From Nitrospirae bacterium GWC2_57_13 (GTDB lineage: Bacteria > Nitrospirota > UBA9217): 34,835 nucleotides of DNA. The position numbers were made by a program, and so were the translations under genes. This document shows positions 1 to 34,835 of this stretch, one piece after another. How positions within the stretch are numbered: position 1 is the first letter of the stretch; every line of letters starts with the position of its first letter. The stretch lies in the NCBI GenBank assembly GCA_001805055.1, contig MHDZ01000057.1, positions 318-35,152 on the forward strand, written 5' to 3'. Below the pieces are notes generated by a model. It worked only from the letters and a program-made list of their open reading frames with translations, made no database searches and had not been told where the DNA came from.

Positions 1-1
1 C

Positions 2-1195
2 AAGAGTCCGGCCGGCGCTCATCAATGGCATGCCAGGGACGTGAAGCCTGAACACATGATCCCCGACGCCCATGACCCGTCGAAGAAGCACCGGCCCATG
101 ATGACCACGGCCGACCTGTCGCTGCGCTTCGACCCGATCTACGAGCCCATTGCGCGCCGCTTCCACAAGGACCCGAAGGCCCTTGCCGACGCCTTCAGCC
201 GCGCCTGGTTCAAGCTGACCCACCGCGACATGGGTCCCAAGGTGCGCTATCTCGGGCCTGAAGTTCCGGCCGAGGATCTGCTCTGGCAGGACCCGCTCCC
301 TGTGGCCAAACATAAACTGATCGATAAGAAGGACATTGCCTCCCTCAAGAAAAAGGTCCTGGCCTCAGGTCTGTCGGTGTCGGAGCTGGTGTCCACTGCC
401 TGGGCCTCGGCCGCCACCTTTCGCGGTTCGGACAAGCGCGGCGGCGCCAACGGAGGCCGCATTCGCCTGGCGCCGCAGAAGGACTGGGAAGTGAACCAGC
501 CGGAGCAACTGGCCAAGGTGCTGGGCAAGCTCGAGACCATCCAGAAGGCCTTCAACAGCAGCCAGAAGGGCGGCAAGAAGGTCTCCCTGGCGGACCTCAT
601 CGTGCTGGCCGGCTGCGCAGCAATCGAGGCAGCGGCCAAGGCTGCCGGTCTTCGCGTGGAGGTTCCCTTCTTGCCTGGCCGCACCGACGCCTCGCAGGAC
701 CAGACCGATGTGAAGTCCTTTGCCGTGCTGAAGCCCGAGGCAGACGGTTTCCGCAATTACCAGGCGAAGGCATTCACCGTGTCGGCCGAGGAAATGCTGG
801 TGGACAAGGCGCACCTCCTGACCCTCAGTGCGCCCGAGATGACGGTGCTTGTCGGCGGCCTGCGCGTGCTGGGCGTAAACGCGGGGGGGTCGAAGCACGG
901 CGTCTTCACGAAACGGCCCGGCACGCTGACCAACGACTTCTTCGTCAACCTGATCGACATGGACACAGTATGGAAGCCCGTGTCCGATGCCCGCGACACC
1001 TTCGAAGGCCGCGGCCGCACAACAGGCGCGCTCAAGTGGACCGCCACCCGGGTCGACCTTGCATTCGGCTCCAACTCGCAGCTGCGCGCCCTGGCAGAGG
1101 TCTATGCGCAGGACGATGGGTCGAAAAAGTTTGTCAGTGACTTCGCCGCGGCCTGGAACAAGGTCATGAACCTGGACCGCTTCGACCTGGTCTGA
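2..1195 (+). CDS. katG: Catalase-peroxidase KatG, 3' part (5' end outside window)
   Basis: Bifunctional haem catalase-peroxidase that removes hydrogen peroxide. The reading frame is open from base 2, so the gene begins upstream of the window; the GTG at 41 is internal. About 397 residues are present, starting at a KSxAGxxQW stretch and then PDAHDPSK, and ending in the family-typical VMNLDRFD before TGA. This covers the end of the haem domain and the whole C-terminal peroxidase-like domain, including HRDMGP (its Arg probably being the mobile switch Arg of the family), [23 protein letters not shown] and [13 protein letters not shown]. The catalytic Trp-Tyr-Met adduct and proximal His lie in the unseen N-terminal half. 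No in-frame damage is visible. The gene is followed directly by a hairpin repeat and a broken tRNA piece, so it may border an acquired segment. Confidence 0.97.
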
Positions 1196-1206
1196 TCGGG
1201 GAGGCA

Positions 1207-1253
1207 CGCTTCGCTTCACGAGGGGGCCAGCCCCCTCGTGTACGCCCCTAAAG
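1207..1253. repeat. Hairpin repeat element, copy A
   Basis: A 10-bp perfect inverted repeat (CACGAGGGGG at 1217-1226, CCCCCTCGTG at 1231-1240) closed by a CCAG loop and preceded by CGCTTCGCTTCAC. Nearly the same sequence, in the same orientation, recurs at 3468-3513. No T-tract follows, so it is not a standard terminator, though it could form a very stable RNA hairpin behind katG. Confidence 0.85.
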
Positions 1254-1297
1254 CATGAGGGAATTTCTTTCCCTTAAACTCCCTTTGTTCGGCAAGC

Positions 1298-1323
1298 CGA
1301 ACCCCTGACCCCAAGACTGCCAG
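1298..1323 (-). repeat. 26-bp tRNA-Ala fragment (direct repeat of 3603-3628)
   Basis: These 26 bases are identical, in the same orientation, to bases 3603-3628 inside the intact tRNA-Ala gene. They cover the anticodon loop, 3' anticodon stem, variable loop and 5' half of the T arm up to TTCG. The remainder of a tRNA is absent on both sides. An identity block spanning anticodon loop to T loop is the usual shape of an integrase attachment site, so this may be the far end of an integration; a decayed tRNA copy is the alternative. Confidence 0.8.
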
Positions 1324-1401
1324 TAGGGCAGGGCAGAAAATCACAATCCTTGATACATCGCCTGTAGAACTCCACCAGAGGATGAAATATCAGCGTAACA
1401 T

Positions 1402-1429
1402 CCCGTCTTTGCGGGAGTTTCCCGTTTTT
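1402..1429 (+). terminator. Probable rho-independent terminator
   Basis: Overlapping short hairpins, CCCG/CGGG and then CGGGA-GTT-TCCCG at 1412-1424, lead straight into TTTTTA. It would stop transcription coming from the katG side before the ATPase promoter. Otherwise bases 1196-1596 hold only the repeat and tRNA fragment listed separately; no ORF was recognised there. Confidence 0.55.
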
Positions 1430-1562
1430 ACCCCGTTAGAGAAAGCAGCCGATCATTACCGGTTGCGTGTTCACTGCCGCCATATATGTTCATGCCAATA
1501 ATATTCTCTATTATACTATTCCAGGGGGATAGAACGGCTCTCCGCTTCGAGCAATAATAATC

Positions 1563-1591
1563 TTGACTTTGTGTTTTCTCGTATATAAAAT
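1563..1591 (+). promoter_or_regulatory. Sigma-70-type promoter at the ATPase start
   Basis: TTGACT (1563-1568) is followed after 17 bases by TAAAAT (1586-1591); TATAAA at 1584-1589 is an alternative -10. The ATG lies only 5 bases after the -10, so transcription would begin at or just before the start codon. This suggests a leaderless mRNA. Confidence 0.6.
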
Positions 1592-1596
1592 AAGGT

Positions 1597-2838
1597 ATGC
1601 CTATTAAGAGAAAACTGCTGAATGATCTCCAAGCTCATCTTCCCAAGAAAGAAATGACCCTTCTTGTCGGTCCCCGTCAGGCCGGGAAGACGACCCTGAT
1701 GCTGCATCTCCAGGACGACCTGCAGAAGAAGGGCGATAAGACGCTGTTCCTGAGTCTTGATTACGAGCGCGACCAGCCCCATTTCGCGGACCAGGAGGCG
1801 CTCCTTTCCAGGCTGCGTCTGGAGTTCGGCGGCAGGAAGGGCTATGTGTTCATCGACGAGATCCAGAGAAAAGAGAACGCGGGTATCTTTCTCAAAGGTC
1901 TCTACGACATGCGGACGCCGTACAAGTTCATTCTCTCCGGCTCCGGCAGCGTCGAGTTAAAGGAGAAGGTGCACGAATCCCTCGCCGGCAGAAAGCGGAT
2001 GTTCGAGCTTTCCACGGTCACGCTCGCGGAGTTCATCAATTACCGGACCGCGTACAAGTATCAGGACAGGCTTGCCGACTATTTCCGGATAAACAAATCC
2101 GAGGCGCAGGGTCTTTTGATGGAATACCTCAATTTCGGCGGGTATCCCCGGGTGGTGCTTGAGGACACCTCGAAGGAGAAGTCGGCGATCATCGACGAGA
2201 TCTACCGGAGCTACATCGAGAAGGACATCGCCTTTCTCCTGCGCGTGGAGAGGATCGACGCATTCGGCAATCTGATACGCATGCTCGCCGACCAGATCGG
2301 CTTCCTGGTCAACCTCAACGAGCTTTCCTCAACAGCCGGGATCTCCGTACAGACCGTGAAAAACTATCTGTCCTACGCGGAAAAGACCTTCATCATCAGA
2401 AGGGTCACGCCCTGGTTCAAGAACCTGAGAAGCGAGATCAGCAAATCACCGGTGATGTACTTTAGCGACCTCGGCCTCCGGAACTTCGCGCTGCGCCGTT
2501 TCGGCAGATACACGGCGCTTCATGAAACGGGGTTCCTATTTCAGAATCTGATCCATCAACTGCTGTTCGAGAAGACGCAGGCAGAGGGAGGCACGGTCCA
2601 CTTCTGGAGAACGAAGGACAAGGCCGAGGTGGATTTCATCATCACCGGCGCCGACGGCGTCATCCCCGTCGAGGTCAAATGCAGGGAGATGAAAGGCGGG
2701 GAGATCGGCCGTTCGCTCCGGGGATTTGTCGCAAAGTATAAGCCGAAGGAGGCGTGGGTCGTATCACTGGGAGCGCATGCAGAGGAGAAGCTGGAAAAGA
2801 CGCGGGTGCGGTTCATCCCGTTTTATGGGCTGTTATGA
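1597..2838 (+). CDS. AAA ATPase with C-terminal DUF4143-type domain
   Basis: 413-residue ATP-binding protein of the AAA_14/DUF4143 group, often found singly in accessory DNA; its biological role is not established. The Walker A loop is GPRQAGKT (residues 25-32) and the Walker B strand is YVFIDE (83-88). A sensor-like FILSGSGS and a LAGR segment typical of the family follow. The C-terminal half has a winged-helix-like region and a restriction-nuclease-like core, D346...E359-V-K361, resembling a PD-(D/E)XK fold. The length is normal and the frame intact. The start at 1597 puts the P-loop at the usual distance from the N terminus; only a weak AAGG lies just before the ATG. A small ORF follows at 8 bases. 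It sits between tRNA-Ala-derived repeats, so lateral acquisition is likely. Confidence 0.9.
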   Translation: MPIKRKLLNDLQAHLPKKEMTLLVGPRQAGKTTLMLHLQDDLQKKGDKTLFLSLDYERDQPHFADQEALLSRLRLEFGGRKGYVFIDEIQRKENAGIFLKGLYDMRTPYKFILSGSGSVELKEKVHESLAGRKRMFELSTVTLAEFINYRTAYKYQDRLADYFRINKSEAQGLLMEYLNFGGYPRVVLEDTSKEKSAIIDEIYRSYIEKDIAFLLRVERIDAFGNLIRMLADQIGFLVNLNELSSTAGISVQTVKNYLSYAEKTFIIRRVTPWFKNLRSEISKSPVMYFSDLGLRNFALRRFGRYTALHETGFLFQNLIHQLLFEKTQAEGGTVHFWRTKDKAEVDFIITGADGVIPVEVKCREMKGGEIGRSLRGFVAKYKPKEAWVVSLGAHAEEKLEKTRVRFIPFYGLL

Positions 2839-2845
2839 GGGAATC

Positions 2846-3049
2846 ATGACGGACAAGAAAGGAAAGTCGGCAATCATGACCACAAAAGCGAAACCCTTTA
2901 AACTGCTTCGCGAAAAAATGAGCCAGAAGGCGCGCGCAGCCGCAGAGAAGAAAACGCAGGAACTCGTGTCAGCGCTTACTGCAGGAGATGACCGCACTGA
3001 TCAAATCAAGCGCACGGACCGGCGGCGGCAAATGAAAATCACGAAGTAG
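2846..3049 (+). CDS. Small antitoxin-like protein, probably truncated
   Basis: A 67-residue basic, mostly helical ORF starting 8 bases after the ATPase stop, with GAGGG as ribosome binding site. The stretch around residues 17-42 (FKLLREKMSQKARAAAEK, then TQELVSAL) resembles the leading helix of short XRE-family antitoxins, which usually continue into a helix-turn-helix. Here the sequence instead runs into a charged tail and stops, so no DNA-binding domain is present. It may be a decayed antitoxin or a small partner of the ATPase. It is closed by a good terminator, which argues that it is transcribed with the ATPase. Confidence 0.5.
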   Translation: MTDKKGKSAIMTTKAKPFKLLREKMSQKARAAAEKKTQELVSALTAGDDRTDQIKRTDRRRQMKITK

Positions 3050-3072
3050 GCAGAGCGAGTTGTGATGAAACA

Positions 3073-3103
3073 AGGCTCTGGAGCCAATCCAGGGCCTTTT
3101 TAT
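3073..3103 (+). terminator. Rho-independent terminator after ATPase and small ORF
   Basis: A 9-bp stem, GGCTCTGGA (3074-3082) with TCCAGGGCC (3088-3096), has a GCCAA loop and is followed by TTTTTATTT. It ends the two-gene unit. Confidence 0.85.
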
Positions 3104-3284
3104 TTCACCGTTTTCGCATACCCTGCTTCGCGCCGGCACTATGCACTCGCTTCAATGTCTTTACCCCAGCCAAAATAGACTCGGACCGAAACAAAAATGC
3201 GGGCGAAGTCAGGGTAAAGATTCATGATTGGTGGAGAGGGGTGGGCACAAGAGTCCGGGTCGGAAAAATGAACACAGCTAAAGC

Positions 3285-3311
3285 AAAAAGAGCTAGCTTT
3301 CAAAGCTAACC
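3285..3311 (-). terminator. Minus-strand terminator-like hairpin (outermost)
   Basis: On the minus strand GTTAGCTTT pairs with AAAGCTAGC with one mismatch and is followed by TCTTTTT. It resembles in form and order the two terminators nearer the tRNA and lies beyond the decayed tRNA fragment at 3340-3361. Confidence 0.5.
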
Positions 3312-3339
3312 CTTTGTAATTCTTGCTGCGAAAAATCGT

Positions 3340-3361
3340 TCGGATCCCTGAGCACAAGACT
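3340..3361 (-). pseudogene. Decayed tRNA-Ala fragment
   Basis: Read on the minus strand, 18 of 22 bases match the intact tRNA-Ala from the 3' anticodon stem to the T loop (AGTCTTG, then TCAGGG, then CGA). Nothing else of a tRNA is recognisable around it. It looks like an older, degraded copy. Confidence 0.5.
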
Positions 3362-3402
3362 CTGGACAAATTCAACTGCACAATTACAGCACAATCCAAA
3401 TG

Positions 3403-3431
3403 AAAAGGGATTAGCGAAGATCGCTAACCCC
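3403..3431 (-). terminator. Minus-strand terminator (middle)
   Basis: TTAGCGA (3411-3417) pairs with TCGCTAA (3421-3427), extended by GGG/CCC across one mismatch. A TTTT run follows on the minus strand. It stands directly behind the partial tRNA 3' end at 3440-3459, as the next terminator stands behind the intact tRNA. Confidence 0.65.
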
Positions 3432-3439
3432 TTGATAGA

Positions 3440-3538
3440 CTTGGTGGAGCTGAGGGGGAATCTCACTCGCTTCGCTTCACAAGGGGGCCAGCCCCCTCGT
3501 GAACTCCCCCAAACCCCCTGTGTTCGATCCCCCTCAGC
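3440..3538. repeat. Hairpin repeat element, copy B, bounded by tRNA-Ala 3' pieces
   Basis: Bases 3440-3459 are a perfect 20-base copy of the tRNA-Ala 3' end (3582-3601). Bases 3522-3538 match tRNA bases 3591-3607 in inverted orientation. Between them lies the second copy of the CGCTTCGCTTCAC hairpin element (stem 3478-3487 with 3492-3501, loop CCAG, one mismatch). The whole block is therefore a nested inverted repeat with tRNA-derived outer arms. No protein is encoded. It may be a small non-autonomous element inserted into a second tRNA-Ala copy, destroying it. Confidence 0.7.
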
Positions 3539-3545
3539 AGAAATG

Positions 3546-3574
3546 AAAAAGGCTAATCCTGCGATTAGCCTTTT
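3546..3574 (-). terminator. tRNA-Ala terminator
   Basis: A perfect 8-bp stem, GGCTAATC with GATTAGCC, has a 4-base loop and a T-run on either strand (TTTTT in the tRNA direction). It begins about 9 bases after the CCA end of the tRNA. Confidence 0.85.
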
Positions 3575-3583
3575 CAGAATGCT

Positions 3584-3659
3584 TGGTGGAGCTGAGGGGG
3601 ATCGAACCCCTGACCCCAAGACTGCCAGCCTTGTGCTCTCCCAGCTGAGCTACAGCCCC
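3584..3659 (-). tRNA. tRNA-Ala (anticodon GGC)
   Basis: Minus-strand 76-base cloverleaf with encoded CCA. The acceptor is GGGGCTG paired with CAGCTCC and the discriminator is A. The D arm is GCTC/GAGC. The anticodon stem CAAGG/TCTTG encloses the loop CTGGCAG with anticodon GGC, reading GCC and GCU alanine codons. The T arm is AGGGG-TTCGATC-CCCCT. A promoter and terminator flank it. Partial copies of this gene are scattered at 1298, 3340, 3440 and 3522. Confidence 0.97.
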
Positions 3660-3690
3660 ACATGAGTTATTTCTTTTTTTGCAGAGCAAT

Positions 3691-3719
3691 AATCTAACAT
3701 TCGGCCCTGATGATGTCAA
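3691..3719 (-). promoter_or_regulatory. Promoter of tRNA-Ala
   Basis: On the minus strand TTGACA (3719-3714) is followed after 17 bases by TAGATT (3696-3691). Transcription would start near 3684, about 25 bases before the mature tRNA end. Confidence 0.8.
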
Positions 3720-3720
3720 G

Positions 3721-3740
3721 AAAAAATGCGGATGCCCGCG
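3721..3740 (-). terminator. Terminator of the response regulator gene
   Basis: On the minus strand a short GCGG-GCAT-CCGC hairpin is followed by ATTTTTTC. It lies a few bases after the response regulator stop and abuts the -35 box of the tRNA promoter. Confidence 0.6.
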
Positions 3741-3746
3741 ATACCC

Positions 3747-4448
3747 TCAGTCGTTCTCCGCAAACCGGTATCCCACGCCCCGCACGGTCTCGATATAATG
3801 GCTGGCGGCGGCCTTCTCCAGTTCCGCGCGAAGACGGCGGATATGCACGTCCACGGTGCGGGGTTCGACAACGACACCGTCGTTCCAGAGCGCGTCAAGT
3901 ATCTGGTCCCTGCTCATGACCCTGCCGCGCCGCTCCATAAGGAATCGGAGCAGATCGAACTCGGTGGCCGAAAGATCGAGGACCGTTTCGCCCGCAGCGG
4001 CACGGTGTCGTTCCATGTCCATCTGCAACGGGCCTGCAGAGAGCATCGTCCTGCCTGCCGTGGACGGCAGTGCAGACCGTCTGAGTACCGTCCTGACGCG
4101 GGCCAGGAACTCCCGGATGCCGAAGGGTTTCGTAATATAGTCGTCAGCGCCTGTTTCAAGCCCGGCCACCTTGTCAGATTCTTCCGACCGGGCCGTGAGC
4201 ATGATGATAGGGATAGCGGCGGTCTTCCGGTCCTGCTTCATGATGCGGCAGACCTCCATCCCTGACAGGCCGGGCAGCATGAGGTCCAGGACGATGAGAT
4301 CGTAGGGGTGCTCTCTTGCCATCCGGAGGGCATCAGCGCCCTCGGTCGCCTCGTCGACGCGGTATCCTTCCTTTTTCAGGTTGTAGGTCAGGAGGCGCAG
4401 GATGTCCTTTTCATCGTCAACAACAAGTATGCGAGCCTTGTTCCGCAT
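3747..4448 (-). CDS. PhoB/OmpR-family response regulator
   Basis: 233-residue two-component regulator. The receiver domain has the acidic pair D11-D12, phospho-acceptor D55 in LDLMLPG, a Thr in MLTARS and the Lys of ITKPF. A winged-helix DNA-binding domain (about 135-230) has LDLSATEFDLLRFL and ends in ETVRGVGYRF. The frame is open far upstream, but the ATG at 4448 places the receiver domain correctly and coincides with a promoter 7 bases away. No Shine-Dalgarno is present, so the mRNA is probably leaderless. No histidine kinase or phosphate-transport gene lies beside it, so its stimulus is unknown; calling it phoB would go beyond the evidence. It is divergent from the HEAT/HD-GYP/GGDEF operon and could regulate it. 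Confidence 0.93.
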   Translation of the reverse strand: MRNKARILVVDDEKDILRLLTYNLKKEGYRVDEATEGADALRMAREHPYDLIVLDLMLPGLSGMEVCRIMKQDRKTAAIPIIMLTARSEESDKVAGLETGADDYITKPFGIREFLARVRTVLRRSALPSTAGRTMLSAGPLQMDMERHRAAAGETVLDLSATEFDLLRFLMERRGRVMSRDQILDALWNDGVVVEPRTVDVHIRRLRAELEKAAASHYIETVRGVGYRFAEND

Positions 4449-4455
4449 GAAGGGG

Positions 4456-4484
4456 ATGATACCGGAAAAGCGCCCCTCAGACAA
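4456..4484 (-). promoter_or_regulatory. Promoter of the response regulator
   Basis: On the minus strand TTGTCT (4484-4479) is followed after 17 bases by TATCAT (4461-4456). Seven bases then separate the -10 from the ATG at 4448, so the transcript would begin at the start codon. Confidence 0.6.
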
Positions 4485-4539
4485 CAGGAAAGGGGGTTCG
4501 CCAAAAGCGCTGATCCTGCCGATTCGCAACAGCAACTTT

Positions 4540-4568
4540 TTGAAAAAAGGCAAAAAAACGACTATAAT
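4540..4568 (+). promoter_or_regulatory. Promoter of the HEAT/HD-GYP/GGDEF operon
   Basis: TTGAAA (4540-4545) is followed after 17 bases by a perfect TATAAT (4563-4568). The ATG at 4575 is 6 bases downstream, so transcription would start on the initiation codon; no Shine-Dalgarno fits in between. It is a strong candidate for a leaderless mRNA. Confidence 0.75.
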
Positions 4569-4574
4569 AGAACC

Positions 4575-6848
4575 ATGGATGAGCAGGAAAAACCGGATCA
4601 GCCCCCTCCGGCCTCGACGGTCCCTCCGGCCCCGGCGGAACGGGAATTGCCGCTGGACGCCAGGCTGCTTTCCGACGCTGTTATCGAATTGAACATCTCT
4701 CGCAAGAACGTGGGCATCTATCCACCCGGACACATCCAGATCACCAAGAGCATTGATCGGGCCTTTGATTCGCTTCAGAAGATGTTCGAGGTGCGGGCCG
4801 AGATGACGCTGGGCGTTGCCAAGGACACGCTCCTGGTGGGCCAGGACTATCTGGACCGAAGGAACCCTGTATACCGCGATTTTGCGCTCTCCATGAACCA
4901 GCAGGGCATCGCTGCGGTGACGTTCATTCAGGGCCTCGTCAAGGACGAACTGGTAAAATTCCACCGCCTTCTCACGACAAAACCCGAGGACATCAGAAGC
5001 GAAGGCGGCATTCTGAACGTGACGGCGGGAGCAGATATCCCGCATATCAGGATCCAGGCCATCGACTACGGCCGTTTCCACGTGACCGAGGAGAAGGAGA
5101 TCCTGAAGCCGGCGCAGCGATCAGCTGAAAAACCAAGCGTCGGCGTATGGCAGGATTTCGTTTCCCACCTGGTGACAGGCAGTCTTGCCGGCGCTGGAGA
5201 GGGCGTGTCCATCGCGGACGCGGAGCAGTTCGATCCTGCGGAACTGGCTCGCCTTCTGAACGAGCGCAAGCTCGACCCGAATACCGCGATGGAGAGCTAT
5301 GACGAGATCATAACGACTCACGTGCGTGCGTCGACAGAGAAAAAGCGGCGCACCACCGCCCAGTCGGAAAGCCTGGCGAACCTGAACAGGCTCGTTAAGG
5401 AGCTGCATCCCGAGCTGCGAAAGCAGTTCCTGTCCGTGGCCTTTCGCCATGCTGCCTCTCAACCGTCGCAGGATGGAACAGAGGACCTGCTGGGAGGTAT
5501 GCCCGACGATATGATCATCGAGATGATCAGGAACGCCAGCGCAGCGGGGAAGGAGATCTCGCCCACCCTGGCCGGCATGATGCAGAAGCTTTCGCAGGTC
5601 AGGAGCACGGAGTTGCCCGGCCGGCAGTCCCGGCAGGCGCCGGAGCAGCCGGTCGGTGCAGCGCAGGTCATATCGCCGGAGCAGATGCAGACGCTTTTCG
5701 ATCGGGAGAGCTATGAAGATTATGTGACGCCTGATTACGATGCCACGCTCAAACGGCTGACGGAACACTCAGGCCAGTCGTCCGCTGGTCCTGTGGAGGG
5801 GATCTCACCGGATGAATTCTCCCCGTCCCTTGAGGATGATCATCTCGATTTCCAGATCGGTCGGGCGCTCCTTGCCTTTATGGAGGAAGAGCTCGATGAC
5901 GAGGACTACCTTGAGTTCTCGCGAAAGCTTATCGCTGTTGTTCCGGACCTGTTGGGATCAGGGAATTTCACGCTTCTTCTCGATGTTCTGGAGTCGCTCC
6001 GGCGGCATGTGCGTGAAAAGAAGAGCCCTGTTGTCCGGGCGCAAGCGGAAGAGTCCCTTGCCATTTTTCATGATCCGGCCTTTATTGCCCAGGCCGTCAA
6101 GTCCTTCGACGCTTGGGCCCGCACCAAGGGCAAGGAAGCGGCGGGCTTCCTGCTCTCCCTGGGGCCCGAAGCGGTTCCGGGGCTTCTCGACATCTATTCC
6201 GAGGACCAGACGCCGGGAGGGCGACGGATCCTCTTCGACCTGCTGTGCAATTTCGGGAAGCCGGCCGTACAGGAAGCCCAGCGCCGGCTCCACGATCCCC
6301 GGGCCTATTACGTCCGGAACCTGCTCATGTTGATCCGGTGGGCGGGAAATGCGACCGTTGTCGCGTCGGTGAAGCCGCTTCTGCGACATGCTGATGAAAA
6401 GGTCCGGCTCGAGACCCTGGCGGTGCTTCTTCGATTCAGGGACGCCGAGGCGATAGAGCTTCTCCGTCAGGCACTCCGGTCAAAGGATCCGGACGTTTCT
6501 TCCCAGGCCGTGTTCCTTGCGGGGCAGTATCGCGTGGCGGCCGTCATCGACGACCTGCTTGCGCTGATCAAGAAGGTGATCCTTTTCGAGGCCGATTATC
6601 GGGTGAACGAAGAGATCATCAAGGCGCTCGGTGAGATCGGCGACCGGCGAGCGGTGCCGGAGCTCGAGAAACTCGCCCGTGCTTCGTGGTCGCTGCATCG
6701 CGAGAGCCTGCAGCGGATGAAGGTGGTGCTGTATGATTCACTTGGCAGGTATCCGAAGGACGTTCTTGCGGGGCTGATCAGCATCGGGGAGCAGTCGGGA
6801 GATGATCGGATCATACGTGCCTGCAGAAAATTAGCGGAGAAGAGGTAG
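4575..6848 (+). CDS. HEAT-repeat protein with shared N-terminal domain (module 1)
   Basis: 757 residues, no signal peptide or membrane segment, presumably cytoplasmic. A Pro-rich start (7-22) leads into an N-terminal domain of about residues 27-180 carrying YPPGH (49-53) and a predicted beta-rich part ending near HIRIQAIDYG. A mostly helical middle has acidic stretches, and HEAT-like helical repeats run from about 480 to the end (for example PLLRHADEKVRLETLAVLLRF). The N-terminal domain appears related to those of the next gene and of both genes at 30455 and 32511. No catalytic motif is seen, so a scaffold or adaptor role for the adjacent HD-GYP protein is inferred. The start is ATG 4575 rather than upstream in-frame codons, because the TATAAT box lies just before it. 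Confidence 0.85.
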   Translation: MDEQEKPDQPPPASTVPPAPAERELPLDARLLSDAVIELNISRKNVGIYPPGHIQITKSIDRAFDSLQKMFEVRAEMTLGVAKDTLLVGQDYLDRRNPVYRDFALSMNQQGIAAVTFIQGLVKDELVKFHRLLTTKPEDIRSEGGILNVTAGADIPHIRIQAIDYGRFHVTEEKEILKPAQRSAEKPSVGVWQDFVSHLVTGSLAGAGEGVSIADAEQFDPAELARLLNERKLDPNTAMESYDEIITTHVRASTEKKRRTTAQSESLANLNRLVKELHPELRKQFLSVAFRHAASQPSQDGTEDLLGGMPDDMIIEMIRNASAAGKEISPTLAGMMQKLSQVRSTELPGRQSRQAPEQPVGAAQVISPEQMQTLFDRESYEDYVTPDYDATLKRLTEHSGQSSAGPVEGISPDEFSPSLEDDHLDFQIGRALLAFMEEELDDEDYLEFSRKLIAVVPDLLGSGNFTLLLDVLESLRRHVREKKSPVVRAQAEESLAIFHDPAFIAQAVKSFDAWARTKGKEAAGFLLSLGPEAVPGLLDIYSEDQTPGGRRILFDLLCNFGKPAVQEAQRRLHDPRAYYVRNLLMLIRWAGNATVVASVKPLLRHADEKVRLETLAVLLRFRDAEAIELLRQALRSKDPDVSSQAVFLAGQYRVAAVIDDLLALIKKVILFEADYRVNEEIIKALGEIGDRRAVPELEKLARASWSLHRESLQRMKVVLYDSLGRYPKDVLAGLISIGEQSGDDRIIRACRKLAEKR

Positions 6849-6850
6849 CT

Positions 6851-8008
6851 ATGCCCGATTCTACGACGGACAGGGATCTGCAGGAAGGCATCTCTCGCGT
6901 CATCGCGCAGCTCACGGCAGCGGTGACGAACACGGGGCTCTATTCCGCCGACCATCCGCAGGTTGCTCAGTACGCCGACAAGGCTTATGGTGTGCTGGAC
7001 GAGCTGCTCGCTCTGCGGCCAGAGATAACGGTCCTGCTGATCGGCGACGACCTGGTGGCGGACCAGAAGCCCCTGCCACCAGGGGCCTATGTGACCAATT
7101 TCGTCCGTATTATGAAGCGAAAAGCCATTGAACGCCTCACCTTTGTCGCAGGCCTTCCGAGGGCCGAGTTCGGCGCGCTGATCCACGATCTTGCCTCTCC
7201 CGATGCAGCGATGGTACGATCAACAGCTTTTATCAAGCTGGGAAAGGTCGAGCTCAGGGTCAAGACCGGCACAGATGCAGCTCAGCAGTCCGGGCCGGTG
7301 AGTGAGATCTCTCCTGAGGATTACGAAGCGCTGATCTCCCTTTCGGCCACCGAGTTGAACGAGTTGAAAGATCTTTATCTGAACATCAAAAAACACCGGA
7401 AGATCGATGTCAGGGGAGTTGATGAGATCGTCAAGTCCTTTGTCGCGAGCGTGCGGCAGGAGAGCAATCCTCTGAGCCTGCTGGCGTCCCTGAAATCGGC
7501 CCACGAATATACCTTCACCCATGTCACGAACGTGGGTATTCTCACCATGAGTCAGGCCGAGGCCCTTGGGTTCAAGGGCGAGCAGCTCCATCAGATCGGC
7601 ATTGCTTCGTTGCTTCATGACGTGGGAAAGCTCTTTGTTCCCGCTGAGATCCTGAACAAGCCGGGAAAGCTTACGCCTGAAGAGCGGAGTATCATCGAGA
7701 CCCATACGGTCAAGGGCGCGCGGTATCTCATGGGGCTCGACGGCATCCCGAAGGTCGCGGTGCTCGCGGCCATGGAACACCATATGAAATACGACGGCAC
7801 GGGCTACCCGACCCTCAAGGGTGGGTGGCGTCCGAACATCGTGAGCCAGATCATCGCCATATCCGATGTGTTCGACGCCATGCGCAGCAGGCGTTCCTAC
7901 CAGGAGCCCTTCACGATCGAGAAGATTGCCGAGGTGCTGAAGAACGGGAGCGGGAAGTCCTTCAATCCCGCATTGGTGGACCATTTTTTAAAACTGATCC
8001 GGCGGTAA
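6851..8008 (+). CDS. HD-GYP domain phosphodiesterase (module 1)
   Basis: 385 residues, probably a soluble c-di-GMP phosphodiesterase. The N-terminal domain (about 10-140) carries YSADHP at 31-36 and resembles that of the upstream HEAT protein. The HD-GYP domain (about 205-380) has H256-D257 in LLHDVGK, a HTVKGARYL segment, EHH and DGTGYP at 315-320, so the metal ligands and GYP signature are present. The ATG is 2 bases after the previous stop and has GAGGT upstream, indicating translational coupling. It forms one operon with the HEAT protein and the GGDEF gene, which gives a turnover pair for c-di-GMP in one transcript. Activity is inferred from motifs only. Confidence 0.92.
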   Translation: MPDSTTDRDLQEGISRVIAQLTAAVTNTGLYSADHPQVAQYADKAYGVLDELLALRPEITVLLIGDDLVADQKPLPPGAYVTNFVRIMKRKAIERLTFVAGLPRAEFGALIHDLASPDAAMVRSTAFIKLGKVELRVKTGTDAAQQSGPVSEISPEDYEALISLSATELNELKDLYLNIKKHRKIDVRGVDEIVKSFVASVRQESNPLSLLASLKSAHEYTFTHVTNVGILTMSQAEALGFKGEQLHQIGIASLLHDVGKLFVPAEILNKPGKLTPEERSIIETHTVKGARYLMGLDGIPKVAVLAAMEHHMKYDGTGYPTLKGGWRPNIVSQIIAISDVFDAMRSRRSYQEPFTIEKIAEVLKNGSGKSFNPALVDHFLKLIRR

Positions 8009-8050
8009 CGGGCGGTAGCGGGGCGGATCCGGGTAAGGGGGCGCAGAACG

Positions 8051-9457
8051 GTGAAGATCCTTGTTATTGACGATGACTATGTCACGCGCCTCCTGCTTCA
8101 GGAGATCCTTGCTTCGAAAGGATATGATGTTGTCGTGGCTGAAGACGGCGAGGGGGGGCTGAGCAAGGCGCGAACCGAGCGGCCTTCTCTCGTGATCACC
8201 GACGTGCTCATGCCGGGCCTGGACGGCTTTCAGTTCCTCCGGGAGGCGCAGAAGGACTCCTATCTCGCCGGCGTTCCCGTGATCTTTTATACGGGCAGTT
8301 ATCTGGACCGGAAGGACGAAGAGCTTGCGCGCGAACTGGGCGTGGCACGCTATCTTATCAAGCCGGTCATGCCGGAAATTCTGCTTGCGACGGTGCAGGA
8401 AGTGCTGGAGGAGAAGGGCCCGTCCGACAAGCGGACAGCCGAGCCGCGGCAACTCGAGGAGCCTGTGTTCCTGAAGCTCTACAACGAGCGGCTGGTCAGC
8501 AAGTTGAAGAGCAAGGCGATAGAGAGTGAGCGCGCACGGCTATCGCTGGGGCACATCATGGAAAGCATCGGCGACGGCGTGGTGGTCATAGAAAGGGACC
8601 ATACGATTCTGCATGCCAACACAGCTGCAGGGGCCATGCTCGGCATCACAAGGGATGATATGATCGGCCGCAAGTGCCATGATGTCATACACCGGCAGTC
8701 GACGCCCTGCGACAACACGGACCATGCCTGCCCCCACAACGCGGTCTTTGATCGCGGAGAGATCGTCAAAGTGCTCCATACTCATACTGATGCCGGGGGA
8801 GGCGAGCGATACGTGGAGATCACGGCCTCTCCTGTCAGGGACGGCGCGGGTGAGATCTTTGCCATGGTCGAGACCCACCGTGACAGCATGGAAAAGCAGC
8901 GCGACGATGAGCTTGTGCGGCTGGTAAAGAATCTGAACGAGGCGCAGACGAACCTGAAACACATGGCCGTGACCGATGAGCTCACGGACCTGAAGAACCG
9001 ACGGTACATCATGGAGCGGCTGGAGGAGGAGTTCCAGCGGGCAAAGAGATCGGCACGGTCGCTGGGTCTTATCATGCTCGATATCGACCATTTTAAGGAA
9101 GTGAATGACGTATATGGCCATATTGTCGGGGACGCCGTGCTCAGGACGATCTCCGGCAGGATCAGAGACAGCCTGCGCAAGCATGACCTGGTGGGCCGGG
9201 TGGGAGGAGAGGAATTCCTCGTTGTCTGTCCTGAGTCGGGTCTCGAAGAGACCGTGCAGGTGGCGGAACGGATCAGGCGGGTCGTACATGCAAAGGCCAT
9301 CGGGGAAGGGACCGTCGAGGTCCTCGTTGCGCTGAGCGCCGGCGTCACGGTCCAGGGAAAAGGGGACAAGAGTGCTGATATGCTCTTTTCCCGGGCTGAC
9401 ACAGCACTTTACCGGGCCAAGGATCAGGGAAGGAACCGGGTTGTGACCATGACGTAA
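8051..9457 (+). CDS. Response regulator with PAS and GGDEF domains (diguanylate cyclase)
   Basis: 468 residues. The receiver domain (1-125) has D7-D9, phospho-acceptor D51 in VITDVLMPG and Lys in LIKP. A short helical linker leads to a PAS domain (about 165-280) containing two cysteines in a TPC...ACPH segment. The GGDEF domain (about 300-468) has DELTDLKNRR, the active-site GGEEF at 385-389 and an inhibitory I-site RKHD at 376-379 exactly five residues before it. It is therefore expected to make c-di-GMP, with product inhibition, under control of phosphorylation and a PAS ligand. The start is GTG at 8051 with AAGGGGG upstream. It is last in the operon with the HEAT and HD-GYP genes. Confidence 0.95.
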   Translation: MKILVIDDDYVTRLLLQEILASKGYDVVVAEDGEGGLSKARTERPSLVITDVLMPGLDGFQFLREAQKDSYLAGVPVIFYTGSYLDRKDEELARELGVARYLIKPVMPEILLATVQEVLEEKGPSDKRTAEPRQLEEPVFLKLYNERLVSKLKSKAIESERARLSLGHIMESIGDGVVVIERDHTILHANTAAGAMLGITRDDMIGRKCHDVIHRQSTPCDNTDHACPHNAVFDRGEIVKVLHTHTDAGGGERYVEITASPVRDGAGEIFAMVETHRDSMEKQRDDELVRLVKNLNEAQTNLKHMAVTDELTDLKNRRYIMERLEEEFQRAKRSARSLGLIMLDIDHFKEVNDVYGHIVGDAVLRTISGRIRDSLRKHDLVGRVGGEEFLVVCPESGLEETVQVAERIRRVVHAKAIGEGTVEVLVALSAGVTVQGKGDKSADMLFSRADTALYRAKDQGRNRVVTMT

Positions 9458-9486
9458 GGCGGTTTGCTCGCAGAACATAGGCAGCA

Positions 9487-9530
9487 GTTGGCTGAAGATG
9501 GGCAGTAGATCGCAGGAAAGCCAGAAAATG
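9487..9530. repeat. Degenerate heptad tract upstream of the pyr promoter
   Basis: Short units such as GGCAGCA and GGCAGTA recur with a spacing of 7 or multiples of 7. It is the weakest of the 7-base-periodic tracts seen between genes of the pyr region. Confidence 0.35.
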
Positions 9531-9531
9531 C

Positions 9532-9561
9532 TTGACAGAAAGCAGCCTGTTGAGGTATTGT
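9532..9561 (+). promoter_or_regulatory. Promoter of the pyr operon
   Basis: A perfect TTGACA (9532-9537) is followed after 18 bases by TATTGT (9556-9561). The predicted transcription start near 9568 gives a leader of about 240 bases before pyrR, containing the attenuator described next. Confidence 0.8.
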
Positions 9562-9597
9562 AGCGGCACGAGAAATTATATCTTTATTCCTCTTTAA

Positions 9598-9710
9598 ATC
9601 TGGTCCTGAGAGGCCAGGAAGGGTTCGGAATGGCGAAGTTTGAAAATCGCATAGTGTACTTGTTTTGCGCGGAAGCCTTCTCCCGGAAGTGTCGGGATGA
9701 AGGTTTTTTT
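9598..9710 (+). promoter_or_regulatory. PyrR-dependent transcription attenuator
   Basis: The leader contains GGTCCTGAGAGGCC (9602-9615), which matches the Bacillus PyrR-binding loop ARUCCNGNGAGGYU at 12 of 14 positions, the two end deviations being a compensating G/C pair. It sits on a hairpin closed by CTGG (9600-9603) with CCAG (9614-9617). Downstream is an intrinsic terminator at 9676-9710. An alternative pairing is visible: GAAGG-g-TTC (9618-9626) with GAA-g-CCTTC (9672-9680), which would sequester the 5' arm of the terminator. These are the three parts of a PyrR attenuator: PyrR with UMP would stabilise the binding hairpin and allow termination. Promoter spacing and the following pyrR gene support the call strongly. 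Confidence 0.85.
9676..9710 (+). terminator. Attenuator terminator in the pyr leader
   Basis: CCTTC (9676-9680) and CCCG (9682-9685) pair with CGGG (9693-9696) and GAAGG (9699-9703), with a small internal loop, followed by seven T. Its 5' arm can pair instead with 9618-9622, the hallmark of a switchable terminator. Confidence 0.85.
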
Positions 9711-9749
9711 GTGCCTTTTTTCCGAGGCAGATGGCAGGGGGACAGGTGA

Positions 9750-10352
<603 letters not shown>

Positions 10353-10363
10353 TCGGTAAGTGA

Positions 10364-10392
10364 TGAGTTCGGAGTGCGGAGTGCGGAATAAC
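10364..10392. repeat. Heptad tract between pyrR and pyrB
   Basis: GAGTGCG units, two of them perfect, repeat with period 7 and are flanked by related units. The rest of the 115-base gap has no ORF. Confidence 0.7.
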
Positions 10393-10467
10393 TACTTCCT
10401 GCGCGCACCCGCAGGAATTCAGTGTCTTTAAACCATGTTCATCCGTGGTTCCCTCAGAGGTTGATCC

Positions 10468-11400
10468 ATGTCACTCAGTTCAAAAGACCTGCTCGGCATC
10501 AAGGGAATGAGCCCTGAAGAGATCCGGCTCGTGCTCGACACGGCCGCCTCGTTCAAGGACGTGTCGGAGCGGGACATCAAAAAGGTCCCTGCGCTGCGCG
10601 GCAAGACGGTGATAAACCTTTTTTACGAGCCGAGCACCAGAACGAGAACATCCTTTGAACTGGCGGGCAAGCGTCTTTCAGCCGACGTGCTGAACATCTC
10701 GACTACTACGAGCAGCGTGGTGAAAGGCGAGACCCTGCTGGACACGGCGCGCAACATCGAAGCGATGAAGTGCGATGTTCTCATCCTGCGCCATCCCTGC
10801 TCAGGGGCGCCTGCGTTTCTTGCTTCGAGGCTCAAGAGCTCGGTGATCAATGCCGGCGACGGGTTCCATGAGCACCCCACCCAGGCCCTGCTCGACCTCT
10901 TCACGATCAGGGAAAAGCTCGGAACGATCGAGGGTCGTACCGTGGCAATTGTGGGCGACATTGCCCACAGTCGGGTGGCACGCTCGAATATCTACGGCCT
11001 TACGGCCCTGGGCGCCCGGGTCAGGGTCTGCGGCCCTGCCACGATGATACCGTACGGGATCGAGCAAAGCGGTGTTGAAGTATTCTACGATGCTGACCGG
11101 GCCGTGGACGGTGTCGACGTCATCATGACGCTACGGCTGCAGCTCGAGCGCCAGGCAGCGGGGCTCTTTCCCGGAGTCCGTGAATACGCGAGACTCTACG
11201 GTCTGAACCGGGACCGTCTCAGCCGCGCAGGGAAGAACGCCATGGTCATGCATCCGGGCCCCATGAACCGGGGCGTGGAGATATCGTCTGACGTGGCTGA
11301 CAGTTCATCGGTCATCCTGGACCAGGTCACGAACGGCGTGGCGGTCCGCATGGCGATCATGTTCCTGTTGTCAGGGGGAGCAAAGGCGGAAGCGTCATGA
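10468..11400 (+). CDS. pyrB: Aspartate carbamoyltransferase catalytic chain
   Basis: 310 residues. Condenses carbamoyl phosphate with aspartate, the committed step of pyrimidine synthesis. The carbamoyl-phosphate loop STRTRTSFE is near residue 55 and the [10 protein letters not shown] signature near 132. The Asp-domain has [13 protein letters not shown] and [12 protein letters not shown]. No pyrI regulatory chain is present, and a PyrR-type operon usually lacks one. The ATG has AGAGG eight bases upstream. Confidence 0.98.
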
Positions 11401-11437
11401 ATTCGGAATTCGGATTGCGGAGTAAGAGAATCGGAGG
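11399..11437. repeat. Heptad tract between pyrB and pyrC
   Basis: AATTCGG twice, then ATTGCGG, AGTAAGA and GAATCGG, in strict period 7, starting at the pyrB stop codon. A small GCGAA/TTCGC hairpin follows in the remainder of the gap. Confidence 0.75.
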
Positions 11438-11524
11438 AAGCTTTTTAATTGAGTCATTTGCGAAAATTCGCGTCGCTGAGATGCGCCTGCTTTTAGTCAT
11501 TCGCGGCTAATCCAGAAGGTTCTT

Positions 11525-12790
11525 ATGAACATACTCATCAAAAACGGCCATGTGGTGGATCCGGCGAACAAGGTTGACGAGAAGCTGGATATCCTTATCT
11601 CCGGCAACAGGATCGCCGGTATCGGCAAGCCCGGCTCGATCGGGTCCGAGGGCGCTCAGGTCATGGACGCTTCAGGGAAGGTGGTCGTGCCCGGCCTGAT
11701 CGATATGCATGTCCATCTTCGTGAACCAGGGTATGAGTATAAGGAGAATATCGCCACAGGCACGGCTGCGGCAAAAGCCGGCGGTTTCACGTCCCTCTGC
11801 TGCATGCCGAATACGAACCCGGTGAATGACACGGGATCGGTAACGGAGTTCATCCTGTCCCAGGCAGCGAAGTCAGGCAGCGCCCGCGTCTATCCTGTCG
11901 GCGCGGTCACGAAGGGTTCGAAGGGCGAGGAACTGGCCGAAATGGGCGAACTGCACGGGTCCGGGTGCGTTGCAGTGTCCGATGACGGCAGGCCTGTGAT
12001 GAATGGGGCGATAATGCGCCGGGCCATGGAGTATTCAAAGATATTCGGAATCCCGGTCCTGTCCCACTGCGAGGACGCCAATCTTTCGGCCAAGGGCGTC
12101 ATGAACGAGGGCGCGCTCTCCACAGAGCTGGGTCTCCGGGGCATTCCATCGGCGGCTGAGGATTCGATGACGGCCCGGGACATATTTCTTGCCGAACTCA
12201 CGGGATGCAGGCTCCATCTCTGCCACGTCAGCACAAAAGGTGCGGTGGCGCTGATACGGGAGGCCAAGGCGCGGGGTCTTGCCGTCACCGCCGAGACCTG
12301 TCCGCATTACTTCACTCTGACCGATGAGGCTGTGCGCGGCTACAACACCATGGCAAAGATGAATCCGCCCCTCAGGACCGCTGAGGACGTGCAGGCGATC
12401 AAAGAGGGGCTCAGGGACGGGACCATCGACGTGATTGCCACTGACCACGCGCCGCACGGCATGGACGAGAAGACCGTGGAGTTCGAATATGCTCCCTTCG
12501 GCATCGTGGGCCTCGAGACGGCTCTGGGCCTTTCGCTCCGACTCGTGCAGGAGGGAGTATTGTCCCTGACCGATCTGGTCCGGAAAATGAGCCTGAATCC
12601 GGCGGTGATCCTGAAGATCAACAGAGGGACGCTCTCGTCGGGCGCTGAAGCGGATATTACGATCATCGATCCGGACCTGGAATGGACCGTTGATGCGGCT
12701 GTTTTCAAATCAAGATCACGGAACACGCCTTTTGACGGATGGAAATTGAAAGGCCGGGCAGTTCAGACGATCATGGGCGGGAGAGTATAG
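11525..12790 (+). CDS. pyrC: Dihydroorotase
   Basis: 421 residues, the class I (Bacillus-like) zinc dihydroorotase that cyclises carbamoyl aspartate. The metal site [10 protein letters not shown] is near residue 60. [25 protein letters not shown] and ATDHAPH supply further ligands and the catalytic Asp. The ATG has AGAAGG five bases upstream. Its stop TAG shares its G with the GTG start of the next gene. Frame and length are normal. Confidence 0.97.
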
Positions 12791-12822
12791 TGCGGAGTGC
12801 GGAGTGCGGATTTCGGAGTAAA
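12790..12822. repeat. Heptad tract over the start of the metallophosphatase
   Basis: TGCGGAG occurs twice in succession and is followed by TGCGGAT and TTCGGAG, period 7. The tract lies inside the coding region, where it specifies the first residues of the next protein. Confidence 0.75.
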
Positions 12823-13674
12823 AAATTACCGGCGACTATTATTGTTTTATCCCTATGCGCTGCGATTGCCTTCGCGGGCCAGGACCAGCATATCGCACAG
12901 AAGCTTGCCGGTCTGGAGTCGACAAGGGGAACCTTCTCCTTTGTCGTGCTGGGGGACAACCGGTCAGACGAGGAAACGTACCGATCGCTCGTCATGATGG
13001 CCATGGAGCGAAAGCCGTCCTTTGTGGTGAATACAGGCGATCAGATTGCCACTCCCGGTGATCAGGACCAGTGGGCTGCATTTTGGGAGCTGTCGAAACC
13101 AGTGATGGTCCCGTATTTTCTGACCGTGGGCAACCACGATGTGAACAGCGTTGAGAGCGAGACGGTCTATAAGGACCAGGTGGACCTTCCCGGAAATGAG
13201 CTGTATTATTCCTTCAGGGCAGGCCGGGCCTTGTTCATCGTTCTTAATTCGCATCTGACAGGGGAACAGCAAAAGATCACTGGCGACCAGTTCGCCTGGC
13301 TCCAAAGCCATCTGGAACAGGCCGGGAAGGGACCGGTGTTCGTCTTTCTGCACCATCCGCTCTATCCTGTCAAGGGAACGGGCAGGCATTACGGCAACAG
13401 CCTTGACCGTTATCCCGAGGACCGGGATCGGCTCCATGCGCTCCTGAAGAAACATGGCGTGACCGCGGTCTTTGCCGGACATGAGCATCTCTACCTTCGC
13501 CGGACCGTGGACCGCGTCAGCCACATCATCACCGGCGGCGGCGGTGCTCCGCTCTATGCCGATGACCGGTCCGGCGGATTCCATCACTATGTCCTGGTCA
13601 CCGTGGGCCCAAAAAAAATAACCGTTGAGGTCGTGGACAGCAACGGAAACGTGAGGGACAGGTACGCATTATGA
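12790..13674 (+). CDS. Exported calcineurin-like metallophosphatase
   Basis: About 294 residues from GTG 12790, which overlaps the pyrC stop by one base and has GGGAG upstream. A signal peptide ([10 protein letters not shown], then AIAFAG) is followed by a metallophosphoesterase domain: LGDNR as motif I (DxR rather than DxH), VVNTGDQ, VGNHD, FLHHPLY and AGHEH. The protein is probably periplasmic. Its substrate cannot be told from sequence; it is not a known pyrimidine enzyme, although it sits between pyrC and carA and its stop overlaps the carA ATG by 4 bases. The n-region of the signal peptide is encoded by the heptad tract, so the original start may have been altered by repeat insertion. 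A nucleotide-salvage role is only a guess. Confidence 0.85.
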
Positions 13675-14870
13675 AAAGAGCGGTTCTTGCATTGGCAGAC
13701 GGCACCATCTTCGAGGGGCACTCTTTCGGCGCCGAAGGTGAAACGTCCGGCGAGGTGGTGTTCAATACGAGTATGACAGGCTACCAGGAGATCCTGACAG
13801 ACCCCTCCTACAAGGGCCAGATCGTGACCATGACGTATACGCAGATCGGGAACTATGGTGTGAACGATGAGGACGTTGAATCGGCCCGGCCCTGCGTGGA
13901 AGGATTCATCGTAAAAGAATATATCGATTTCCCGAGCAACTGGCGGAAGAAACGGTCGCTCCATGAGTATCTGCAGAGCCACGGCATCGTTGGCATTCAG
14001 GGGATCGACACGCGCGCCCTGACCCGGCACCTGCGGGATTTCGGCGCCCAGCCGGGGATCATCTCCACTGCCGATCCTGATCATGCACGCGCAGCAGCCC
14101 GGGCCAAGATCTTGCCGAAGATGAGCGGCCTTGATCTCGTCAAAGAGGTGACCTGCGCCGAGCCCTACCAGTGGGATGAGAGCGACTGGGATCTTGAGAA
14201 GGGGTATGGCGTGCGCAAGGGCTCCCGCTACCGCGTGGTGGCCTATGATTACGGGATCAAGCGGAACATCCTGCGGCTGCTCACCAGCGCCGGCTGCCAG
14301 GTGACGGTGGTGCCTGCAACGATGCCGGCCGAAGAGGTGCTGGCCATGGACCCGCACGGCGTGTTCCTGTCGAACGGACCAGGCGATCCGGAGCCGGTCA
14401 CCTACGCCATCGAGAACATCAGGAAGCTGCTAGGCAAAAAGCCGATCTTCGGCATCTGCCTGGGACAGCAGCTTTTGGGTCTGGCCCTGGGCGGCAGGAC
14501 CTATAAATTGAAGTTTGGACACCATGGCGCGAACCAGCCGATCATGGACCTGGCTACGGGTCGGGTCGAGATCGCGGCCGAGAATCACGGGTTTGCCGTG
14601 GACATGGAGACGGTGAAGGACCAGGTCGAACTGACGCACATAAACCTGAACGATAAGACTTGCGAGGGAATTCAGCATAAGACGCTGCCTGCCTTCTCGG
14701 TCCAGTATCATCCCGAAGCATCGCCGGGACCCCACGACAGCCGGTACCTTTTCGCCCGGTTCGTAGATATGATGGAACGGCACGGCAAGAAAGGACCTCG
14801 CAGAACGATGCGCGTGGTCAAAAAAACAGCGGCCAAAACAGCGCGCAAGGCAGCACGCAAGAAGCCATAG
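13671..14870 (+). CDS. carA: Carbamoyl-phosphate synthase small chain
   Basis: 399 residues. The glutaminase subunit feeding ammonia to CarB for carbamoyl phosphate. The class I amidotransferase triad is C263 in [10 protein letters not shown] with H347 and E349 in [11 protein letters not shown]. The ATG overlaps the preceding TGA (ATGA). After the normal end near residue 372 the protein carries a Lys/Arg/Ala-rich tail (about 375-399, including [17 protein letters not shown]) not typical of CarA. It resembles histone-like or low-complexity extensions and may be disordered. The radical SAM gene, not carB, follows. Confidence 0.97.
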
Positions 14871-14964
14871 GAAATCCCTGTCGGCCTGTAAATGCCTCGG
14901 GCAGGAGCCCATCAGCCTGAAAACATCAGTCAGGACGCGGAACCGCCGGCCATACATCAAGTGT

Positions 14965-14986
14965 ACAATTTGCAATTTTCAATTGG
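14965..14986. repeat. AT-rich heptad tract before the radical SAM gene
   Basis: Three successive CAATTnn-type 7-mers (CAATTTG and CAATTTT among them). It has the same period as the GC-rich tracts but a different unit. Confidence 0.6.
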
Positions 14987-15002
14987 GGCCGGAGGCCGTG
15001 CT

Positions 15003-15911
15003 ATGGCTATCGCGATCACACAGAAAGAGCTGGCCGAGAGGATCGATAGTGCCTACGGTCTGCTCGAACAGTGCCGGATCTGTCCGCGGGAATGCGGAGT
15101 GAACAGGCAGCAGGACGACCGCCTTGGGTTCTGCAGTTCCGGTCTGAACGCGAAGGTGGCGAGCGTGAGCCCCCATTTCGGCGAAGAGCCGCCGCTCACC
15201 GGCACCAAGGGGTCCGGCACGGTCTTCTTCGCGAATTGCAGCCTCCGGTGCCTCTATTGCCAGAACTATCCCATCAGCCAGCTCGGCAACGGCGTGGAAC
15301 GAACGCCGGGGGAGCTTGCCTGCCAGATGATCTGGCTTCAGGAGCAGGGGTGCCACAATCTGAACCTTGTGACGCCAACGCATTTCATGCCGCAGATCCT
15401 GAAGGCCCTGTTCGTTGCGCGGGAGCGGGAGTTCCGCCTGCCGGTGGTCTGGAACTCGAGCGGCTATGAATCGCAGGAATCGCTCCGTCTGCTTGAAGGC
15501 ATCGTGGATATTTATCTTCCTGATATGAGATACTCAGACGACCGTTACGCCATGAAATATTCTCTTGCGTCAAAATATGCCGAGGTGAACCGGGCTGCGG
15601 TCAAGGAGATGTATCGCCAGGTGGGGGACCTTGTCGTGGACGAAGACGGCATCGCCCTGCATGGCCTGATAGTGCGCCATCTCGTCCTGCCGGAAGATCT
15701 GTCAGGCACCGAAGACGTGATGGGGTTCCTGTCCCGTCGTGTCTCGAAGAAGGTGCATGTGAGCCTGATGGCCCAGTATTTTCCCTCCTACCGGGCCGCC
15801 GAGCATCCGGAGCTGGCGCGGAAGGTGACGGCGAAAGAATTCGGCGAGGCGCACCGCATCATGGAGCGCTACGGGCTGGAGAACGGATGGGTGCAGGAGC
15901 ATGACGGCTAA
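15003..15911 (+). CDS. PflX-like radical SAM protein
   Basis: About 302 residues from ATG 15003, chosen because GGAGG lies seven bases upstream; an earlier in-frame start at 14892 would be read through the repeat tract. The N-terminal CRICPRECGVNR...GFC motif and the radical SAM cluster NCSLRCLYCQN (CxxxCxxC) place it with PflX-type proteins (COG1313), related to pyruvate formate-lyase activase. The extra N-terminal cysteines may bind a second cluster or zinc. Substrate unknown. It lies between carA and carB in the pyr operon, with no obvious link to pyrimidine synthesis. Confidence 0.9.
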   Translation: MAIAITQKELAERIDSAYGLLEQCRICPRECGVNRQQDDRLGFCSSGLNAKVASVSPHFGEEPPLTGTKGSGTVFFANCSLRCLYCQNYPISQLGNGVERTPGELACQMIWLQEQGCHNLNLVTPTHFMPQILKALFVAREREFRLPVVWNSSGYESQESLRLLEGIVDIYLPDMRYSDDRYAMKYSLASKYAEVNRAAVKEMYRQVGDLVVDEDGIALHGLIVRHLVLPEDLSGTEDVMGFLSRRVSKKVHVSLMAQYFPSYRAAEHPELARKVTAKEFGEAHRIMERYGLENGWVQEHDG

Positions 15912-15915
15912 CGCC

Positions 15916-16011
15916 GATTGTAAATTGAAAATGGTAAAGTGCAAATTGGAAAATGAAACAGTACTGATTCTCATTTTGAAATTTTAAATTTCCAATTTCC
16001 AATGCATTAAG
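15916..16011. repeat. AT-rich heptad tracts with inverted arms before carB
   Basis: GTAAATT, GAAAATG, GTAAAGT, GCAAATT and GGAAAAT units run with period 7 in the first half. TTCCAAT occurs twice, in the opposite sense, in the second half. The arms AAATTGGAAA and TTTCCAATTT can pair, forming a hairpin in the carB leader. Confidence 0.65.
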
Positions 16012-16030
16012 GTTTGAGAGGAAGGATTAG

Positions 16031-19000
16031 ATGCCGAAAAGAACTGATATTAAGAAGATCCTTATAATCGGCTCCGGGCCCATCGTGATCGGGCAGGCCT
16101 GCGAGTTCGATTATTCCGGAGTCCAGGCCTGCAAGGTGCTGCGCGAGGAGGGCTACCAGATCGTCCTGATCAATTCCAATCCAGCCACGATCATGACGGA
16201 CCCTGAACTGGCCCATCGCACCTATATTGAGCCGATCACGCCGGAGGTGGTGGAGAAGATCATCGCCCGTGAGAAGCCCGACGCGATCCTGCCGACAATG
16301 GGCGGCCAGACAGCCCTCAACATAGCGGTGGCGCTCGCGGAATCTGGAGTGCTCAAGAAGCACAAGGTCGAGCTCATCGGCGCCAAGCTGCCTGCCATCA
16401 AAAAGGCCGAGGACCGGCAGCTGTTCAAGGATGCCATGCAGAAGATCGGCCTGGAGGTCCCGAAAAGCGGCCTTGCTACGACGGTGGAAAAGGCCCACCA
16501 GATCGTGGAGGAGGTGGGATTCCCGGCCATCCTGCGGCCCGCCTTCACCCTTGGTGGAACGGGCGGAGGCATCGCCTACAACCGGGAGGAATATGCCGAG
16601 ATGATCGTCCGCGCCCTCGATGCGAGCCCGGTGAACCAGGTGCTGATTGAAGAGTCCGTGCTCGGCTGGAAGGAGTACGAACTCGAAGTGATGCGCGACA
16701 TGGCCGACAACGTCGTCATCATCTGCTCCATCGAGAACCTTGACCCCATGGGTGTCCATACAGGCGACAGCATCACCGTGGCACCGGCCCAGACCCTGAC
16801 GGACAAGGAATATCAGATCATGCGCGAAGCCTCGCTGCTCATCATTCGCGAGATCGGCGTGGAGACCGGTGGCTCGAACATTCAATTCGCCGTGAACCCC
16901 GATAACGGCAGGCTGGTCGTGATCGAGATGAATCCCCGGGTGTCCCGCAGTTCCGCTCTGGCATCGAAGGCCACGGGGTTTCCGATCGCAAAGATCGCGG
17001 CCAAGCTCGCCGTGGGATACACTCTCGACGAGATCCCGAACGACATCACCAGGGCGACGCCGGCATCCTTCGAGCCTTCCATTGACTACGTGGTGGTGAA
17101 GTACCCGCGCTTCGCCTTCGAAAAATTTCCCCAGGCCGATGCAACGCTCACTACGCAGATGAAGTCTGTTGGCGAGGCCATGGCCATCGGCAGGACCTTC
17201 AAGGAATCCTTCCAGAAGGCGCTCCGCTCCCTTGAGATCGACCGGTACGGCCTTGAATCGCGCCGTGAGCGGGACGGGGATACGGAGGCGGCGCTGGCCG
17301 ACATCCGCCAGAAGATCGGCGTGCCGAACTGGGAGCGGATCTGGTACATCGCCGACGGGCTGAGGACGGGCATGACTCTGGAGGAAATATTCGATCTCTC
17401 CGGCATCGATCCCTGGTTCCTGTTCCAGATCAAGCAGATCGTCGACCAGGAGAAGGAGATCAGGGAACTGGGGCCCCGCCTGCTGGATACGGGGATGCGG
17501 ACCCTGGACCATCCCCTCCGGCAGGCCAAGGAATTCGGCTTTTCCGACCGCAGGCTCGCCCAACTGCTCACGACGACCGAAGAGGCTGTGCGGACAGCGC
17601 GTGTGACTCTCGGAATCATACCGGTCTACAAGACCGTAGACACCTTCGCCGCAGAGTTCGAGGCCCATACACCCTATCTTTATTCGACCTACGAAAAGCC
17701 CTTCTTCAGGAGCGCGGGGCCGGGAGCGGCGCCTGCGGCCCAGGCCCAGGCAGAGAGCGAGTCAGGCCCCACAGACCGCAGGAAGATCGTGATCCTCGGC
17801 GGCGGGCCGAACCGCATCGGGCAGGGTATTGAATTCGATTACTGCTGCGTCCATGCGGCCTTCTCCCTGAAGGAAGACGGCTACGAGACGATCATGGTGA
17901 ACTGCAATCCTGAGACGGTCAGCACCGACTATGACACGTCGGACCGGCTCTATTTCGAACCCTTGACACTGGAAGACGTTTTACATATTATACAGCGTGA
18001 ACGTCCTCATGGTGTGATCGTGCAGTTCGGCGGTCAGACGCCCCTGAAACTTGCAGTGCCCCTTGAGAAGGCCGGCGTCAGAATCCTCGGGACATCGCCG
18101 GACAGTATCGACCGTGCAGAGGACCGACGGCGCTTCAAAGAGCTGCTGGAGAAGCTCGACCTCCTGCAGGCAGAAAGCGGGACTGCCGTGTCCTGCGAAG
18201 AGGCTGTTGAGATCGGGAACCGCATCGGCTATCCGGTCATGGTGCGGCCCTCATATGTGCTGGGCGGGCGGGCCATGGAGATCGTCTACGACGAGGACAG
18301 CCTCAGGAATTACATGTCCCGGGCGGTGAAGGCTTCGCCGGACCGGCCGGTGCTCGTGGACAAGTATCTGGAAGACGCCGTCGAAATCGATGTGGACGCG
18401 ATCTCGGACGGAATCGATGTGGTCGTGGCCGGCATCATGGAGCACATCGAAGAGGCGGGCGTGCATTCAGGGGATTCTGCATGCTCCCTTCCGCCTTTCT
18501 CGCTCCCGCCGGGGATCATTAAGGAGATCGACCGGCAGACGCGGGCACTGGCGCTCGAACTGGGCGTCATCGGCCTGATGAATGTGCAGTTTGCCGTGAA
18601 GGACGGGAAGATCTATATCCTCGAAGTGAATCCCCGGGCCTCCCGGACCGTTCCCTTCGTGAGCAAAGCCATCGGCGTGCCGCTTGCCAAGATGGCATCG
18701 CGCGTCATGGGCGGCAAAAGCCTTGCTGACCTGGGATTCACGAAAGAGGTGGAGGTGAGCCACATTTCGGTCAAAGAGGCGGTGTTCCCTTTTGCCAAGT
18801 TCCCCGGCGTGGACACCCTTCTTGGGCCGGAGATGAAATCCACCGGCGAAGTGATGGGCATCGACATGGATTTCGGTATGTCCTTTGCCAAGGCGCAGAT
18901 CGCCGCCGGTAATCCCATGCCGCAGTCCGGGCGAGTCTTCATCAGCGTGAAGGACAAGGACAAGCCGGCCGCCCTTGACGTTGCCGACGGGCTGGCAAAG

Positions 19001-19324
19001 GCGGGCTTCACTCTCTTAGCGACGAAAGGCACTGCCGAATACCTGCGCGAGCGGGGTATTGCTGTTGAATTGGTGAACAAAGTGGCCGAGGGAAGGCCGC
19101 ACATCGTTGATTTCATCAAGGACATGCAGGTGGCCCTTGTGATCAATACCGTCCACGGCGCCCAGGCCCAGAAGGATTCCTATTCCATCCGGCGGACGGC
19201 CCTTATGCAGGGTGTAGCGTACTTTACGACGATCTCAGCGGCCCGTGCCGCCGTGCGGGGCATTGTTTCCATGAAGGCGAAGACGCTACAGGTAAAGACC
19301 ATTCAGGAGTATCAGGCGCGATGA
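16031..19324 (+). CDS. carB: Carbamoyl-phosphate synthase large chain
   Basis: 1097 residues, close to the usual 1070-1080. Two homologous ATP-grasp halves make carboxy phosphate and carbamoyl phosphate. The first begins with [19 protein letters not shown] (near 12) and the second with [19 protein letters not shown] (near 590). Metal-binding EMNPR and EVNPR motifs are present in the respective halves. The C-terminal methylglyoxal-synthase-like domain (from about 965) is the usual allosteric region. A 25-residue Ala/Gln/Ser-rich linker (about 560-585) separates the halves and is a little longer than usual. GGAAGG lies upstream of the ATG. The stop overlaps greA by 4 bases. Confidence 0.98.
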
Positions 19325-19803
19325 CGAACAAACTGCCCATGACCAAAGAAGGCTATGAGAAGCTCACCCAGGAGCTCGACCACATCAAGAAGGTCGAGCG
19401 CCCGAAGAACATTCGCGACATCGAAGAAGCGCGTTCGCACGGCGATCTGTCGGAGAACGCTGAGTACCACGCAGCCAAGGAGCGCCAGGGGTTTCTGGAC
19501 GCGAAGAAGCGGGAACTGGAATACAAGCTCTCGCATGCTCAGATCATCGACCTTTCCAGGCTGTCGAACGAGAAGGTGGCTTTCGGCTCCCGGGTCACCA
19601 TCGCCGACGTCGATACGGGCGATAGCAAGACCTACATGCTTGTTGGCCAGGAAGAAGCTGACATCAAGCAGGGAAAGATCTCCGTGCAGTCTCCCGTGGG
19701 AAAAGCACTCATTGGCCATGCGGTGGGGGACGTGGTCAAGATCAAGACGCCGGCCAAGACCATGGAGTGCGAGATACAGGAGATCCAGATTGGGCTTGAA
19801 TAG
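19321..19803 (+). CDS. greA: Transcription elongation factor GreA
   Basis: 160 residues. Rescues backtracked RNA polymerase by stimulating transcript cleavage. The N-terminal coiled coil (about 8-78) has the tip signature [13 protein letters not shown] with the conserved acidic pair. The C-terminal FKBP-like domain includes FGSRVTIAD and [14 protein letters not shown]. Its ATG overlaps the carB stop (ATGA), and its end overlaps the start of pyrK, so it is translationally coupled inside the pyr operon. Confidence 0.97.
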
Positions 19804-20593
19804 GCAGCATGCCGCTGAGATCATATCGCACTCCTTCATCGGGAGGGGCTACTATCGTCTCGTGCTGCGGGCGCCTGACGCGGCGCGGAGCGCTCTTCCG
19901 GGCCAGTTCGTCATGCTTCGCGTATCTCAGTATCTTGACCCCTTCCTTGCCAGGCCTCTGGGCATCTATTCCATTCCTTCAAAAAGTTCAATTGAAATTG
20001 TGTATCGTGTGGCAGGACGGGGGACGTCTCTGCTGACGCAGATGGAGCCCGGCAGCAGCCTGGCCATGCTCGGCCCCCTGGGCCGGGGCTTTCCCGCGGT
20101 GGAGCCGGGCGCAACGCCGGTGCTGGTGGCAGGCGGAAGCGGTTTCCCCCCCCTCCATTTCTTCGCTTCCCGGCTGCGGCGCGGCGGTCTGTCCACCCCT
20201 CTCTTCATCGGAGCCCGGGACCGGGCAGGGCTGCCGCCTCAGCCTGTGCTGGCAAGCTTCCGGAAGTACGGCGCCAAGATATCCATGGCTACCGAGGACG
20301 GCAGCGCAGGTGTAAAATGCATGGTCACGAGCATTCTCGATGACTATCTTTCGAAGAGCGGACATGCAGCGTCGTCAGTGCTGTATGCCTGCGGACCGCG
20401 TGCCATGCTCGCGGTTGTGAGCCGGGTCGCCCGGGACCGGTCGATACGCTGCTTTGTATCCATGGAGGAACGAATGGCCTGCGGCGTGGGCGCCTGCATG
20501 GGTTGCTCGGTCAGGTCCGGGACCGGGGGATTCAAGCGGATCTGCACGGAAGGCCCTGTGTTCGAAGCAGGCGAGCTCGACTGGTCATCGTAG
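19790..20593 (+). CDS. pyrK: Dihydroorotate dehydrogenase B electron transfer subunit
   Basis: About 267 residues from TTG 19790. This start has AGGAG six bases upstream; TTG 19796 is an alternative. The protein has a ferredoxin-reductase-like fold: FAD domain with ARPLGIYSI and GRGTSLL, an NAD domain with VLVAGGSGFPPLHF and YACGPRAML, and a C-terminal [2Fe-2S] site C231-x4-C236-x2-C239-x12-C252, as in other PyrK. It passes electrons from dihydroorotate via PyrD to NAD. It overlaps greA by 14 bases, implying coupled translation. The GFPPLHF segment replaces the more usual GxGIxPL loop, a modest variation. Confidence 0.93.
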   Translation: MGLNRQHAAEIISHSFIGRGYYRLVLRAPDAARSALPGQFVMLRVSQYLDPFLARPLGIYSIPSKSSIEIVYRVAGRGTSLLTQMEPGSSLAMLGPLGRGFPAVEPGATPVLVAGGSGFPPLHFFASRLRRGGLSTPLFIGARDRAGLPPQPVLASFRKYGAKISMATEDGSAGVKCMVTSILDDYLSKSGHAASSVLYACGPRAMLAVVSRVARDRSIRCFVSMEERMACGVGACMGCSVRSGTGGFKRICTEGPVFEAGELDWSS

Positions 20594-20625
20594 ATCATAT
20601 TGCTTTAAGAGCAGAGGGGTTTACC

Positions 20626-20685
20626 ATGGTGAGTATGCCGAACTGCAACAATAGTGCGGAATGCGGAGTGCGGAATGCGGAATAA
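20626..20685 (+). CDS. Possible 19-residue leader ORF upstream of pyrD
   Basis: An ATG with a strong AGAGGGG ribosome binding site opens a 19-codon frame that ends in TAA one base before the pyrD ATG at 20687. Its second half is made of heptad repeat. It could couple ribosomes onto pyrD, which has no good Shine-Dalgarno of its own. Alternatively it is the remnant of an original pyrD start put out of frame by repeat insertion. Confidence 0.4.
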   Translation: MVSMPNCNNSAECGVRNAE

Positions 20686-20730
20686 GATGCCCGAAGTCCG
20701 AGATCAGAAATCCGCAATGGGAAGCCCCGA
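20651..20730. repeat. Heptad tract over the pyrD start
   Basis: TGCGGAA and TGCGGAG units are followed by TCCGAGA, TCAGAAA and TCCGCAA units, all in step at 7 bases. The tract covers the pyrD initiation region and the first codons. Confidence 0.7.
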
Positions 20731-21637
20731 TCTCTCCGTCGAGTTCGCAGGGATCAAGCTCAAGAATCCGGTGCTCACCGCGTCAGGCACCTTCGGCTAC
20801 GGTGAGGAATATGCCGAGTTCGTGGACCTGAACAAGCTCGGCGGCGTGATCGTGAAGGGCATTTCGCTCAAGCCCCTTTCAGGCAATCCTCCCCCGCGGA
20901 TATGGGAGACGCCGTCGGGGATGCTGAATGCCATCGGCCTCGAGAACCCCGGCGTAGATGTGTTCCTGCGCAACAAACTACCTTTCCTTCGACAGTTCGA
21001 TACAAAGGTGATCGTCAATATTTTCGGTTACACTGTGGAAGAATATGCGGCCCTGGCCGAACGGCTTGACGATGCCGAGGGCATTGCCGGCCTCGAAGTG
21101 AACATATCCTGCCCGAACGTGAAGGCCGGAGGCATGGTCTTCGGCACTGATCCGGCAACGACCCATGAGCTTCTCACCGCAGTGCGGAGCAGGACAAAGC
21201 TGCCGATCTTTGCAAAGCTTTCGCCGAATGTTACGGATGTGACGGCCTTTGCGCGGGTGGCCCGTGATGCGGGTTGTGACGGATTGTCGCTCATCAATAC
21301 GCTTCTGGGCATGGCCATAGATGTACGCACGGGCCGACCCCGGCTTGCGAACTGCACCGGCGGCTTGTCAGGCCCGGCTATCCGGCCTGTGGCGGTACGG
21401 ATGGTCTGGCAGACGGCGAAATGCGTTCCGCTGCCGATCATTGGTATGGGAGGGATCGTAACTGCCGAAGACGCGCTGGAGTTCATCATTGCAGGCGCTT
21501 CGGCGGTTGCCGTGGGTACGGCGAACTTCCTGAATCCACGGGCCACGCTCGACGTGCTTTCGGGAATCGAGGAATTCCTTGCCCTGCGGGGTGTGAAGCG
21601 GCTTGATGATCTCAAAGGGACGGTGAATACCACGTGA
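20687..21637 (+). CDS. pyrD: Dihydroorotate dehydrogenase B catalytic subunit
   Basis: About 316 residues, class 1B FMN enzyme oxidising dihydroorotate to orotate together with PyrK. ASGTFGYGEEY, LEVNISCPNVKAGG with the class 1B catalytic Cys, KLSPNVTD and IGMGGI are present. The start is uncertain: GTG 20654, ATG 20687 and ATG 20717 are in frame. 20687 lies right after the leader ORF stop, and 20717 gives the length nearest to the conserved domain (DLSVEFAGIKLKNPV). The heptad tract obscures the true start. The stop overlaps the GTG of the next gene by 4 bases. Confidence 0.96.
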   Translation: MPEVRDQKSAMGSPDLSVEFAGIKLKNPVLTASGTFGYGEEYAEFVDLNKLGGVIVKGISLKPLSGNPPPRIWETPSGMLNAIGLENPGVDVFLRNKLPFLRQFDTKVIVNIFGYTVEEYAALAERLDDAEGIAGLEVNISCPNVKAGGMVFGTDPATTHELLTAVRSRTKLPIFAKLSPNVTDVTAFARVARDAGCDGLSLINTLLGMAIDVRTGRPRLANCTGGLSGPAIRPVAVRMVWQTAKCVPLPIIGMGGIVTAEDALEFIIAGASAVAVGTANFLNPRATLDVLSGIEEFLALRGVKRLDDLKGTVNTT

Positions 21638-23115
21638 GGATCGTTTCCAGCCTCAAGAGCAAGATCATCATCTCCGTGTCAGCGATCCTTGCTGTCACCA
21701 TCGGCGCCGGGACCTGGATCAATATCGGGTACCAGCGGTCCCAGATGGAGAATGCCCTTGAGGACAACGTGCTGATCATCTCGAACACGATCGAGCGCAG
21801 CCTGTCTAACGCCATGCTCGAAGGCAAGAGCAAGGAAGTGCAGCGCATTCTTGAAGCCGTAGGCGGATATCATAATATCCAGGAGTTGAAGATCTTTACG
21901 CCCAACGGCGTGATCCTGAAATCGTCAAAAAAATGGATGATCGGCCGCAAAGTGGACCCTGGCACGCAGAAGTGGTTCCTGGAAGGGAAATTCCGGAAGC
22001 CTATAAAACGCCGGAGCGACGGGGTCTTTTCCGTTCTGTTTCCCATCGAGAACGCGGCGGCCTGTACGCGCTGCCACGGGACCAAGGTGAAGCTGAACGG
22101 CGTGCTTGCCGTCCATGTCTCGATGGCGCAGCTCCAGGAGAAAGTAGGGGAACTGAGCAAGACCATGTTCCTCTGGGCCTTCGGCATCACGGCTGTGCTT
22201 GCCATATCACTCTCCACTTTTCTGACCCATTTCGTGACCAACCCGATCCAGGACCTGATCAAGACCATGGAGCGCGCCGAGAAGGGCCTGGAAGCCCGCG
22301 TGAACGTGAGGAGCACCGACGACATCGGGCGGCTCGGGGAGGCCTTTAATTCGCTTCTCTCGAAGCTTGAACGTGCGCGCCGCAAGGTGGAGCGCTATCA
22401 TTATGAGCAGATGAAGCGCGCCGATCGGCTGGCCTCGATCGGTGAAATGGCTGCCGGCATCGCTCATGAGATCAAGAACCCCCTGGCCGGCATCGCCGGC
22501 GTGATCCAGGTGCTGAAGAAAGACATGCTTACCACTGACCAGCGGCGGCCGGTCCTTGAAGAAGTCCTCTCGCAGGTGGAACGGATGGACAAGGCAGTGC
22601 GGAACCTGCTGTCCTTTGCCCGGCCGCCGGAGCCGAATATGACCATGGTGGACGTCAACGAGCTGATCGGGAGGCTGCTGGATTTCCTCGCCCCGCAGTT
22701 CGCGAAGCACACTATCACGGCGGAGCGGAGGCTCACTGCAGGCATGCCCTGGCTTTCCCTCGATCCCGACCTGTTACAGCAGGCTTTTTTGAACATCGCC
22801 CTGAACGCGATCCAGGCCATGAAGGATGGCGGGAAGTTCTTCGTCGAAACGCGGTATGACGAAGCCTCGAGTACGGCCCCGGGAGCAGTGAAGATCATAT
22901 TCACCGATACGGGCAAGGGGATCTCGGCGGAGAATATGAGCCGGATCTTTGGGCCTTTCTTCACGACGCGCCAACAGGGCACGGGCCTGGGCCTGACGAT
23001 CACGCAAAGGATCATTGAGCAGCACAGCGGCGAGATAAGCGTAACCAATGCTGCGACGAAAGGCGCCAGTTTCACGATCTCGCTGCCTTACCCGCAGTCG
23101 GAAGCAACCGCATAG
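21634..23115 (+). CDS. Sensor histidine kinase with a CXXCH haem motif in its periplasmic domain
   Basis: 493 residues from GTG 21634, overlapping the pyrD stop by 4 bases. Membrane segments at about 10-30 and 178-198 enclose a periplasmic domain with a c-type haem site, C144-T-R-C147-H148. A HAMP domain follows (from about 199), then a coiled coil and the H-box AHEIKNPLAG with phospho-accepting H278. The ATPase has N-box LNAIQAM, DTGKGI, FGPFFTT and GTGLGLTI. A covalently bound haem suggests sensing of redox state, oxygen or a haem ligand. The partner is almost certainly the NtrC-type regulator that follows at 12 bases. Haem attachment is inferred from the motif and its periplasmic location. 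Confidence 0.93.
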   Translation: MRIVSSLKSKIIISVSAILAVTIGAGTWINIGYQRSQMENALEDNVLIISNTIERSLSNAMLEGKSKEVQRILEAVGGYHNIQELKIFTPNGVILKSSKKWMIGRKVDPGTQKWFLEGKFRKPIKRRSDGVFSVLFPIENAAACTRCHGTKVKLNGVLAVHVSMAQLQEKVGELSKTMFLWAFGITAVLAISLSTFLTHFVTNPIQDLIKTMERAEKGLEARVNVRSTDDIGRLGEAFNSLLSKLERARRKVERYHYEQMKRADRLASIGEMAAGIAHEIKNPLAGIAGVIQVLKKDMLTTDQRRPVLEEVLSQVERMDKAVRNLLSFARPPEPNMTMVDVNELIGRLLDFLAPQFAKHTITAERRLTAGMPWLSLDPDLLQQAFLNIALNAIQAMKDGGKFFVETRYDEASSTAPGAVKIIFTDTGKGISAENMSRIFGPFFTTRQQGTGLGLTITQRIIEQHSGEISVTNAATKGASFTISLPYPQSEATA

Positions 23116-23127
23116 GAGACCTGCGTC

Positions 23128-24501
23128 ATGCCCCAGAAGATACTTGTGATCGACGATGAGAAGCTGATACGGTGGACCCTCGAGCAGCACCTCGTGAAGG
23201 AGGGATACGAGGTGGCCACGGCGGAGTCGGCCGAAAGAGGAATGGACTTGATCGCCGATGACGCTCCCGATCTGATCCTTCTTGATAACCGGCTGCCGGA
23301 CATGAGCGGCCTCGAAATGCTTGAGAAAGTGAAGGTCCGGGACCGGGGTCTCATGGTCATCATGATCACTGCCTACGGGATGGTCGAAGCGGCGGTGAAG
23401 GCCATGAAGCTCGGCGCCTATGATTACGTCAGTAAACCCTTCAACCTTGAGGAGATCACCTTCGTCATCAAGAAGGCCCTTGAAGCGGGATCGCTCCGGA
23501 CGCAGGTGAAGCAGCTGCGTCAGGAATGCAAGGCGAAGGTCGGCACGCTCATCGGCGAGTGCGTCGAAATGGAGAAGGTGAAGGACCTGATCCTGAAGAT
23601 CGCCCGGAGCGACGCCACCACGGTCCTGATCCAGGGAGATAGCGGCACCGGCAAGGAACTGGTGGCCAAGGCGATCCACGCAGCCAGCGCCCGCGTCGAC
23701 AAGCCCTTTCATGCCATGAACTGCGCTGCCGTGCCCGAAACGCTGCTCGAGAGCGAGCTCATGGGCCATGAGAAGGGTGCTTTTACCGATGCCAAATCTG
23801 CCAAAAAGGGCCTCTTTGAGCTTGCTGACAGCGGGACGCTCTTTCTCGACGAGATCGGAGATATGGACCTGAGCATGCAGGCCAAATTGTTGCGAATCCT
23901 GGAAGAGAAGACGTTCAAACGGGTTGGCGGGGTGAAGGACATCAAGGTCGATGTGCGCGTCATCTCAGCCTCGAACCAGGATCTATTGAAGTCAATGAGC
24001 GATGGGACCTTCCGCAAGGACCTCTTTTACCGGCTCCAGGTCGTTCCTGTCATGCTGCCTCCGCTGCGGGAACGCGGCAGTGATATTCTGCTGCTGGCGA
24101 ACTATTTTATCGATCACTTCAACAGGGAGTGCCACAAAAGCGTTAGCGGCATATCGAAAGAGGCCGAGGACGTGCTCCTGTCCTATTCGTGGCCCGGGAA
24201 CGTCCGGGAACTCAAGAACGTGATAGAGCGGGCCATGATCCTTGAGGTGCAGGACGAATTGCTCGTCGAACATCTTCCGCAGGAGTTGCTGGAGGAAAAG
24301 GAAACGTCGGCTTCGGGCATACCGGTATCGCTCGACGGGTTCGTGATACCGGACCAGGGTATCTCTATCGAAGACGTTGAGCACGCCCTTGTCCGTAAAG
24401 CACTTGAAATCGCCGCCGGCAACCAGACCAAGGCGGCTTCGCTTCTCAAAATGCCCCGCGATGCTTTCCGGCGGAGGATGAAGCGGTTCGGTATTATCTA
24501 A
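23128..24501 (+). CDS. Sigma-54-dependent NtrC-family response regulator
   Basis: 457 residues. The receiver (1-120) has D9-D10, phospho-acceptor D53 and Lys in VSKPF. The AAA+ domain (about 145-385) has Walker A GDSGTGK (170-176), a GAFTDA loop (217-222, where GAFTGA is usual) that contacts sigma-54, Walker B LFLDE ending at D241-E242, and an Arg-finger region FRKDLFYRL. The C-terminal Fis-type helix-turn-helix is NQTKAASLLKMPRDAFRRR. The ATG has GGAG upstream and follows the kinase gene by 12 bases. A sigma-54 promoter lies 180 bases downstream, so the multihaem cytochrome genes are the likely target. Phe-Thr, the essential part of the contact loop, is kept despite the Gly to Asp change. 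Confidence 0.96.
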   Translation: MPQKILVIDDEKLIRWTLEQHLVKEGYEVATAESAERGMDLIADDAPDLILLDNRLPDMSGLEMLEKVKVRDRGLMVIMITAYGMVEAAVKAMKLGAYDYVSKPFNLEEITFVIKKALEAGSLRTQVKQLRQECKAKVGTLIGECVEMEKVKDLILKIARSDATTVLIQGDSGTGKELVAKAIHAASARVDKPFHAMNCAAVPETLLESELMGHEKGAFTDAKSAKKGLFELADSGTLFLDEIGDMDLSMQAKLLRILEEKTFKRVGGVKDIKVDVRVISASNQDLLKSMSDGTFRKDLFYRLQVVPVMLPPLRERGSDILLLANYFIDHFNRECHKSVSGISKEAEDVLLSYSWPGNVRELKNVIERAMILEVQDELLVEHLPQELLEEKETSASGIPVSLDGFVIPDQGISIEDVEHALVRKALEIAAGNQTKAASLLKMPRDAFRRRMKRFGII

Positions 24502-24505
24502 TTCT

Positions 24506-24517
24506 TCCTGATCAGGA
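24506..24517. promoter_or_regulatory. Palindrome, possible activator site
   Basis: TCCTGATCAGGA is a perfect 12-base palindrome about 175 bases upstream of the sigma-54 promoter, a usual distance for an NtrC-type enhancer. No second copy was found nearby and no T-run follows. An enhancer site is only one possibility. Confidence 0.3.
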
Positions 24518-24680
24518 CTGTTCCCCGTTTGCTGATGATCGTGCCGGCAGTTTCCAGCTGGTAGAGCATTATCGTACACACTCTGCGCGTATCCGCTCAC
24601 CCTAGTGCGGTCCTCTTTCGTTAAACCGAATATATCTCAATGATCCAGAGAGGTTAGCGATCATAAAGCACCTTGGGGAT

Positions 24681-24696
24681 AGGCACGTTACTTGCA
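24681..24696 (+). promoter_or_regulatory. Sigma-54 (-24/-12) promoter of the cytochrome genes
   Basis: AGGCACG, four bases, then TTGCA matches the consensus TGGCACR-N4-TTGCW at all fixed positions except the first. GG lies at 24682-24683 and GC at 24694-24695. Transcription would start near 24707, giving a leader of about 48 bases to the first cytochrome. It sits directly behind the gene for a sigma-54 activator. Confidence 0.85.
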
Positions 24697-24754
24697 AAAG
24701 TGATGCAACTACAACTAACTGTGATTGATAACTGTAAGGAGCGAGGTGAAATCC

Positions 24755-26086
24755 GTGTTCGTTCGTTGGAGCTTTGGAGGCATTCTGATAGCCGCACTGA
24801 TCGGCAGCATCGCATCGTACAGTATGCCTGCGCAGGCAGGAACAGACTCCTGTGTGGCGGGCAAATGCCACTCCACGATGGGAAAGGCAAAGGCAGTCCA
24901 TCCTCCGGTGAAGGACGGAATGTGCACGGCCTGTCATGCGGTGAGCGAGACAAAGGGCAAATCCTCGAAGCATCCGGGAGGCCTTACGATCACGCTTGTT
25001 CAGCAGGGAGCCGATCTGTGCACCATGTGCCACGAAGCGAAGAATACCAAAAAAGTGGTTCACGCGCCCATCATGGGCGGAGATTGCACGGGTTGCCACA
25101 ATCCGCACCAGTCCCCGAACAAGGGAATGCTGCGCGAACCTGCGCCGAAGCTCTGTTTTCAGTGCCACGCAGATACGGCGTTCAAGAGCGCTGTTCTACA
25201 CCCGCCCGTTGCTTCCGGCGATTGTTCAACCTGCCACGATAATCACCAGAGCGATTTTTCCCAGCGGCTTGTGATGGACCGCAGCCGACTCTGTTTCATG
25301 TGCCATTCGGACAAGGAAGAAGCACTGAAGAAGAAAAAGGTCGTTCATGCACCAGTCAAGCAGTCCTGCGTCAAATGCCACGATCCTCACGGGTCCCCCA
25401 ATGCGACCCTCCTGACGTCCACGGTGCCGACGCTCTGCGCTGCCTGCCATCCGAACGAGGTGCAGTCCGGCCAGAAGTCCTTCTCGAAGCACGCACCGAC
25501 AAATGAAGGGAAGCGCTGCCTGACCTGTCATGACGCGCATGCGTCGGATCACCGCAAACTGCTGCCGCAGCCGCAGATGGAACTTTGTCTGGGCTGCCAC
25601 GATCGGGAGATCAAAGCCGCGTCAAGCACCATCAGGGACATGAAGGGGTTCCTGCAGAAGAACAAGGTCGGCCACGGACCGTTGAAGGACAAGAACTGCT
25701 CGGCATGCCATGATCCGCATGGTTCCGACTACTGGCGACTTATGGAGAAATACTATACCTCGGAGTTTTACGCTTCCTATGCTGATGGCAGATACGCATT
25801 GTGTTTCAGCTGTCACGCAAGCGCAGCGTTCACGGAGATGACGACGAAGGCTGAGACGAAATTCCGGGACGGAAGCAGAAACCTGCATTTTGTGCACGTC
25901 AATAAAAAGCAGAAGGGCAGGACATGCAAGACCTGTCACGAAGTCCATGCAGACACCGGTCAGCCCCGGCATATCAAAGATATGGTGCGGTTCAGCGGAT
26001 GGGAAATGCCGATGAATTTCATCCCGACCCGAAGCGGCGGATCCTGTGCGCCGGGATGCCACGGCGAGAAAAAATATTCAAGATAG
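24755..26086 (+). CDS. Exported multihaem c-type cytochrome, 13 CXXCH plus two variant sites
   Basis: 443 residues from GTG 24755, chosen because GAGGTGA lies five bases upstream; GTG 24746 and TTG 24725 are alternatives. A signal peptide (cleavage after about A28) precedes repeated paired-CXXCH units. Thirteen canonical CXXCH motifs are present (CTACH, CTMCH, CTGCH and so on). The first Cys pair, C33-VAGK-CH, is a CX4CH site and the last, C431-APG-CH at 431-436, is CX3CH. If all carry haem the protein binds about 15 haems in 415 residues, consistent with a periplasmic or outer-surface electron conduit. Many extra His (VHAP, HPPV) could be distal ligands. It is the first gene behind the sigma-54 promoter. 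Confidence 0.95.
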   Translation: MFVRWSFGGILIAALIGSIASYSMPAQAGTDSCVAGKCHSTMGKAKAVHPPVKDGMCTACHAVSETKGKSSKHPGGLTITLVQQGADLCTMCHEAKNTKKVVHAPIMGGDCTGCHNPHQSPNKGMLREPAPKLCFQCHADTAFKSAVLHPPVASGDCSTCHDNHQSDFSQRLVMDRSRLCFMCHSDKEEALKKKKVVHAPVKQSCVKCHDPHGSPNATLLTSTVPTLCAACHPNEVQSGQKSFSKHAPTNEGKRCLTCHDAHASDHRKLLPQPQMELCLGCHDREIKAASSTIRDMKGFLQKNKVGHGPLKDKNCSACHDPHGSDYWRLMEKYYTSEFYASYADGRYALCFSCHASAAFTEMTTKAETKFRDGSRNLHFVHVNKKQKGRTCKTCHEVHADTGQPRHIKDMVRFSGWEMPMNFIPTRSGGSCAPGCHGEKKYSR

Positions 26087-26193
26087 CAGCGCGACCTGCA
26101 GCGAGCGGGTGGTGTGTCGTATGGTGTTGACCTTGTTTCTCGCGGTCGCGGGGAACCGTCGACGGCGAACGAGCGTGCATGTAGGGAGGAAGC

Positions 26194-27975
26194 TTGAGGC
26201 ATCGAATGTTCACCTTGTTCAGAACCGTGATCGCTGTCTGCGTGATGGCGGTCGGAACGGCCGTTGCCGCAGATGCGCCTGCTGTCACGATACATTATCC
26301 CGTGGACAGGTCCGTTGTCGGGAACAAGGTGAATTTCGTCCTGGATTTCGCAACGGACTGGAGCGCGGTTCCTTTTTTTCAGGTCCTGGCGGGGAAGCGT
26401 GAGTATCCTGTCGTGGAGACCTCGTCGGGAAGGCACGCGATGCAGGGAATTGCGCTCGAACCGGGAGTGAACACGCTCACGCTCAGGCTGTTCGCATACA
26501 AGGACGCAGCACGAAAGAAGGGTATGGAGCTTGTCTCCACGCGGGAGATAACCATCTATAGCGATGTCCCTGTCTTTTCGGGTAACGCGATCCCCGAGGG
26601 ATTCACCGTACGTCCCTTCCATACCCGGGGCCAGGAGAAGGACTGTTCGGGATGCCATCGCATGGATGTGGAGCCCGCAGACCTGAAGCCGGTACAGCCG
26701 GCGGATATGATCTGTTATACCTGCCACAAGAGCATTCCCACGGGCAAGCATATCCATGGTCCTGCTGCGGTGTGGGGATGCATCTCCTGCCACGATCCCG
26801 ACGAAGGCCCTGTCAAGTATCGTTTTGCGGATCGGTCCCCCTGGAAGATCACGCGTACCACGCAGCCCGTGGAGCCGCTGGTGTTCACGATCCCCTCGGA
26901 CGGGGTGTTCAACTCCTCGTCATCGTCGCTGGCCATAAGGCGGAAGCAGTTGAAGGATCTGCTGGCAGAGCCGCTTTCAGCGCTTCGAAGGCACCGAGCG
27001 TACAGCATGTTCCTGGAAGTACATACTGACGGCGCACCCATCAGGAACCCCCGCTATAAGGACCATCGTCAACTCGCCAAGTCGCGGGCCCGGGTCCTTT
27101 CCACGCTTCTTGTTCAGTTCGGTGTGTCCAAGGCGAAGATCTCGGTGGTTGGTGTGGGAAGATCGAGCCCCCGGGCAGGTGAACAGGGCAGTGGCGATAG
27201 TAATCGCATTGTTATCGTTCTGCATCCAGCCGGTACGGAGGTGAAGAGCAGCGAGAAGCTTCCGTCGATGAAGGGCTGGGAGCGCCAGGTCGTGCAGATC
27301 ACCTACGCGAACGGACCCGCCGTCTCCGGCCTGACAGTACGGGAAGCACTTCCGTCACACGTGCAGTACGTCAGGGACACAGGTACAGTACAAGGCAGGT
27401 TCAGGAATCCGCGCATAAATAAAAGCGCGCTGATCTGGAACCTTGGCGGCCGCAAGGGGAACTTTGAAGAGACGATCGCGTATGTGGTGAGGAGAACGGG
27501 CACCTCCTCCAAGGCTCCACCGGAGACGGCCATCTCCTACACGCAGCAGGACGGCGTGATCGTCAACTATGCTCCTTTTGAGAAGGGGAAAAAGCGGCGG
27601 ACGGTGGCGGAGACCTGCCTCTCGTGTCACCAAGGGATGCTTGACGGCGCTTTCAGGCATGGTCCGACCGAGGCGGGTTATTGCAATCTTTGCCATGACC
27701 CGCACGCAAGTCCGAACCCCGCATGGCTCAGGAAACCCGCCTGGGACCTGTGCGTCACCTGCCATGCCGAGATGGCCGAGGGAAAGCACGTGGTGGCGGG
27801 GTTCGTTTCCGGAAAAACCCATCCAACGAAAGGCCGAAGTGATCCCGCTCGCCCCGGCAGGGAGTTGTCCTGCGCCAGCTGTCACAATGCTCACAGCGGT
27901 AAGAGCCGCTCGCTTTTTGTGTACGGTGTCAAGGAGCGGCACGATCTGTGCGTCCAGTGTCACAAGAATTTTTGA
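26194..27975 (+). CDS. Multihaem cytochrome fused to OmpA-like and DUF11-like domains
   Basis: 593 residues from TTG 26194 behind GGGAGGA; ATG 26206 is an alternative start. Order: signal peptide (to about 26); beta-sandwich-like region (30-145); three CXXCH (C151, C174, C196); an OmpA/MotB peptidoglycan-binding domain (about 235-348) with LEVHTDGAP, SRARVLSTLLVQFGV and NRIVIVLHP; a DUF11-like repeat domain (about 360-440) with TYANGPAVSGLTVREALP; five CXXCH (C475, C497, C520, C560, C586). Eight haems are expected. The OmpA part would tether it to the cell wall in the periplasm or at the outer membrane. It follows the first cytochrome by 107 bases and probably shares its sigma-54 transcript. 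The fusion looks unusual. Confidence 0.93.
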   Translation: MRHRMFTLFRTVIAVCVMAVGTAVAADAPAVTIHYPVDRSVVGNKVNFVLDFATDWSAVPFFQVLAGKREYPVVETSSGRHAMQGIALEPGVNTLTLRLFAYKDAARKKGMELVSTREITIYSDVPVFSGNAIPEGFTVRPFHTRGQEKDCSGCHRMDVEPADLKPVQPADMICYTCHKSIPTGKHIHGPAAVWGCISCHDPDEGPVKYRFADRSPWKITRTTQPVEPLVFTIPSDGVFNSSSSSLAIRRKQLKDLLAEPLSALRRHRAYSMFLEVHTDGAPIRNPRYKDHRQLAKSRARVLSTLLVQFGVSKAKISVVGVGRSSPRAGEQGSGDSNRIVIVLHPAGTEVKSSEKLPSMKGWERQVVQITYANGPAVSGLTVREALPSHVQYVRDTGTVQGRFRNPRINKSALIWNLGGRKGNFEETIAYVVRRTGTSSKAPPETAISYTQQDGVIVNYAPFEKGKKRRTVAETCLSCHQGMLDGAFRHGPTEAGYCNLCHDPHASPNPAWLRKPAWDLCVTCHAEMAEGKHVVAGFVSGKTHPTKGRSDPARPGRELSCASCHNAHSGKSRSLFVYGVKERHDLCVQCHKNF

Positions 27976-28048
27976 CCCTGGCCGTCCCTGTGCGGGTCGG
28001 GACGCCGTCTCGTTCACCTAAGGTGCTGTCAATCCTTTTATATCCTCC

Positions 28049-28077
28049 TTGCAACAGTCATTGCGCTGGTATATACT
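28049..28077 (+). promoter_or_regulatory. Sigma-70 promoter of the NHL lipoprotein pair
   Basis: TTGCAA (28049-28054) is followed after 17 bases by TATACT (28072-28077). The start would be near 28084, about 19 bases before the ATG at 28103. It shows that the NHL genes can be expressed apart from the sigma-54 unit. Confidence 0.7.
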
Positions 28078-28102
28078 GTTCAGTATAGGGAGCTTGCCGC
28101 TT

Positions 28103-29110
28103 ATGAAAGTACTTGCCATTCTGCCTTTCCTTGCGGCCCTGTTCAGCGGTTGCGCGGTCATTACGGGAGAGGACTCCACGCTCTCCCGGGAGCAAGCCGC
28201 AGGACCGCGGCTGGCTTTCGAAGAGACCCTGAAAAGCAGCGAGAGCCTTCAAGGACAAGGCCTGCGGGAAAATGTGCGTCCGGCAGTTTTCGCGCAGTCG
28301 CTCCAGCGGCCCGTGGCCGTTTATGCCGATGCATTCCGGGTCTATGTGACCGATGAGTATCATCTTTCATCATCCCAGTCAGCGCGGGTCTTCATCTTTG
28401 ACCGGGGCGACCGCAGCCTGACCATTCTGGGTGATGGCGTACCGGCTGCCGATGCCGTCAAACTGCTCGCGCCGTCAGGCATCGTCGTGGATGCCGCAGG
28501 TGTTGTGTTCGTAGCCGATGCTCAGCAGGGGAGGGTGTTCGGATATGACCGGAACGGCGCACTGCTGATGGAGTTCGGCAAGCGGGGGGAGCTCGGCTCT
28601 CCAGCGGGCCTCGCCATCGACCGGGACCGGAACCTGCTGTACGTTGCTGATTCTCATGCCCGGCTGGTGAAGGTGTTCACGACAATGGGAACGCCGGTGC
28701 TCGAGATCGGCGCAGCAGGGGAGCATCGTTTATCTGGAGCTGCGGCCCTTTCCCTTGACGGGGCCGGAAATGTATATGTGCTCGACGACCGTTCCCGGAA
28801 GGTGCGGGTCTACGACCGCGAGGGCGCGCATCTGAGGGAATTCAGCATAGCAGGGGAACAACCGGGAACGTCCCTGCAGCCGAGGGGCATTGCCGTTGAT
28901 TCTGTCGGGCGCGTCTACGTGTCTGACGCGGTCGCGAGTTCGGTGCGGATCTTTGACGCCAGCGGAGCCTTCATCCGCACCTGGGGAAGATCAGGCGTGC
29001 TGGCAGGAGAGTTCCTGAGGCCCCTCGGGATATTTATCGACAGGAATGATACCATCTATGTTGTCGACCAGTCCAATGGACGTGTTCAGGTATTCCGTTC
29101 GTTCCCCTGA
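28103..29110 (+). CDS. NHL-repeat beta-propeller lipoprotein 1
   Basis: About 335 residues from ATG 28103, with AGGGAG upstream. The frame is open further up, but that region holds the promoter. The lipoprotein signal peptide ends in LFSGC. NHL repeats then fill the rest of the protein (for example PSGIVVDAAGVVFVADAQQGRVFGYD and three to four more of the pattern GIA-D-G-YV-D), consistent with a six-bladed propeller. Such proteins are common beside multihaem cytochromes in metal-reducing bacteria, probably as a binding scaffold in the outer membrane. No catalytic residues are recognised. The next gene is a paralogue 25 bases downstream. Confidence 0.9.
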   Translation: MKVLAILPFLAALFSGCAVITGEDSTLSREQAAGPRLAFEETLKSSESLQGQGLRENVRPAVFAQSLQRPVAVYADAFRVYVTDEYHLSSSQSARVFIFDRGDRSLTILGDGVPAADAVKLLAPSGIVVDAAGVVFVADAQQGRVFGYDRNGALLMEFGKRGELGSPAGLAIDRDRNLLYVADSHARLVKVFTTMGTPVLEIGAAGEHRLSGAAALSLDGAGNVYVLDDRSRKVRVYDREGAHLREFSIAGEQPGTSLQPRGIAVDSVGRVYVSDAVASSVRIFDASGAFIRTWGRSGVLAGEFLRPLGIFIDRNDTIYVVDQSNGRVQVFRSFP

Positions 29111-29135
29111 TGCCCGCAGCGGCTTGCACAGCGTG

Positions 29136-30131
29136 ATGCGCCTCGCATCGTACGCGCTGATGCTCCTTGCCGCATGCCTGCTTTCCGCCTGCGGACCCGC
29201 GAAGCGACCTGCCGAGCCGGACAACCTTTTCTGGCCCCTTCCTCCTGATCCACCGAAGATAAAATATATCCAGTCCATCTATTCGGAAGACGATATCGGC
29301 CGGGTCTACTCCTTCATGGAAAAGCTGTTCGGCAAGGACTATCACGACAGCCTTGTACGACCCTACGGCGTGTTCGCCCGGACGGGGGCGATGGCCGTGG
29401 CCGATGTGACCCTCCGAAGGGTGCTGCTCTTTGACCTGACGTCGAAGCGGCTCACGATTGTCGGTGACGACGGAACGCTCAGGATTCCTTCTGCCGTTGT
29501 TATCGACAGCAGCGGCAGGATCTATGTGGCCGACGGACCTGGAGGCAAGGTCGCGTTGTATGATGCTTCCGGTCGATATCTGACAGCGTTCTTAATGAAA
29601 GACAGCCGGCCCATTGCGCTGGCCCTGAACGAGCAGGCTGGAAAGCTTTATGTTATCGACGGGGATGGGCACCGTATTCTCGTCTTCGGGCTCGATGGCC
29701 GCCGGATAGCCGTTATCGGCAAAGCCGGGAGAGGGGCAGGCGAGTTCAATTTTCCGATCGATATCGCGATTGACCGGTCCGGCCTCCTGTATGTCCTCGA
29801 CGCCCGGAATTTCCGGGTGCAGATCCTTGAGGAGGACGGTAGTTATCTCAGGTCCTTCGGCTCTGCAGGCGACGTCCCCGGTTCTTTTGCGAACCCGAAG
29901 GGGATCGCTCTGGACTCCAAGGGCCATATCTATGTGACCGACGCCGCCTACAGCAATTTTCAGATCTTCGACTCCACAGGAAATATCCTTCTCTTTGTCG
30001 GCTCCCTTGGGCCCCGGCCTGGCGAGTTGCACTTGCCAGCAGGCATATCGATCGATGAACAGGACCGCATCTATGTTGCCGACCAGCTGAACGGTCGCGT
30101 CCAGATTTTTCAGTATCTCGACAGCCAATAG
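29136..30131 (+). CDS. NHL-repeat beta-propeller lipoprotein 2
   Basis: About 331 residues from ATG 29136 (GTG 29133 is equally possible), 25 bases after the previous stop. The signal peptide has lipobox LLSAC. A short N-terminal region with PPDPPKIKYIQSIYSE is followed by NHL repeats (PSAVVIDSSGRIYVADG, PIDIAIDRSGLLYVLDA, PKGIALDSKGHIYVTDA, PAGISIDEQDRIYVADQ). Its end, NGRVQIF, matches the end of the preceding protein, so the two arose by duplication. Probably an outer-membrane-anchored propeller; its partner is unknown, with the upstream cytochromes the natural candidates. The ribosome binding site is weak (AGCGG). Confidence 0.9.
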   Translation: MRLASYALMLLAACLLSACGPAKRPAEPDNLFWPLPPDPPKIKYIQSIYSEDDIGRVYSFMEKLFGKDYHDSLVRPYGVFARTGAMAVADVTLRRVLLFDLTSKRLTIVGDDGTLRIPSAVVIDSSGRIYVADGPGGKVALYDASGRYLTAFLMKDSRPIALALNEQAGKLYVIDGDGHRILVFGLDGRRIAVIGKAGRGAGEFNFPIDIAIDRSGLLYVLDARNFRVQILEEDGSYLRSFGSAGDVPGSFANPKGIALDSKGHIYVTDAAYSNFQIFDSTGNILLFVGSLGPRPGELHLPAGISIDEQDRIYVADQLNGRVQIFQYLDSQ

Positions 30132-30416
30132 TTCGTTACAACGCAAAATTTTCTCAAACTAGAAATAACTTCTTTGACGCTGATCTGCGCTGATTGAGTT
30201 ATGAAGAATCCTGATTTTTCATAGTTGTTATAGTTGGTTATCCGCCCTTATCCGTGTGCAAGGCGTTTGATTTTTTTGGGTTCCCCGCACCTTATGTAAG
30301 AATAGGATGCTGGGCTCTGTTGGCCTGTCCCGAGGATCAGGGCCTGCCCCGTCTTGAGCGGGGCTTGTCCGGATTAGGTAGAACGCCGTCCTATTTCGTG
30401 ATCACCTTTCCATCCT
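30132..30416. other. Intergenic region with short repeats and a hairpin
   Basis: AT-rich sequence without a convincing gene. CGCTGAT is repeated 10 bases apart at 30178 and 30188. A GCCCCG/CGGGGC hairpin with a 7-base loop lies at 30346-30364. No T-run follows, so it is not a clear terminator. A 61-codon frame at 30254-30439 has no ribosome binding site or recognisable features. Confidence 0.5.
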
Positions 30417-30445
30417 TTGACACGCCTCGGGTCTTATGATACCTT
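30417..30445 (+). promoter_or_regulatory. Possible promoter of the second HEAT/HD-GYP pair
   Basis: A perfect TTGACA (30417-30422) is followed after 17 bases by the weak TACCTT (30440-30445). Nine bases then lead to the ATG at 30455, so the leader would be 2-3 bases or none. TATGAT at 30435 is a better -10 sequence but is spaced only 12 bases from the -35. Confidence 0.4.
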
Positions 30446-30454
30446 AAGAGTACC

Positions 30455-32521
30455 ATGCTGGAAGCGAAACAACCTGCTGATGCCGCGCCCTCCGAAGTAC
30501 AAGAAATTGCAAGGGATATTCTTGCTGCTCTGCGCGCAGTGAAGCTCTATCCGGAAAACAACCCCGTTCATTCCCAGACCATAGCGAGAACTTTCAAGGT
30601 TCTGAATCAGTACCTGGACCGGCAGCCTGAATACCATCTCGGCCTGCAGAAGGCGGGTTTTATTTCCCGTGCCGGCCGGATCACGCTCGGCCCGCACCTC
30701 TCCAAGGGCGTGGCCGCGGACCTCTTTGCGAAAGGCGTCAGGGAGATTGCCTTTACGCGGGGTCTTACAGAGTCTGAATTGCGGGATTTTCTGACGGTCT
30801 CCGCTATGCAGTCCGACGAGTTGAAGCAGCAGGGAGGCATTGCGCCGATCCTCTGGGGAAAAGGGGTAGTCCATGTCCGGATCAGGGAGGCAGCGCTCGA
30901 TGAGCGGCCTCCTCTAGACGGTCCTGCAGGGACAACGCCTGCTGATGAGATGACTGCAGGCCTTGCAGGAGAGCTGGGTGCCTTGGAAGGCTCGTTGGTC
31001 AGCGTTTTCGGTCTGACAATCGGGCTTGCAGAACTCGCCGCAGACCCTGCATCGTTCGGGAAACAGGCTGTAGGGATCAGTGCTGGTGAAGGCCTGTCCC
31101 GTCAGGAGCAGGATGACAGGCTGCTCGAAGTATACCGGCAGGTGGGACAGCAGGTCCTGAAGAAGTCCTATGAATTGCGCGGCCCGGTCTTTTCCGCCCT
31201 TGCCAGTTCGATCCTCTCCATGGACGCGGACCAGAGCTCCCGGCTTGTTGCAGAAAGGCTCTACCCCGAGGCTGACGCTCTCCTGTTGAACGGGAATGCG
31301 CAGAATCTTGCCGAGCGTCTTCCTCATGATCTGCATGAACTCATTTCTTCCCGGTTTTCACGCTCCTGGACAGCGCCGCAGGTCTCGTCGCTCCTTGAAA
31401 AAATCTGTTCCGCTGAGGACGGCGTCAAGTCTACAGGTCCAGCCGGCGTCCCGCTGCCTGCGGGCCTGGCTGAGGCGGTAAGGGAATTGGCGGAGTATAC
31501 GCCCGGAGAGCTCGAAACGCTCAGGACGATCTGCGAATCAGGGGAAGAACGGGACTCACTTGTGGCAGCGTCCGGGGTCCTGATGCACCTGCTGCAGTCT
31601 GTTCAGGATGGAACACGAAAGGAATCGCAGCAGGATTCCCTCAGCTCTTTTTCGAATATGGTCAGCCAGCTTGAGGATGCCCACGATCGTCTCGTTGCAG
31701 TGAATGACTATGCTGCGGCCGGGCAGATCCTTCGGGCCTTCAGATCCGCATCTGTTCCCCTGTACCGCCAGCGGCTCGGCGAGGCTATCATGAGGTCCGC
31801 TGAACGGCGACGCATCGAGACGCTCATCGCCCGTCTGCGCGGACTTGCGCCGGGCGCCGCAGATGCGGGCGTATATCTCGCCTACCTTTCCATCCTCGAC
31901 CGGCAGGCCACGCCGGTACTGCTCGAAATGCTGTCTGCAGAAGAGGACAGGACCATGCGTCGGCTGCTGGTCCAGATACTGAAGGACCTGGGCAGGAACC
32001 AGATCGCATTCCTGGGACAAAAACTGTCAGATGAGCGATGGTACTTCGTGCGCAATATTGTGAGCATCCTCGGGGAGAGCCATCGCGAGGAAGCTGTAAC
32101 CTATCTTGCCGGCGTCGCACGGCACAAAAACTTTCAGATCCGCCAGGAAGTAGTCCGCGCGCTGACCACCATCGGCGGCGGAAAAGCCGCAGAACTGCTG
32201 GTCCAGTTCCTTGCCGACAGGGACATCGACATCCGGTTCATGGCGATCCGTGGACTCGGTACTCTGGCGTCGCCGAGCGCCAGGGGGGAGCAGGCACTGA
32301 TCGATTTTTTGAAGCGTAGGGCTTGGTCGCGCAAGGGGGATTTCGAACTGCGTTTGGAAGCGATAGGATCACTCGGCCGTATGGGCGGAACGGCTGCGCA
32401 GACTGTGCTTGGGAAGCTCGCGCGGCGGACGTGGTGGCGCTCGGGCAGGCAAAATCGGGAGATCAGTGCCGAGGCCGCACGGGCGTTGGCTGAACTTGAG
32501 CGGAGGACCCATGGCGCTTGA
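30455..32521 (+). CDS. HEAT-repeat protein with shared N-terminal domain (module 2)
   Basis: 688 residues, soluble. The N-terminal domain (about 13-150) has YPENNP at 32-37 and shares the layout of the 4575 gene, including GLTESELRDFL and HVRIREA at the same relative places. A long helical middle of unrecognised fold follows. HEAT-like repeats from about residue 450 include VLLEMLSAEEDRTMRRLLVQILKDLG, KNFQIRQEVVRALTTIG and DIDIRFMAIRGLGTL. No catalytic motif is present. It overlaps the following HD-GYP gene by 11 bases, so both products are made together. A role as partner or scaffold of that protein is inferred, as for module 1. Confidence 0.85.
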   Translation: MLEAKQPADAAPSEVQEIARDILAALRAVKLYPENNPVHSQTIARTFKVLNQYLDRQPEYHLGLQKAGFISRAGRITLGPHLSKGVAADLFAKGVREIAFTRGLTESELRDFLTVSAMQSDELKQQGGIAPILWGKGVVHVRIREAALDERPPLDGPAGTTPADEMTAGLAGELGALEGSLVSVFGLTIGLAELAADPASFGKQAVGISAGEGLSRQEQDDRLLEVYRQVGQQVLKKSYELRGPVFSALASSILSMDADQSSRLVAERLYPEADALLLNGNAQNLAERLPHDLHELISSRFSRSWTAPQVSSLLEKICSAEDGVKSTGPAGVPLPAGLAEAVRELAEYTPGELETLRTICESGEERDSLVAASGVLMHLLQSVQDGTRKESQQDSLSSFSNMVSQLEDAHDRLVAVNDYAAAGQILRAFRSASVPLYRQRLGEAIMRSAERRRIETLIARLRGLAPGAADAGVYLAYLSILDRQATPVLLEMLSAEEDRTMRRLLVQILKDLGRNQIAFLGQKLSDERWYFVRNIVSILGESHREEAVTYLAGVARHKNFQIRQEVVRALTTIGGGKAAELLVQFLADRDIDIRFMAIRGLGTLASPSARGEQALIDFLKRRAWSRKGDFELRLEAIGSLGRMGGTAAQTVLGKLARRTWWRSGRQNREISAEAARALAELERRTHGA

Positions 32522-33938
32522 AGATCAGGTCACCCAGCGCGCCGAGACCAGGCTTTCCTTTTTTCTGCAGCAGCAGGTAGTACAGAAGGCGAAACTCGCG
32601 TTCCTGCGCTTCATGGCGCTGCTCAAAAATGCGTCTCTTTACCCGCCTGCCCACCCGTTCCTTCTGGGATCGGCCGAGCAACTTCTGGTCAGCCTGGAAG
32701 AGCTTTTTTCCGACCGGAACGAGGCCTCTTTCCATTTTGTTTCCGGAGAGCTGTTTTTCGGCGCCCTCTCGGTGCAAATAGAGGAAGTATTCTCCCAGGG
32801 CATTGAAGAGTTCGTACAACGCGACATCGGCGGTTTCACGTATCGGAAGGGACTGGAGCGGCAGGAAATCATTGCTTTGGCCTATCTTCTGCAGAAGGCG
32901 CCGGGGGCCGCTTCCGGGGACCTGCGGGAGCAGATCCAGGGGGCGGGGATCACCCACGTTACGGTCCTGCCGGTGCCTCCTCGGAGAGATCGGAAGAACA
33001 GAGCAGGCGATGGAACGGAACGTTCCGCCCGCGAGCTCTATCAGGACGGGATTGAGACCGTGAAGGACCTGATCCAGTCAGCCCAGCACGGCAAGATGCC
33101 GAACACGCGGCAAGTCCAGATGCTGGTACAGGGCATGGCGGACAGCATTATGGGCAACAGAGACGCCCTGCTCGGCCTGACAACCTTGAAACTCTATGAT
33201 GAATATACCTTCGCCCATTCCGTCAACGTATCCATCCTTTCACTGGCCATGGGGACATATCTCTCCTTTGACCGCCCTCAGGTCGCTTCGCTCGGAGTGG
33301 CCGGGCTCCTGCACGATATAGGAAAGGTAAACGTTCCCGTCGAGATCATCAACAAACCGGACGGCCTTGCCGATGCTGAATGGGACATCGTGAAGCGCCA
33401 CCCCGTGGAGGGGGCGAGGATCCTCTCGGGTATGCCGGGCATAACGCGGCTCGCCATGGTGGCGGCCTTCGATCATCACCGGCAGTATGATCTGAAGGGA
33501 TATCCGCACCAGTCACCGGGGGCGCAGCCTCTCCCGCATCCCTATTCCCGCATCGTTGCCATCGCAGACGCCTATGACGCCATCACCTCGGCGCGCGTCT
33601 ATTTTCGCATGATAACTCCTCCTTACGAAGCGGTGCGGCTGCTGCTTACCAAGCGGGGCACTATTTTCGATCCCGTCCTGGTCAAGGCATTCGTCAACAT
33701 GGTCGGAATATTCCCGATCGGCACGCTGCTTCGGCTGACTACGGGCGAGATCGCGCTGGTGGTTCGCCAGACCAGGGACCTGCTGCGCCCCAGCGTTCTC
33801 CTGCTCACGACCTTTGACGGAACAGAGACCGAGGAGGTCAGTTTGCTTGAGACACGGTCCGGTGCCTACGGCAGGAGTGCAGTAGCCACCATCGCACCTC
33901 AGGATGCGAATATCGATCTGGTGCGATATTTCCAGTAG
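32511..33938 (+). CDS. HD-GYP domain phosphodiesterase (module 2)
   Basis: 475 residues from ATG 32511, with GGAGG close upstream and the start inside the end of the HEAT gene. The N-terminal domain (about 25-160) has YPPAHP at 44-49 and ends near ITHVTVLP. The HD-GYP domain (about 245-415) has H268-D269 in LLHDIGK, RHPVEGARIL, DHHRQYD and KGYP, with G330-Y331-P332. The metal-site residues appear intact, so c-di-GMP hydrolysis is expected. A C-terminal extension of about 60 residues (from GTLLRLTTGEIALVV) is beta-rich and is common in HD-GYP proteins. Unlike module 1, no GGDEF gene follows. Confidence 0.92.
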   Translation: MALEDQVTQRAETRLSFFLQQQVVQKAKLAFLRFMALLKNASLYPPAHPFLLGSAEQLLVSLEELFSDRNEASFHFVSGELFFGALSVQIEEVFSQGIEEFVQRDIGGFTYRKGLERQEIIALAYLLQKAPGAASGDLREQIQGAGITHVTVLPVPPRRDRKNRAGDGTERSARELYQDGIETVKDLIQSAQHGKMPNTRQVQMLVQGMADSIMGNRDALLGLTTLKLYDEYTFAHSVNVSILSLAMGTYLSFDRPQVASLGVAGLLHDIGKVNVPVEIINKPDGLADAEWDIVKRHPVEGARILSGMPGITRLAMVAAFDHHRQYDLKGYPHQSPGAQPLPHPYSRIVAIADAYDAITSARVYFRMITPPYEAVRLLLTKRGTIFDPVLVKAFVNMVGIFPIGTLLRLTTGEIALVVRQTRDLLRPSVLLLTTFDGTETEEVSLLETRSGAYGRSAVATIAPQDANIDLVRYFQ

Positions 33939-33999
33939 CGTTGGCCGCAGATTTCTGCTCACAAAAATCCCGGTGATGAGACCCCCAAGCCAGTGTCGT

Positions 34000-34025
34000 C
34001 CCGCGCCGTTCCCGGCGGGCTCTTT
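34000..34025 (+). terminator. Weak terminator-like hairpin after the HD-GYP gene
   Basis: CCC plus GCCG pair with CGGC plus GGG around a TTCC loop with a two-base bulge, followed only by CTCTTT. It is the sole candidate end for the module 2 transcript. Confidence 0.4.
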
Positions 34026-34039
34026 CCCCTTCCATTTTA

Positions 34040-34068
34040 TTGACAATCAATGATTTTTTATGTATCTT
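34040..34068 (+). promoter_or_regulatory. Promoter upstream of the rhomboid gene
   Basis: A perfect TTGACA (34040-34045) is followed after 17 bases by TATCTT (34063-34068). The predicted start near 34075 gives a leader of about 178 bases. Confidence 0.65.
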
Positions 34069-34093
34069 GTGCATGTGCCGAGTGCGTCACATA

Positions 34094-34141
34094 ACCGGCG
34101 AAAGCCGGATAGCCCCGCGGACGTCCCGCGCCTTGCGGGAC
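34094..34141 (+). other. Structured leader RNA candidate
   Basis: Two clean hairpins follow each other: CCGGC-GAAA-GCCGG with a GNRA tetraloop, and GTCCCGC-GCCTT-GCGGGAC. Further GGAG/CTCC pairs lie downstream, before the rhomboid start. It does not match a riboswitch class known to me, including GEMM (c-di-GMP). No terminator is seen in the leader. Confidence 0.35.
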
Positions 34142-34252
34142 TGCGGGATGTCGCGTTGTTCAAGGGAGACTCCAACTCCTGCCGGAGGGGCTCCACTGGA
34201 CGGCGCCGTTCGCGCGGTTGTTGGGCGAACAGAATCGTTCCGGAGAGAATAT

Positions 34253-34835
34253 TTGATCCCGATAAAGGATATCAACCCGACACGGCGGTTTCCCGCCGTT
34301 ACACTGGCGCTGATCGGCATGAACAGCGCTGTTTTTCTGTATCAGTTGACCCTGGGGCCTCTGGCGCATGAATCCTTCCTGCATTCCTATGCGCTGGTGC
34401 CTGCAAGATTGCTCTCCGGCGGCGGCCCGGCGGACGGACTTTTTCCTGCTGGAGCAACGGTGATGACTTCCCTGTTCCTTCATGGCGGTTTTCTGCATGT
34501 GACCGGAAACATGCTGTACCTCTGGATCTTCGGCAACAACGTAGAGGATTCGATGGGACCCGCAAGGTTCATTCTGTTCTATTTTCTCTGCGGCACACTT
34601 GCCGCCTTCAGCCATGCCTTCACCGATGCTTCGTCGATGATCCCGATGATCGGAGCAAGCGGCGCGGTGTCGGGAGTGCTGGGCGCCTATCTGCTGCTGT
34701 TTCCCCGCGCCCGGGTTCTGACGGTCGTGCCGCTCGTCTTTCTGATCAGGACCGTCGAGATCCCGGCCATGTTCGTGCTCGGATTCTGGTTTCTTTTTCA
34801 GTTCCTGAATGCGCTGGTCACCTCGGGGCAGGGCG
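34253..34835 (+). CDS. Rhomboid family intramembrane serine protease (3' end outside window)
   Basis: 194 residues visible from TTG 34253, which has GGAG seven bases upstream. The N terminus, IPIKDINPTRRFPAVT, is typical of this family, followed by a membrane segment. A second segment has HGGFLHVTGNMLYLWIFGN, with the His/Asn that form the oxyanion hole. The catalytic serine is S136 in GASGAVSGVLGAY. The catalytic histidine lies in a later helix beyond the window. It cleaves membrane proteins within or near the bilayer; its substrate is unknown. The reading frame is intact up to the window end. Confidence 0.92.
   Translation, partial: MIPIKDINPTRRFPAVTLALIGMNSAVFLYQLTLGPLAHESFLHSYALVPARLLSGGGPADGLFPAGATVMTSLFLHGGFLHVTGNMLYLWIFGNNVEDSMGPARFILFYFLCGTLAAFSHAFTDASSMIPMIGASGAVSGVLGAYLLLFPRARVLTVVPLVFLIRTVEIPAMFVLGFWFLFQFLNALVTSGQG

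Follow-up and report, generated by a model that had tools for sequence, protein, structure and literature searches.

The window analysed here, a 34,835-nt stretch of contig MHDZ01000057.1 from Nitrospirae bacterium GWC2_57_13, carries two modules in which an HD-GYP gene comes after a HEAT-repeat gene; the two genes are 2 nt apart in module 1 and overlap by 11 nt in module 2. An earlier note had placed such HEAT-repeat and HD-GYP pairs at 4575-8008 and 30455-33938. The translations agree with it, and Pfam assigned HEAT_2 to P0001 and P0003 (61 and 65.5 bits; cut-off 27.7) and HD_5 to P0002 and P0004 (83.4 and 78.3 bits; curated cut-off 27.2). In BLASTP, the window's two modules matched each other at 2e-17 for the HEAT proteins and at 1e-44 for the HD-GYP proteins. 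The features are as follows:

4575..6848, + strand: P0001, HEAT-repeat protein of module 1, 757 aa (translation; Pfam HEAT_2 1.3e-16)
4671..5051, + strand: shared N-terminal domain of P0001 (profile matches)
5850..6845, + strand: HEAT solenoid of P0001, borders approximate (Pfam and C-terminal profile)
6851..8008, + strand: P0002, HD-GYP protein of module 1, 385 aa (translation; Pfam HD_5 2e-23; AlphaFold model)
6893..7252, + strand: shared N-terminal domain of P0002 (BLASTP, profile matches)
7499..8002, + strand: HD-GYP catalytic domain of P0002, with H224, H256, D257, K260, H285, H310, H311, G318-Y319-P320 and D339 (Pfam, alignment)
8051..9457, + strand: REC-PAS-GGDEF protein after module 1, optional neighbour (Pfam)
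30455..32521, + strand: P0003, HEAT-repeat protein of module 2, 688 aa (translation; Pfam HEAT_2 5.3e-18; AlphaFold model)
30500..30880, + strand: shared N-terminal domain of P0003 (profile matches)
31541..32518, + strand: HEAT solenoid of P0003, approximately residues 363-688 (AlphaFold model against PDB)
32511..33938, + strand: P0004, HD-GYP protein of module 2, 475 aa, start 11 nt inside the HEAT gene with GGAGGA upstream (translation, Pfam)
32592..32963, + strand: shared N-terminal domain of P0004 (profile matches)
33192..33710, + strand: HD-GYP catalytic domain of P0004, HHRQYDLKGYP (Pfam, alignment)
33711..33935, + strand: C-terminal extension of P0004 past its catalytic domain, with no counterpart in module 1, border approximate

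The extension leaves 143 residues after the GYP motif in P0004, compared with 65 in P0002. The HEAT_2 scores of P0001 and P0003, together with the comparison of the P0003 AlphaFold model with PDB structures, identify a HEAT-repeat solenoid.

All four proteins begin with a common domain of about 130 residues, as the earlier note had proposed. BLASTP aligned the HEAT and HD-GYP proteins of module 1 across this domain at 3e-9, and hhalign matched HEAT-type and HD-type domain profiles with a probability of 99.53 and an E-value of 3.7e-23 over 131 columns; the window's rows had been left out of these profiles, and one common profile had served to excise the segments beforehand. Five hhalign controls against the rest of the proteins gave no match (probability 0.11-0.28). 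The independent rows and the five controls rule out chance or composition as the source of the shared domain. The main elements follow the same order in the two AlphaFold models (P0002 and P0003). When a profile of the four domains was run against the source genome, it matched exactly the four window proteins; the genome has 10 HD_5 matches, and only the two in the window carry the domain.

Scans of 39 members, of which 38 are natural and one is a consensus, gave no convincing Pfam or NCBIfam match. The best E-values were 0.0097 and 0.0056, respectively, any one family matched at most 2 of the 39, and the first member, for which alone the curated cut-offs were compared, fell below them. A catalogued input domain was thus rejected as the identity of the N-terminal domain. 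The domain profile A4 gave 23 matches to PDB sequences at E ≤10, three of them below 0.01: the designed protein octarellin V.1 (1.7e-6), a cytochrome c555 trimer of linked units (3.4e-4) and ribosomal protein L9B (0.0038). In our judgement these three are composition matches, and we set them aside as solved structures for the domain; the four-row profile gave a similar result. The structure-comparison lists of both full models were filled by HD-GYP or HEAT matches. The statement in the earlier note that no named system has this form accords with Pfam, NCBIfam and the literature at overview level, where we found no named family and no such pair.

The pairing extends well beyond the source genome. 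The domain occurs in 266 of 395 Nitrospirota genomes; two to eight copies are present in 255 of these carriers, and the count is even in 229, a less selected measure of pairing than counts of loci. At the threshold used, the remaining 129 genomes have no domain, so part of the phylum may do without the unit or have versions that have diverged too far for detection. A complete same-strand pair with the HEAT gene first was found at 58 of 62 places examined; because a domain-profile match was the criterion for choosing the 60 loci on which the pair counts rest, these counts give the share of matches that lie in pairs and not the frequency of pairs. Outside the 58 are loci with HEAT in two frames (L030), a HEAT frame running to the contig end (L036), a kinase (L054) and HEAT without HD-GYP (L076). 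In the 58 pairs, the domain match of the HD-GYP protein begins a median of 58 nt after the HEAT stop codon, and 54 of them have a start codon no more than 48 nt from that stop, when the nearest start codon is used, a choice that favours small gaps. The tight coupling noted earlier in the window therefore recurs in this survey, in the same order and on the same strand in 58/58 complete pairs, and a pairing private to the source genome is rejected by its spread across the phylum. In seven loci the four-row profile missed the domain of the HD-GYP partner at the threshold applied, with weak matches in a separate run (E 1.7e-4 to 1.0e-3) in L045, L053, L059 and L060 and none in L047, L051 and L061; a retrained profile, trained on the same set, recovered it in 7/7. 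Fourteen further loci outside the 58 (L094-L107) were chosen as exceptions. Both genes are present in L101, L104, L105 (HD-GYP short) and L106, the HD-GYP gene adjoins a HEAT gene truncated at the end of the contig in L100, L102, L103 and L107, and L094-L099 are unpaired. Consensus tblastn did not find the domain in plasmids or phages, and a contig scan with two narrow peptide patterns matched 37 stretches, of which the single confirmed one is a Nitrospirae record.

The HEAT tree and the HD-GYP tree resolve the same three lineages, with SH-aLRT values of 99, 94 and 100 and of 99, 95 and 87, respectively, and the two trees agree for 58/58 pairs, indicating that each pair was probably copied and passed on as one unit. 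The N-terminal domains themselves also separate into a HEAT and an HD type: the label changes 2 times, compared with a mean of 39 after shuffling. Of the motif described in the earlier note, the tyrosine is present in 56/58 HEAT proteins (F in one, gap in one) and, in lineages A and B1, in 30/30 HD-GYP proteins, but not generally in the third HD-GYP lineage (HD_B2), in which H replaces it in 26/28. Proteins of delta-type proteobacteria may begin with a similar Y-P-x-x-H-P sequence.

Outside the pair, no gene is constant: the clusters cover at most 6 sources or 3 families (41 sources). The widest consists of REC/GGDEF proteins (6/41 sources), and five wider or equal clusters are almost wholly frames overlapping the pair's own genes. 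The GGDEF gene follows module 1 only, as stated before, and in a single-sequence model with flanks of unequal length GGDEF lies near 6/58 pairs; it is therefore an occasional neighbour, and was rejected as a fixed third member. The domain also heads PAS histidine kinases (L054, L096) and lies within GGDEF-ATPase proteins (L097, L099, and L098, cut at the contig end). In L097 a single protein combines GGDEF, an AAA ATPase domain, the shared domain and HEAT repeats, which ties the domain-HEAT combination to c-di-GMP metabolism. Domain-bearing HD-GYP proteins without HEAT occur in L094 and L095, and L076 has no HD-GYP gene before the contig end. In some of the kinase or GGDEF-ATPase genomes the copy there is the sole one found. 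Given these kinases and GGDEF-ATPase fusions, the domain is not confined to the pair and belongs to signalling proteins more generally.

Among the 58 aligned HD-GYP proteins, H224, H256, D257, H285, H310, D339 (P0002 numbering) and GYP are present in all, and H311 and the HDxGK lysine K260 in 57, so hydrolase activity is likely. The acid equivalent to PmGH D183, whose replacement by alanine abolished activity there according to PMC4159591, is D in 42/58, comprising 37/39 long-form and 5/19 short-form proteins. Module 1 has the short form, and P0002 carries H at this position (218); the module 1 protein may therefore be weak or inactive. At the PmGH E185 position, 56/58 have Y, one V and one W; since E or D is absent there in 58/58, the proteins fall outside the E/D-T-G (trinuclear) subgroup as defined in that paper. 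Module 2 has DLKGYP instead of DGxGYP.

Because the genes are adjacent, the domain is common to both products and the pair is kept over much of the phylum, the HEAT/HD-GYP pair is probably one previously undescribed signalling unit. We propose that each module would act as a two-gene c-di-GMP signalling unit, in which the partners would be co-produced and form a complex, most likely via their paralogous N-terminal domains. The HD-GYP protein would be a c-di-GMP phosphodiesterase of a Y/F subgroup, probably with two metals. The HEAT protein, consisting of the N-terminal domain, a helical middle part and the solenoid, would be its dedicated partner. Through the solenoid it would bind a target or signal protein, which would in turn place or gate the hydrolase. 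We infer that the domain joins the partners and that control runs from the HEAT protein to an active enzyme gated by it, and to this domain-mediated complex, with the solenoid placing or gating the hydrolase, we would give an even chance. Somewhat less likely than that is a broader, tentative proposal. The uncatalogued domain would be an assembly domain in the c-di-GMP networks of Nitrospirota and would join an obligate HEAT regulator to its HD-GYP hydrolase, so that a cell could contain several insulated hydrolase-adaptor units without exchange of partners; elsewhere it would connect GGDEF-ATPase proteins and histidine kinases to these networks.

The domain could instead mediate homodimerisation or ligand sensing separately in each protein, with the partners sharing a pathway and a signal while staying unbound. 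Signalling input domains commonly recur across proteins in this way, and the kinases and GGDEF-ATPase proteins that carry a genome's sole copy fit such a role; alone, however, it leaves the strict gene order, the overlap and the 58/58 tree agreement unexplained, and we regard it as rather unlikely. Less probable still is that the domain targets both proteins to one site in the cell, where the HEAT protein would be a scaffold for others and the HD-GYP protein would lower c-di-GMP locally. The same domain on catalytic, kinase and scaffold proteins would suit this, but no constant neighbour gene indicates such a structure, which is weak evidence because targets need not be neighbours. One further alternative concerns activity and is compatible with the other readings: the HD-GYP proteins, above all that of module 1, might be c-di-GMP receptors, or inactive like Bd1817, for which PMC4159591 reports no phosphodiesterase activity, and the output would be a change in the HEAT partner that depends on c-di-GMP. 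The rarity of D at the D183 position in the short form and the DLKGYP motif of module 2 point this way; yet D prevails there in the long form, and 58/58 or 57/58 proteins retain each of the metal ligands and GYP, while Bd1817 lacks the GYP tyrosine in the same source, and we think this alternative has a small chance of being right.

What distinguishes the proposed two-gene unit is a partner pair maintained over much of a phylum, with paralogous halves always of the same lineage in the 58 sampled, so that specificity is directly testable within one genome with cognate and non-cognate domains. How signals are kept separate in cells with many c-di-GMP enzymes is an open question, and dedicated protein partners are one proposed answer.

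Among known systems, PmGH (4mcw), PA4781 (4r8z), the DvhD HD-GYP (9rbz) and V-cGAP3 (5z7c) share the HD-GYP fold, metal ligands and GYP; all four are among the best fold matches, and 4mcw is the best solved sequence match for both P0002 and P0004. In contrast to the solved enzymes, the window proteins carry the uncatalogued N-terminal domain in place of known input domains and have a dedicated HEAT partner, and they differ from PmGH in the prevailing Y at the E185 position. Bd1817 of Bdellovibrio (PDB 3tm8, 3tmb-d) was aligned by Foldseek over most of its length (rmsd 12.8, TMt 0.60, 343 columns), and 3tmb_B was the top VIA row (Z 23.4, rmsd 3.3, 221 aligned), covering the HD-GYP part and linker helices. 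The VIA alignment that extends into the shared N-terminal domain has an rmsd of 11.5, and Bd1817 was not among the PDB matches of profile A4 at E ≤10. Residues 363-688 of P0003 resemble the alphaRep designs (7z0g_C; VIA Z 18.7, rmsd 4.4, 191 aligned) and the lyase CpcE/F (5n3u_A; VIA Z 13.8, rmsd 4.6, 175 aligned). The HEAT fold is common, so we draw no function from this likeness; P0001 and P0003 differ from both alphaRep and CpcE/CpcF in their extra N-terminal domain and their paired HD-GYP gene.

Two HEAT/HD-GYP modules lie in the window, each consisting of a HEAT-repeat gene followed by an HD-GYP gene. Module 1 encodes P0001 and P0002 and module 2 encodes P0003 and P0004.

Features of the two modules
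about 3747-4448, minus strand: divergent response-regulator gene
4575-6848: HEAT protein P0001 of module 1, 757 aa
6851-8008: HD-GYP protein P0002 of module 1, 385 aa
8051-9457: REC-PAS-GGDEF protein, 3' of module 1
30455-32521: HEAT protein P0003 of module 2, 688 aa
32511-33938: HD-GYP protein P0004 of module 2, 475 aa

The two genes are separated by 2 nt in module 1 and overlap by 11 nt in module 2, where GGAGGA precedes the ATG of the HD-GYP gene. For the module 1 HEAT gene, ATG 4575 is the preferred start, because an alternative longer frame starting at GTG 4308 would overlap the 5' end of the divergently oriented response-regulator gene. Between the modules are pyrimidine genes (9810-21637), with Pfam matches to a phosphoribosyltransferase (pyrR-like), carA, carB, and dihydroorotate dehydrogenase, and with pyrB (10468-11400) identified by eye. 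Farther along, a multihaem cytochrome gene (24725-26086) adjoins a single frame (26194-27972) that has an OmpA domain match followed by paired CXXCH multihaem cytochrome motifs and possibly encodes an outer-membrane electron-transfer protein. Immediately upstream of module 2, two overlapping frames (28049-30131) carry NHL beta-propeller repeats and look, by eye, like lipoproteins.

The earlier note had proposed, by eye, that all four proteins begin with the same domain, and profile comparison bears this out. HEAT-type and HD-type domain profiles, built from 56 rows each with the rows of the window excluded, matched over 131 aligned columns with an E-value of 3.7e-23, and the highest probability in five control comparisons was 0.28. 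The match held lineage by lineage (A, 3.4e-23; B1, 2.3e-13; B2, 2.4e-10; these profiles contain the window rows), and BLASTP also joined HEAT to HD-GYP proteins across the domain at 3e-9. A common profile, for which the first 82 proteins served as the training set, recovered all 116 domains of 58 pairs, the weakest being that of the L075 HD-GYP protein (E 1e-4); the domain borders are not independent because this one profile cut out every segment. In the structural models of P0002 (pLDDT 84.0) and P0003 (85.7), the domain scores at least 90 in most of its ten-residue blocks, and the elements follow the identical order of helix, helix, two strands, helix, strand, helix, and late strand, with one short strand and two short helices added in P0003. 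No family in Pfam or NCBIfam matches the domain convincingly.

Nor is the pairing confined to the source genome. With a 39-row profile at an E-value of 1e-4 or better, the domain was found in 266 of the 395 genomes of the phylum, taken to be Nitrospirota (224/324 among the more complete ones). The number of carriers with one, two, three, four, five, six, and eight copies is 11, 140, 15, 75, 11, 12, and 2, respectively, the count being even in 229 of the 266. In the window's family (14 genomes), 46 of 53 matches, read by eye, sit in same-strand pairs, and at least four of the seven unpaired ones reach a contig end (C156 of genome G008, C30 of G009, C218 and C303 of G013). We examined 62 places, namely 40 + 20 loci from genomes and the two window modules, and found a complete HEAT-then-HD-GYP pair at 58, all but loci L030, L036, L054, and L076. 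Both genes share a strand in every pair, and the HEAT stop lies a median of 58 nt (range −14 to 334) before the codon at which the HD-GYP domain match begins. When neighbours from 41 sources were clustered, HEAT and HD-GYP formed a cluster that was present in 40 and absent from L054; the widest cluster outside the pair, the REC/GGDEF proteins, covered 6 sources from three families; the remaining clusters had at most six sources, mostly from a single family and a few from two or three. GGDEF occurs in the stretch of 6 of the 58 pairs (window module 1, L022, L024, L028, L051, and L053). One genome carries two pairs in tandem (L104:2699-9425), with one HEAT gene broken into two frames.

The HEAT proteins and the HD-GYP catalytic region were each given a tree of their own by a quick method, and both trees yielded the lineages A (17 pairs), B1 (13), and B2 (28), with lower supports of 87 for B2 in the HD-GYP tree and 94 for B1 in the HEAT tree. 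In each of the 58 pairs the two partners fall in the same lineage in both trees; at finer branches the trees partly disagree. Module 1 belongs to A and module 2 to B1. In a tree of the domain, HEAT and HD-GYP types lie apart, with 2 label changes (shuffled mean 39; 0 of 500 shuffles as low); the tree rests on few columns, and the two types may not form a strict single split. The simplest history is one duplication of the domain between the two genes, followed by duplication of the whole pair, with partners not swapped between lineages in this sample.

The domain also occurs elsewhere. It begins PAS-HisKA-HATPase kinases at L054 (3296-5233) and L096 (3462-5324), each adjoined by a response-regulator gene. 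An unusual cyclase-ATPase-HEAT architecture is complete at L097:2829-6671, where a single 1280-aa protein combines GGDEF and an AAA/STAND-like ATPase domain with HEAT repeats and the shared domain (residues 672-802), linking domain-HEAT to predicted c-di-GMP synthesis within one chain. At L099:3792-6263 the frame joins GGDEF to the ATPase domain and the shared domain but has no HEAT; L098:3620-6373 probably encodes another such protein, with HEAT, the domain, and part of the ATPase domain, the contig ending before GGDEF. These three genomes each have one domain copy found, yet eight HD_5 matches. L094 and L095, from one genus, have the HD-GYP form, and no HEAT gene was found in their 8.5-kb stretches. 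Taken together, the kinase, GGDEF-ATPase, and HEAT-less cases show the domain in use beyond the HEAT/HD-GYP pair.

The analysis establishes that the two genes are closely paired, that their trees agree, and that the proteins share a domain; the pair is most likely an HD-GYP hydrolase with a dedicated HEAT regulator, coupled via paralogous N-terminal domains. These domains would join the predicted hydrolase to its partner, whose solenoid would bind a signal or target protein and which would gate the hydrolase. It is also possible that the proteins form homodimers, each partner answering a common signal, or that the domain targets both proteins in common. Among the matches listed in the HEAT, HD-GYP, c-di-GMP, and Nitrospira literature (titles and abstract openings), no description of a HEAT/HD-GYP pair was found; of three papers found to mention both HD-GYP and HEAT repeats, PMC3071791 names ARM/HEAT in a table, for an unrelated protein.

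As for catalysis, H224, H256, D257, H285, H310, D339, and G-Y-P are invariant in the 58 aligned HD-GYP proteins, and H311 and K260 are kept in 57. The position of E185 in PmGH, an HD-GYP phosphodiesterase of solved structure, is Y in 56/58. According to PMC4159591, the residue at this position sorts HD-GYP proteins into subgroups, including Y/F; by this rule, the paired family belongs to the Y/F subgroup, probably with two metals. Where PmGH has D183, 42/58 of the proteins also have D, comprising 37/39 long and 5/19 short forms, which are defined by length after GYP and depart from the lineages at L078 and L084. Because P0002 has H here and a change of D183 abolished the activity of PmGH (PMC4159591), the two modules may differ in activity.

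Follow-up and report, generated by a model that had tools for sequence, protein, structure and literature searches.

An octahaem c-type cytochrome of one Nitrospirota family whose haem motifs 3 and 4 are separated by an inserted OmpA/MotB-type domain

The window analysed here, a stretch of 34,835 nucleotides from contig MHDZ01000057.1 of Nitrospirae bacterium GWC2_57_13, encodes an octahaem c-type cytochrome of 593 residues (26194..27975, forward strand) in which an OmpA/MotB-type peptidoglycan-binding domain and a DUF11-like domain are inserted between haems 3 and 4. The assignment is based on the frame, Pfam matches and orthologues. An octahaem family member with a wall-binding module gained internally in one lineage is an architecture new to the open literature searched; no multihaem cytochrome fused to an OmpA or other peptidoglycan-binding domain was found described in open-access articles, although subscription papers may hold one. 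Judged from sequence, the protein is on balance best read as an octahaem electron carrier, soluble in the periplasm and part of an extracellular-electron-transfer module, which the captured OmpA-DUF11 pair would tether to peptidoglycan.

The reading frame is a single intact one without internal stops, and its domains follow in the order signal peptide, Ig-like domain, three CXXCH motifs, OmpA domain, DUF11-like domain and five CXXCH motifs. A preliminary description of the window had reported three and five motifs around an OmpA/DUF11-like block within one intact frame, and all eight are found in this arrangement between 26194 and 27975; the N-terminal Ig-like domain, the operon and the insertion-free homologues described below are additions to it. 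Translation could begin at a TTG codon (26194, with GGGAGG 4 nt upstream) or at an ATG codon (26206), both of which have a plausible ribosome-binding site and retain the signal peptide. The latter (MRHRM...GTAVA/AD; 26194..26268, +) reads as a type I Sec signal without a lipobox and resembles the N-termini of the orthologues. As the protein has neither a lipobox nor any membrane segment beyond this signal, the OmpA domain is its sole apparent anchor.

Structures were predicted using AlphaFold in runs with 18 and with 17 homologues, and folds were compared using Foldseek. With 18 homologues the prediction was confident for the Ig-like domain (residues ~28-123) and for the OmpA and DUF11-like block (residues ~216-450). 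The OmpA-type fold was recovered in this way; the haem regions were poorly predicted in both runs, with pLDDT mostly below 60. The first domain (26275..26562, +) is an Ig-like or FnIII-like beta-sandwich with pLDDT of ~76-94, and the corresponding domain of an insertion-free homologue returned FnIII, SoxY and glucodextranase Ig-like modules as Foldseek matches.

The OmpA/MotB-type domain (26869..27231, +) is matched by PF00691 over residues 239-334 with 29.7 bits against a gathering cut-off of 27.2 (E 8e-7), so that the presence of an OmpA domain, as proposed in the preliminary description, has a significant profile match behind it. The same profile was matched in all seven orthologues scanned (E <= 0.01), and profile comparison with the PDB gave E ~1e-13. 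The domain is predicted with pLDDT of ~80-96 over most of its length, and among solved structures its nearest relatives include MotB, OprF and OmpA; the best Foldseek hit was the periplasmic domain of Helicobacter pylori MotB (E ~1e-7), followed by OmpA (E ~1e-5) and OprF. In the OmpA-type fold, one aspartate and one arginine contact meso-diaminopimelate, and we take D279 and R298 to be their counterparts in the window protein. Asp279 (27028..27030, +), within an HTD motif, aligns with the conserved HTD/TDD aspartate of OprF and MotB, and Arg298 (27085..27087, +), within LAKSRA, aligns with the LSxxRA arginine of the same proteins, where it would be expected to contact the diaminopimelate carboxylate. 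The pair on which peptidoglycan contact was expected to depend is thus present and in register with MotB and OprF.

Both residues are retained in six of the eight orthologues; alanine replaces the aspartate in one (L040/L054) and glutamine the arginine in another (L038/L053). Because one or the other is gone in these two, anchoring is possibly not universal in the clade, and some of its members may bind peptidoglycan weakly or no longer at all. The OmpA-DUF11 core is only about 30% identical between the orthologues and the window protein, and in several orthologues it is preceded by a lysine- and glutamate-rich segment of variable length. MotB, OmpA, OprF, Pal and TssL have the fold, the Pfam family and the Asp and Arg of the diaminopimelate site in common with the window domain; unlike in these proteins, however, the domain here lies inside a multihaem cytochrome without a transmembrane segment, barrel or lipid anchor. 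Identity as a MotB stator protein was rejected on architecture, since a signal peptide and an Ig-like domain take the place of the N-terminal transmembrane and plug region, and no motA-like gene was seen among the neighbouring proteins scanned. The type VI secretion protein TssL, though among the best domain matches, was likewise rejected on architecture.

The second inserted domain (27271..27573, +) is a beta-sandwich whose earlier description as DUF11-like has indirect support. PF01345 scores 14.6 bits on the window protein, below its cut-off of 24.6, but when the orthologues were used to build a profile of this segment, the profile matched (conditional E 3e-9) part of another protein, encoded at locus L134, that Pfam itself scores as DUF11 with 45.9 bits. 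The predicted model has pLDDT mostly of 82-92 up to residue ~430 and of 70-76 thereafter. Foldseek matches to diphtheria toxin and AP2-mu were taken as generic beta-sandwich similarity.

The haem motifs lie at 26644-26658, 26713-26727 and 26779-26793 (motifs 1-3) and at 27616-27630, 27682-27696, 27751-27765, 27871-27885 and 27949-27963 (motifs 4-8), all on the forward strand, corresponding to residues 151, 174 and 196 and then 475, 497, 520, 560 and 586; Pfam returns a strong Paired_CXXCH_1 match. In an alignment of 18 homologues with and without the insertion, all eight CXXCH motifs are invariant, as are seven further histidines (window residues 143, 188, 489, 504, 532, 543 and 567) that are candidate distal ligands. 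With eight motifs and seven such histidines, one haem ligand is unaccounted for, and it may be a residue of a partner, a residue other than histidine or an open site. The distance between haems 3 and 4 is 279-321 residues in proteins with the insertion and 22-23 in those without, whereas the other spacings agree to within a few residues in both groups, apart from a longer gap between haems 1 and 2 in three homologues. Since the haem core is unchanged, a continuous haem chain from which the insert loops out is tentatively favoured over two separated chains.

The insertion-free homologues were gathered by a scan of the sequence collection and by genome searches, and occur in other Nitrospirota families and on contigs labelled Desulfuromonas, Deltaproteobacteria and Campylobacterota. 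No experimental name was found for this family. Its members (L049, L059-L070, L083 and others) share with the window protein the N-terminal beta-sandwich, the eight CXXCH motifs in near-identical spacing and the seven distal histidines, and their gene lies directly or closely downstream of a 13-haem cytochrome gene, as in the window. On motif number, spacing, distal histidines and the adjacent 13-haem gene, the window protein belongs to this family of 13-haem partners. They differ in having no OmpA-DUF11 block between haems 3 and 4 and, usually, in having genes for TPR and/or TlpA-like thioredoxin proteins as neighbours.

The inserted block measures 250-300 residues. The proteins that carry it are monophyletic in a haem-core tree, with support of 100/100, and a single change accounts for their distribution. 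Of 296 genomes sampled in the phylum, only eight, all of one family, contain the OmpA-DUF11 core at full length (at least 300 bits), and the next-best match reaches 84 bits. The split haem arrangement, which had been thought uncommon, is in this sample confined to one family. A search of 117 genomes of a Desulfuromonad order at E <= 1e-20, run without a positive control, did not detect the core. The 84-bit match is the L134 protein (G240:C165), a frame of 2564 residues with Pfam-level DUF11, regulatory-like domains and an OmpA domain that has a DUF11-like segment immediately after it. This tandem of an unrelated giant envelope protein is colinear with the cytochrome insertion, which suggests capture en bloc; the simplest account of these sequences is that an existing pair was captured once, between haems 3 and 4, in the ancestor of the family. 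A member of the window's family (G001:C6) also holds a divergent, insertion-free octahaem-like frame.

The inserted octahaem protein is present in eight genomes of the window's Nitrospirota family, labelled as Nitrospirae or Nitrospiria MAGs, and is split over two contigs in one. The orthologues show 37-45% overall identity. Their gene is the second in a conserved order of 13-haem cytochrome, inserted octahaem and two NHL-repeat proteins, although one locus lacks one of the NHL genes. In the window, the periplasmic 13-haem cytochrome (24746..26086, +; likely GTG start at 24746) is related to DmsE/MtrA and GSU2203, with scores below the cut-offs of those families, and the NHL-repeat beta-propellers are lipoproteins with LFSGC (28103..29110, +) and LLSAC (29136..30131, +) lipoboxes, the start of the second being judged from its lipoprotein signal. 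The operon of the window contains neither a porin gene nor an OmcE-like gene.

Upstream of the 13-haem gene lies a sigma-54 -24/-12 promoter, AGGCACGttacTTGCA (24681..24696, +), of the form GG-N10-GC, which agrees with the consensus at 11 of 12 positions. Good matches are found upstream at seven of the eight family loci and also in a second family. It is preceded in the window by an NtrC-type sigma-54 response regulator identified by Pfam (23128..24501, +) and by a sensor histidine kinase (21634..23115, +) with one periplasmic CXXCH in an Mcp40H-20-type sensor domain (PF21563, HAMP, HisKA and HATPase all above cut-off). This single-CXXCH kinase, which adjoins the regulator and the conserved promoter, probably controls the octahaem operon as a c-haem sensor of redox state or of a ligand. 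Upstream regulators elsewhere comprise a kinase and NtrC at L040 and NtrC at L038, with different genes at several other loci.

Pairing with a 13-haem gene is conserved whether or not the octahaem carries the insertion. In the majority of clusters that lack it, the 13-haem gene comes first and is separated from the octahaem gene by TPR and/or TlpA-like genes, which are absent from the insertion family. L049, L059, L060 and L070 then carry parts of a set made up of a haem-sensor kinase, NtrC and NHL proteins, joined at three of these loci by a tetrahaem cytochrome; that of L060 shows homology to OmcE along its length (7tfs, E 1.5e-27). The L059 cluster includes, by reading, a PpiC-like protein, and at L072, a Nitrospira locus, genes for 16- and 26-haem proteins lie beside a 12-haem, TlpA and octahaem set. 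Directly upstream of the 13-haem gene at L049 (2504-4066) and L059 (319-1830) is a peptidoglycan amidase with AMIN and Amidase_3 domains (by Pfam for L049), a possible further link to the cell wall in these two insertion-free clusters.

These observations can be assembled into a proposed mechanism. Within an extracellular-electron-transfer module under sigma-54 control, the octahaem protein would work with a 13-haem MtrA/DmsE-like cytochrome as its regular partner. In the ancestor of one Nitrospirota family it gained an OmpA-DUF11 pair between haems 3 and 4, and the OmpA domain of this pair would bind diaminopimelate-type peptidoglycan through Asp279 and Arg298 and so tether the haem chain to the wall. 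Quinol oxidoreductases of the inner membrane could then deliver electrons to a wall-fixed octahaem relay, which would hand them on to the 13-haem protein and to a conduit or cytochrome filament of the outer membrane, or receive them from there, without free diffusion. The wall anchor put forward in the preliminary description is plausible on this footing; that the cytochrome, fixed in Gram-negative peptidoglycan by an internal OmpA/MotB domain, serves as a stationary mid-periplasm relay and not as a diffusing shuttle is a more tentative proposal, which we put at a little short of probable.

Alternatively, the OmpA-DUF11 pair could be a docking or oligomerisation module that places the octahaem on the NHL lipoproteins or on the 13-haem cytochrome, with residual affinity for peptidoglycan. 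The loss of Asp or Arg in two of eight orthologues, the variable charged segment before the OmpA core, and the two NHL lipoproteins that adjoin the gene in the insertion family, where the TPR and TlpA genes are missing, would all suit such a role. We nevertheless consider it unlikely, given that both residues persist in the other six orthologues despite core identities of ~30% to the window protein, that the fold is closest to the peptidoglycan-binding MotB and OmpA domains, and that NHL genes are found near insertion-free octahaems too. It is slightly less likely still that the insertion divides the protein into three-haem and five-haem modules that cross the periplasm by tethered diffusion, wall binding being secondary. 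The 279-321 residues between haems 3 and 4, including two folded domains, would permit this, and tethered haem domains are documented for Geobacter PgcA (PMC11520253); on the other hand, flexible linkers of the (PT)n type are lacking, and spacings, distal histidines and core motifs match those of the insertion-free protein, in which haems 3 and 4 are adjacent.

A periplasmic redox enzyme, wall-anchored for stability and with the haem that lacks a protein distal ligand as its active site, would account for the eight CXXCH motifs against only seven invariant candidate histidines in 18 homologues, but seems improbable: neither CXXCK nor another active-site signature of known octahaem reductases is seen, the missing ligand may be a residue other than histidine or be supplied by a partner, as in OmcS/OmcE polymers (PMC12307469), and the constant 13-haem pairing suggests electron transport. 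An artefact of gene prediction or assembly, or an accidental fusion in one MAG, might be imagined for a draft of 105 contigs, but is scarcely credible because the same architecture recurs in eight family genomes and the frame has no internal stops.

The tethered electron carrier that we favour can be set beside several known systems. Crossing of the periplasm in Gram-negative electroactive bacteria is usually ascribed to small diffusing cytochromes such as PpcA-E (PMC12307469). Thermincola CwcA, as far as the available part of its description goes (PMC7911101), is likewise a multihaem cytochrome proposed to sit in peptidoglycan, but differs in its Gram-positive wall and its hexahaem OmcS-like polymer model, and no OmpA domain is reported there. 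PgcA resembles the window protein in that haem groups of one polypeptide lie far apart, and differs in its monohaem domains, its flexible (PT)n linkers and the lack of a folded wall-binding domain (PMC11520253); identity with a PgcA-type protein was rejected, as the window protein has no such linkers and its multihaem clusters flank folded domains. An OmcE/OmcS-type filament protein was also rejected, with only the last ~40 residues matching OmcE (7tfs, E 0.02). The nearest described neighbourhoods, as judged from parts of two reports, are the operons with beta-propeller, 16/26-haem and PPIase genes and the OetABI conduit of syntrophic sulphate reducers (PMC5539420, PMC10553843). In these and in MtrA/DmsE conduits six-bladed propellers are found beside large cytochromes, as in the window; the same portions describe no OmpA-cytochrome fusion, and the window operon differs in having no porin.

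Related organisms with comparable operons provide a matched natural pair, one octahaem that carries the wall-binding module and one that lacks it, so that an anchored relay and a free shuttle could be compared experimentally with two proteins that differ in one module. Were binding shown, such a wall-clamped electron relay would be a novelty, and the inserted octahaem would also provide a model from nature for attaching electron carriers to the wall.

Further redox genes are found in the window's genome. OmcE-like tetrahaem genes are present on other contigs, and an MtrB/PioB-like porin gene lies beside that of a 9-haem protein. At L153 (G000:C45:7408-16084), an OmcE-like tetrahaem gene is followed by those of a 954-residue NHL/FG-GAP/BACON protein and a 1714-residue frame with 29 CXXCH motifs. 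A second 13-haem paralogue, 39% identical, is encoded at L159 (1645-2973; G000:C97) with no adjacent octahaem gene. At L154 (12331-14139; G000:C77), a 603-residue, 11-haem frame that matches OmcE-type tetrahaems adjoins an NHL lipoprotein, and is a possible multi-domain filament cytochrome. Within the window itself, genes for a HEAT-repeat protein and then an HD-domain (HD_5) protein lie both upstream (4308-8008) and downstream (30455-33938), and the two similar pairs that flank the region are possibly a duplicated signalling pair.
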